Below, piece by piece: positions 1 through 64,000 of a stretch of 64,000 nucleotides of DNA (position 1 is its first letter; every line of letters starts with the position of its first letter). The notes beneath the pieces are model-generated. The model was given only the letters and a program-made list of their open reading frames with translations. It did not search any database and had not been told where the DNA came from. Both the position numbers and the translations under genes were made by a program. Source of the DNA: Cephalotus follicularis (Eukaryota > Streptophyta > Magnoliopsida > Oxalidales > Cephalotaceae); contig BDDD01005031.1 of assembly GCA_001972305.1 (NCBI GenBank), positions 17,930 to 81,929 on the forward strand. Direction: 5' to 3'.

Positions 1-366
1 GAATCATGAATTGTCCAGTTCGGACAGTTCTCGCATACGTACGTCCACTGTAGGATATATCGTTATCTTGCGTACATAGATTTCTTCAAGAAAGTTTCGG
101 TTACACTCCTTAAACATGCTCCTCGGATACATAATTAAACTGATTAATTCAGTTTAATTCGTGTATTTAAGGAACCGTGGGGAGATACTACCGAAATTTT
201 CTCAGAATGAACATGTACATGGGATAACTATATTAGTGGGGGTACATAGTTAGGAATGGGATAGGGCCATACCTTTTAGAGTTAGGTGGTGAGATACACT
301 TCGAAGAATGCATTTTGAAAAAAAAATACTTGAATCTAACAATCTTCTACCCTATTTGTAGAAAAA
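1..366 (+). other. 5' flank of the CACTA transposase gene
   Basis: No coding potential is visible. The stretch lies directly upstream of the TNP2 start. A splice-acceptor-like TTTGTAG at 355-361 sits just before the ATG at 367, which suggests a leader intron in the 5' untranslated region. The CACTA terminus itself is not in the window, so the element extends left of base 1. Confidence 0.45.
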
Positions 367-1066
367 ATGTTTGCGGACAGGAGTTGGATGCGTAGACGAG
401 TTGTCCGAAGGTTACTAACGGAGGAATTTAACAGAAGTATGCTCGGTTTCCTAGATTTTACATTCTCAAATGGAGAGTTTGTTTGGAATAGTAAGATAAA
501 ATGTCCTTGAACCGTTGCAAGTTAAGAACATTTGGAACTCGATCTGAAGTGCAGTAACATTTATTGAAGAACGGTTTCACCCTCGATTACACGTTATGGG
601 ATCAACATGGAGAAATGAGGGAACGCTGTTGGGCTGTAGTAGAGCAGCCAGACCCCTTGGGTTCGAGTACTACTTTTAGAGATCTCATAAGGGGGAGGGG
701 GTGTTCGAGTTTGATACTCGTGAAGATGATGAGCCGTCCGATGAACTTCCGAATCCCAACGCAAAGAAGTTATATGACCTGCTTCAGAATGCGGATGAAG
801 CGTTGTGGAATGGCTGTAAAAAAACATACCAAGCTGTCTATGATGACGCGATGCATGAATTTCAAGTCCAAGTATGGGATACCTAACAAGGGGCCGAGAA
901 AATTCTTCAGATCATTAACAGCAGAATGCCTGAGGATGAGAAGTTGCCAGTGTCTTATTACAAGATGAAACATATTATGAAGACATTGGGATTAGGTTAC
1001 AAAAAGATAGAATCATGTGTCAATGATTGTATGTTGTATTACAGGGAGCACAAGTGTGCTACACAG
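367..1066 (+). pseudogene. CACTA (En/Spm) TNP2-type transposase, N-terminal part
   Basis: The first part reads DRSWMRR, then EEFNRSMLGFLDFTFSNGEF, the start of the plant transposase-associated domain that opens TNP2 proteins. It continues in another frame as HLLKNGFTLDYTLWDQHGEM (about 550-620), and in a third as NPNAKKLYDLLQNADEALW (from about 750) and MPEDEKLPVSYYKMK with LGLGYKKIESCVNDCMLYY (926-1060). TNP2 is the DDE transposase that cuts CACTA element ends. The copy is dead: a TGA follows KCP near 510, frames shift around 500-700, and an in-frame TAA lies at 884-886. The fragment stops at the TSD base CACAG (1062-1066), where copia element A begins. The same gene continues at 42242. Confidence 0.88.
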
Positions 1067-3540
1067 TGTAAGGCTAAAAGCCGATTAGGTCAATTTAGGG
1101 CATTTGGTCATTAGGGTGTTCAATTTTTGAAAATTTTTCCAACAAGCTCCAAAGTAAAGGATCACCCTAATAACTATGTCCAAAACAATCCCAATTAGTC
1201 AAGGGATCAACTAATTAAGCCATGCAATTGAACCATTTAACAATCCAAGGACAAATGGTGGCAGGTTGAGCCAAGGTTTCACTAACCTAGCTTGGCCTAC
1301 ACACTAAATGGACTAGAGTTTGCACACCAAAAACTCTAATCCAAAACCACCAACCCATGACCATAAGAAGCTAAACCATTAAGGTTTGCATGCATTCCCA
1401 CATGGAACAATACGGGTTCAGCTAGCCAGAAAACTGAACCAAAACAACCACAAATGGAAGAAGAAAAAGATGGAATAGGAACCATTACCCAAGGCCTTTA
1501 ACTCCTTCCTTGAAGTGATCTCTATATAATTTATCCAAGCTCCAAACTCCTCCAAAGTTGCTCCAAAGTCACGGCCAAAAGAGCATGAAAATTGAGGCTA
1601 AAAGTGTTTGTAAAACCTAGACTAAAATCACACTAGGTAAAGGGTAAAACACATTGCGTGAATCACCTCCACCTATAATGATTTTGGGGGTGAGAAGAGA
1701 TTGAGTGTTGCTATACCCTATCAGTGATATGAAGCCTTGAAATCTCCAGGAAATGGAGTGGAGAAAGATGACAAGAAGAGGTTGAGAAGAGAGAGCATGC
1801 ACGGGTTGAGAGAAAATTGTGAGAGAAGTGTGCTTAGTCTGTTTCCAAAGTGTGATGTTGTGTGTATCATGAGACATTCCTTTTGTCTCTTATCTCTCTT
1901 TTCTTTTCCCAAACCCAGCGCATCCTTACATGAAGAGCAAGTAATCCCACATGCAGGACAAGGCCATCCACTTGTCAGTTGAAGCCATGCACATGTAAGA
2001 AGTCCTCATGACTTGTGTCATAGTTGGAGTGTAAAACACTCCAACACATATGATTCCTTTTTAATTCATTTTTGCATGCATGTGGAGCATTTAGGGAAGC
2101 TGAATTTGAGGCTTTCCAAAGCCTTGAATTCGACCCACATGGCTAGGGTTACACCAAACCCTAGCTGCAACAAGTGCCTCTCTCTCGATAGGTTGCTTGT
2201 ACAACACTCAACGTGTTAACTTGTCCAACAATCAACCCTTTGACTAGAATATTACATTATGGTGATCCTTGAACCAATGTCCAGTAAATAAAATATTCTT
2301 TGTAAAGTAACATCTCCCAGATGTTATCTTTTGTAAAGTAACATCTCCCAGATGTTATCTTCTCACTAAATGATGACATGTCTCCTGACATATCAACCTG
2401 TTCCAAAATCAGGCGAGACCCGAAAGCCTGGTCGGGTTCCGGTACGATGATAAATTTTTCGGAACATCCCATGACTCTGGTACGACCATTCTAATAGTCA
2501 TCGACTATCAAAATAGCCCTGGTATGATACCTATCACCCCCAGATCCGTGGACCAAAGTTCCACGTCTATCAGATGTTAGCTTGTTAACCGGTACTATGT
2601 CTTGTCATCAATTTACGTGCAGTGTTACCCTCATCATTCTTGGCTCCTATCGCGGACTAGTGTTCGGATAAATGTCAACTCTAGGTAATACCATGATAAC
2701 TATGAATCTATTAACGCATTGAGACTATCGGCAGACCTCCTTGGAAATACCCGTTTCCGGTCTGCCTACACCTGGTCAGGATTTTAAGTCTACAACAGTC
2801 ACAGATATTATAGAGCCGATCACCCTGAATACAGGTGTGACAATCCCATGTTGCACCAACTCGCCCATACACCCATGCAGCTCCCACAAGGCCCAAAGAT
2901 AACCCATTTTTCAGCTCGTGGCTAGAGCTGGGGAAGGCGAAAATCAAAGCCAAGAGGTTACTACACGATGCATGCCAGCTGCTTAGGTCTAAGGGAACAT
3001 CACAGGTCACGTAAGGCCTACTAGCCTCCATAGGCTATACACTACCGAGACCAATAAGAATCCTGTTGACACAGGTATTAACTATCCAAATAGGCTTCCT
3101 ATGGTTGTTCAGTGAAAATGCATTCCAGCATGCACCCCGTATTAGCTTTAGGATAAACCCAAGTTGCAATGAGATACTCCACCCTTCACTCACCCGGGAA
3201 CAAGCATAACATGGCAAGTATGTCCGGCTTAACAATTGCCCTAAGAAAGTGAACCTACAACTTGGAATGTTTTTCCACAAGGGAGTAAGGATCTCATTCT
3301 CATAACCTCCCATGCACGAGATGCAACCCTTTGACGACAGGGCACTATATGTGTATTCATTTAATATGTTAATTAATCTGATCCATGTCGATGGTTTTTG
3401 GTGTAGACATATAGTAGGTGCCATTGTTACATGAATATGCACATTAAAACATAGATGAAATTAAGAATGTTATTAATTAAGAGTATTTTACATGCACACG
3501 CAGCCACCTCGTGGCTTACAGGGACACCCCTAATCTAATA
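1067..3540 (-). repeat. Left (3') LTR of copia element A
   Basis: The sequence 1067-3540 is repeated, in pieces, at 9275-10056, 11517-12175 and 22418-23441. It starts TGTAAGGC on the plus strand and ends next to a purine-rich minus-strand tract (GTGGGAGAA, 3541-3550) typical of a copia polypurine tract. At about 2.47 kb it is long for a copia LTR. It carries a local tandem duplication of about 30 bp at about 2298-2360. Each unit holds the small inverted repeat AACATCT/AGATGTT, and the other LTR has only one unit. Confidence 0.85.
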
Positions 3541-5156
3541 TTCTCCCACTTGGCCCTTCAAGCCACGAAGACCTATAGCCTAAGCCCATAGTACTTCTAT
3601 GTCTCTTGAGTACAGAACTGCTCATAGCTTTGGTCAATGAGTCTGCTAAGTTTGCCTCTATGGAAACTCTCTCAAGGGTGACATTTACTCTGTTGATGAT
3701 CTCCCTGATCAAGTGATACCACCACTGTATATGTTAAGAGCGGTGATGAGACCTGGGCTCCTTGGCTTGTGCAACACCCCCCATCGTTGTCTTAGTACAC
3801 CACAACTTCACGGGCGATGGATGGAACCACTCCAAGTTCAGCAATGAACCTCCATATCCAAACATCTTCCTTTGCAGCATCAGAGGCTGCAACATACTCT
3901 GCTTCTGTGGTGGAGTCCACATTAGTCTCCTGCTTCGAACTCCTCCAACTCATAACACCTCCGTTCAGGACAAACACATATCCTGAAATGGATTTGTGAT
4001 CATCCGGATCACCGTTGAAACTAGAGTTGGTATAACCCTCCAGTCTCAACTCACTACCTCCTCTATATGTCAAGAAGGTATCCTGAGTCCTTCTCAGGTA
4101 TTTAAGAATCCCCTTGACAATTTTCCAGTGTTTCTCACCAGGATCGGGCTGAAATTGACTAGCCATTCCAAAGGCATATGCGATATCAGACCTAGTACAT
4201 AGCATGACATACATGATGGAGCCTACAGCCGAAGCATAAGGCTGCCTACTCATGCGAGTCCTCTCCTCTGAAGTCTGTGGAGACATCCTCTTGGAGACAT
4301 GAATTCCTTGGCCAATTGGTATTAGGCCATGTTTGGAATTCTCTAGGCCATACCTTTTCAGCACCCTGCTGATGTTGTGGCTTTGGGAAAGCCCGAGAAA
4401 CCTATTAGATCCACCCCTATAGATTTTTATTCCTAATATATAGGAAGCCTCTCCCAAATCCTTCATGGAGAAGTTTTTGGCTAACCATACTTTGACGGAC
4501 TGTAACATAGCTACATCATTCCCAATGAGTAGTATGTCATCCACGTATAGTACCAAGAAAGTGATACCTAGGTCATCCTATTTCCGGTAGACACGTGGCT
4601 TATTAACGTTTTTGATGAAGCCAAAATTTTTAATGGCCTCATCAAAACGGATGTTCCAGCTAATGGATGCTTGCTTAAGGCCATAGATAGACCTTTGGAG
4701 CTTGCTCACCCTGTGCAGATGCTCCTCGGATGTAAACCCCTCAGGTTGGGACATATAGATATCCTCTTCAAGATAGCCATTAAGAAAAGATGTCTTAACA
4801 TCCATTTTCCATAACTCATAATCATTGCGAGTAGTTTTGGTATAGTCGACCCCATGTCGTTTTCTATACCCTTTTGTGACCAATCTCGCTTTATAGGTTT
4901 TCACCATTCCATATGTACCGATCTTCCTCTTGAAAATCCATTTGCAACCAATAGGGACTATGCCCTCCGGTGCATCTACCAAGTTCCATACTTGGCTGGT
5001 GTACATGGAGTCCATTTCAGATTTTATGGCCTCTAGCCATGCCCTGGAATCAGTGCTCTTCACTGCTTCCTCATAGCTGACAGGCTCATCGTCATCGACG
5101 TCGTTAGGTTCATCAGTGCCTTCAACGAGAAAACCATATCTCTCAGGCGCTGTCAA
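3541..5156 (-). pseudogene. Copia element A: reverse transcriptase and RNase H region
   Basis: Minus-strand copia RT and RNase H. Recognisable blocks are MDSMYTSQVWNLVDAPEG, IPIGCKWIFKRK-like sequence, WKMDVKTSFLNGYLEEDIYM (4578-5156), then the catalytic YVDDILLIGND and LGEASYILGIKI, and the RNase H blocks STTEAEYVAASDAAKE and LADSLTKAM (3541-4556). This part would copy the element RNA into DNA and degrade the RNA strand. It is a fossil with several breaks. It lies next to the polypurine tract and left LTR, as expected for the 3' end of copia pol. Confidence 0.85.
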
Positions 5157-5177
5157 AACCCTACCTGACCTCCTTAC

Positions 5178-6115
5178 CTAAGGAAGGCCTGACTGAGATC
5201 CCATCTCGGGTTGGGATTCCACCCCAACAATGTCTCTAGAGGTACCCACCTCTAATTCCTCATCATCCTGTGGGTCTTCACCCGGTAGTAACTCTCTTAG
5301 TTCCACCTTACTCCCACTACTTCCGGCAAGCAGAAATTCCTTATCTAGGAATTTTACAATACGCGAAACAAATACCTTTTGTTCGTTGGGATGGTAGAAG
5401 TAGTATCCTAAGCTCTCCTTAGGATATCCCAAAAACCGGCATCGATTCGATCGTGCCTCCAGCTTAGAAGGTCCATCCCTTCTAACATACACTGGACAGC
5501 CCCAAACCCTGAAATGGTTTAGGCTAGGTTTCCACCCTTTAAATACCTCGTAAGGAGTGGAGGGGATAGATTTTGAAGGAATCCGGTTTAAGATGTACGC
5601 TACCGCTTCTAGCGCATAACCCCAGAATGAGATTGGAAGATCAGTAAAAGACATCATGGACCAGACCATAGTCATTAAGGTCTGATTCCTCCGTTCGGAT
5701 ACACCATTATGCTATGGTGTTTTGGGAGGTGTCCATTCAGAGAGAATTTCATTATCTCTCATATAACCTTAGAATTCTGTAGACAGGTATTCGCCCCCTC
5801 GGTCCGACCAAAATATTTTAATGGGCTTACCTATTTACTTCTGTACTTCTTGTCTGAATTCCTTGTATCTCTCAAAGGATCAAGACTTGTGTTTCATTAG
5901 AAACACGTACCCAAACCGTGACAAGTCATCGGTGAAGGTAATGAAGTAGGGAAAACTCCATGTGCATTGACCGACATTGGTCCACAAACGTCAGTGTGGA
6001 CAAGCACTAGTATGTCCATTGCCCTTTCTCCATGCCCGAAAAAGGAAGATTTGGTCATCTTGCCAATCAAACATGGCTCACACGTTGTAAAGGACTCCAC
6101 GTCATGGATATCCAA
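5178..6115 (-). pseudogene. Copia element A: integrase region
   Basis: Minus-strand integrase. The upstream part carries CEPCLIGKMTKSSF and LVHTDVCGPMSV (5897-6115), the zinc-binding and first catalytic-Asp neighbourhood of copia integrase. The C-terminal part (5178-5675) carries ISFWGYALEAVAYILNRIPS and the region ending in the acidic linker before RT. Fossil and broken. Confidence 0.8.
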
Positions 6116-6358
6116 AAGTCCATCATTAACAAAACGTGTTAATCTAGCCTCGCTAGGATGACCTAATCTACAATGCTATATGTATGAAGGATTTACTTCG
6201 TTTATCTCTCTTGGTCATTTATTCGTTGTTCCTTGTTGAATCGTTAAAGCTATGTTTTGATTAGTGTCTAAAATGCAGATTCCATTGTCTATGTGCCCCG
6301 CACATATTTGAACTTTGTTATGTATAAGACTACAAGAATTTGAAGTAAAATTGAGCTC

Positions 6359-6604
6359 CTAGCCCATATTATACAAATAAGAAACATAAATAACATTTCT
6401 CACAAGGTTCTTAACATAATAACATGGATCAAGTTTTAGTACATGCCCGTTTAAAAAACACAATTCAAAAATGCCTATATAACTAGTGTCAATCCTCGAT
6501 CCATCACCAAGGCGCAAGTCTAAAGCTTCTTTAGCTCCCAGCTGTCTAGCCTCTCTTAGCCCCTGCAAAGAGTTACAAATGTTAGTACCACTACCTGAGT
6601 CCAA
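6359..6604 (-). pseudogene. Copia element A: aspartic protease region
   Basis: The minus-strand reading contains MDSGSGTNICNSLQGL, matching the D-S-G active-site neighbourhood of copia proteases, followed by LRLGDGSRI and LDPCYYVKNLVRNVIYVSYL, the usual protease-to-integrase link. It sits between the gag fragment and the integrase. Fossil. Confidence 0.75.
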
Positions 6605-6733
6605 TACCCAAGTAGAACCAACATTATCAGCTAGAAAAGATTCAATCGTGAAAGTACCTGACCCCGAGGCACTTATAGCAATGGACTTTAGGAACTCTCT
6701 ACATTCCTTCTTCCAATGACCTGGCTTCCCACA

Positions 6734-7102
6734 CTAGAAGCAAGCCTTCTCCTTAGCTAGCTCTTTGATCCTCTTTTGGATGGCATCCCCAATAGCCACC
6801 ACTAGCTGTTTCCCTTTCTTCTTCTCTTTGTTTTTCATGGGCACCTTGGCCTTGGACTTGGATCCAGTGGATCTGCCCTTTTTATGGGCTGTCTGGGAAG
6901 AAGTTGAAGGAAGTAGCATCACATTTGACTTGGACTTCCCATGGTCTATGTCAGCTTCTACCGTTTGAAACATTTCAACAAGTTCAGGTAGAGTACACTC
7001 TACCTTATTCATGTGAAAATTTGTGATGAATTGGGAGAATGTCCGAGGGAGGAACACAAGAATAAGGTCGATGTAGTAACCATCGTCCATGATAAGATCC
7101 AA
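6734..7102 (-). pseudogene. Copia element A: gag C-terminal part
   Basis: The minus-strand reading contains LILVFLPRTFSQFITNFHMN and a lysine-rich tail (STGSKSKAKVPMKNKEKKK), the pattern of the copia gag (UBN2-type) domain followed by a basic nucleic-acid-binding region. It resembles the better preserved gag of element F at 57061-58119. Upstream gag sequence continues weakly to about 7560. Fossil. Confidence 0.7.
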
Positions 7103-9274
7103 CTGAGCTAACTACTCAATTAGATCAATCATCTTCAGCCCATGTTGGTGGACTTATGCTCCCTCAAACATTTTCATCCAAAAGAGCTGACGGGATAAGT
7201 TAAACCGCTGGGTCCTCGACCGGGCACCATATAACTCATTAAGCCTAAAAAGTATGGTGCTCAGGGTTTCAAGATTCTCGTGCTATCTCTGCAATTCAGG
7301 GACCATAACCGCAATCGCTAAGCAATGAGTTTGCTCATCCTCGTCTAACTATTTGGCCACCCTGGCCTTATGCTCTTCGGATGGGTTTGGTCCAAATACC
7401 GGGGGGGTTCTCAGTCATCACATGAGAGAGCTTTATGCTCGTGAGAACTATTGCGCTGCCAATCCAAAAAATTTGGACCATCAAGCTTATTGTTTCCAGA
7501 ATTTTTGCTATGGTGGTGCTTACAGACATTTTGAGCAGAGTATATATAAATGTAGCAACCTATAAGAGGAGACAACGAGAGAAATATTAGCAAATCATTC
7601 CATTTATTTATTACCATTAACTCTTGGTCTTTAGTAGTTATGGCTCCTCCCACTATTCTAATCGTATCCCACACTTCCATGAGGAATTCGGGAAGCACCC
7701 GCCTCTAAGTGGGGATCGGAATATATGTAGAATATTATAGCCTCACCTGTCAGCGTACGAGCCATAATACCCAGATAGGTATACTGTTAGGTCAATTTAC
7801 ATTAGGGCCCTGCCCTTGAAATGTAAGATCCGATACAACATTCGACCTCCCAGTTCAGTATGGTCCCAACTGTCGCTGTGCAAACCATAAGCACCTAGTA
7901 TAAGTCAAGACCAACAATCCTCAAAGAAATTGACTCGTTTTGAAGAATCCAAACGTGTCCATGTCCTGATGCCAAAACAAAGCCATTTCCTTCCAGTGCC
8001 TGCACACCAAAATTGAACAATAATGGTCATACGGGGGACCTTTGCTGTCACAGTGCCATCGCCAATATGTCGACATTGTTCAACGAAGACCGTGGAAGGC
8101 CAATGACGATACACACCTTAGTGCCCTACTGCTTATGGACTAATTATTGTGTATTTTTGAGGAATTTATCTCTCACTCATTTTAAATTTACCAAGTCGTT
8201 TGATAAAATCCCATTTTATCTTCAAATCCCATTTGAGACGGCGTATCATGCTTAGACGTGTTTGGATTGTTTGCAAAAAGAAAACATCCATCTCATGCAA
8301 CCTAAAAATGGTCAGACTTAGGACTTAAACTATATGTAATCACGTGAGCCAATCGTGATCACTAGGTCTCCTAGGTGAGCTATTTAAACTACTTTATTAC
8401 GTCATATACCATACATACATGACCATCACTTGGTCTTGCAATCATCTTGATCCTCCTTTCCATTTCTCTCCATCTTGAATTTACAACCAATTTACAAAAG
8501 AAAAGAAATACAATGGGAGGGAGAAGAGATTTCAACCCTATAGAATTAAATATTGAGGATATGAAATTATGGCGCAAGCAGACAACCTTATTACAGACCA
8601 AATGTATAATAAAGCAAATTTAAACACCCACAAAAGAAACCGAAAGCTAGGTCTAGTCCCAAATCTACCAGCAAGCATACGAAATCCAAAATAATACATC
8701 CCATATATTATAATGAATAAACAAAGAAACAATTTTAATATTCGATGGTTTGTGATTTAGTAGCTAGCCAAAATTAAAAGGTGACTCCCACTAGATAAAT
8801 TAAAATCTAGTTACCCTCATAATAGTTCCCAACTAGATTAATTTTATAGTCCCCCCATAAGAATTAATTAAGTGAAAAATTAATGCAATTATATATTAGT
8901 TCCCCACTAATATTATTTTTCTTAAGGAATAAATTACATTATATTGTGAACTTAGAATACCATGCATTGAGTGTTTATGGCATTGTTCGAGATCCTAAAT
9001 AGTAGTAAAGAATGCTTGAATGCCCCTTGCATCTTAAACATCCAAAGTACACATCCTTGGATCATCGAATATTCCAATTTAACAACCAATTACATTAGTT
9101 CACCTAATTGGTTCCTACTATTTTTAATTAGATCAAATCCACATGATTTAACCATATTTTCACGTAGGGTTTAGTCCCTTAAAGTTTCGGCTAGCCAGTT
9201 TAATAATCAACCAATCCACCAAATAATAAAATTATGTCCAATTGATGTTCAAATAGTGGCTATGATACCACTTT
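7103..9274 (-). other. Copia element A: gag start remnants and long untranslated leader
   Basis: Weak gag similarity is present up to about 7560. The remainder, 7.7-9.27 kb, shows no coding sequence and is the leader between the right LTR and gag. A primer-binding site lies at its right edge. Around 8760-8930 it is strongly AT-rich with short runs of C. Confidence 0.6.
9259..9270 (-). promoter_or_regulatory. Primer-binding site of copia element A
   Basis: The minus strand reads TGGTATCATAGC, one base from the initiator-Met tRNA-complementary TGGTATCAGAGC used by most plant LTR elements. It lies 4 bp inside the LTR edge at 9275, which fixes that LTR boundary and the element's minus orientation. 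Confidence 0.8.
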
Positions 9275-10056
9275 TGTAAGGCTCAAAACCCGATTAGGTC
9301 AATTTAGGGCATTTGGTTATTAGGGTGTTCAATTTTTAAAAATTTGTCCAACAAGCTCCAAAGCAAAGGATCACCCTAATAACTATGTCCAAAATAGTCC
9401 CAATTAGGCCAAGGATCAACTAATTAAGTCATGCAATTGAACCATTTAAATATCCAAGCACAAATGGTGGCGGGTTGAGCTAGGGTTTCACTAACCCTAG
9501 ATTGGACTACACACTAAATGGACTAGAGTTTACACACCGAAAACTCTAATCCACAACCACCATGACCATAAGAAGCTAAACCATTAAGGTTTTCATGCAT
9601 TCCCACATGGAACAATATGGGCTCGGCTAGGGTACCAAACCCTAGCCAGAAACCCGAACCAAAACAACCACAAATGGAAGAGGAAAAAGATGGAATAGGA
9701 ACCATTACCCAAGGCCTTTAACTCCTTCTTTGAAATTCTCCCTATACACTTTATCCAAGCTCCAAACTCTCCAAAGCTGCTCCAAAGTCACGGCCAAAAG
9801 AGCATGCAAATGGAGGCTAAAAGTGTTTGTAAAACCTAGACTAAAATCACTCTAGGTAAAGGGTAAAACACATTGTGTGAATCACCTCCAGCTATAATGA
9901 TTTTGGGGGTGAGAAGAGATTGAGTGTTTCTCTACCCTTTAGGTGATATGAAGCCTTAAAATCTCCTAGAAATTTAGTGGAGAAATAAGGCAAGAAGAGG
10001 TAGAGGAGAGAGCACGCACGGGTTGAGAGAAAATTGTGAGAGAAGTGTGCTTAGTC
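9275..10056 (-). repeat. Right (5') LTR of copia element A, first part
   Basis: Near-copy of 1067-1840 in the left LTR, with scattered substitutions. It stops at GCTTAGTC (10049-10056), where the hAT-like element is inserted. Confidence 0.85.
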
Positions 10057-11516
10057 CCCGTCTAGTATTGCGTTAAAAATACCAAAAGTACTTTTGACTT
10101 CCAACGTTTCCCTTATATGCGTTTGGTTACGTTTTTAGAAAAATTGTTGGGAAAAAGTGCTTTGCCTTTTCTGAGTTGAAAATCTATTTTCCTCGCCACG
10201 ACTCCTACCCGTGGTGAAAAATTGCTTTTCAGCGAAGCTATTTTTATTCTCTCTTCTCTTCGCAATTCACTCTCCATCCTTTGCTTTCTCCTTAATTTTT
10301 TCTTTAACCCAAAACTAATCGCTCTCGACTTCTCTTTCATTTGCTCTCATCACAGCCTAATTCACTCTACATAAACCAAATTACACACTCAAAGCTCTAC
10401 TCTTTTCCCATATTACTAACCCCTGAAAAGTAATTGATGGCTTGGGTGGTTACAGGTTCTAATGCTTTCTAGGTTTGTGAGTTTTGTCAATGGGTACAGG
10501 TACGCAGCGAGTTGGTTTGATTTTTGGGCTTCGATCATTGTGATCCATTTGGTGGGATGGTGGTGCTTCGTTATGGTATCGGTTTTGTGAGGCTATAACC
10601 TTAGGATTGGATTATGGATTATAGGGTTTCTTTGATAAGTTTCAAATTTGGGTATTCGTACCATGCAATCTCGTTTGCGGGTATTCGTTTGATTTGATCT
10701 TCATTTTTCTTTTATTTATTTTTTTCGTAATTTCTGCTTTTGGTTTCTTGTTGGGGTTTCGGTTCATCGTGAGGCTATAGTGTGTCGTTTTTTTTTTGCT
10801 TGATTTTATGCAGGTAGGTGGTTTATGGATGTTGTATGGCCGTTGGGTTTGTGGCTTTCTTTTCACTGGTTGTTGATAGTGAGGTTTAAGGGGTTAGAGG
10901 TTGACAGAGGACAAGTTGGGCACTTTGTTTGGGTGTGTTTGTAGTCTGGAGGATGAGGCTTCGGTTTGGTGCTCGTGGGGTTGCTGGGTTCAACTGATGT
11001 ATGGGTGTTTGCTGGGTTAATTTACGCAATGAGGATTGTGATAACAACACAAACAACAAAAACCAAAAAGAGATATCAGTACATAATCCAAAAAAAGATA
11101 TCATTAGATGCATTGCATGATTGTAAAAAAAATAAAACACAAACTACAAAGAAAAAAATAAGTGGATATAGTAAAAAAAAGAACTAAAAAAGAAAAGCGA
11201 AGAAATTACCTTTGTCTGTGCTATTTATAATGAAGAATTTAGGATTTTTTAATAGGTATCATCATAATAGGTGTATTAAAAAATAGTTTTTTTAATTATA
11301 CAATTTTATCCTCATACTCATTTCAGTCATTTTACATACTAGAAGTGCTTTAAAAAAAAACCAAACACATACACAGTTTTTTCTCCTAAAGAGTGATTTT
11401 GGTCATTTTGTTTATCAAACGCTTTTGTAAGACCCACAACTCTTTTACATGCATCACTTTTAGCCACAGAGTTTTTAACAGTGATTCTACACAATACACA
11501 GCAATACCAAACTGTT
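10057..11516. mobile_element. Non-autonomous hAT-like DNA transposon inside the LTR of A
   Basis: This block is absent from the left LTR of A, where GCTTAGTC runs straight on into the following sequence. It is flanked by an 8-bp duplication, GCTTAGTC (10049-10056) and CCTTAGTC (11517-11524), with one mismatch; 8 bp is the hAT target size. The ends are imperfect inverted repeats sharing GTATTGC: CCCGTCTAGTATTGC at the left and AACAGTTTGGTATTGC read inward from the right. Subterminal parts also pair loosely (AAAGTGCTT motifs on opposite strands). No transposase is visible in its 1.46 kb, so it would depend on another element. A PIF/Harbinger assignment is the alternative, because TTA is contained in the duplication. 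Confidence 0.65.
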
Positions 11517-12175
11517 CCTTAGTCTTTTTCCAAAGTGTGATGTTGTGTGTATATGAGACATTCCTCTTGTCTCTTATCTCTCTTTTCTTTTCCCAAACCT
11601 GGCGCATCATTGCATGAAGAGAAAGTAATCCCACATGCAAGATAAGGCCATCCACTTGTAAGTTGAAGCCATACACATGTAAGAAGTCCTCATGGCTTGT
11701 GTCATAGTTGGAGTGTAAAACACTCCAACACATGTGACTCCTTTTTAATTCATTTGTGCATGCATGTGGAGCATTTGGGGCAGCTAAATTTGAGGCTTTG
11801 CAAAGCCTTGAATTCGGTCCACATGGCTAGGGTTACACCAAACCCTAGCCACCCCAAGTGTCTCTCTCTCGATAGGTTGCTTGTACAACACTCAACGTGT
11901 TAACTTGTCCAACACTCAACCCTTTGACTAGAATATTTCATTATGGTGATGCTTGAACAAATGTCTAGTAAATAAAATATTCTTTGTAAAGTAACATATC
12001 TCAGATGTTATCTTCTATCTAAATGACATGTATCCTGACATATCAACCTGTTCCAAAATCAGGCGAAACCCGAAAGCCCGGTCGGGTTCCAGTACGATGA
12101 TAAATTTTTCAGAACATCCCATGACTCTAGTACGACTATTCTAATAGTCATCAACTATCAAAATAGCCCCGGTAT
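11517..12175 (-). repeat. Right LTR of copia element A, second part
   Basis: Matches the left LTR from about 1845 to 2525. It ends with GGTAT (12171-12175), the target copy of gypsy element B. Confidence 0.85.
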
Positions 12176-12377
12176 TGTAACGCCCAGAATTTTATGAATA
12201 GTTATTTTAATATTGGCACAGTGTATGGCCGTATTGAGCTGATGAAGCTCGAATTAATAAAAGGCATCGCGTATTGGAGCCGCAAATCGTAAGGCCCGAA
12301 ATGATTAATAAAACCCATTTTTAATGTGCGACAATAAGGCCCTATGTTCGCATTTTTATTGCGATTATTTTGGTACT
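12176..12377 (+). repeat. LTR fragment of element B (outer left copy)
   Basis: About 200 bp almost identical to the first 200 bp of the LTRs at 12902 and 20119 (start TGTAACGCCCAGAATTTTAT). It passes at about 12377 directly into the 3' internal tail of the same family. Confidence 0.85.
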
Positions 12378-12901
12378 GTTGCCCATAGACTTTCCTTACT
12401 ACTCAGCCTACGGGATTGGAACCTACCATATAATGTAGAGTATATGCCTGGATCATGGTGGCATCGCAGAAGCGTGATGGATAGAGATAACAGTTGGAAT
12501 GGACTTCTGCCGTTAGCAGACTCACACGGAAAGATAATGTATTTCATAAGGTGTTCATACCTCAATACTCAGAATATATTATCCAGATCCTTTTCACGTG
12601 CTACCATATGAGCCGTTAGGGCTAAGGACGGATACGAGTTGAGGAGCACTAATATATATGTATATAAATATATGTTCAGATATGGTTTTTGAATGATATG
12701 GACGCCGAAGGATGATGAAACCGGTTATACAGTCTTGGACCAAATGGTTAAAGGATGAGGACGCTTCATGGGTGAAGTGTGATGATAATGCTATAAGCTT
12801 TAGAAAGTTGTATGAGACGCGAGAAAGAAACGCAGACATTCTACCCTCACATGTTTTAACCTAGAAAATCTCAGGAGGAGATTTTTCTAAGGAGGGGAGG
12901 A
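12378..12901 (+). other. 3' internal tail of element B, extra copy
   Basis: Near-duplicate of about 19595-20118. It ends in the polypurine tract AAGGAGGGGAGGA just before the LTR at 12902. No intact reading frame. Confidence 0.8.
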
Positions 12902-14440
12902 TGTAATACCCGGAATTTTATGAATAGTTATTTTAATATTGGCACAGTGTATGGCCGTATTGAGCCGATGGAGCTCGAATTAATAAAAGGCATCGCGTAT
13001 TGGAGCCTCAAATCGTAAGGCCTGAAATGATTCATAAAGCCCATTTTTAATGCGCGACAATAAGGCCCTATGTTCGCATTTTTATTGTGATTATTTTGGT
13101 ACCCGTTCAGATAATTAATATTGCCGTTTGCGGATTAAACGGGACTCAGGCCTTAGTATTTTGGCCAGTAAATACCGAGAAGGAAGCAAAAAAAAAGAAA
13201 GAAAGAAAGAGAATAGCGCCTTGCGCCTGGCGCCAGGCGCTTCACAAATAGAAAGAGTGGGAGAGAGAGTGAGACAGTGGGAGAGAGACATCGGGAGAGA
13301 ACGGGAGACAGATGGCACCGGAGAAGAAATGGCGTCGGGCAAAGCTCGACGGCTGGAAGTGTGTTGCGACCCACGGTAACCCCTTTCCTCTTCTATTTTC
13401 CTTCTTCTCTCTTCTCCCCGACGCCGTCACTGTCGCGCGTTGCCGAGCGTTCCACCACTGGTTAGCGTCGCGGGAAGGTCCGGTCTTCACCTAGGAGGCT
13501 GACTACACCTATTTCAGTGACCGATTTGGCGCCATTCGGCCTGAAACGGCCGGATTCGAACTGGCGAGTTGACTTATTGGAGCCAACTCACTGTCGCCTT
13601 TGACCGCGCGTTTGGCGCCAAGTCTCGGCGAGTTAAGGGCATGGATGTGTTGATATGATGGTTGTGATGCGTTTTATGGTAGTGGCCGGAGCTGTAGTTG
13701 ACCGGCGAGTCAACTTAGTGAGTTTAACTCACTGGCCGGCCGTAACAGCGCGTTTCACGGCGAGTCACGTCGAGTCTCTGACAGTGATGCGTAGAATTGA
13801 TGATTGTGTGGTGATTTTAGGTGGTGACCGAAGCTGTGGTTGACCGGCGAGTTAACTCACTGCCGGCCGTGACAGCGCATTTCACGACGAGTCACGGTGA
13901 GCCTTCGATGGTTTTGAACATATCGTCCAATGTGGAACCTGTTTTTGGGTTTTGCCGGAGCTGAATGAGTTGGTCAGAAACTGGTTGAAGCTCTGATGAT
14001 GGTTGTTCTTGGTTTCTGTGCGTAGAGTGTAATGGAAATGCGTTGTGCATGTAGGATAAAGGAAACAACCAAGGATAAATGAAACGATCAAGGATTGAGG
14101 ATTTCTGAGCTTTACGAGCTCAGTTGCTAAGAGGTAGGTTATACTATTGCTTGCATTACATTCATGCATTCTAAATGATTACTTGGATTAATATGTTTAC
14201 GAATTGTGCTTGTATGGATGCATGATTGTTTATACATATATATATACAAGCATACGGATGGATATGCATATTGCATATGACATATGATATAAGGGTTCGA
14301 TATTGAATTAAGAGGAGATGAGTTCTTGCCTTCTCTTAATTCTCGGGATATGGGATGAATCTTAAAGGGCTTTGAACGGTTTTGGACATAGTTCCACATG
14401 TTTACGAACTCTTTCACAAACTACATTTTCTATCAAAACC

Positions 14441-14675
14441 GTCGATGCTTTATGCTTTCAAAACTAAAACCGTCGACGCTTTCATATCTTAAACTGAGTA
14501 GTCGATGTTTCATACTTAGGCTTTCTAAAACGGTCGACGCTTTTATGTCTTAAACTTACAGTCGACGGTTTATGAGTTAAACCAAACATTCGACGCCTTA
14601 TGCTTTAAAACAAACCGTTGACGCTTTATACTTGTGCTTTTTTAAAACTGTTGACGCCTGGGGCTAAGCATCGAT
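14441..14675 (+). repeat. GTCGAC-type motif array in LTR of B
   Basis: Cores at 14441, 14472, 14501, 14533, 14561, 14589, 14617, 14650 and 14670 read GTCGAT, GTCGAC, GTCGAT, GTCGAC, GTCGAC, TTCGAC, GTTGAC, GTTGAC and ATCGAT. Most are followed by GCTT or GCCT. Spacing is 28-33 bp for most, 20 bp for the last. Confidence 0.85.
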
Positions 14676-15294
14676 GCTTAGTGCCTTACTCAACCCAAAC
14701 ACACTGTTTTACATGGTTTTCCATCCAAAAATTTTTTATCTTCAACCGGATTCCATAGAAAGCCTCCCTAAGGCTATGTAACCTATGGAAATCCTTAAGC
14801 ATCACTTTTGATTTCTAAATCGATGTTCAAGTGAAGTTTTTAGGAAAGTACTCAATAAAAGAGTCTTACGCAAATGGTTTCTAAATAGTTTTCAAAATGG
14901 TCAGGATAATTCCATTGGGATATCGAGACGCAGATATATTATTTGGACTTCCTCTCCATTGTTTTATGGATTTTAGAATGGTCAGGTACTTCCGTTGGGA
15001 CATCTGGGCTCGAATACTCCCATTTGAACTCCCTTTCCATTCATTATAACTTCGATAGGGACCAACCAAATGATATATGAAAAATTGATTACAAAATGGA
15101 TTATTGACACAAAAATGGCCATTGGATATGAAGAATGACTTATGATTATGAAATGAACTTTATATGATTTGACGGATGTGGATCCTATGAGATCGTTTAC
15201 AAAATGGTCCCTATTATTTAAAAACATACATGATTTTGGGTCACAACTACGGGATGGATTATTGGTTGTATTGTATGAGACTAACGAGATAACC

Positions 15295-15333
15295 CGTTCC
15301 TGACATTCATTTCCGTCGTGAATGTCAGGAACG
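15295..15333 (+). repeat. Perfect 15-bp stem-loop in LTR of B
   Basis: CGTTCCTGACATTCA (15295-15309) is exactly complementary to TGAATGTCAGGAACG (15319-15333) with a 9-nt loop. The same hairpin is conserved at 20927-20965 in the right LTR. Confidence 0.95.
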
Positions 15334-15339
15334 ATAGAC

Positions 15340-15450
15340 CATATACATTGCGCGGACCCCACACATGGGTGGACCCACATACATTAAGCGGACCCCACAC
15401 ATGGGTGGACCCATATACATTGCGCGGACCCCACACATGAGTGGACCCCT
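15340..15450 (+). repeat. Tandem repeat, about 37 bp, three units, in LTR of B
   Basis: Units carry ATACATTGCGCGGACCCCAC and CATGGGTGGACCC. The same three units recur at about 20972-21083 in the right LTR. Confidence 0.9.
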
Positions 15451-15716
15451 ACAAATCAAGAAATAAACGACGTGGTCGGTGTTATCTCATTCCTCACACC
15501 TCCACGACACCAAAAGTGCGTCGAGGGTGGGATGGACCCTATGGACTGGTTGTCCCTATGATTGATATGGATTGTTAGATGGATTGTCTGCCGGCCAATG
15601 GCCTTTGATGTAATTAGGACCAGCCTAGTATACCACTGCTTAGGGACAGTTGGTATACTGACGTCGTCCGCAATTGTCATTTATGCGCACGACATACCAT
15701 ACATATATACTATACC

Positions 15717-15975
15717 ATTGCACGCATATCACTATTATGCTGATGCACTACATGACATACATTGATATACTGTTGCACGCATATCTCCATTATGCTGATG
15801 CACTACATGACATACATTGATATACTGTTGCACGCATATCTCCATTATGCTGATGCACTACATGACATACATTGATATATATTGTTGCACGCATATCTCC
15901 ATTATGCTGATGCACTACATGACATACATTGATATATATTGTTACACGCATATCACTATTATACTGTTTCATGCA
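15717..15975 (+). repeat. Tandem repeat, 55-57 bp, about 4.5 units, in LTR of B
   Basis: Units begin CACGCATATC and contain ATTATGCTGATGCACTACAT. The right LTR has an equivalent array at about 21350-21675 with one more unit, so the array changed length after insertion. Confidence 0.92.
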
Positions 15976-16721
15976 TAGCATAGCATACCTACATGACATT
16001 ATGTCACTGACCCAATTCCCCTGTGTGCAGAATGGGTCAGGCTCAGGCACAGGTGATGGATTGCAACGAGGTAAGCTGAGAATGATAGGTTTTCTATCAC
16101 AGCTTTTGTTAGCCAATTGTATATGGAGTTGCTTGTATTTGGATTTGCTTATATGGGTTGCATATAAGAGTTGTATAAAAGGGGCCTCATGTTTATGATT
16201 AAAATGTTTTGAGATATAAGACTTGTTATGTATAAGAGACAGATCTAAAGATATATCAGAGATGTTTTATTTCAGCTATCGACCTGCCGACATGTGGCAG
16301 TGCTTATGATATGTGTATTGATGTATTAAACAGGGACAAGCCCATCATTTGAGGCATTAGAATGATATGATACTGGTTTAGTTTTGATTTCTGAGGGCTG
16401 AGCCCGTATATATACATAAACTGCTGATTCCTCCTTCAGGAGTGTTGAGATATATAAATTGAGTTTTCCTTTACAGGGGGTTTAGTCCTATAAACGAATA
16501 CTTCATGCCGAAATTTCGGGAGATTTTAAGAGTTAGTTTTTATTTGATTTGATTTATTCCGCTGATGTTATTTAATGATTCTTCCGCTTATATGACTTTT
16601 GTTTAAAGTTTTAAATTTATAGCACTTTTTGGAGTATGATTACATATGATTGAATGACTGAAGAGAATGAATATCGCGCGTCGGGTCATGGGGGTTTACT
16701 CTCGCGGTTAGGGGCGCGACA

Positions 16722-19700
16722 GCTTGGTATCAGAGCCAGTCCTATGCTGGATACGCCAGGATAGGGTCCTTGGCTATGGGAATTGAGAATGATTGATGGC
16801 AATAAAGTGCTAATTGGAGTAACTTGGAATAGCGGAATCATAAGTGTTACATGGAGTTTCTTGGAATTATGAGTATAAGAAGTCGATACCTGAATCTTTG
16901 TCTCTTAAACAAGTAGATATGGAACAGAAAAGGAAAGGAACTACCATACCACATTTAGACTAGTCCCACGGTCGGGAATGATCGAGGACATACAATTTGA
17001 TCTAGTCTCACAGTTTTGTGGTATGGGCTGGTTATACAGTTATGGATCGTACGGTTGCAGACCGTACAACCATGAATCGTATGGCTAGGGATCGTGCGGT
17101 TATGGTTAAGGGATAAGATGGGGATACGGATATGATATGTTTGCGGATCGTATCGTTACAGATCGTAATGGTCCGGATTGTGATGGTATAGTCAGAAGAC
17201 AGTCCGTGTGTTTAGTTAACCCTCCTAAGGATATAGGATGGATTGGTTAGCAGCGCATTGTACCCATATGGATGGGTACGGGGAGGTCGTAACCTTCAAT
17301 ATATCAAGATAGTCTCAATTCCAGTTTATTGGGACTTTGGATCATCAGCCAGTTCAGATGATATCAGCCCTTCATGCTGATAGACTTATGGGACAAGGTT
17401 ACAATGGATATCTGGCATATGTGACCGATAACAGGAGACTGGTACCGAGGTTTGAGGATGTTTTTGTTGTTTGTGAATACCTGGACGTGTTTCCAGGTGA
17501 GTTAACATCCTTACCTCTAGAGAAGGGTTCAGAGTATCTGGTTGATTGTTTCTAGGGGTTTGGCAGAAATTCTCCTTTGTTTGTCAACCTCTCTGTCGAT
17601 CAACACGTCGACGCATTGGTTCATAGTGTCGACACCTATGAGTGAAGAGTTGACACCCTAGAGGTGAGCAGTTGACGCGATGACCATTCTTTCGCGTTTC
17701 TTTGCATTAACCAGTGTTACACGTTGACACCTGCAGTGATGATGTCAACGCCTAGAGGATGGTGTTGATGCCCAAATGTCCTGTTTTATATGAAGTTTCT
17801 GGTTTTGCTTGGGTTCTATCCTTAAAGGATTCCCTAGTTAGGCTAGCACCTAAGGCTACTGAGTAGGCCGTTTCTGAGGCCGCCGAGTAGTCTGGACTTG
17901 CTAGGGAGGCCGACTTCAAAAAGGCAATCCCTCCAAAACCCCATGAGATATACCAATAGTGTGACAGTGAGGGCCATGACATGTGAAGCGAACAGGTCAC
18001 AGACTGAGATGACCGTGGTAGATCCGTGTGGCACCGAGAGGAAGGGTCGACGAGCCTGACTACAGGACGTGTATTGTACAATTTATGGTATATGGTTATG
18101 GCATGGAAAAGATACGGTTATGGACCCGGATTCGCTCAGTTCATGTATTGCCTTGTGACTTATATGTCATGCTAATGTGAAACCAGAACCTTATGGAATG
18201 TTATGTAAGTTAACACCCCAATGGGACAATCTATTCATCTTGAAGAAGTGTGTGAGTCGTGCGCTATAAAGATAGCCGACCCTATATGATGGCAAACCTC
18301 CTAGTGTTGCCGATGGATGAGTTAGAAAGTGATTACTGAGATGGATCCATTTGGATATATATCATAATCGACAATCTCCCAGTCACGATATGGACCTTGT
18401 GGATGGATCGTAGTGTCGTTAAAGGGGATGATCAATTCCTTACTACATTCACAAACTTTATGGAAGGGGTGTGTAATCCATATCTTGACCATATCATCGT
18501 AGTCTCCTCCGATGATGTGTTAGTGCATTCCAAGCTTGCGGAATGCCATGGGAAGTGGTTGTACTAAACACGGAAGGTCTTACAAGATCGCCAGTGGTAT
18601 GCTAAGTTCATCAAGTATGGAGTTTTGTTATTGGAGGTAGTTTCCTTGCAGACGTTGACCACAGTGCTGGTTCGTCTATGGACCTAACAAGTATAGAAGT
18701 AGTGAAGGATTGGGAATGGTCGATGAACGTGACAATAGTCCGTGGTTTCTTAGGCTTAGCGGGTTACTATCGCCGCTTTGTCGAGGAATTTTTACGGATT
18801 ACCACACCTTTGACTCGATTGACGCAGAAAGACAGGATGTAAAGGATGACAGTGGTAAAGGGAGCTTCCAGGAGTTAAAACATCGTCTAATATCTGCGCC
18901 GATCATGGTTTTACCTGAGAGCAATGATGGTTTTGTGGTATATAGTGATGCCTCAGGGAACGGTGCGAATTGTGTTTTGAGGTTGTTTGGGGAATAAACC
19001 CCGACGTCTTAAGGAAAGTTGGAGCCTCAGGAGTGAGTTATTCCACTCACGACCTAGAATTTGCAGCGTTAGCCGTGCACCACACCAATGGAGACCCTGT
19101 CTATACGGCACAAAGTTAGAGGCTTTCACAGATCACAAGGGTCCGAAACATCCTTTCTCTTAGAAGGATCTAACTATGAAATAAAGAAAGTAGATGGAGC
19201 TGCTCAATGGTTACATCTGTGAGATCCAATGTCAACCAGGCGATGCTAATATGCTTGCAGACGCCTTAGGTTGCTGATTAGCTTGCTTGACGGTCTCCTA
19301 AGTTCAAGCAGGACCATGGTTGATGGATAGAATTGAGAAGCTCAAGGAATGGGTGGTGAATTGCTTAAGGCTACATTACATGATCAAGACGGATTCAAAC
19401 CAGAATCCTCGATTCATGGTGATGAGTTGATAAAATCCCAAGGCAGATTTTGTGCCGTTCACAACGAAAAGCCGATGGAGGAGCTATAGTTACAAACATA
19501 TCGCTCCAATTTCTCAGTACATCCGGCGATTATCAAGATGTATTGAGATCTGTAATTCAATTTGGTGGAATGATATGAAGAGAGAGTAGGTGTTGTTTCC
19601 CATAGACTAGCCTTACTACTCAGCCTACGGGATTGGAACCTACCATATAAGGTAGAGTATATGCCTAGATCATGGTGGCATCGCAGAAGCGTGATGGATA

Positions 19701-20118
19701 GAGATAAGAGTTGGAATGGACTTCTGCCGTTAGCAGACTCACACGGAAAGATCATGTATTTCATAAGGTGTTCATACCTCAATACTCATAATATATTATC
19801 CAGATCCTTCCCACGTGCGACCATATGAGCCGTTAGGGCTAAGGACGGATACGAGTTGAGGAGAACTCATATATATGTATATAAATATATGTTCATATAT
19901 GGTTTTTGAATGATATGGACGCCGAAGGACGATGAAACGGGTTATACGGTCGTGGACCAAATGGTTAAAGGATGACGACGCTTCATGGGTGAAGTGTGAT
20001 GATAATGCTATAAGCTTGAGAAAGTTGTATGAGACGCGAGAAAGAAACGCGGACATTCTACCCTCACATGTTTTAACCTAGGAAATCTCGGGACGAGATT
20101 TTTCTAAGAAGGGGAGGA
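16722..20118 (+). pseudogene. Gypsy element B: decayed internal region
   Basis: Primer-binding site at about 16724-16737. Protease-to-RT linker similarity at 17337-17555 (VPRFEDVFVVCEYLDVFPGE and LTSLPLEKG). RT-like DNA at about 18380-18560 (contains NPYLDHI-type sequence). RT C-terminus and RNase H similarity at 18710-18997 (SFQELKHRLISAPIMVLPES, VVYSDASGNG). Gag and integrase are not recognisable beyond faint traces. GTCGAC/GTTGAC motifs occur at about 17597-17770, inside what should be coding sequence. Fossil with many breaks. Confidence 0.7.
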
Positions 20119-22417
20119 TGTAACGCCCAGAATTTTATGAATAGTTATTTTAATATTGGCACAGTGTATGGCCGTATTGAGCCAATGGAGCTCGAATTAA
20201 TAAAAGGCATCGCGTATTGGAGCCGCAAATCGTAAGGCCCGAAATGATTAATAAAACCCATTTTTAATGCGCGACAATAAGGCCCTATGTTCGCATTTTT
20301 ATTGCGATTATTTTGGTACTCGTTTGGATAATCAATATTGCCGTTTGCGGATTAAACGGGACCCAGGCCTTAGTATTTTGGCCAGTAAATACCGAGAAGG
20401 AAGCAAAAAAAAAAAGAAAGAAAGAAAGAAAGAGAATAGCGCCTCGCGCCTGGCGCCTGACGCTTCAATAATAGAAAGAGTGGGAGAGAGTGTGAGACAG
20501 TGGGAGAGAGACATCGGGAGAGAACGGGAGGGAGATGGCGCCAGAGAAGAAATGGCGCTGGGCGAAGCTCGACGGCCGGAAGTGTGCTGCGACCAACCAA
20601 ATGGAGAAGATAGTCAGCTACTTCCATTAGGACATCTGGGCGCGGATACTCCCATTTGGACTCCCTTTCCATTCATTATAACTTCGATAGGGACCAACCA
20701 AATGATATATGAAAAATTGATTACAAAATGGATTATTGACACAAAAATGGCCATTGGATATGAAGAATGACTTATGATTATGAAATGATCTTTATATGAT
20801 TTGACGGATGTGGATCCTATGAGATCGTTTAGAAAATGGTCCCTATTATTTAAAAACATACATGATTTTGGGTCACAACTACGGGATGGATTATTGGTTG
20901 TATTGTATGAGACTAACGAGATAACCCGTTCCTGACATTCATTTCCGTCGTGAATGTCAGGAACGATAGACCATATACATTGCGCGGACCCCACACATGG
21001 GTGGACCCACATACATTAAGCGGACCCCACACATGGGTGGACCCATATACATTGCGCGGACCCCACACATGAGTGGACCCCTACAAATCAAGAAATAAAC
21101 GACGTGGTCGGTGTTATCTCATTCCTCACACCTCCACGACACCAAAAGTGCGTCGAGGGTGGGATGGACCCTATGGACTGGTTGTCCCGATGATTGATAT
21201 GGATTGTTAGATGGATTGTCTGCCGGCCAATGGCCTTTGATGTGATTAGGACCAGCCCAGTATACCACTGCTTAGGGACAGTTGGTATACTGACGCCGTC
21301 CGTAATTGTCATTTGTGCGCACGACATACCATACATATATACTATACTATTGCACGCATATCACTATTATGCTGATGCACTACATGACATACAATACATA
21401 CATTGATATACTGTTGCACGCATATCACTATTATGCTGATGCACTACATGACATACATTGATATACTGTTGCACGCATATCTCCATTATGCTGATGCACT
21501 ACATGACATACATTGATATACTGTTGCACGCATATCTCCATTATGCTGATGCACTACATGACATACATTGATATATATTGTTGCACGCATATCTCCATTA
21601 TGCTGATGCACTACATGACATACATTGATATATATTGTTACACGCATATCACTATTATACTGTTTCATGCATAGCATAGCATACCTACATGACATTATGT
21701 CACTGACCCAATTCCCCTGTGTGCAGAATGGGTCAGGCTCAGGCACAGGTGATGGATTGCAACGAGGTAAGCTGAGAATGATAGGTTTTCTATCACAGCT
21801 TTTGTTAGCCAATTGTATATGGAGTTGCTTGTATTTGGATTTGCTTATATGGGTTGCATATAAGAGTTGTATAAAAGGGGCCTCATGTTTATGATTAAAA
21901 TGTTTTGAGATATAAGACTTGTTATGTATAAGAGACAGATCTAAAGATATATCAGAGATGTTTTATTTCAGCTATCGACCTGCCGACATGTGGCAGTGCT
22001 TATGATATGTGTATTGATGTATTAAACAGGGACAAGCCCATCATTTGAGGCATTAGAATGATATGATACTGGTTTAGTTTTGATTGCTGAGGGCTGAGCC
22101 CGTATATATACATAAACTGCTGATTCCTCCTTCGGGAGTGTTGAGATATATAAATTGAGTTTTCCTTTACAGGGGGTTTAGTCCTATAAACGAATACTTC
22201 ATGCCGAAATTTCGGGAGATTTTAAGAGTTAGTTTTTATTTGATTTGATTTGTTCCGCTGATGTTATTTAATGATTCTTCCGCTTATATGACTTTTGTTT
22301 AAAGTTTTAAATTTATAGCACTTTTTGGAGTATGATTACATATGATTGAATGACTGAAGAGAATGAATATCACGCGTCGGGTCGTGGAGGTTTACTCTCG
22401 CGGTTAGGGGCGCGACA
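20119..22417 (+). repeat. Right LTR of element B (about 2.3 kb)
   Basis: Near-identical to 12902-16721 except for the block of about 1.5 kb unique to the central copy. It ends GCGCGACA, followed by the target copy GCTAT. Hairpin at 20927-20965. Confidence 0.85.
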
Positions 22418-23441
22418 GCTATGGTAGCTATCACCCCCGGATTTGTGGACCGAAGTTCTACGTCTATCAGTCATTAGTTTGTTAACCGGTACTTTATCAT
22501 GTCATCAGTTTGCGTGCAGTGTTACCCTTCTCATTCTTGGCTCCGACCGCAGACTAGGGTTTGGATAAATGTCAACTTTAGGTAATACTATGATAACTAT
22601 AAATCTATGAACGCATTTGGACTATCGGTAGACCTCCCCGTAAACACCCGTTTCCAGTCTGCCTACACATGCCTAGGATTTTAAGTTTACAATAATCATA
22701 GATATTATAGAGCCGATCACCCTTAATACAGGTGTGACGATCCCATGTTGCGCCAACTCACCCATATACCCATGCAGCTCCCACAAGGCCCAAAGATAAC
22801 CCTTTTTCCAACTCCTGGCTAGAGCTGGGGAAGGCAAAAATCAAAGCCAAATGATTACTACAGGATGTATGCCAGCCGCTCAGGTCTAAGGGAACATCAC
22901 AGGTCACGTATGGCCTACTAGCCTCCATAGGCTATACACTACCGAGACCAATAGGAATCCTATTGACACATGTATTAACTATCCAAATAGGCTTCCTATG
23001 GTGGGTCGGTTCAGTGAACATGCAGTCCAGCATGCACCCCATATTAGCTTTAGGGTCAACCCAAGTGGCAATGAGATACTCCACACTCCACTTACTCGGG
23101 AGCAAGCATAACACGACAAGTCTATTCGGTTCAACAATTGCCCTAAGAAAGTGAACCTACGACTTGGAACGTTTTATCAGAAGGGAGTAAGGATCTCATT
23201 CTCATAACCTCCCAGGCACGATATCCAACCCTTTGACGACATGACACTATATGTGTATTCAGTTAATATGTTAATTAATCTGTTCCATGTCGATGGTTTG
23301 GCATGTATACATATAGTAGGTGCCATTGTTACATGAATATGCACATTAAAACATAAATGGAATTAAGAATGTCATTAATTAAGAGTGTAATACATGCACA
23401 ACCAGCCACCTCGTGGCTTGTAGGGACACCCATAATCTAAT
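22418..23441 (-). repeat. Right LTR of copia element A, third part
   Basis: Matches 2520-3535 of the left LTR, ending in CATAATCTAAT. CTAAT (23437-23441) is the target copy of element C. The last bases of this LTR lie beyond C at 42236-42241. Confidence 0.85.
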
Positions 23442-24466
<1,025 letters not shown>

Positions 24467-25259
24467 CGTACCACCCCACGCCCGGGGGACGGACATGTGG
24501 CATCACTCTCAATCCAATATACAATACAATAGTCGGGACTAGAAATATAAAAATACGAAAAACTAAAAACTTTACAATACATCTCAATATGCAGAAGATA
24601 CAATATAATTCTCTTACGAAACCATGACAATTATCCATCACTACTATACAGTCATTCCATAAAATGATACAATACGATACTATTTATCAATCTTTCGATA
24701 CAATTTACAATACAAGCTATGTTAAAACAAAACGGTCATGCGGTCAAATTGAATATTCAATTCTTCTGTCCGCTGCTGCTTGCTACCTTACCTGTGCCAC
24801 ACAAGAATGCACACACAGCCTCATCCCGAAGGATGGGGTTAGTCACAAGGCTAAGCAGAACCCCTATGCAACATGTATGCATGTACAAGGTGCAATATCT
24901 ATGACAGATTATACATTATCAATGTGTTGTATGCAATATCAATGCACGATATGGCAAATGCATGCATACAATTGGCGATCTAACTATCCATATGACACTG
25001 GTCCATAGCAACGCATATGGATAGGATCTATAACAATCAATCGATGGCAGACACTTGGTGGTGGTGTATAAATCACTCAATCAATCAATCAATCATATCC
25101 TATAGAGCATGCGACCTCGGGTCAATACAATATCAATTAGTGGCAATGATCAATCCTATGGAAGGTAGTCCTTCAAAAAAGGTGGGAGATCTATCTACTT
25201 GTCTCAGACTGATCAGGTCTGGGACTCATAGATCTTCCAGCCTACGGCTGGGTTAATAC

Positions 25260-25490
25260 AATATTGATGAGCTTCCACCATGGGGGAGCTACTACCGCCG
25301 GGGATCTAAGGCCCTCCAGGAGCATCAATCGTCAATCAATAACGGTACTACTTGTCAGCAGGTCAATACAATATCGCTGAGCTTCAACCATGGGGGAACT
25401 ACTACCGTCGGGGAGCTACGGCCCTTCGGGAGCATCAATCGTCAATCAATAACAGTACTGCTCGTCAGCAGGTCAATACAATACAATAAA
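25260..25490 (-). repeat. 110-bp tandem duplication in LTR of G
   Basis: Two units, each with ACCATGGGGG, CTACTACCG and GAGCATCAATCGTCAATCAA; GCTTC recurs at 25271 and 25381. The other LTR carries the same two units at about 31925-32150, so the duplication predates insertion. Confidence 0.9.
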
Positions 25491-25941
25491 TGAATCGATC
25501 GACGAAATAGGTGGACAAAGTCAACAGCCTAACATGCCGATGCGAGTCATAAGGTCGCTTAATAGAATCCTTACAATACAATCAATCTGTCAATACAATG
25601 CCAATAAGTGGTGATGTCTAATGGAGAAATGAGAATGTTAGTCCAATGTTCCGAACTTAGATTCATTACACTTATGGCTCAATCAATCCATAGCCGATAG
25701 ACGGTGACAATCAAATTAACGTGATAGGAAAGAACATCTATCCAGTCAAAGAAAGTCACTGGGTCGTCGCCTATGGCTCAATAAGTCAATTTATCAATAC
25801 GAATCGATGCAATCATTAAAAACAAGGGAAGACTATTTTCAAACGCTTAAATACCTCAAGTGAGGCTCCAGTCAAGCGGAAATGTAAAAAGAAGTTGAAA
25901 ACAGCTTTAAAATAGTAAATTTCAAAAACATGGCATTAGGC

Positions 25942-26280
25942 GTCGACGCTATGGCCATACGCGTCGACGCTTAACATTCACTTTCAATAATAGGCTGATG
26001 AGCGTCAACGCCCTTGGCAGAAGGCGTCGACGCGTATCGCGTTTCTAAAAACCAGTAGGTTTAGGCGTTGACGTCCTTGGGTCAAGGCGTTGACGCATAA
26101 ACAGAAAACGTCGACACTGAGATGGCTTATATGATTTACGTTGACGTCTTACCTGGGAGAAAGAAATCCCAAGTCGTACGCGTCAACGCCAAAGATACGC
26201 ATTGATACGAATGTCGAATAAAACCCCAGTAGAATAGTTCAAACGCTCAAGGTGTTGACACCAATGGGCTAGGCGTCGAC
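25942..26280 (-). repeat. GTCGAC-type paired motifs in LTR of G
   Basis: GTCGAC at 25942 and 25963 (21 bp apart). GTTGAC at 26254 and GTCGAC at 26275 (21 bp apart). Related cores (GTCAAC, GTTGAC) lie between. The second LTR has the decayed equivalents at 32604-32945. Confidence 0.88.
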
Positions 26281-27303
26281 GTCTGTGCTGGGAAAAACAG
26301 TTTTTCAGCAGAAAATGAAGCCTATCTCAGGTCAAATTCCAGTTTAAAGTAATTCTTTGAAAACCAAGGGTTAAAATCACTCATTTAAGGTTAGTAAAAC
26401 TTGTTACAACCTTCAATTTACAGTTCCAATCTTCCTAGATCAGTTAGATCAAGGATTCAATATAAAAACCCTTATATCACGATTCAATACAATACAATCA
26501 CTCAATCATTCTATTCAATCAATCAATCAGTCAAGCAATAGACAATTCAAGTATAGAAATCCTACCTAGAAATGGAGCTTCAACAGTTGAGCTAACAGTC
26601 GATTCTATGCTGGAGAACTTGAGGAACCCGCTACTATCTTGCTCAAGCAGCAAGCCGAAACTTGCAAATGCTATTTGCTAATGGAGGAGTAACCCGGAGC
26701 TTCTGGGAAGAAGAAGAGAGGCTGCCCAGCAAGAGAGAGGAGGATAAGGATAGAGAGAGGAGAAATGGGAAAATGGGAGAAGTAAAGGAGAAATGGCTAA
26801 GGGTTGACTTATATAGTCAATCCAGCCATGTTTCTGAAACTCAGCCCATAATACCCCGACTATACATGAATATTATCAATACTATAAGCAATAGGTATAA
26901 AAATACCTCAATCTAATCATTTCCCAATATTCAATACAGTCCAATACAATCCAATATAGTACAATATATATGCATGAACAGTGCTAAAGAGCACAAAAGG
27001 GAATTTGGGTCATTACATTCTCTCTTCCTTAAAAGAATCGGGTCCCCAGATTAGTCAGTCGATCAATCAATCATATAGAAAGGGATATCTCTCTCTTATA
27101 TCATCCTCGCGCTCTCAGATGCGCTCCACTGAACCATGATACTGCTGCCATAGGACACTAACCAAAGGAATGGTCTTGTTCCTCAATACTCTGATATGTC
27201 CGTCAACAATCTGTATAGGAGTCTCAATAAAAGACAAGTCAAGATCTAGCTAAAACTGACTGTACTTAATGATGTGTGAGGGATCTCTAACATATTTGCT
27301 CAA

Positions 27304-28109
27304 CTAAGAAACATGGAACACCTTATGAACTCTCGACAAGGCTGGAGGCAAAGCAAGCCTATAAGCAAGTCGGCCAATCTGATCCAATACCTCGAAAAGT
27401 CCAATAAAACGGGGAGAAAGCTTCCCTTTCTTCCTAAATCTCATGACTCCTTTAATAGGTGACACTCTGAGGAAAACATGGTCACCAATACTGAACTCCA
27501 AGCCTTTGCGATGAATATCAGCATATTTTTTTGTCTACTCTATGCTACAATCGATCGGTCTTTAATCAATATCACTTTCTCTGAGGTAATCTGTATTCTC
27601 TCTTATCCCAATATGCTCCTCTCACCAACCTGATCCTAACAAACCGACGACCGGCACTTCCTACCATATAGGGCCTCATAAGGAGCCATTTGTATGCTCT
27701 CATGATAACTATTGTTATACGAGAACTCAATCAAATGCAAGAAATCATCCTAATTACCTCCAAAGTCGAGAACACACGCTCAAAGCATGTCCTTCAATGT
27801 TTGAATGGTCCTTTCGGACAATCCATCTGACTGGGGATGAAAAGCAATGCTGAAACTCAATTCTATACCCATAGTTGCCTGTAACTTCCTCCAAAAATCG
27901 GAAGTGAAACGAGAGTCTCAGTCCGAAACAATGCTAACAAGAGCTCCATGTGCTTGAATAATCTCTCTTATGAACAACCGAGACAACTTTTCTCTGGAAT
28001 AAGTCATCCAAATCGGTAGAAAATGGGCCAACTTCATAAGCCAATCGACCACAACCCATATAGCATCATGTCTGCCGCGTGTCATAGGTAGGCTAGACAC
28101 GAAATCCAT
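27304..28109 (-). pseudogene. Gypsy element G: integrase region
   Basis: The minus-strand reading at 27304-27501 contains FSIGDHVFLRVSPIKGVMRF and ALPPALSRVHKVFHVS, the usual C-terminal block of plant gypsy integrases. 27918-28109 contains MDFVSSLPMTRG and IWVVVDWLMKLAHFLP, the integrase catalytic core neighbourhood. Fossil. Confidence 0.8.
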
Positions 28110-28466
28110 GGTAAAATGCTCTCATTTCCACTAAGGAATTAGTAAAGGCTGAAGAAAACCTGCCGATCTCTGGTATTCCGCCTTGACTTGCTGACAAGTG
28201 AGGATCTCGATATGAATTCTACGATCTATATGTTCATGCTAATCCACCAATAATTAAGTTTAAGGTCATGGTACATCTTCTTACTCCCCGGAAATAGAGA
28301 GACGAGATTTATGAGCTTGAGAAAGAAACTCCTCCTTCAACTCACTATGGGCTGGAATGCAAATTCTGTTCCTGTATCTCAATAATCCATTTCAAGATAG
28401 AGATAAATCGGGTTTCAAACCCCCATCAACAACAGTTACCACTTTATGAAGTTCCATGTCCACTAT

Positions 28467-29572
28467 CTAAGCATCTCTGATCTGGTCAATCAATAAGGGT
28501 TGCACATGCATATGAGAAAGTGTCATACAAGACAGCTTGCAACTCAAAGCATTTGCTACGACATTTGCTTTTCCTGGATGATATTCAATGTTACAATCAT
28601 AATCATTAAGAAGTTCAAACCACCTTCTCTGCCTCATGTTCAATTTCTTCTGTGTCAATCTGGTCAATGGTGTAGCAATTCAGAAAAAATACCTCAACAA
28701 ACCGACGATAATACCCAGCTAAACCCAAGAAGCTAGGACTTCAGAAGCATTCATTGGTTGTTTCCAATCTTTCACGGACTCAATCTTTGACGGATCCACT
28801 GATAAACCGTCACTAGAAAATAATAGGCCCAAGAAAAGCAACTTCTAATAGCCAAAATTCGCACTTGTCGAATTTGGCGTACAATCAATGGTATCTCAAT
28901 GTTTGCAATACAATGTAGAGGTGCTGGGAATGCTCCTCATCAGTCCTAAAGTAGACCAAGAGGCCATCAGTAAAGACCACAATAAACTGATCCAAATATT
29001 GTCTGAACACTTGGTTCATTAGGTCCATTAAAGCTGCGGGAACATTAGTTACACCAAAAGGCATTACTAGAAACTCATAATAACCATATCGCGATATGAA
29101 AGCAGTCTTCAGAATATCCTCCTGTCTGACTTTCAGCTAGTGGTAGCCCGATCTCAAGTCAAGCTTAGAAAACACTGTCGCTCCTCTAAGCTAGTTGAAC
29201 AACTCATCAATATGCGGTTGAGGGTACTTATTCTTCACTATAACTTTATTGAGCTGACGACAGTCAATATACATTCGGAGCGATCTGTCTTTCTCCTTAA
29301 CAAAAAGAATAGGTGCTCCAGGGTAAAGCACTAGGTCTTATGAAACCTTTGTCCAAAAGATTCTGTAGCTATATCTTTAACTCTTTCAATTCTATTGGTG
29401 CCATTCGGTACGGTGCTCGAGAAATCGGTGCAGTTCCGGGTATCAAATCAATTACAAATTCTATCTCTCTGTTAGGCGGTAATGAAGTAAAATCCTGAGG
29501 AAAAACATCTCTGAATTCGCAAACCACTGGAATATCTTCCAATTTCGGTCGCCATCTATCGGTATCACGCAC
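28467..29572 (-). pseudogene. Gypsy element G: RT and RNase H region
   Basis: Minus strand: [20 protein letters not shown] (28467-28667) is the RNase H end. [17 protein letters not shown] and [20 protein letters not shown] (29369-29572) are the protease-RT link and RT start. RT sequence between them is present but decayed. Fossil. Confidence 0.8.
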
Positions 29573-29848
29573 ATGTGCCAGAAACCCCTAACATCCCTGT
29601 CTCAACAATCTGTCTGCATGCAAAGCTGAAATCATCAAAACAATCGATGGCTCTAAGGTGCCAAGGAATCGAAAAGGTAGTCATCCCGGAGGACTGAAAA
29701 CCACCACTTTCCGATAACAATCCACCTAAGTAAAATTAGCAGACAACCATTCCATGCCAATAATCACATCTAGGCTATCCATAGGAAGAACAATAAGATC
29801 GGCTAACAAGCTACGATCATCAGTCTCCATAACATAATCTCTACACAC

Positions 29849-30420
29849 TCAATCTGTAGTCGCTGACTCACCGAGAGGTGTGGATACCTCCATCAAGAAA
29901 GGAAGGTATTCGGGTCTCAAACAAACATGGTAAACAAAATGCGATGCAATGAATGAATGAGATGAACCCGGATAAATAAGAACCCATGCTGGAAGCTGAA
30001 AGACTCGAATGGTACCTCCGATCACTACATCAGACCCTGCTGTAACACTCGGTTCCATGGAAAAAACTCTAGCCTGAACTATTGGAGCAGAAATCATAGG
30101 TTGTTTCCCTCTAGACTGTGAAGTCCCACGACAATAAGATGGTGCACTATCAGTCTCTGTGGAGGCGGTGACCGCTGTGTCTAATCCAATCCTCTAGAAC
30201 TGGGATTCCGAGGACAATCTCTAGCAATGTGGTCAGAACTACCACATTCCAAGCAATGGCCCAAAAATCACCTACAATTTTCAGAAGTATGGTTAGTCTT
30301 CTGACAATGCACACAAGGAAACAAGGCACTCTGATTACCGATCCTAGAAAATCTGGAAGGTGTACTCTTACTGGTCACTGAAGATCGGCCTCCACGATGC
30401 GCACCATGCTACACCAGAAT
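29849..30420 (-). pseudogene. Gypsy element G: gag zinc-finger end and protease
   Basis: Minus strand 29849-30097 carries SSHSFIASHFVYHVCLRPEY, the retropepsin block of gypsy elements, preceded (about 30100-30400) by a CCHC-like zinc-knuckle and Arg-rich sequence. Fossil. Confidence 0.7.
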
Positions 30421-31131
30421 ATACAATAAGTTAACCAATATTTCATTTCATTCGCTAGATTCGAATAGGTTCTAGCCTACTAACCATCCATATCCGCATC
30501 GTTCCATATCGATCCATTCTATATTGTTCCATAACGATACGATCCATGTCCATTTATGATCCATATCTGTTTACGGTTCATAATTATTTATAATCCGTAT
30601 CCGTTTAGCACTTCACTAGGAATCTAGAGGCTAACTACATAGGTATACTGTCACATACCAACATACATGTATATATATGGTTGTTAGCCATCCCACTGGT
30701 TCCTTCATTCGGATGGTCATTCAGTCATTCGGTCGGTCATTCAATCAATCGGTTCAATTACTATAAACTCGATAATGGCCCATAACAATACGATGCGATC
30801 AATAACGATACGATACGATGCGATCGATAACGATACGATGCAATCGATGACAATACGATACGATCGATAAAGATTCAATCTATAACGATACACTAGCCAT
30901 CCATGACCATCCATATTCTGTCTCCATCAACCACTACTCGATACAGAAACTATTTAGACAACAATGAGACGATCAGATACAATCTCTTTCAATTCCAATA
31001 TCAATCTCTTTTCCAATTAAACAATAGCATGAATAGGCAAGAACATATATCATGCAAATCCATTCAGTCAATCTCAATCAATGCATTAATATACTTATCT
31101 AGCAGGCCAACCAATGTCTCTGATACCATTC
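30421..31131 (-). other. Element G: leader with GATACGATGCGATCGATAAC-like repeats
   Basis: No gag is recognisable here. Between 30780 and 30890 there are imperfect tandem units of about 20-25 bp built from CGATACGATGCGATCGATAA. The primer site (TGGTATCAGAG, minus strand) is at about 31119-31129. Confidence 0.6.
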
Positions 31132-33674
31132 TGTAACACTCCGCGCCCGGAGGACGGACACGTGGCATTACTCTCAATCCAATATACAATACAATGGTTA
31201 GGACTAGCAATATAAAAATACAAAAAACTAAAAAATTTACAATACATCTCAATATACGAAAGATACAATATAATTCTCTTGCAAAACCATGATAATTATC
31301 CAACACTACTATACAGTCATTCCATGAAATGATACAATATGATACTATTTATCAATCCTTTCGATACAATTTACAATACAAGCTCTGTCAAAACAAAACG
31401 GTCATGCGGTCAAATCGAATCTTCAAATCTTTTGTCTGCTACTACTTGTTGCCTTACTTGTGCCACACAATAATGCACACACAGTCTCATCCCGAAGGAT
31501 GGGGTTAGCCACAAGGCTAAGCAGAACCCCTATGCAACATGTTTGCATGTAGAAGGTGCAATATCTATGACAGATTATACATTATTATTGTGCTGTGTAC
31601 AATATCAATGCATGATATGGCAAATGCATGCATACAATTGGCAATCTAACTATCCATATGACACTGGCCCATAAAAGTGCATATGGATAGGATCTATAAC
31701 AATCAATCAATGGCAAACACTCGATGGTGGTGTATAGAACACCCAATCAATCAATCATATCCTATAGAGCATGCGACCTCGGATCAATACAATGTCAATC
31801 AGAGGCAATGATCAATCCCATGGAAGGTAGTCCTTCGAAAAATGTGGGAGATCTATCTACTTGTCTCAGACTAATCAGGTCTGGGACCATAGATCTTCCA
31901 GCCTATGTCTAGGTCAATACAATATCAATGAGCTTTAACCATGGGGAAGCTACTACCGTCTGGGAGCTACGGCCCTCCGGGAGCATCAATCGTTAATCAA
32001 TAACAATACTACTCGTCAGTAGGTCAATACAATATCGATGAGCTTCAACCATGGGGGAGCTACTACCGTCGGGGAGCTACGGCCCTCTGAGAGCATCAAT
32101 TGTCAATCAATAAAGTATTACTCATCAGCACGTCAATACAATACAAAAAATGAATCGATCGATGAAATAGGTGGACAAAGTCAACAGCCTAACATGACGA
32201 TCCTAGTCATAAGGTCGCTCTATAGAATCCATACAATACAATCAATCTGTCAATACAATGCCGATAAGTGGCGATGTCTAATGCAGAAATGGGAATACGC
32301 GTCCAACATTCTGAACTTAGATTCACGACACTTATGGATCAATCAAGCAATCAATAGCCGATAGACGGTGATAATCAAATTAACGAGATAGAAAAGGACA
32401 TTTATCTAGTCAAAGAAAGTCACCGGGTCATCGCCTATGACTCAATCAGTCAATTTATCAATACAAATCGATGCAATCATTGAAAACAAGGGAAGACTGT
32501 TTTCAAATGCTTGAATACCTCAAGTAAGACTCCGATCAAGCGGCAATGTAAAAAGAAGTTGAAAACAGCTTTAAAACAGTAAACTTCCAAAACATGGCAT
32601 TAGGCGTTGACTCTATGGTCATACGCGTCGACACTTAACATTCACTTTCAATAATAGGCTAATGAGCATCAACGCCCTGGGCAGAAGGCGTGGATGTGCA
32701 TCGCATTTCTAAAAACCAGTAGGTTTAGGCGTTGACGTCCTTGGGTCAAGGTGTTGACGTGTAAACAGAAAACGTCGGTACTGAGATGGCTTATATGATT
32801 TACGTTGACGTCTTACCTGGGAGAAAGAAATCCCAAGTCTTACGCGTCAATGCAAAAGATACGCATTGACGCTAATGTTGAATAAAACCCCAGTAAAATA
32901 GTTCAAAAGCTCAAGGCGTTGACGCCAATGGGCTAGGCATCGACGTCTGTGTTAGGAAAAATCATTTTTTAGAAGAAAGTGAAGCCGATCTCAGGTCAAA
33001 TTCCACTTAAAAGCAATTCTTTGAAAACCAAGGATTAAAACACTCCTTTAAGGTTAGTAAAACTTGTTACAACCTTCAATTTACAGTTCCAATCTTCCTA
33101 GATCAGTTAGATCAAGGATTCAATATAAAAACCCTTATATCATGATTCAACACAGTACAATCACTCAATCATTCAATTCAATCAATCAATCAGTCAAGCA
33201 GTAGACAATTCAAGTAGAGAAATCCTACCTATAAACAGAGCTTCAACAGTTGAACTAACATTCGATTCTATGGTTGAGAACTTGAGGAACCTGCTGCTAT
33301 CTTGCTCAAGCGGCAAGCTGAAACTTGCAAATGCTATTTTGCTGATGGAGGAGTAACCCAGAGCTACTGGGAAGAAGAAGAGAGGCTGCCCAGCCAGAGA
33401 GAGGAGGAGAAGGATAAAGAGAGAAGGAGAAACGGGAAAATGGGAGAAGTAAAGGAGAAATGGCTAAGGGTTGACTTATATAGTCAATCCGGTCATGTTT
33501 CTGAAACTCAGCCCAAAATACCACGATTATACATGCATATTATCAATACTATAAGTAATAGGTATAAGAATACCTCAATCCAATCATTTCCCAATATTCA
33601 ATACAGTCCAATACAGTATAATATCTATGCATGAACAGTGCTAAACAACACAAAAGGGAACTTGGGTCATTACA
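31132..33674 (-). repeat. Right (5') LTR of element G
   Basis: Full-length partner of 24467-27017. Starts TGTAACACTCCGCGCCCGG and ends GGGTCATTACA. CpG motifs are more often TpG/CpA than in the partner. Confidence 0.88.
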
Positions 33675-34740
33675 TAACTTGCCATGCATGAGGTGTTTTT
33701 GGAGTAAATATAGATTGTATTGCATGTTTTTACATGTTGGTTTTAGTGGTGTTAAGACGCATTGAAGAAGACGAAGTTCTGGTCTTCTTTAACCGTCGAT
33801 GCCTTGACTGGTTACGCGAGGATTGAATGCATGGTTTTGTTGACGCTTAAAGGAAAAGTGTTGACACTTTAGTCTATTACGCGTGATAAACGACAGTGGA
33901 AACGTTGACGCCTGAGGTTCCTACCTCAAAGCATCAACGCAAAGAGACATGGCATTGACGCGTAAAGCTTCTGTACTAAGCGCTGACGCTATGTGTTAAA
34001 GCGCCGACACCTAGAGGATATAAGCGTCGAGGCCTAGAGTTAAACGGTGACGCTTAAGTGACTGGTTTAAACGTTGACGCCTAGACGGTACACGTTGACG
34101 CGAAATGAGCCCGTTTTGCATATTAGCATATGTTTGCATTTCATATTGCTATGGATTGAATTGTAATTGGATTTTGGAATGATTCTAAAATGTTTTATCA
34201 TTTGGAAAGTGCATACATGATTTTAAAATAAATCGTTATTTTACATAAAAATGTATATATTTTCTAGGTATTGGGAAAACGTATGTTTTCGAAGGGTTGA
34301 AATATTGTTTCCAAGGATTGTTTATACGTTTCAAATAAATTCATTGTTCAAGTATTTTATAACTTATAAATTACTTGGAAACGGATTGATTGATGGATTG
34401 TTATTGGATTGATGTTGCGCTAGCTGCGTGACGGAGATGTCATCTATGGCTAGGGGCGAAATCTACGCCTAGGGGCTAGGAGATGGCTAGGGACTCCCAC
34501 ACTTTTTGGTTACTAAACACAGAGTGCAAGTGACCTGGTTGCTGAACAAAGAGTGCGAGCAACCTTGGATTGATTGGCTGAACCTTCTTCGAGTCTTCCT
34601 GAGACGAGGCTGAAGCATATGCACGACGTCGGGGCCAGGAGATGGCGACGCGCTTCTTGCGGGATTGGATTGATTGGTCCTTTGGACATGATTGATGGAT
34701 TGTATGGTTGTAGCCATTTGGCATGGTTGCTTACCTATTG

Positions 34741-34741
<1 letters not shown>
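33675..34741 (+). repeat. Left LTR of element C, second part
   Basis: Continues the match to the right LTR of C from about 40585 to 41725. Contains the GTCGAC-type array at about 33785-34105 and two hairpin-like units at about 34511-34566 (GGTTGCT facing AGCAACC). Confidence 0.85.

Positions 34742-34799
<58 letters not shown>
34742..34799 (+). repeat. (CA)n(TA)n microsatellite at the end of homology between the LTRs of C
   Basis: About 44 bp of CA followed by about 14 bp of TA. The right LTR has only a short CA seed at the same place (about 41724-41734). Similarity between the two LTRs of C stops here. Confidence 0.95.
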
Positions 34800-35002
34800 G
34801 AGATATATTTAACAAGAAAGACTTTCCTTGCAGTTAATTCTGTTATGAAAGGAGTCGATGCTTTAGGAAAGGAGTCGACTTCTTTTTCTGCAGATGGCAT
34901 TTAGACTTTGATATTCAACTTGTAATTCCTTGCACATAAATCAACTTAGTTAGATGCAAATATGTTATCATCAAAACAAGGATTGAGACTTAAACGTCAA
35001 CA
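34800..35002 (-). repeat. Possible fragment of another LTR inside element C
   Basis: Does not match the right LTR of C. On the minus strand it starts TGTTGACGTTTAAGTCTC and continues with TTGTTTTGATGATAACA, resembling the start of a copia-type LTR. It holds GTCGATGC and GTCGACTTC at about 34854-34880. The usual LTR end and primer site of C are not seen here. Tentative. Confidence 0.4.
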
Positions 35003-35040
35003 ATGAGTAATCACATCTTTCCTTATAGGAAACAAAATGG

Positions 35041-36110
35041 ACGGAATGAAAGGACGTGAAAGGGATCGAGCTATTGAGGAGAATGACCCTCAAGAAACAA
35101 ATAATGCGAGAGACCCGATGGGTCGTATAGCTGATTATTTTTAGCAACAGATGGCTGTAAATAGGGCTAATATGGAGGAAATGCAGCGATTGTATGCCCA
35201 AGTCTAGCCACAACATATGGTTCCTGACCATGGTGCATGACTTGACGGGAATCAGTTTGGAAGGAACCTTGAGAGGTTTATAGGGCAGAACCCTCATACT
35301 TTTAAGGGTGAACTTGATGCTTCTATTGTTGAGAGATGGTTACAAGATCCAGAAAAGATCTTTGAAGTGATGGATTACACAAATGATCATAAACTGAAGT
35401 TTGCTGTCTATCGGTTATGCGGTGAGGCCACTCACTGGTGGGAGATGTTCAAAGCAAAATGGGAGTCTAATGGACTTGACAGTACTTGTTAGAGGTTTCA
35501 AGAAGAGTTCCTTGAAAATTATGTGCCACGGATTGAGCAGGAACGGAGAGAGACGAAGCTCTTAGAGTTGCGTCAAGGTGAAATGACACTGGCTGAATAT
35601 GAAGCCAAATTCATGGAGTTACCCAGACACTCAACCTATCTGGTGACGGATGAAGAAAAGAAGATTCGGAGGTTTCTACAAGCCCTACGATCGGATCTTC
35701 ATGGAAAGATTAGAGCTATGGAGTTGGAGACCTTTGTGTAGGTTGCTCAAAAGGCGAGATTGTTAGAGAGCATCCAGAATGAAGATCGTGCTGAGAGGGC
35801 CCGTGCACAGCAAGCTAAATAGGCCTTTACACAGCTTAGACCAGCTTCATCGAAGTGGAAAGGTAGTGGTTCTCCAACTAAATCATTGAAGAATAGATCT
35901 CAACAGACTCCAATGATGGGTACTTCTATTCAGGGAAGTAATGTAAGATCTGGATTTTATTCTCATTGTGGTCGTACAGGCCATCAACCAAAGGATTGTT
36001 GGATGAAGAATGTGTTGTGCTTAAGGTATGGAGCATCTGTCCATTTAGCGAGGGATTGTCTGAAGGGTCAAGCGATAGCGCATACTGGACCTACTGGTAG
36101 TAGCGGTGCT
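35041..36110 (+). pseudogene. Gypsy element C: gag
   Basis: Plus-strand gag. The middle part includes GEMTLAEYEAKFMELPRHST and RRFLQALRSDLHGKIRA (35523-35741), typical of the retrotransposon gag domain. It ends in zinc-knuckle sequence HCGRTGHQPKDCWMK and HLARDC (about 35960-36065). Gag would form the particle shell. Fossil with breaks. Confidence 0.82.
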
Positions 36111-36129
36111 GCAGCTGCATCTTCACAGC

Positions 36130-36647
36130 GAAGCGATAATGGCAAGGGCATCATGAAAGGTAGAGTCTTCACTCTTACTCAGACAGAAGTTTCGAAGTCT
36201 ACTTCTGTTATCGTAGGTACATTGTATATTTATGGCTTTTCTGCTAGAGTATTGTTGGATACGGGAGCATCACACTCATTTATTGCATCACGGTTTGTAT
36301 CTTGTTTGGATGTGACACCCTATGGCATTCCATATGTTCTTGATGTGAATACACCTGCTGGAGATTCCATGTGTACAGATTCTGTATATAAATGTTCCGA
36401 GATTTCTATGGCGGGTATTCTGTTAGATGCATATCTTATTGTGTTACCCATTCGAGACTTCGATGTCATCTTGGGTATGGATTGGTTGTTAGCTCATTGT
36501 GCTTACATGGACTGTTACAGCAAGATAGTGCATTTTTGTTTGTCCGATGGTACTACTTTCCAATTTAAGGGAGACAAAGGATTTTCTACATCGATTATAT
36601 CCTTCACTTGTGCATCGAGGTACATTGAGAAAGGATGCGAAGGATAG
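36130..36647 (+). pseudogene. Gypsy element C: aspartic protease
   Basis: Continuous with the zinc-knuckle end of gag. LLDTGASHSFIASRF at about 36253-36297 is the retropepsin active-site block. IRDFDVILGMDWLLAHCAYM is its C-terminal hallmark. Best preserved protease in the window, in an element broken elsewhere. Confidence 0.85.
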
Positions 36648-38143
36648 TTGGCTTATGTGATTGACAGTAGGAAGGAGAAGGGATTGAGCCTTGAGGAGAT
36701 TCCTGTTGTGAACGAATTTCCTGATGTGTTTCCTGCAGATTTGGTATCGTTGCCACCAAAGCGGAATATGAAGTTTGTTATTGATCTTGTACCTGGTACA
36801 GCTCCTATTTCTAAGGCACCGTACAGAATGGCTCCTGCATAATTGAGAGAATTTAAGATCCAATTGCAAGATTTGATTGACAAAGGCTTCGTTAGACCCA
36901 GCGTTTTCCCGTGGGGTGCACCGGTATTGTTTGTGAAGAAAAATATGGGTCGATGAGACTTTGCATTGATTACCGGATAATGAATAAAGCAACGATTAAG
37001 AACAAGTATCCTCTTCTACACATTGAGGAGTTGTTCGATCAGTTACAAGGATCGAGGGTGTTTTCTAATCTCGATTTGAGATCGGGTTATCATCAACTGA
37101 GAGTACGGGAAGGAGATATTGAAAAGACTACTTTTCGAACATGATATGGTCACTATGAGTTCCTTGTAATGCCGTTTGGTGTTACCAATACACCGGCAGT
37201 GTTCATGTCATTGATGAACGATGTGTTCCAACCATATCTAGATCAGTTTGTGGTAATGTTCATTGATGATATATTGATATATTCGAAGAGTGAGAAGGAA
37301 CATGCATACCATATGAGAGTAGTTTTGCTGATTCTCAGAGAACAACACTTATATGTCAAATTCAGCAAGTGTGAGTTTTGGCTTGATCATGTGATCTTCC
37401 TTGGTCACAAAGTTTCTAGAGAATGTTTGGCGGTGGATCCGTATAAGACTAAGGTGGTCCAGGACTGGTCACAACATAAGAATGTCACCGAGGTACGCAG
37501 TTTGCTTGGATTGTCGGGTTATAATCGGAGGTTCATCCATAATTTTTAGAGGATTACCGCGCCGTTGACGAAGCTGACCCAGAAAAAGACTTTGTTTATC
37601 TTGGATGAGGATTATGAAGCTAGTTTTCAAGAGTTAAAGGATCGGTTGATTTCTGCTCCTATCTTGGCATTGTCCGGTGGTAATGAAGATTTTGCTGTGT
37701 ATAACGATGCTTTGGGTAAAGGTTTGGGTTGTGTGTTGATGCAATGAGGTATAGTGATTGCATATGCTTCGAGGAAGCTAAAACCTTATGAAGAGAATTA
37801 CCCGATGCATGATCTCGAATTGGCTGCCATTGTTTTTGCTCTTCAGAAGTGGAGACACTATTTGTATGGGGCACAGTTTGAGATATTTACTGATCATAAG
37901 AGTTTGAAGTACCTATTCTGCCAAGATGAGTTATATATGAGGCAGCGTAGATGGGTTGAATTTTTCAACGACTATGATTGTAACATTCAGTACCATCTAG
38001 GGAAAGCAAATGTTATTGCTAATGCTTTGTGTCATAAAGTAATGATAGCTAGTACGATGGTGTTACAATGGAGAATGTTAGAAGATTTTCAAAAATGGAC
38101 TCCATTCGTACAATCCCCTGGGATTTTTCTTGCTAGTCTTTGA
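36648..38143 (+). pseudogene. Gypsy element C: reverse transcriptase and RNase H
   Basis: RT blocks in order: [16 protein letters not shown] and [20 protein letters not shown] (36.65-36.84 kb), [20 protein letters not shown] and [12 protein letters not shown] (36.9-37.14), [17 protein letters not shown] and the catalytic [14 protein letters not shown] (37.17-37.35). RNase H follows with [20 protein letters not shown] and [11 protein letters not shown] (37.75-38.05). Fossil with several breaks. Confidence 0.87.
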
Positions 38144-38466
38144 GCTCAGCCAATATTGCTCGATGAGATTAAGAATGCTCAGATTTATGATCCAAAATTA
38201 CAGAAGATTCGAGAGAGTATGGGATGAAGACCTGATTTCCATATGCATTATGATGGTATATTGAGATATCGAGGACGGGTTTGTCTTCCGAGTGATGATG
38301 GATTGAAGAATGAGCTACTTTATAAGGCTCATAAATCTCAGTACAGTATTCATCCTGGTAGTACAAATATGTATTAGGATATGAAGCGGAATTATTGGTG
38401 GCTTGGTATGAAGTGGAATTATTGGTGGCCCGGTATGAAGTGGGAGATTACTGAATATGTTGCTAA

Positions 38467-39610
38467 GTGCTATACTTGTCAGAGAGTCAAGGCGGAACAC
38501 CAAACACCGGCAGGGTTATTGCAATCATTGCCAATAGCGGAATGGAAATGGAACACGTAACTATGGATTTCATTTCGGGATTTCCGTTGACTCGGAATCA
38601 TCTTAATACAGTGTGGGTTATCGTTGATAGACTCACGAAATCTGCTCACTTCTTACCTGCACATGTTACTGATTCGGTGAGCAAGTTGGCTCAGCTGTAT
38701 ATAAAGGAAATTTTGAGATTGCATAGTATTCCTGTGAGTATTGTGTGCGATCGAGATTCGATTTTCACTTCCGACTTCTGGAAGATATTTCAGATAGCTT
38801 TTGGGACAAGATTGAATTTCAGCACGGCATTTCATCCACAGACAGATGGATAGTTAGAGCGTACCATCCAGACTTTGGAGGATATGATCCGAGCTTGTGT
38901 TATTGATTTCAATGGTACTTGGGAGGATCATATTCCCTTGATAGAGTTTTCGTACAACAATAGCTATCATTCGAGCATTGGTATGGCTCCGTACGAAGCT
39001 CTTTATGAACGGAAATGTAGATCACCTATCTGTTAGATGAGGTTGGTGAACGACGTTGCTTGGGTCGGATATTGTTGAAGAGACTTTAGAGAAAGTCAAA
39101 GTGATTAAAGACATGTTGCTTGAAGCACAAAGTCGATAGAAGAGCTATGTCGATAATGTGAAAAGGAGACCCTTGACTTTTGATGTCGGATATCATGTAT
39201 TTCTGAAAGTTTCTCCTTGGAAGGTTGTTCAGAGGTTTGGGAAAAAGGGCAAGCTAGCTCCACGCTATATTGGTCATTTTCGGATTCTTGAGAGAGTTGG
39301 GGAGGTAGCATATCAGTTCGCTTTGACTCCCGCATTGTCAAATGTGCATGACGTCTTCCATGTTTCTATGTCGCGAGGCTATATCCAAGATCCATCACAC
39401 ATCTTGAATTATGACTCGGTATGGGTGCAAGATGATCTTTCTTGTGAGGAATTGCCTGAGAGGATTCTGGATTGGAAGACTCAAGTGTTGAAGAATCAAA
39501 CCATTCCTATGGTGAAGGTTCAATGGCAGTTCTATCATCCTAATGAAGGAACGTGGGAACGTGAAGATGAGATTCGGGAGCGTTACCCTCATTTGTTTTT
39601 GAAATGTTAA
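38467..39610 (+). pseudogene. Gypsy element C: integrase with C-terminal chromodomain-like end
   Basis: Catalytic core MDFISGFPLTRN, WVIVDRLTKSAHFLP and FSTAFHPQTDG (38.55-38.85 kb). The C-terminal block is 39158-39610: PRYIGHFRILERVGEVAYQF, VHDVFHVSM, then VKVQWQFYHPNEGTWERED, which resembles the CR-type chromodomain of Tekay/Del chromoviruses that steers insertion towards heterochromatin. Fossil with breaks. Confidence 0.82.
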
Positions 39611-39645
39611 AATTCGAGGACGAATTTCTTTGAAGGAGGGGTGGA

Positions 39646-42235
39646 TGTAACACCCAGAATTTCCATTCGATGTTTTATTGTAATTCTCAATGTAATTTAT
39701 CAGGAATTAATGAGAAATGATAAATTTTCCAAATTATAATATTGAAATTTTAGTAAAGAATTTTAAGAGTGTTGTATTGACTTGAAATGTTGAAAATTGG
39801 CCATAAGCGTCGACGCCCAAGAGTAATGCGCCGACGCCCAGAGAACAAAATGCTCGTATAAGTTTTATGCCCTCAAAGTATAGACGCCAAGCGATAGCGT
39901 GGACACCAATGAGCAAACAGAGTTAAGCGTCGACGCTAAGAAGAAAGTGTCGCCGCTTAAAGACAAAAAATAGATAGATCTAAACACTGTCAGAAAAACG
40001 TGTGAGGAGCAGGTGTTGACCACTGTTGGGACGCTTTGTCACACCAGTAAGTGGTTTTTTAGACACATTTCCATGATTCCTGGCCTGCCACGACAGAAAA
40101 GAAGATTGAGGAAGACACATGGGTGTCATGCGACAGGTGAGAAGTGGAGAGAGAAAGAAGAAGATGCTTAGTGCCATGCATGTGAGGGGAAGGAAAAAAG
40201 AGAGAGGAAACGTGCATAAAATGCACACTCTCCATCTTCTTCAACCAGACCTGAAAAGAGAAAGAAAGAAAGAGAAACAGTGAGAAAATCAGGAAAAAGA
40301 GAGGAGAGAAAGAGAGAGATCATTTCTCCATTGTTGGACCAAAGCTTGAAAGCTTGGAGTTAGACCTGGTTGCAACTACTAGACCAGACTTAGAGCTACT
40401 GGGGAGCTCAAAAACACCACTGTTCTGTGAGCTTGAAGACGTGGACTTGGATTTCTAACTTGGAATCTGAGGTAGGGATCATATACATGCAATTTTGAGT
40501 TCAAAAATAGTAGATGATCATTGATGATATGCATGGCTATTGTGGATTGTTTGATTGATTTCATGGTTACTGTGAGCAGTTACCCTACCATGCATGAGGT
40601 GTTTTAGAGTAAATATAGATTGTATTGCATGTTTTTACATGTTGGTTTTATTGGTGTTAAGACGCATTGAAGAAGATGAAGTTATGGTCTTCTTTAACCG
40701 TCGACGCTTACTGGAAAAGTGTCGACGCCTTGACTGGCTACGCGAGGATTGAACGCCTGGTTTTGCTAACCTGCTGACGCTTAAAGGAAAAGCATCGACG
40801 CTTTAGTCTGTTACGCGTGATAAACGACAATGGAAACGTTGACGCCTGAGGTTCCTACCTCAAAGCATCGACGCCAAGGTTGAAACGCTAACGCTTACGG
40901 GTCCATGCCTTGAGCGTCGATGCCAAGAGACATGGCATTGACGCGTAGAGCTTATGTACTAAGCGCTGATGCTAAGTGTTAAAGCACCAACTCTTAGAGG
41001 ACATAAGCGTCGACGCCTTGAGTTAAACGGCGACGCTTAAGTTACTTGTTTAAACGTTGACGCTTAGACGGTACACGTTGATGCGAAATGAGCCCGTTTT
41101 GCATATGGGCATATGTTTGCATTTCATATTGCTATGGATTGAATTGTAATTGGATTGTTGAATGATTCTAAAACGTTTTATCATTTGGAAAGTGAATACA
41201 TGATTTTAAAATAAATCGTTATTTTGCACGAAAATGTATATATTTTCAAGGGATTGGGAAAATGTATGTTTTTGAAGGATTGAAATATTGTTTCGAAGGA
41301 TTGTTTATACATTTCAAATAAATGCATTGTTCAAGTATTTTATAACTTATAAATTACTTGGAAACGAATTGATTGATGGATTATGATTGGATTGATGATG
41401 CGCTAGCTGCGTGACGGAGATGTCATTGATGGCTAGGGGCGGGATGTACGCCTAGGGGCCAGGAGATGGCTAGGGACTCCCACACTTTTTGGTTACTAAA
41501 CACAGAGTACAAGTAACCTAGTTGCTGAACACAGAGTGCGAGTAACCTTGGATTGATTGATTGAACCTGCTTTGAGTATTCCGAAGACGGAGCTGAAGTA
41601 GGAACACGACGTCGGGGCCAGGAGATTGCGACACGCTTCATGCGGGAATGGATTGATTGGTCCTTTGGACATGATTGATAGATTGCATGGTTATAACCAC
41701 TTGGCATGGTTGCTTACCTATTGGCACACACACATGTGATATATTATGTATTTCATCATAATGCATTCATTATATGACATTTATTATCATTGACCCCAAA
41801 GTGTATATATATTTTTCCTACTTCGCCAGTGGATTTGACCTAACCCTATCAATTTTAGATTGACGCAGCGGATCGACATCGCTTATGCGTGTGGAAAACG
41901 AAGAGGAGTTTAAGTTGTATTTCTTTTGAGAAATGTCAAACTGGTCACTGTATTAATGAATCATGTATTGATGGATAATTATTAAATGGTTAATGTATCG
42001 ATTGAATCAGTTCATGCTCGGTTTTGAGGGTGATTAACAATGATGATATTATATGGTTGTAACATGTAGTATGGGATGCATGTTACATAGTTGGATTCAA
42101 CTTATGTTTTAAATGCTTCCGCAAATGTTGATACATGGGTTGAAAAGTTTTAATTTTTTCGTAAATTTTTGATAAGCTGAATACATTTTAATTGTCGTGA
42201 CCTCCGAGTCGATATGTATAGAAACGGTTGTGACA
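39646..42235 (+). repeat. Right LTR of element C (about 2.59 kb)
   Basis: Starts TGTAACACCCAGAATTT right after the polypurine tract TTTGAAGGAGGGGTGGA and ends GTTGTGACA before the target copy CTAAC. Motif pairs at 39809/39830 and 40700/40721 are each 21 bp apart, with further cores to 41080. No microsatellite expansions. Confidence 0.88.
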
Positions 42236-42241
42236 CTAACA

Positions 42242-43042
42242 CAGAGTGTGCAACATGTAATCATCCTAGATTCAAACATTGGGGGAAAGAGAAAGAAACA
42301 GGTACCTTGCAAGGTTTTGTGACATTTTCCAGTAGCACCAAGACTTTAGAGGTTGTTTCAATTAGATAAAACATCTGTTGATATGAGGTGGCATAGTAAG
42401 AAGATAAAGGATAACGACGGTGACGAAGTGGGAATGGTACACCCTGTTGACGATGAAGCTTTGAAGTACTTTTATATTACTTCTCCATCTTTCGCTGCAG
42501 AGGTTGGTAATGTTAGAATAGGATTAGCAACGAAAGGGTTTTGTCCTTTTGAGGTTAGTAGTAGTGTTTAATCTTGCTGGCCTATTTTTGATTTCTCATA
42601 CAATCTTCCACCTTGATTGTGTATGACGAAGCAATTCATGTTCTTTACCTGGATCGAAAAGCCCAGGGAAAGATATTGATGTGTTTCTGCGTCCACTTGT
42701 TGACGAATTGAAGATGTTGTGGGAAACTGGAGTTGAAACCTATGATGCGTCGAGCAAGAAGAACTTTCAGATGATGGCAGCTTTAATGTGAATGGTTGGT
42801 GACTTTCCTGCTTATGGAATGCTGTCAGGCTAGAGTACTGATGGTCATTTGGCATGCTCCTATTTCATGGGTCGGACGAAGGATTTTAGATTGAATCATA
42901 GTTGGAAATGTTTGTGGTTTGACTGTCATCGTCAATTGTTGCTCACAGACCACCAATTTAGAAGAGACAATCAAAAATTCTTGAAGGGTCGATGGGTGAC
43001 CGAGGTGGGTGTGGAGAGGTTATCAGGGGAAGAGGTAGAAGA
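42242..43042 (+). pseudogene. CACTA TNP2-type transposase, central part
   Basis: Resumes the gene interrupted at 1066. ECATCNHPRFKH follows the EHKCAT end of the first part in frame once the target duplication is counted once. Then HFPVAPRL, a TAG, RLFQLDKTSVDMRWHSKK, DDEALKYF and VRIGLATKGFCPFE. Next come DIDVFLRPLVDELKMLWETG, MLSG, FMGRTKDFRLNHSWKC and SGEEVED. This is the Transposase_21 catalytic domain. Lesions include a frame change near 42285, TGA and TAG codons at about 42319 and 42347, and further frame changes after 42571. The family's TDGF motif reads TKGF here, so a presumed catalytic Asp is replaced by Lys. It stops at GAAGA (43038-43042), the target copy of element F. Confidence 0.9.
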
Positions 43043-43114
43043 TGTTGGAACCTTATAGCGATTGAAACAATAAACTATCTAGATGCATAAAACCCTAATA
43101 TATATATTGGAGCA
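43043..43114 (-). repeat. Left (3') LTR of element F, outer piece
   Basis: Begins TGTTGGAA, the same start as the right LTR at 59600, directly after the target copy GAAGA. Only about 70 bp remain before element D. Confidence 0.65.
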
Positions 43115-44889
43115 TGTACACTGAACTGGACCCGCGTAGGAGACACTATTTGGATAGTCGCTATTCTCGTGTCAGTAGTGACTCCTACTTGTTGCGGTTG
43201 TGTATAAGTGATCATCACTTAGCGAGTTCTCCAACGCGTCTGATCCTTAGACCTGAGCGACTACTCTATATTGTATGGAGACGGTTATGCTTTGATCTAC
43301 ACCTTACCCTGTCCTTACGCAGGGCTGGCAATCGGGTGGTTTTTGGGTATGATCGAATCTATACGAATATAAGTGAGTGCACAATATGGGATTGTCACAC
43401 CTGAGCGAAGGTGATCGATAGTATTATGGTCTGATTATACTTTGGACTTATGAAATCCTTGGCCAAGGTTGAGGTAGACTGGAAATTAGATTTCCGGAGA
43501 GTTTACCAAAGGTCCTAGTAATGATCAGATATTTTAGTCATTGAGGTACTATCTAGGGTTGACACATATCCATACCCTAGACCTCAATCGAGGCCAAGCA
43601 TGACAAGGGATTATAGTACACGCGAACCGACGATTTAGAAAATCTAGGGTTTATTGAGGTGTGGGAAAATTAATTAGATTAATTTTTTCCATCTGGATAA
43701 TATTTGGATATTATTCCAATAGTATTTAAATTGGTCAAGGACCATTTAGAATGGCTAAACCGGACCTTAGGGGTGTTTCGGTAATTTATGAACACCTCTT
43801 GTTTTAACCAAGATTTTAAAGGGTCCCTGCCTTATAATGATTAGTTCTTTAATATGTTGGACATATTAAGTCTTGGTGTCAAATATCGGTTATATGGATT
43901 TTGCATTTTGTGGAAACACATATGTTTGATCTTACTTAACCAATATTCGAAGGGTACATGAGATCACTAAAAGAGTTAGACACTTATTGCTTCACTGGCC
44001 AGACAAAGCATCGACGTCTTTTAGAAAGACGTCGATGCTTAACGTTTTTAGAGACGTCGATGTCTTTTAGAAAGCGTCGATGTTTTTTTTAGTGCCACAT
44101 TGCATGAGCGTCGATGTCCTTTGGAAGGCGTCGACGTCTTTGAGCAGAACGTGCAATCTGTGCACGAGCTCACTTTGTGGGCACATTTTCTCTCTCATCT
44201 CCAGCAGCAATCTCCCATTCTTGCATGTTATGGGAACGTGGGATCATGTCCATAGACTCTCTAGGAGTGAGGACCATGATCCTAAGTGAATGGGAGAGTG
44301 GGAGAGAGAAGAAGCAGGCTAGTGATAAGCATTTTCTACAGAAAATGTAAAGGGGTGGTAGAGTTTTTGCTGGGCAAGAGAAAGTCGAATTTCTCTCTGT
44401 AGATTGTGTGTGTTCCCTTCATTGTTAAACATCAAGCAAGTGCTTATCTAGGGTGGATTGATTTTGACATCTTTTGTCAATATCAATTTATCTTTTCTAA
44501 GCCTTGTGAGAGAGAGAGAGTTCATACACTTTGTTCTTGGTTCTTGCTGGTTGGAGTAGCTTCTATACCAAGGATTTTGGAAGCAACGTGTTTAGTGTCT
44601 TCCCAAGCGTGTAGCGGTAGAGAAAGAAGGAGCCTTCACCCGCTGGTATATCTCTTGGTCCTTCTCTTCTTGCCATGCTTGTGTGTCACCATTGTATGCT
44701 ATGGTGACACCAATTCAATTTTGTTGATGATGTGGTGATCCATGTGGTCTATGGTGATGCCATAATGGACTGGTTTTAATTATTTAATGGGTGTTCTTCC
44801 ACTGCTATTTTGTATGTTTTTGTTTTGTTCTACACCCTATATGCCTTAGTCCGTTTTTGGCACCTGATTCGGTTTATCCGTTTCCATCA
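43115..44889 (+). repeat. Left LTR of element D
   Basis: 1.78 kb. Contains GTCGAC-type pairs at about 44010-44140, for example ATCGAC at 44010 and GTCGAT at 44031. The two LTRs differ by a block of about 70 bp near 44310-44380 and by scattered substitutions. Confidence 0.9.
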
Positions 44890-46624
44890 TTGGTATCAAA
44901 GCGTCCCACATCATCCTTGATTGAATTTATGCTTTAGATAATGAACTGATTAACGGTTTAATTGCTGGAGATGTTTTATGATCAAACTAGATTTTCAAAG
45001 TGCCTTAGTGAAAATTGCATGAAATTGGATTTCATTGTGTTTTTGACCTGGTGATTTTGATGAAATGTGTTTAGAGTTATGTTTGGAACATGCATAGTGC
45101 AATTTGGATTGCCAGATTGGAATGCCAAAGTCTAAACCATTATTTTCTGTATTTTTTGAAATGTAGAAACTGCCCAGCGGGTTTTAGACGTCGACGTTCT
45201 TGATAGACGTCGATGTCTTGTTCATCTTCTCGTGAAATGCGTCGATGTTTTTGTTAAACGTCGACGCCTTGTTCATAAGTTCCCAGGAAACGCGTCGATG
45301 TTGTTGATAACGTCGACGCCTTTTTCAACAGTTCTCGATAAACGCATTGATGCTCATATTATGGATCGACGCCTTTTTCAATTGTTTTATTGAAATGCAT
45401 CGACACCTTTTTGGAAAAGCGTCGACGCTTTTAAAAAAAACTGTTTTATTAATAAAATTGGATTTTATACATTTTGGCACTTAGAAAATCAAAAATCATT
45501 GTTTGATTTAGTGGGAGTTTGATCAGTTAACAATCCTTAAATTAAATTGTATGATTGGTTATTATTTATGGCATTTGTTTTATTTGTGTTTTATAATATT
45601 GGATATTATATATATAAGTCTTATGCACAATGGATGGCCCGAAAAAGGACATTGACCTAGTTTATGGTTTTCTATGTGTGAATGGATGTTATTTATTTAT
45701 TACTTTTAAAGGTCTGTAATAAGGTGTCTGCGTGCACCATTTATTTTTCCTTACTTTTGTTATTTCTCCTTGTAATTTTTTAAATGTAATTTCCTTTTCA
45801 AAATGTAAAGTACTTTTATGTAAATGAAGACCTTACAAGGAGAGATGGAGGAAAGGAGAAATGGAGTACAAGACTTTTGAAGGCCATGTATGCATGGTTA
45901 TTGTTGTAATAAATAGTTTTTAATATCTTTACACCTAGGAAGACCTAATAGTGATTTTGGGCTCAAGTCACTACTGCTAATGTCCTTGCCAATCCATTGA
46001 GATATTTTAGAAATATGTCCAAGGTGCATAAGATACATGTCTTGCATGTTAAACCGTAATTAATTGGAATCGGCTAATACAACCAATGACTTAATTAATT
46101 GCATGGTATTTAAAACTTGAGACCGCAAATTCCCTCACTTTAATAATAAGTCTTAACGTAGGAACCCATGGAGTGGTTCCCCGTGGCCTTCCACAATTTT
46201 TGTTGAGTAGTGTTCCTGGGTTGTTGGTTTGTCATGCCCTAGCTGAGGCTGATGACTTGGGGATATTATGTCAACGTCGGTGTTGGGCACCGCAAAGGGT
46301 GACTATGTTTTAGCACTTGGACACGCCTATGTGTGAGTGTTAAAACTAGTGCATTCCAATAAAAAATGTGGGTACTTGACTTATTAAGATTCTTATGGTT
46401 TGTCATGCCCTAGCTGATGCCATATTGAATCTAAGGCCGAATTCTATGATTGGATCTTGTATTGGATACAAATTGGCAAGAAAGCCTACCCATTGGATAT
46501 ATTATAGTTTGTCATGCCCTAGATGAGGCATGTTGTGTTCCCAGAGAAGGAATACCTTCTTGAAGGAAACAGTGGGAGTAAGGTGGAACTCAAGGAGTTG
46601 CCATAGGTAGAAACCACACAAAAG
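44890..46624 (+). other. Element D: untranslated leader
   Basis: Begins with the primer site. A GTCGAC-type motif array occupies 45186-45445 (for example GACGTCGACGTT, GCGTCGATG). Three copies of GTTTGTCATGCCCTAG followed by CTGA or ATGA lie at about 46228, 46398 and 46507. A short integrase-end remnant (EGNSGSKVELKEL) is seen at about 46560-46600. Confidence 0.65.
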
Positions 46625-48478
46625 ATGGAGGAGTTGGAGGTTAGACCTTCAACAGACACAGCTGAGATTGGATCTCAGGCTGAGAATGGTTCTCAATTAG
46701 GCAAAGCTCCTTTGAGGAGATCAGGCAGAATCCCATTAGCACCTGAGAGGTATGGTTTCCTCATTGATGGTACTGATGAGATAAACGTCCTTGAAGATGA
46801 CGAGCCTGCCAGCTACTTAGAGGCAATGCAAGGCACTGAATCTGAAGCATGTCTAGGAGCCATGAAATCCGAGATGGATTCCATGTACTCTAACCAAGTT
46901 TGGAATTTGGTTGAAGCACCCGAAGGCATAGTGCCTATAGGCTGCAAATGGATCTTCAAGAAGAAGATGAATGCAGATGGAAAAATCGAGACTTATAAAG
47001 CTCGATTAGTGGAGAAAGGGTATAGGCAACGACATGGAGTCGACTATACTGAAACTTTCTCACATGCCGCCATGCTTAAATCCATTAGGATTTTGCTTGC
47101 TATTGTCGCTTATTATGATTATGAGATATGGCAAATGGATGTCAAGACGACATTCTTAAATGGGCGTCTTGAAGAGGATATTTATATGTCCCAACCCGAT
47201 GGGTTTACATCTTCCGAGCACCCGCACATGGTGTGTAAGCTCGAACGGTCCATCTATGGATTAAGGCAAGCATCTCATAGTTGGAATCTACGTTTTGATG
47301 AAGCATTCAAAGATTTTGACTTCGTTAAAAATGTAGATGAGCCATGTGTTTATCGAAAGCAAGAGGGACCTAGTATCACTTTCTTAGTGCTATATGTAGA
47401 TGACATTCTACTCATTGGGAATGATGTAGAGATGTTGCAGTCTGCAAAAATATTGCTAACTAAGAATTTTTCCATTAAAGATTTGGGAGAAGCCACTTAT
47501 ATACTGGGTATTAGGATCTTCAAGGATAGATCCAATAGGTTGCTTGGGCTTTCCCAAAGCCAGTACATCAGAAAGGTGCTGAAGAGGTTTAGAATGGAGA
47601 ATTCCAAGAGAGGCCTATTGCCAATAGGCGAAGGAATTCATCTTTCTCGAAAGATGTCTCCTCAGACATCTGAAGAGAGAGCACGCATGAGTCGGATACC
47701 TTATGCTTCAGCAGTAGGGTCGATCATGTATGCCATGTTATGTAGTAGGCCTGATGTCGCACTTGCCCTGGGTATGGCAAGTCATTTTAAGTCCGATCCC
47801 AGTGAGAAGCACTGGGAAGTGGTCAAGGGAATCCTGAAGTACCTTAGGAGGACTCAGAATATGTTCTTGATATATGGAAAGGATAGTGATCTGAAATTGG
47901 AGGGCTTCACAGACTCCAGTTTTGATTATGATCCGGATGATCACAAATCTGTCTCTGGGTACGTTTTTATACTTAATAGTAGAGCTGTGAGCTGGCGCAG
48001 TTCTAAGCAAGGGACTATTACAGATTCTACCACAGAAGCGGAATACATAGCAGCCTCAGATGCCGCCAAGGAGGGTGTATGGATGTGCAAGTTCATTACT
48101 GAACAAGGAGTTGTTCCTTCCATTATTAGTCCAGTTGTAATATACTGTGATAATAATGGGGCTGTAGCACAAGCCAAGGAACCACGGTATCACCAGCGAT
48201 CCAAACACATCGAGCGGCGCTATCATTTAATCCGTGAGATTATTGGTAGGGGAGATATACAGCTTGAGAGGGTCTCCTCAGAGGAGAACACAGCAGATCC
48301 ACTGACCAAGGCAATGGGCACCAAGGCTCTCTCACTACCATCTGTGTTGGACACTAGAGCAAATACGGGGTGCGCGCTGGGAGCGTGTACACTGAACTGG
48401 ACTCGTGTAGGAGACACTATTTGGATATTTGCTATTCTCATGTCAGTAGTGACTCCTACTTGTTGCGGTAGTGTCTAA
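46625..48478 (+). CDS. Copia element D: reverse transcriptase-RNase H reading frame (617 aa)
   Basis: Longest open frame in the window. It opens with the end of the integrase-RT linker (SQLGKAPLRRSGRIPLAPER), then the RVT_2 domain: SEMDSMYSNQVWNLVEAPEG, GCKWIFKKKMN, YKARLVEKGYRQRHGVDYTE, EIWQMDVKTTFLNGRLEEDI, and YVDDILLIGND with the catalytic YVDD at residues 257-260. RNase H follows with SVSGYVFIL, STTEAEYIAASDAAKEG (from about residue 469), VIYCDNNGA, HIERRYHLIRE and ENTADPLTKAM. The last 30 or so residues read into the right LTR. The start is simply the first Met of the open stretch; in a whole element this would be the end of a longer polyprotein. The enzyme part looks whole, the element does not. 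Confidence 0.85.
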   Translation: MEELEVRPSTDTAEIGSQAENGSQLGKAPLRRSGRIPLAPERYGFLIDGTDEINVLEDDEPASYLEAMQGTESEACLGAMKSEMDSMYSNQVWNLVEAPEGIVPIGCKWIFKKKMNADGKIETYKARLVEKGYRQRHGVDYTETFSHAAMLKSIRILLAIVAYYDYEIWQMDVKTTFLNGRLEEDIYMSQPDGFTSSEHPHMVCKLERSIYGLRQASHSWNLRFDEAFKDFDFVKNVDEPCVYRKQEGPSITFLVLYVDDILLIGNDVEMLQSAKILLTKNFSIKDLGEATYILGIRIFKDRSNRLLGLSQSQYIRKVLKRFRMENSKRGLLPIGEGIHLSRKMSPQTSEERARMSRIPYASAVGSIMYAMLCSRPDVALALGMASHFKSDPSEKHWEVVKGILKYLRRTQNMFLIYGKDSDLKLEGFTDSSFDYDPDDHKSVSGYVFILNSRAVSWRSSKQGTITDSTTEAEYIAASDAAKEGVWMCKFITEQGVVPSIISPVVIYCDNNGAVAQAKEPRYHQRSKHIERRYHLIREIIGRGDIQLERVSSEENTADPLTKAMGTKALSLPSVLDTRANTGCALGACTLNWTRVGDTIWIFAILMSVVTPTCCGSV

Positions 48479-50089
48479 GTGATCATCACTTAGCGAGTTC
48501 TCAAACTCGTCTGATCCTCAAGCTTGAGCGACTATTCTATATTGTATGGAGACGGTTATGCTTTGATCTCCACCTTACCCAGTCCTTACGCAGGGTGGCA
48601 ATCGGGTGATTTTTGGGTATGATCGAATCTATACGAATATAAGTGAGTGTGCAATATGGGATTGTCACACCTGAGCGAAGTTGATCGACAGTATTATGGT
48701 CTGATTATACTTTGGAGTTATGAAATCCTTGGCCAAGGTTGAGGTAGACTGGAAATTAGATTTCTGGAGAGTTTACCAAAGGTCCTAGTAATTATCATGT
48801 ATTTTAGCCATTGAGGTAATATCTAGGATTGACACATATCCTTACCCTATACCTCAATTGGGGCCAAACATGACAAGGGATTATAGTACACGCGAACAGA
48901 CGATTTAGAAAATCTAGGGTTTATTGAGGTGTGGGAAAATTAATTAGATTAATTTTTTCCATCTTGATAATATTTGGATATTATTCCAATAGCATTTAAA
49001 TTGGTCAAGGACCATTTAGAATGGCTAAACCGGACCCTCGGGGTATTTCGGCAGTTTATGAACACCTCTTGTTTTAACCAAGATTTTAAAGGGTCTCTGT
49101 CTTATAATGATTAGTTCTTTAATATGTTGGACATATTAAGTCTTGGTGTCAAATATCGGTTATGTGGATTTTGTATTTTGTGGAAACACATATGTTTGAT
49201 CTTATTTAACCAATATTCGAAGAGTACATGAGATCACTAAAAGAGTTAGACTCTTATTGCTTCACTGGCCAGACAAAGCGTAGACATCTTTTAGAAAGAC
49301 GTCGATGCTTAACGTTTTTAAAGACGTCAATGTCTTTTAGACAGCATCGATGTTTTTTTTAGTGCCATATTGCATGAGCGTCAATGTCCTTTGGAAGGCG
49401 TCGACGTCTTTGAGCAGAACGTGCAACCTGTGCAAGAGCTCACTTCGTGGGCACGTTTTCTCTCTCATCTCCAGCAGCCATCTCCCATTCTTGTATGTTA
49501 TGGGAACGTGGGATCATGGCCATAGACTCCCTAGGAGTGAGGATCATGATCCTAAGTGAATGGGAGAGTGGGAGAGAGAAGAAAGTCGAATTTCTCTCTG
49601 TAGATTGTGTGTGTTCCCTTCATTGTTAAACATCAAGCAAGTGCTTATCGAGGGTGGATTGATTTTGACATCTTTGGTCAATATCAATTTACCTTTTCTA
49701 AGCTTGGTGAGAGAGAGAGATTTCATACACTTTGTTCTTGGTTCTTGCTGGTTGGCGTAGCTTCTGTACCAGGGATTTTGGAAGCAACGTGTTTGGTGTC
49801 TTCCCAAGCGTGTAGCGGCAGAGAAAGAAAGAGCCTTCACCCGCTGGTATATCTCTTGGTCCTTCTCTTCTTGCCATGCTTGTGTGTCACCATTGTATGC
49901 TATGGTGACACCAATTCAATTTTGTTGATGATGTGGTGATCCATGTGGTCTGTGGTGATGCCATAATGGACTGGTTTTAATTATTTAATGGGTGTTCTTC
50001 CGCTGCTATTTTGTATGTTTTTTTTTGTTCTACACCCTATATGCCTTAGTCCGTTTTAGACACCGGATTCGGTTTATCCGTTTCCATCA
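48386..50089 (+). repeat. Right LTR of element D
   Basis: 1.70 kb partner of 43115-44889. The motif array recurs at 49276-49420 with several extra C-to-T or G-to-A differences. Confidence 0.9.
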
Positions 50090-51277
50090 ATTTCATAACT
50101 GTAAATAACCCATACATTCAAAACCATTCCAAACACGTCGTTTAACTAAAGGGACATAACAAGACTGTCCAAACGCACCGTTCCACTAAAGGAACATAAC
50201 AGCCACTGCCCAATCGCACCGTTCCACTAAAGGAATGTGCCAGGGGAGGGAGCCAGGGCAAAGAACGCAACACTACGTCTTGCCTGGGGTCCCGGGTAGG
50301 GGATGCCAACCTCACACAGCACAAAACGACCAACACAAGCCAGGCCTGCGCCTCATCCTCAGACATGCCTTCCCCGGAAGAGCCGTCCTCGGGCATGTCC
50401 TCATTAGATGTCCTCCACGGGCATGACCTCCCCGGGCATGCCTCCCCGGACAACACGTCCTCCTCGAAAGTCTCCTGGACAACATGTTCTCGTCGGACAG
50501 AGCCTGACAACATAAGTCAGACCACAACATAAGCCATCCCAGCACTAACCCTGAGGTCAGGACACAAGCCCCACAGGTTGACCCCCGCCCGGGGGAGATC
50601 CCCCAACCTGCCCGACCTCGGGTAACCTTCTCGATAAACAACAGAAGAACATAACGTTTCAAGTAAAAACACAAAATCTCATCATACATCACAACGAATC
50701 ATCTCAAGAACACATTATATCATCATTTCAAAAGAATATATATCTGTTCACAAAAACATCATCCCCTGTTCACAAGCCAGGGACCCATACAAAAGAATAA
50801 CATATCCTCCCTAGGTCGGGGATCATACAACAAAACAATAAAACCCATATGCCTCGATGAATGCATGCAAGGACGAGCCCGTGATGCCAGCAGCTCTGCA
50901 CAACCCCCGCAGACTAACTTGTCAACCCACAAGACTGCCCTGGCAGCCACAATAGCTTCCTCTGCAAAACAACTGGGAGGGGATTAGTCCAAATGACTGG
51001 TGACCAAGAACAAGCATTCTCCAGAGCATCCACAACCACTGGACGCACAAGGAAAAGAAATATATAAACAAGCCCCACTGGGAAAAAGATAACAAGTCAG
51101 AGGTGAACAAAAGGAAATACAAACTCAGCAATATCACACGGCTCCACTCCTCAGAGTCTGCCAAAGGAAAAGAGAGTTAAACATCAATAAGCGTAGGATT
51201 CCAACAGAGGATAACATCACAAGTAAAACAATTGTGCCCAAGATAAACAAGAGAAGAGGAACAACACCACCATACCT

Positions 51278-51620
51278 GCTAGAATCTATTCGGGCATCAT
51301 CCGCTAGTATCTATCCGGGCCTTGCCCGTTATCCACCACAGTATCTATGGTCTGCCGCCATACCAGGCCAAACACATACACACACACCACCTATCCAGGC
51401 CTCGCCTGCTAGAATCTATCCGGACCTCGTCCGCTAGTATCTATCCGGGCCTTGCCTGCTATCCACCACAGTATCCGTGGTCTGCCGCCATACCAGGCCA
51501 AACACATACTCACACACCACCTATCCAGGCCTTGCCCGCTAGAATCTATCCGGACCTCGTCCTCTAGTATCTATCCGGGCCTTGCCCGCTAGTATCTATC
51601 CAGACCTTGCCCGCTAACCC
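51278..51620 (-). repeat. Tandem repeat, about 131 bp, 2.6 units, in LTR E
   Basis: Units contain TAGAATCTATCCGG, CCACCACAGTATC, GGTCTGCCGCCATACCAGGC and ACACACACC. Each unit has an internal subrepeat CTAGTATCTATCCGGGCCTT. Confidence 0.92.
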
Positions 51621-51883
51621 CGGCCAAATGGAAAGGAATGAAGAACTCCCCTGCACTCACATGCAGTATACCGTCATAGACAATAGTACACCGTCAATCC
51701 AGGTATGGAACCCGGGGGCAGTTCTCCAAAGCATCCCATCATAGACAATGAGAATACTAAGGAGAGTTGATTCTCGGACGTACCCTTTACCACCGACCGA
51801 ACCCATGCATCCTATCCGCACATCCCAGTGCATCCCATCCGTACATCCCAGTGCATCCCACATCTCAGAGGAACCAAGAACAA

Positions 51884-51977
51884 AAGGAGAGATCGTCTGA
51901 CACAAACAATAACTGTCAGAGGAACAACATAAGGAGAGATCGTCTGACACAAACAACAACTGTCAGAGGAACAACAT
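51884..51977 (-). repeat. 47-bp tandem duplication in LTR E
   Basis: Two nearly identical units with GGAGAGATCGTCTGACACAA and TGTCAGAGGAACAACATA. Confidence 0.92.
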
Positions 51978-52697
51978 ACATTCAACCCGAGAACCACCTG
52001 AGCTTTCAAGCTCTGCCAAGAACAGGATAACAACATAAACAAGGGTAACAGGGATCCATATCCCACAGAAAAGTTTAACCAGAGGACAACAATAGGTACA
52101 CGAAATACCAAGTAAAAGAAAGAAGAGAATGTCTCACTCACAAATCGCCTCAAGCTACCGTCGACCAACCCCAAGATGCTCAGTCACAGCAACAGGTTTC
52201 ACGTTTGCAAACTAACACATATCAGATCAATAAGAAGACATAACACATGCATGAACAGAAAACACAACCAGCCAAACCAGGCTATCATCCTCCTCCTCAG
52301 CCCCAGCACAACGTGCCACCACACAACACAAACCAGGGAAGAGGAGAGCTCACCTCCATAGCTCAAAATCAAAAGAAGGCAACCAGAACACTCACGGAAG
52401 AAGGGAAAGAAGAAGAAGAAGAAACCAGCTCTCTCTCACTTCTCTCTCTCAAAGCCGAACTCCACTAACCAAGAAAGCACTGCCAGCCCACTTACCAACT
52501 TCCACAATACTTATCCCAACACAACCCTTGGAACCACAAGCTTCCTCAAGAAGCTAACCACTAAATCAATATAATAACACAAACCAACCATGTCCACATG
52601 TTTTAAATAACTTACCACAAATTCCACTTAAGTCCTTTCCATGTGCCAAACAAGGCATTAAGTTATAATCCTCTAAAAACAGGTAAGGGGTATTACA

Positions 52698-54037
52698 CTA
52701 TAGAAGAGGGGGTGTGCTCTATATATAGTTGCTGCTAGACAAACATATTAGAACACAAACTCTTTTGTTTCCTTTTTCTTCTACGAGAAGTCTCCTATTC
52801 CTTCTAGGAGAAGTCTTCTTTTCCTTCTAGAATTCTAATTTACCTTAATCTTATTAATTATAATTAGGAAATTATTATCCTAATTATTCTCTCATAATTC
52901 TATTGGAAATATTAGCCTGTATTGTGTGTGACCCTATGGGTTCACTATTACGCTGGCCGTAAGATCAAATTGTGACACATACAATTATCCAATTAAATAT
53001 TTATTATCACATAAAAAAAATTTCTCTTGGATATTTCGAATTAAAACTCTTTTAATTCTTTTCTGCCAAAATTAATTTATCAATTTAATCTCAGGCATCC
53101 TACTGGTCGACATCGACATCTAACAATGCATGACGACCCCCAGGTAATATGAATAATTTTTGAACCACTATTTACAGGTGCATACACGTACAGTCCCTCC
53201 ATTGATAATGCTATGATTAAATCTAGGGTACGAATTATGTCAGACCCCAATAATTTAATCTTTAGCCTCGTGACAATCTTTCAATAGCCTAAATAATATT
53301 ATAGGTGCACCTCTAATATTCAACCAATGATAGCACACTCTTGATATCGTGGCTAGCCTGGCCAGGCGCTTAATAGCTAACGAAAATCATCCTAAGCATA
53401 ATCTTCTTTTACTAGAAGCAATGGATTCATTATTGCTAGATCACATGCCTCCATATATAAGCATACCATGTCCAACTAATGCCTGTATACATTTCACAGA
53501 ATATGTATTTAAGCATCATCAAAACACAGCACCCTATGCACAAGACATCCAATGACGACTCATTTTCAAGGACCACATGCACAGTTGTAAAACTAGAACT
53601 ATGTCTGACATGTAAGTAAAACTCCATAAAGATATTCTATCAAGAGTCACCTTCAGTGACTCGTCAAATGAGCACCCACGTAGTTGTCATAGCATAATCC
53701 ATGCGAGTGAGTGTGAGATTAGTCACCCTTTGCTTACCAATCTGACAGCACGTGATGGCCTATCCGGATTGATCATGCCCTGAGTGTCAATCCTATGACT
53801 AGGAAGATTCGAAATAAAGTATACCGAGATTCCAACTCTCACATCACGATCTCATCATGAACTTGCTTCTCTAACTTTATTCCAGGACATTCATTTACAA
53901 TTAATTAAGCATGTATTAATGAAACGAACTCATAGCCATTGATAAAACATAAACATCGTTATTGAATTTATAAATCGTTTACACAAGATATAGTAAATAC
54001 AAGCTCAACACTTGCTCGCAACACTTTATCTCTAACA
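52698..54037 (-). repeat. Left (3') LTR of element F, main piece
   Basis: From about 52850 it matches the right LTR (59625-60816). It ends TCTCTAACA at 54037, next to a minus-strand purine tract (TTAGTGGGAGAT). The part before 52850 has no counterpart in the right LTR. It contains CTATATATAG (52719-52728), a plausible TATA box, and repeated CTTCTAGGAGAAGTC-like palindromic blocks at about 52775-52835. Confidence 0.8.
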
Positions 54038-54174
54038 ATCTCCCACTAAGTGCTAAAGCCAGTTGCCACAGTGTATCACAACCATAGCATCAAGGTGTCT
54101 GTCAAAGACCGCCTTCGGTAGTGCCTTAGTAAGCGAGTCTGCAATGTTGTCTTCACTTGGAACTCTTTCCAATT

Positions 54175-55827
54175 TTATATCTCCATGATCAACGATCTCA
54201 CGTATGAGGTGAAAGCGCCTGAGAATGTGTTTAGACTAGAGTGCGATCTAGGCTCTTTGGATTGCACTATCGCTCCATTGTTATCACAGTATAAAGATAC
54301 CGGATCATCAATGTCAGGAACTACACCCAAATATTTGATGAACTTCTTCATCCATACACCTTCCTTGGTAGCTTCCGATGCCACAATGTATTCAGCTTCG
54401 GTCACTGAATCCGCAGTGGTAGGTTGCTTGGGACTCTTCCAGCTCACTGCTCCACCATTCAACGTAAACACAAACCCCGATGTTGATTTTGAATCATCCA
54501 CATCTGTCTGAAAATTAGAGTCAGTAAAACCCTCAATCTTCAAACCTTTTCCTCCATACATTAAGAATAAATCCTTAGTCTTGTTAAGGTACTTGAGGAT
54601 ATCTTTGATAGCCTTCCAGTCTTGCTCACATGGATCTAACTGATATCTGCTTGTAACACTTACAGCATATATGATATCTTGTCTAGTGCAAAGCATAGCA
54701 TACATGACGCTTCCAATTGCCGAAGCATATGGAATGTGCATCATCCTCTGTCTTTCTTCAGCTATCTTTGGAGACATATGCTTAGAAAGTGAAATCCCAT
54801 GACATAGAGGTAGGTATCCTCTCTTGAAATTCTCCATGCTAAACCGTTTAAGCACTCTGTTAATGTATAAAGACTGGGATAACTCTATCATCCTTTTTGA
54901 TCTATCTCCGTAGACCTTTATTCCCAAGATATAGGAAGCTTCTCCCAAGTCTTTCATGGAGAAAACTGTAGATAACCAAGCCTTTACGTTCGACAACATG
55001 ATCACATCATTTCTTATAAGGAAGATGTTATCAACGTACGAGACCAGAAAATTCACTGTGCTCCCACTAACCTTTTTATATACACATGGTTCATCTCAAT
55101 TCTTTATGAAATCAAACTCTTTGATTGTCTCATTGAATCTGATGTTCCAACTTCTCGAAGCTTGATTTAGTCCATAAATGGACTTCTGAAGTTTGCACAC
55201 TTTCTGGTCATAACTAGTGGATATGAAACCCTTAGGTTGAGTCATATATATGTCTTCATCAATGTTTCAATTGAGAAAAGCAGTTTTCACATCCATTTGC
55301 CATATCTCATAGTCAAAATGTGTAGCTATGGCAATTAAAATCCGAATGGATTTAAGCATGGCTACGGGAGAGAAAGTTTCCTCACAATCAATCCCTTCCC
55401 GTTGATTATAACCTTTGGCTACGAGCCTAGATTTGAAGGTCTTCACATTTCCATCATCTCCAAGCTTTCTTTTGAAAATTCACTTGCAACATAAGGGTTT
55501 AACCCCTTCGGGTGCATCCACTAGATCCCAAACTTTATTGGAGTACATGGATTCCATTCCGGAATTCATGACTTTGAGCCATTTCTCCGAGTCCATATCG
55601 CATATGGATTCTTTGTAACTTACCGAATCATCATTCATGAAATTTACCTCTTTGGTACTTTCAACGAGAAAACTACCATAGTATCTCTCAGGTTCCCTGG
55701 GTATTCGGGAAGTTCTACGTAGAGGTTGTGTATCTGTGGTAGCTGACATTTCAGGAACATCAATTTGAACAGGGTTGGACAGGTCCTCAACTTGTGGTTC
55801 TTTAGATCGTTCATCTAGTTCTATCAT
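54175..55827 (-). pseudogene. Copia element F: reverse transcriptase and RNase H
   Basis: Minus strand. 55480-55827 holds the linker and RT start (MESMYSNKVWDLVDAPEGVK). 54175-55056 holds MKDLGEASYILGIKVYGDRS, SIGSVMYAMLCTRQDI-like sequence, STSGFVFTLNGGAVSWKSPK and VTEAEYIVASEATKEGVWMK. Closely parallels the enzymes of A and D. Fossil with several breaks. Confidence 0.85.
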
Positions 55828-55922
55828 ACTCCCACTACATCTTCCAACAGGAAGTCCTTCTCAAGAAAAGTAGCATGCCTGGATACAAACACTTTGTTGT
55901 CAGGTGGATAATAGAAGTAATA

Positions 55923-57054
55923 TCATCTTGTTTCTTTATGATATCCCACAAGTTTACATTTTATGGACCTAGATTCCAATTTTTCTGATACTGCATGCTT
56001 AACATATGTCAGACAGACCCATATTCTTAGATAACTAAGATTGGGTTTCTTCTTGTTCCATATCTCATATGGGGTCTTGGGAGTAGATTTCGTTGGAGTC
56101 ATGTTCAATAAGAGAACAACAGTTTCTAAAGCATAACCCCAGAAAGACAGTGGAAGTCCAGCATCGCTCATCATGCTACGCACCATGTCAAGCAAGGTAC
56201 GAATTCTCCTTTCAGACACACCATTATGCTGTGGTGTTCCCGAAAGGGTCCACTGAGATAATCTCATTATCTCTGAGATAAGTTAAAAACTCGGTGGAGA
56301 GATACTCACCACATCGATCTGATCTAAGAGTCTTCAGACTTTTACCAGTCTATTTTTCTACTTCATGTTTGAATTCCTTGAAGTTTTCAAAGGCTTCAGA
56401 TTTGTGCCGCATAAGGTACAAATAACCTAAACGAGAATGATCATCCGTAAAAGTTATGAAGTAGGAATATCCTCCTCTGGCATCAACTATCATCGGTCCA
56501 CATACATCAGTATGTACCAGACCCAACAGTTCTGGGGTCCTTTCCCTTTTCCCTGCGAAGGGAGATTTTGTCATTTGAACTTTAAGATAGGGTTCACAAG
56601 TTGGAAGCGATTGATACGTTGAAAAATCAAAGTATCCATCCAAAATCAACCTATGGACTCTTTTCTCACTTATATGACCAAGTATGCAGTGCCATAGGTA
56701 GGATTGATTAACTTCGTCTCTCTTTCTTTTATTGTCTTTTTGTATATTGAAAACAGTCTCATGTTTACTCAATATATATAATCCATCATGAAGGAAACAT
56801 TTTTCATAAATCGTATTATTAAATAAAGTAGAACAACACTTGTCTTTGAAAATAATATGAAAACCTTCAGCATCTAATGCTGGAATAGAAATAATATTAC
56901 GCAAAATGCGAGGCGAATAAACGCAATGTTTGAGTTCTAAACTCTGCCATGAAGGCAACAAAATATAAACTGATCGTATAGCTATGGCTTTAATAACGGA
57001 ACCATCTGCAAGCCATAGATCTCCCTCACCCTTCTCAAGGTTTCTTCTGTCCAT
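55923..57054 (-). pseudogene. Copia element F: protease end and integrase
   Basis: 56350-57054 (minus) holds the protease C-terminal block (DLWLADGSVIKAIAIRSVYI), the zinc-binding region (LWHCILGHISEKRVHRL, CEPYLKVQMTKSPF) and the first catalytic region (LVHTDVCGPMIV, YFITFTDDHSRLGYLYLM). 55923-56267 holds GTPQHNGVSERRIRTLLDMV and PLSFWGYALETVVLLLN, the region of the last catalytic residue and the C-terminal part. Fossil. Confidence 0.85.
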
Positions 57055-57060
57055 GATGGC

Positions 57061-58119
57061 CTATAAATTAGAACATATATGTGTACCACATCCGCTGTCT
57101 AAAATCCAGGAAGATGAATAAGAAATATTCATATTCACCTCTATATAAGACAAATATCGCATACCTTTGCCAATTGATCTAAGGAATGTCACACGGTTCC
57201 TTTTATAATGTCCTGGCTTCCCATACTGGAAGCACAATCCTTTAGCAGTAGCTTCTGAGGCAGACCCCTCAGCAGGTGCAACTCTTGCGACAGTGTCCGG
57301 TGCAGCAACAGCTTGCTGGTTTGTCTGATTATGTGGTATGGCTTTCCCTAGTTTGAAAGATGCCGGTAGTGGTGGTATCGTCCCATTTTTAGTCTTCCCC
57401 TTCTCAAGGTTAGACTTGCCCTTCCTCTTGGGCCTACGGGACTGCCCTACTATCATGATTGGAACCCTGCCCTTATTCATGTTCACTTTGGCTTCCCTCA
57501 GCATGTTTAGAAGGTTAGCCATAGTAGCTGATATCCTATTCATGTTAAAATTGGTGATGAAACCAGAGAAGGAAGGTGGAAGTGAATGAAGGATCAGATC
57601 TGTGCTTAATTCAGCATCTTGAATGATGCCAAGATCAGCAAGACGCTCAATCGCATTGATCATCTTAAGCACATGATCATTAACAGAAGATCGTTCAGCC
57701 ATTTTAGTGCTATACAGCTCAGCAGTGAGTTGGAACCGAGCTTTCCTGCTATTCTCTCTGTATAACTCGCGGAGATGTAGAAGAACTTCTCTAGAGTCTC
57801 GCATCGATTCATGCTGGACTTGTAGGGCATTGCTCATCGATGCCATTAGGTAGCTTCTGACTCTCTTTTCATCAATCACCCATTTCATATAAATGGAATG
57901 ATCTTCAACTGAGGCATCTTCAGCAGGCAGTGCTGGTATAGGGGCCTCTAGGACATAATATATGTCCTCGGAATTCAAAATTATTTTGACATTCCGTAGC
58001 CAGTCCACATAATTTGGACTTGTCAGCTGATTCTTCTTAAGAATTACAGCGAGTGGGTTTTTCATTACGATGTTTGCGGATATACAATAAAGGCAACAAT
58101 CAGATAAATTCAATTTCAA
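57061..58119 (-). pseudogene. Copia element F: gag with start of protease (352 aa)
   Basis: Open over 352 codons on the minus strand. N-terminal UBN2-type gag: LTSPNYVDWLRNVKIILNSE, SSVNDHVLKMINAIERLADL and LPPSFSGFITNFNMN. A basic stretch follows (RRPKRKGKSNLEKGKTK), then a degenerate zinc knuckle CFQYGKPGHYKRN and the protease active site WILDSGCGTHICSNL. It is the best preserved gag in the window. It would form the particle shell and package element RNA. The element as a whole is broken. Confidence 0.85.
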
Positions 58120-59599
58120 TGTTTATAACCATAAAGATTTGGTCTTTAATCTTTTAGGTGTTTTTCCTCTCAGGCTCCCACTGTTTTACGCGAATCCCAT
58201 AACCCTGAAATATTATAGGAAACAAGAAATAACAATCCAAGTCTCATGGATCTCATTTCCAAGTGGGGATCAGTATCCTACAACATATTCAATATAACAT
58301 TGACGGGGGCCAAAACATTATACTGAATCTTGCAATTAGGAAAACTCTTACCAACCATACAATAGTATGATTCCCGATCATGGCTTTTGCCTCTAGTCTA
58401 CATATGACCTTGACGAGAGCCAAAACGCCATATGCATTCTAGTCAAGTTCAACCTACCATTAAACACACGATGAATTGACGAATGTAAATCTTGACAAGG
58501 GCCAAAACATTCACATCTATAATTCATCCATATGTACAATCTCATGTTCAACTTATATAGATGTTCCCAAAAAAGGTAAGCCTTGATGGGGGCCAAAACA
58601 CTCACAATTTCCAAGAGCATCTATATCAGTTGCAATGGCAGAAGGCAACGACCAAACACTCTCTTGTGCCCGTTTCGCTTCAACTTGATATCATGGTATA
58701 ATTGTGGTATAATTGAGGAATAATAATATAACTCTCATTATTATTATTATTTATCCAACCCTTTATTAATCAATTTACAGGTAGATGGCATATTATGGAG
58801 AGGTCGTTGGAACCTTTAGAGCATAATTTAGACATGCATCACATACATACTATAAACTAATGGCAGGTTATGGACTTTTCTACTGTGACTTGTTTGACTC
58901 TCAAACAAGCTGCTGGTCTCATTCCTAGTCATGTTATTACAATTATACATTCGCTCCCATACATGCATGGGTCTTGTAATATCTTCTTTCTTCTCAATCT
59001 TGCTTCCAGTGTGACTCTCACTCTTCAATTACATAAACCAACTATAAACTACAAAAACCTTGAAATAAATCAAGGGCAGTTACAAGGAGGTGAAGAAGAA
59101 TTATAGATACAAATGAGGAGAGAGAAGAAAGACATGCAAGTCTCAAAAATTATTACAACCCAAAAATTATGAAAAATAAAAACATACATTCAACACTTGA
59201 ATTAAATAAGACAAACTAGGTCAAGTCCATAGCTATACCATCATGCATATTCAATCTCATTGAACTAACTAATAATATTGATAGATATGTTTCTACAAAT
59301 GCAGACAATCGATTGGGTAATAATAGAAGAACTCTTTTTTGTCTTTTCATGCCAAACCGTTGACGCTTTACTACATAAGCGTAGACGCTTTTCTCAAAAG
59401 CGTTAGTGCTTAGCACGTAAGCATTGACGTTTTTCCCAAAAGTGCCAGCGCTTATGCGTCTTCGTGCGATTGTTCAACAGTAGTATCTGCAATGCTTCAC
59501 ATGCTTCCCTCTCACATATTTAACCTAAACAATTCCAACATATCATCAATAACATGTTTCTAACTATATATATGCATCAAATCCGCTCTGATACAAATA
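58120..59599 (-). other. Element F: leader with GGGCCAAAACA repeats and primer site
   Basis: Non-coding between gag and the right LTR. Four copies of TTGACGGGGGCCAAAACA-like sequence lie at about 58299, 58409, 58491 and 58576. A decayed 21-bp-spaced motif array is at 59359-59450. The minus strand reads TTTGTATCAGAGC at 59584-59596, a variant primer site next to the LTR start at 59600. Confidence 0.7.
59359..59450 (-). repeat. 21-bp-phased motif array in leader of F
   Basis: Cores GTTGAC, GTAGAC, GTTAGT, ATTGAC and GCCAGC start at 59359, 59381, 59402, 59423 and 59444. The spacing is 22, 21, 21 and 21 bp although the cores themselves are degraded. Confidence 0.8.
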
Positions 59600-60816
59600 T
59601 GTTGGAATCTCATTAATTATAATTAGGAAATTATTATCCTAATTATTCTCTCATAATTGTATTGAAAATATCAGTCTGTATTGTGTGTGACCCTATGGGT
59701 TCACTATTACGCTGGCCGTAGGATTAAATTGTGACACTCACAATTATCCGATTAAATATTTATTATCACATAAAAAATATTATCTTGGACATTTCGAATT
59801 AAAACTCTTTTAATTCTTTTCTTCCAAAATTAATTTATCAATTTAATATTGGGCATCTTACTAGTCGACAGCGACATCTAGCAATGCATAACGACTCCCA
59901 GGTAATATGACTAATTTGCGAACTACTATTTACAGGTACATGCACGTATAGTCCCTCCATTGACAATGCTCTGATTAAATCTAGGGTACGATTATGTCAG
60001 ACCCCAATAATGTAATCTTTAGCCTCATGGCTATCTTTCATTAGCCTAAATAATATTAGAGGGGACCTAAATAATATTAGAGGTGCCACTCTAATATTCA
60101 ACCGATGATATCACACTCTTGACATCGTGACTAGCCTGGCCAGGCGCTTAATCGCTAACGAAAATCATCCTGAGCATAATCTTCTTTTATTAGAAGAAAT
60201 GGATTCATTGTTGCCAGTTCACATGCCTCCATACATAAGCATACCATGTCCAACTAATGTCTGTATACACTTCATAGAATATGTATTTAAGTATCATCAA
60301 AACACAACACCCTTTGCACAAGACATCCAGTGATGGCTCATGTCCAAGGACTACATGCACTGTTGTAAAATTAGAACTCTCTCTGACATGTAAGTAAAAC
60401 TCCATACAGATATTCTATCAATAGTCACCTTTAATGAACTCGTCAAATGAGCACCCACGTAGTTGTCATAGCATCATCCATGCGAATGAGTGTGAGATCA
60501 GTCATCTTCTGCTTACCTATCTGACAGTACGTGCTGGTCTATCCGGATTGATCATGCCCTGAATGTCAATCATATGACCAGGAAGATTCGAAATAAAGTA
60601 TACCGAGATTCTAACTCTCACATCACGATCTCATCATGAACTTAGTTCTCTAACTTTATTCCAGGACATTCATTTACAATTAATTAAGCATGTATTAATG
60701 AAACGAACTCATAGCCATTGATAAAACATAAACATCGTTATTTTATTTATAAATTGTTTACACAAGATATAGTAAATACAAGCTCAACACTGGCTCGTAG
60801 CACTTTATCTCTAATA
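59600..60816 (-). repeat. Right (5') LTR of element F
   Basis: Starts TGTTGGAATC and ends TCTCTAATA, followed by the target copy GAAGA (60817-60821). Shorter than the left copy. Confidence 0.85.
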
Positions 60817-60821
60817 GAAGA

Positions 60822-61895
60822 TCAACTCTCCGAGTTGAATGAAGTTGTGTTTGGAAAAGGTGTAGCAGCTATTAAGATTACTGGTTCGGGAGAGTACACA
60901 ATTGGACTAAACGAAGAATCTTCTTTGAACTTCCTTATTGGAGTAAAGTACTAGTCAGACACAAGTTGGACGACATGCACATCGAAATGTGAAGGGAAAA
61001 ATGAATGACCACCTACAAACTCGACGTGATCCAAAAGAGTTGAGAATAAGACATAAATTGCTTGCAAAACATGTGGATGGGTGGTTCATATTGCCGCCAA
61101 CAAAATTTTCATTGAACAGTGAACAATTCAGACAAGTATGTGAATGGTTGACAAAGATTAGGTTTCGAATGGCTATGCCTCAAACATATCTCAATGTGTG
61201 AATGCTTCAGAGAGTAAGGTTTCGGGTTTGAAGAGCCATGATTGCCATGTCTTCATGCAGAGGCTTTTTCCCATTGCATTATCTGAGTTCTTGCTAAAAA
61301 ATATCATTGTCGTATTGGCAGAGGTCAGTGTGTTTTTTCGGAATATATGTTTAGCACCAGAGTAACATTGTTCAAACAATTTTCAAAATGGAGAAGATAT
61401 TTCCTCCATCGTTTTTTGATTCGATGGAACATCTTTTCGTCCACTTAGCTTATGAAGTGAAAGCATGTGGGCCGATTCAAAATATGTGGATATATCCAAT
61501 TGAGAGGTACATGTACTTGTTAAAGCACTTGCTGAGAATATTCACATATGTGTCATGCATTCTAAATACATATTTAATTGTAGAGAGTTGTACAATGTTA
61601 AAAATACATTTAAGAACAAAGCTCATGTAGAAGGGTCGATTACCGAGGCATACATTATTCGCTAGTTGACAACGTTTTGTTTGTATTATTTCAAACCTAA
61701 TGTCCCTACAAGGTTGAATAGACCTGATCAAAACTGCGATGGGGATGCCATTGCATGTAACATATTGCTTTCCATATTTAGTCATCTGAGTAAAGCACTG
61801 GGCAAGACAGATAAAAGAGATAGGACAGGCAGACAGTATGACGATGCATATTTGTACATCCTTTTTAACTGCGATGAAGTCAGCCATCTGGTTGA
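60822..61895 (+). pseudogene. CACTA TNP2-type transposase, third part with DUF4218 region
   Basis: Continues from GEEVED at 43042: EDQLSELNEVVFGKG (60817 onwards), then in a shifted frame HNWTKRRIFFELPYW and LVRHKLDDMHIE, the most conserved block of plant TNP2. KMNDHLQTRRDPKELRIRHK and QFRQVCEWL follow. About 61.20-61.38 kb reads SHDCHVFMQRLFPIAL-type sequence. 61388 onwards is MEKIFPPSFFDSMEHLFVHL, YEVKACGPIQNMWIYPIERY, the DUF4218 domain that follows the transposase core. Several frame changes are visible, and about 15 codons expected after MHIE are missing. Ends CDEVSHLVE at a GTAAGT donor (61896). Confidence 0.9.
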
Positions 61896-61979
61896 GTAAG
61901 TATACATATATATTGTACTTTATTTATACAAATTGTCCAAGTTGAACATGTAATCTAACTTATATTCTTTGTTGTAGTG
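61896..61979 (+). other. Intron in the CACTA transposase gene
   Basis: GTAAGT donor at 61896, T-rich tract and TTGTTGTAG acceptor at 61979. 84 bp, AT-rich. Joining the sides gives HLVDEHEQ, the SYLEEH-type stretch usual in TNP2 at this point. Confidence 0.75.
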
Positions 61980-62245
61980 AGCACGAACAATGAATTAAAT
62001 CCTAAGATTACCCCTACACAAATTGAAAAAGAATGTGATGCACGCTTTGTCAAATGGTTTCAAGGCCGTGTAAGTAATGCACACTTTTTTTAACAAAGCA
62101 TCTATCAAAGGGAAAGGGTATGTCATCAACGGGTACAAGTTTCACACCAAAGATGCATCGATGACCTCAACAACTCAAAATTGGGTTGTCATGGTCAAAG
62201 GGAGCACTTGGAATGATAGTTGTAGTGACTTCTACGGAGACTTGG
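61980..62245 (+). pseudogene. CACTA TNP2-type transposase, DUF4216 region
   Basis: NPKITPTQIEKECDARFVKW (one frame change from the preceding DEHEQ), then KGKGYVINGYKFHTKDASM, STTQNWVVMVKGSTW and CSDFYGDL, characteristic of DUF4216 in the C-terminal half of CACTA transposases. Interrupted at CTTGG (62241-62245) by solo LTR H and continued at 63087. Confidence 0.88.
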
Positions 62246-63081
62246 TGTTTAGCATAAAAATGTGTTGTTTTTAACGCATTATTTGTGATATTTTTATGCT
62301 TGGAATAGACTACTTTGGTTGTGTTATATTGATTTTCAGGTACAAGTGTTAAATCACCAAAGTGCAAGAATATTACCCAAAAGTGTGCAAAATTGAAGTT
62401 AAAAGTTTAAAGATTGAAGAAATGCCAAAATTCTACAGAAAACAGGGCAAAAGAGTCGACTTCTTTCATAAAACATCGATGTCTTTGCTGGGTTTACACA
62501 AACACATCGATGCCTTTCATTCAAGTCGATGTCTTTTCTGGGTTTAAATAATAGCGTCGACGTCTTTCAAGAAGAAGTCAACGTCTTTTCTGGGCAACAC
62601 AACAATCTTCAAAGAGCTATGAAAAAGAAGTCGACGTCTTTCAAGAAGAAGTCGACGCCTTTCATGAAGATCGATTACGTCTTGTCATCACCGCCGCACT
62701 CCGTATAGACCTAGCTCTCGTTGTTTATCAAGGTATGATCGTTCAACTCAATGGAATTGTTCAATACAATCTACGGTGAGTTTCTTTACCCCAAAACCGT
62801 TTCTTTATTATATATTCTCTTTACTTTTATTTATTGCATGCTTTATTTCTTAGTATTTTAAATTCAACGTTTTTAATTATCCAAGTCTTAATTTCTTGTT
62901 TTGTTTATTTATTTTCTTTTGCATAATTAGGAGTAGTTTTTAATCGCTTATCTCAAAATCGGTATACTTCGTATAGGTTGAATAAATTATAACTAGTTTA
63001 CGTTTCCCTGCGTTCGACCCGTTACTGCATGATCCGTGCACTTGCGGCTATAAATTTTAAAACATTCTAAATCAGTGAACA
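62246..63081 (+). mobile_element. Solo LTR H (836 bp) inside the DUF4216 region
   Basis: Starts TGTTTAGC, ends AGTGAACA, with a perfect duplication CTTGG at 62241-62245 and 63082-63086. The protein reads YGDL on the left and VNILEFDFYRKDNKVILF on the right, in frame if one duplication copy is removed. No internal region is present. Family uncertain; the end (CCCTGCGTTCGACCCGTTAC, CTTGCGGC) resembles gypsy-type LTR ends. A perfect duplication suggests a fairly recent insertion. Confidence 0.85.
62452..62660 (+). repeat. GTCGAC-type motif array in LTR H
   Basis: Cores include GTCGAC at 62556 with GTCAAC at 62577, and GTCGAC at 62630 with GTCGAC at 62651. Both pairs are exactly 21 bp apart. The spacer is TTTCAAGAAGAA-like. 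GTCGACTTC lies at about 62455 and ATCGATGTC-type cores at 62480-62530. Confidence 0.92.
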
Positions 63082-63086
63082 CTTGG

Positions 63087-63656
63087 TCAACATTCTAGAG
63101 TTTGATTTCTACAGAAAAGACAACAAAGTTATTTTATTCAAGTCTGATTGAGTTGACACTTCAGAGAGAGGTACTAGAGTAGCTGAGTTTGAGATTGTTC
63201 GTTTGAACCCAAAAAAGAACTCCCTACTTACGAGCCATTCATGCTGGCAAGTCAAGCTATGCAAGCGTTTCCAATTATCGTAGGTACAATGGGTGAGTTA
63301 CTGTGATAAAAATGAAACTCGGGAATGCTTATATCCTTCCTGATTATGAAGAAGAAGATGGCGATGATGTGGATATAGATTTGAATTTGCAAGAGGATGT
63401 CAACAGTAGACCACTATGGTCATTTACATATAATGCAAGTCTTGAAAGTGATTATTCCCTTCGAGGAGATGGGGAAGGGGATGAGGTAGTATTGCCTCCA
63501 AATGTTCAAATAAGGAATCCTACGTCAGACCTTGACAACACGGATGATGAGGAAGATGAATTAGAAGAGGAGGATTCTGACACAGATGAGGAGGATGAAG
63601 TGATGGAATATGATTTCGATAGTCAAGATGACATGGATATTGATAACATAGATTAA
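63087..63656 (+). pseudogene. CACTA TNP2-type transposase, C-terminal part
   Basis: Continues DUF4216: NILEFDFYRKDNKVILFKSD, a TGA, VDTSERGTRV and LNPKKNSL, then in another frame ASQAM-type sequence. From 63303 a clean frame reads IKMKLGNAYILPDYEEEDGD, DVDIDLNLQED and a very acidic tail (DDEEDELEEEDSDTDEEDEV) ending at a stop at 63654-63656. The acidic tail is usual for plant TNP2 proteins. Confidence 0.85.
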
Positions 63657-63660
63657 ACTG

Positions 63661-63808
63661 TAAGTTAATAGTGTAGTATATATAGTAAAAGATGTTTGCA
63701 ATAGTATTCTTAATTTTTTTAATGTGGCATGACATTATAATTTGATAATATATAGTAGAATAACTATATAAAATTTGTATTGTTTTTAAATATTGTGAGT
63801 TCTTGCAG
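63661..63808 (+). other. Possible intron between the two CACTA reading frames
   Basis: GTAAGT-like donor about 5 bp after the TNP2 stop and TTCTTGCAG acceptor at about 63801-63808, AT-rich between. In En/Spm, the two element proteins come from one transcript by alternative splicing; the arrangement would fit that. Confidence 0.4.
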
Positions 63809-63810
63809 AG

Positions 63811-63930
63811 ATGCCACGTAGGGTGACGCGTTCCTCTATTGCTGGAGCTTCCACCATAACTTTCGATTCTACATGTCTCGAGTCGGACAACGTGGAGTTA
63901 GACATCGGGATATCCAAAATGGATGCGTAA
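63811..63930 (+). CDS. Start of second CACTA reading frame (TNP1/TnpA-like position)
   Basis: ATG three bases after a splice acceptor. Reads MPRRVTRSSIAGASTITFDS and continues to a TAA at 63928-63930 (39 aa). GCGTAAAT at the stop could instead be a splice donor, so the true protein may continue. The basic start MPRR and the position downstream of TNP2 fit the accessory DNA-binding protein of CACTA elements. Too short to identify by sequence. Confidence 0.4.
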   Translation: MPRRVTRSSIAGASTITFDSTCLESDNVELDIGISKMDA

Positions 63931-63976
63931 ATTTAGAAATAAGTCGATGGCCAATACTGGTGTGCATGAGATGAGT

Positions 63977-64000
63977 TGTCACACCCCGTTTCCACAGAAC
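63977..64000 (+). repeat. Possible start of another LTR at the window edge
   Basis: TGTCACACCCCG resembles a common gypsy LTR start and lies abruptly in CACTA sequence. Only 24 bp are visible. Confidence 0.25.

What the first reader, a model, noticed from the sequence alone, without database searches (positions are those of the whole stretch)
14441..62660. One palindromic GTCGAC motif recurs in arrays in six different LTR elements of both superfamilies
The core GCGTCGACGC (palindromic) and its close variants form arrays in gypsy B (14441-14675, 17597-17770), C (23605-23745, 33785-34105, 39809-39960, 40700-41080) and G (25942-26280, 32604-32945), copia D (44010-44140, 45186-45445, 49276-49420) and F (59359-59450), and solo LTR H (62452-62660). 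The surrounding LTR sequences are otherwise unrelated, and copia A and LTR E lack it. Vertical descent cannot place the same array in copia and gypsy LTRs. It must have been exchanged, independently amplified, or selected as a shared cis-element.
Basis: seen in the sequence. Interest (0 to 1): 0.78.

Follow-up and report, generated by a model that had tools for sequence, protein, structure and literature searches.

The report
Shared palindrome arrays in plant retrotransposons
Different families of what look like plant jumping genes carry clusters of the same 10-letter palindrome in their control regions, spaced by strict rules as if docked by one DNA-binding protein, which suggests that one cellular factor may act on many of them at once.

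Summary
The arrays are real and far beyond chance. All 58 exact RCRTYRAYGY sites in the window cluster in intervals totalling 3.2 kb; the other 60.8 kb has none. The source genome (1.58 Gb) holds 73,186 perfect GCGTCGACGC against 121 of the reversed word.

The coordinates hold, with corrections: F's array and one of D's lie in the leader, not the LTR; B's first array is in a segment that only one of its LTRs has; H is not shown to be an LTR; copia A, D and F are related.

The sites look protein-bound. Spacers are near random. Exact pairs 10-18 bp apart are rare (29) but 19-22 bp common (3,321). The two half-sites vary almost independently. Asymmetric neighbours run head-to-tail (2,501) rather than complementary (187), which speaks against hairpins.

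Best reading: homotypic binding-site arrays for one dimeric DNA-binding protein, probably a host factor, kept by selection in gypsy and copia elements. The selection evidence is modest: the motif outlasts its spacers between relatives, but not the LTR sequence outside arrays. Protein and effect are unknown. Closest known: heat-shock clusters in ONSEN-type LTRs and VANC target arrays. A new variant of a known kind, unusual in scale and in spanning both superfamilies.

The parts
14430..14690 (.). weak array (4 sites <=1 mm, 1 exact) in a segment of B's left LTR that its right LTR lacks
17590..17780 (.). weak array (4 sites <=1 mm, 1 exact) in the internal region of B, between protease- and RT-like remnants
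23603..23752 (+). gypsy C, array 1 in the left LTR (LTR offset 162-302)
33793..34101 (+). gypsy C, array 2 in the left LTR (right part, after the nested G)
39807..39956 (+). gypsy C, array 1 in the right LTR
40698..41084 (+). gypsy C, array 2 in the right LTR (offset 1053-1430); 13 sites, 8 exact
25940..26282 (-). gypsy G (element on - strand), one LTR copy; 11 sites, 9 exact; LTR offset 737-1070, TATATAAG at offset about 204
32604..32946 (-). gypsy G, other LTR copy, array (12 sites, 7 exact in the scanned interval)
44008..44137 (+). copia D, left LTR array, 6 exact sites
49278..49407 (+). copia D, right LTR array (the site scan counts 5 sites from 49299; the start follows from the LTR alignment)
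45188..45428 (+). copia D leader array, 10 sites, 8 exact, about 300-540 nt 3' of the PBS-like word at 44891 and before the pol frame
59357..59430 (-). copia F leader array, 4 sites (1 exact), just inside the 5' LTR of this - strand element (PBS-like word at 59585)
62455..62658 (.). array in unclassified repeat H, 7 sites, 3 exact in the scanned interval; relative in L019
34852..34879 (+). isolated sites in the C leader (1 at <=1 mm by the IUPAC scan)

Best explanation
Each array is a homotypic cluster of DNA-binding sites, RCRTCGAYGY (RCRTYRAYGY once changes at the central CpG are allowed), for one dimeric sequence-specific protein. The protein reads two near-independent half-sites and needs about 18-19 bp per site, so neighbours fall mostly 19-22 bp apart (about two helical turns), less often near 27-32 bp. 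The clusters sit in noncoding sequence of both chromovirus gypsy and copia elements, in LTRs and in 5' leaders. They grow by head-to-tail duplication and point change, and selection keeps the motif while spacers drift. Because unrelated elements share the site, the protein is probably a host factor. Its effect is probably to raise or time element transcription, or to hold off silencing. Shown here: motif, spacing rule, half-site independence, orientation, turnover of the arrays. Supported by a small sample: selection. Inferred: protein, dimer, host origin, activation.
For: Genome-wide excess 73,186 vs 121. All 58 exact window sites are clustered; the four pol/internal segments tested are at or near chance. 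Within arrays, spacer identity is only 0.31-0.32 (core 0.82, but the core is fixed by the site definition), so the unit is not simply copied. Exact pairs 10-18 bp apart: 29; 19-22 bp: 3,321. In the sample 19 of 337 adjacent spacings are 10-18 against 135 under random placement (lowest of 500: 111), and 148 are 19-22. For adjacent spacings of 24-60 the phase at 10.3-10.5 bp exceeds a smoothed null (R 0.24-0.25 vs 0.08). Half-sites: 73,186 / 72,727 / 21,696 for G-G, mixed and A-A outer letters, F = 0.042. Motif columns differ more than spacers between the LTRs of one element (51/416 vs 71/876, p 0.019; 4 alignments, 3 elements) but less between relatives (261/953 vs 607/1777, p 0.0003; 6 alignments); contrast p 0.012. 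Eight flank groups without a BLAST link over 600-bp flanks carry arrays.
Against: No protein, binding or expression data. Asymmetric neighbours at 19-22 bp are mostly head-to-tail, so part of the spacing could come from duplication of a ~20-bp unit. Between relatives the motif (692/953 identical, 73%) is not better kept than LTR sequence outside the arrays (4025/5296, 76%; sums); it only exceeds its own spacers (66%). Of the six relative pairs, L008-L009 and L012-L021 show no motif-over-spacer gain, C-L008, C-L012 and G-L020 a clear one, D-L004 a small one. Pairs overlap, and sites are defined by the motif. In the all-pairs spectra a period near 21 bp is stronger than 10.3 for distances above 24, so helical phasing is not separated from a ~21-bp unit. 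Copia A, closer to D in RT than F is (72% vs 60% amino-acid identity), has no array. Phase tests treat related copies as independent.
Confidence: 0.57

Rival explanations
1. VANC-like anti-silencing arrays: the sites bind a factor (element-encoded or domesticated) that strips DNA methylation from the control regions, and arrays and factor co-evolve.
For: [quoted passage not shown] PMC10398659 abstract). Arrays here also turn over fast and have dialects (G-type GCGTCGACGC, A-type ACATCGATGT; heterogeneity chi2 p 7e-21 at half-site position 0).
Against: No VANC-like gene was looked for. VANDALs are, as I recall, Mutator-like DNA elements, not LTR elements. Spacers here are mostly not repeats.
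Confidence: 0.15
2. No function: tandem duplication of a ~20-bp unit plus template switching between co-packaged RNAs spreads a satellite-like word among elements.
For: Head-to-tail neighbours 2,501 vs 187 complementary; orientation coherence inside arrays 114 of 139 vs null mean 96, maximum 109 in 2,000 runs; some true tandem repeats (45189-45381, 62448-62569); motif no better kept than LTR sequence outside arrays; a ~21-bp period in the all-pairs spectra.
Against: Spacers 31-32% identical within arrays. Duplications of 10-17 bp would also keep the 10-mer, yet such pairs are almost absent (29 vs 3,321). The motif outlasts its spacers between relatives. The listed pairs (about 50 of 3,321 places) show many different spacers.
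Confidence: 0.2
3. RNA or cruciform hairpins: neighbouring palindromes pair in the transcript (packaging, dimerisation, translation).
For: The D leader array and a G LTR array fold far better than shuffles (z -5.5 and -7.4). A small excess of complementarity between 19-22 bp neighbours in the sample against same-array copies (7.38 vs 7.21 pairs, p 0.019; spacer ends 1.87 vs 1.70, p 0.0085), and against a global shuffle, where 40-53 bp neighbours also show an excess.
Against: Genome-wide, exact asymmetric neighbours 19-22 bp apart are head-to-tail 2,501 times and complementary 187 times. In the sample same-side odds ratios (4.8, 8.6) exceed facing ones (2.1, 3.3). Halves of one site vary almost independently (F 0.042). 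A strong fold is expected of any array of palindromes (inference).
Confidence: 0.04
4. Cold-response elements: GTCGAC is the CRT/DRE-type core preferred by barley HvCBF2, so arrays would make elements cold-inducible.
For: GTCGAC is listed as the HvCBF2-preferred core (table passages in PMC4222965 and PMC4553201). A cold-inducible LTR element with a CCGAC core (MCIRE) is described in a passage of PMC5059998.
Against: The flanking C and G are about as conserved as the core. Sites with ATCGAT centres and the GTTGAC variants lack CGAC. AP2/ERF proteins are not known to need such a palindrome (recalled).
Confidence: 0.04

Closest known systems
Heat-responsive elements of ONSEN/COPIA78 and other Brassicaceae COPIA LTRs (PMC5059998: abstract and passages seen)
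   Same: Clusters of a short host-factor site in LTRs, gained in several families; the ONSEN one grew by duplication
   Different: There clusters of about 4-6 nGAAn units in COPIA LTRs; here up to about 14 copies of a 10-bp palindrome in both gypsy and copia, also in leaders, and 73,186 perfect sites in the genome
VANC target motif arrays of VANDAL elements (PMC5735166 passages; PMC10398659 abstract)
   Same: Dense short-motif arrays in noncoding TE regions, fast turnover, dialects
   Different: VANDALs encode VANC and their targets form tandem repeats; here LTR elements, no shared trans gene sought or seen, spacers mostly not repeated
CRT/DRE core GTCGAC of barley HvCBF2 (table passages, PMC4222965, PMC4553201)
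   Same: Central six letters of the G-dialect site
   Different: Does not explain the outer RC..GY, the ATCGAT dialect or the palindrome
Downstream-of-TSS enhancer motifs in plants (PMC11525189, abstract and outline seen)
   Same: Regulatory motif acting downstream of the start site, dose dependent
   Different: That motif has a GATC core; ours has TCGA, and its place relative to a start site is not mapped

Membership tests
Homotypic transcription-factor-site cluster in an LTR (ONSEN-HRE kind) | several copies of one short motif in the LTR or control region | tested here: met
Homotypic transcription-factor-site cluster in an LTR (ONSEN-HRE kind) | motif conserved beyond its surroundings | tested here: inconclusive
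   better kept than spacers, not better than LTR sequence outside arrays (73% vs 76%, sums)
Homotypic transcription-factor-site cluster in an LTR (ONSEN-HRE kind) | a named factor binds and drives transcription | not testable with these tools
   no binding or expression data
VANC target array | dense short motif in noncoding TE sequence, rapidly diverging, with dialects | tested here: met
VANC target array | motif embedded in tandem repeats | tested here: inconclusive
   asymmetric neighbours head-to-tail but spacers 31-32% identical
VANC target array | a VANC gene in the element family | not tested
   no search was made for one
CRT/DRE (CBF) element | CGAC core in every site | tested here: not met
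   ATCGAT-centred sites in L020 and L013 and GTTGAC variants
RNA hairpin or dimerisation element | covariation of paired positions | tested here: not met
   187 complementary vs 2,501 head-to-tail neighbours; the small sample excess points the other way
Tandem repeat or satellite | unit copied whole, spacers included | tested here: not met
   spacer identity; a few arrays are exceptions

The most novel reading that the evidence does not exclude
One host DNA-binding protein is the master switch of a cross-superfamily retrotransposon regulon: gypsy and copia elements have converged on its palindrome, so many LTR families of this plant are turned on together, and the genome carries of the order of half a million or more degenerate docking sites that must also soak up the factor.
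Probability: 0.35. Interest if true: 0.82.

Novelty: new variant of a known kind. Interest (0 to 1): 0.67.

Why it matters
It gives a testable case of shared cis-regulation across the two LTR superfamilies on a genome scale. If one factor reads all arrays, a single binding assay and a single mutant would tell how a large share of a plant's mobile DNA is switched on, and whether dialects mark an arms race. The site load (73,186 perfect copies; a rough 0.7 million degenerate ones extrapolated from 198 kb) would also be a striking case of factor titration.

Tried and rejected
Hairpin/cruciform model: suggested by the folds and small excesses in the sample; rejected on genome-wide counts and half-site independence.

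Self-complementarity of one site: an early test on palindrome-filtered hits showed coupling of the flanking letters, but that set pools families and caps mismatches; for the five core half-site positions the within-array shuffle showed none (p 0.29-1.0). The flanks were not retested within arrays.

Coding repeat: 21 bp would be 7 codons, but spacings of 19, 20, 22 and 29 break frame. Known RNA family: none in Rfam at gathering scores. Plasmid collection: no match for the C LTR.

Named binder: GTCGAC is the HvCBF2 entry, but other dialects lack CGAC. VOZ, NAC, WRKY and BED-finger proteins were considered from memory only and not tested.

Literature: searches listed no report of such arrays in titles or abstract starts. 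Most lists were capped (30 of 92, 12 of 37, 20 of 362, 10 of 143, 8 of 499, 8 of 24, 6 of 6,253); the papers listed look, by title, like unrelated work that may hold the word in a primer. Only open-licence papers are held. This does not show that it is unpublished.

Species: not identified; a RuBisCO look-up did not complete.

Odds: on rechecking I lowered the best explanation from 0.60 to 0.57, raised the no-function rival from 0.17 to 0.20, lowered the cold-response rival from 0.06 to 0.04 and the interest from 0.68 to 0.67, because the motif is not better kept than LTR sequence outside the arrays.
Full report
What is there. The window is a nest of LTR retrotransposons: copia A (- strand), interrupted by gypsy B; chromovirus C (+; protease, chromodomain), interrupted by gypsy G (-); copia D (+); copia F (-); unclassified repeats at 50.1-52.8 kb and at 62.4-62.7 kb (H). 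The elements and the genome size suggest a plant (inference).

Is the motif beyond chance. GCGTCGACGC with up to one mismatch occurs 33 times against 0.31 expected. Written as RCRTYRAYGY it has 58 exact sites, all within 14 intervals of 3,214 bp drawn around the arrays, none in the other 60.8 kb. Of 147 sites at <=1 mismatch, 95 are in these intervals. The A, C, D and G pol or internal segments (4, 3, 0 and 1 sites at <=1 mismatch against 3.5, 4.4, 1.4 and 3.6 expected), one A and one F LTR, E and the 50.1-52.8 kb repeat are at or near chance or below it. In the whole genome: 73,186 exact palindromes against 121 of the reversed word, 3,552 of the 16-mer AAAGCGTCGACGCTTT against 5. Of the 20 random 10-kb stretches, 9 hold arrays by the rule and 7 by the rule; L006 and L011 are only in the second list, L013, L017, L019 and L020 only in the first. 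The random sample has 93 exact-IUPAC sites in 198,007 bases against 4-8 in five shuffles, which extrapolates to roughly 0.7 million; the sample is small and clustered.

A motif, not a simply copied unit. In 41 arrays (237 exact sites; both LTRs of one element counted) the identity between copies of one array is 0.82 in the core, which the site definition itself forces to be high, 0.48 in the three flanking bases on each side, and 0.31-0.32 in the spacers; between unlinked groups the spacers are 0.26-0.29. The 41 arrays fall into 8 groups whose 600-bp flanks show no BLAST link: 23 in the group that holds gypsy C and G, 8 in the copia D group, 4 H-type, and five groups of one or two. B's and F's arrays are too weak for that rule. 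The 20 loci were chosen for a close pair of sites, so they are not a random sample.

Spacing. Exact pairs 10-18 bp apart number 29 in the genome, 19-22 bp apart 3,321. In the sample 148 of 337 adjacent spacings are 19-22 and 19 are 10-18, against 135 for random placement; ten overlapping hits at 6-8 bp are outside both classes. Further peaks lie near 29-30, 41-43, 49-52, 68-73 and 91-93. For adjacent spacings of 24-60 the phase at 10.3-10.5 bp exceeds a smoothed null (R 0.24-0.25 vs 0.08, p <= 0.0002). But in the all-pairs spectra a period near 21 bp is stronger than 10.3 once distances under 24 are left out, so a helical rule and a ~21-bp unit are not told apart. Copies of related elements are not independent, so these p-values are optimistic.

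Two half-sites. Outer letters of the two halves: G-G 73,186, mixed 72,727, A-A 21,696; expected under independence 71,602, 75,896, 20,112; F = 0.042. A palindrome kept for self-pairing should show a larger excess of symmetric forms (inference). Within arrays no coupling remains at the five half-site positions. Arrays differ in dialect: L020, a relative of G aligning at 74-85% in pieces, has A at 79% and 71% of half-site positions 0 and 2, where the G array at 25940-26282 has 23% and under 12%, and BLAST does not align the array stretch itself.

Hairpin test. Two arrays fold strongly as RNA, and neighbours in the sample were slightly more complementary than other copies of the same array, so I put this to the whole genome. 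For exact sites with one A-type and one G-type half, 19-22 bp apart: head-to-tail 1,268 + 1,233 = 2,501; complementary 88 and 99. The cross-product ratio is 0.0056. Pairing is not what is kept. The counts show instead that arrays are directional: asymmetric centres agree within arrays 114 of 139 times against a null mean of 96 and maximum of 109. In the C clade the changed centre is mostly TTGA in the sense of the element. Directionality is expected of tandem duplication, and also of a factor that reads an orientation; these are not told apart.

Selection. Between the LTRs of one element the motif differs more than its spacers (51/416 vs 71/876), as expected for CpG-rich sites after insertion. 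Between relatives it is the other way round (261/953 vs 607/1777); the contrast has p = 0.012. Motif and spacer columns are defined in the same way in both sets. Four alignments from three elements and six alignments of relatives were used. C-L008, C-L012 and G-L020 show a clear gain, D-L004 a small one, L008-L009 and L012-L021 none. Against the reading: outside the arrays the same relatives are 76% identical (4025/5296), the motif 73% (692/953), so the motif stands out from its spacers (66%) but not from the LTR as a whole.

Position. In C array 1 lies 162-302 bp into the LTR and array 2 at 1053-1430. A TATA-like CATAAAA near offset 570, seen by eye, would put array 2 about 0.5-0.85 kb downstream of it, the same distance as in G from TATATAAG (offset 204, array 737-1070). 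The scan did not list that C site and lists two others, at 1592 and 1703, which would put both arrays upstream. In D and F an array lies in the leader behind a PBS-like word. No start site is mapped. Plant regulatory motifs acting downstream of the start site are known (PMC11525189, abstract).

Interpretation and comparison. The anatomy is that of a homotypic binding-site cluster for a dimeric protein, rebuilt by duplication and probably maintained by selection. The nearest precedents are the heat-responsive elements of ONSEN, COPIA37, TERESTRA and ROMANIAT5 (PMC5059998, abstract and passages), immune-responsive W-boxes in EVADE (PMC12786077 passage), and VANC target arrays (PMC5735166 passages). 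None that I saw shares one motif between copia and gypsy at this scale. A binder cannot be named: HvCBF2 prefers GTCGAC, but not all dialects contain CGAC.

Limits. No expression, methylation or binding data; one genome; small phylogenetic sample; ten of twelve genome searches used, the last look-up unanswered.

Noticed in passing
L022 1-10000; L005 1609-2902: A tandem satellite with a period of about 163 bp runs through the 10-kb stretch L022 and matches part of L005 at about 69-74%.
   Followed up: no
window 50090-52846; L013 1446-3103: Unclassified repeat with strong strand composition skew and 130-, 47-, 41- and 23-bp tandem repeats; an 80-87% relative lies in L013.
   Followed up: no
window 13375-14977 against 20597-20610: B's right LTR lacks 1.6 kb that its left LTR has; relatives suggest loss rather than insertion at least to about 13743.
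   Followed up: partly
window 15711-15966 and 21319-21662: 55-bp tandem array in both LTRs of B, with different length.
   Followed up: no
window 33793-34101, 40698-41084; L008, L009, L012, L021: In the C clade the site is directional: a changed centre is mostly TTGA in the sense of the element, seldom TCAA, giving a W-box-like RCGTTGACGC.
   Followed up: partly
L020 5465-5790: A relative of G carries mostly A-dialect sites (ACATCGATGT-like) at the place of G's array, and BLAST does not align the two stretches.
   Followed up: partly
window 23943-24041: (GA)n microsatellite in the left LTR of C where the right LTR is shorter by about 74 bp or more.
   Followed up: no
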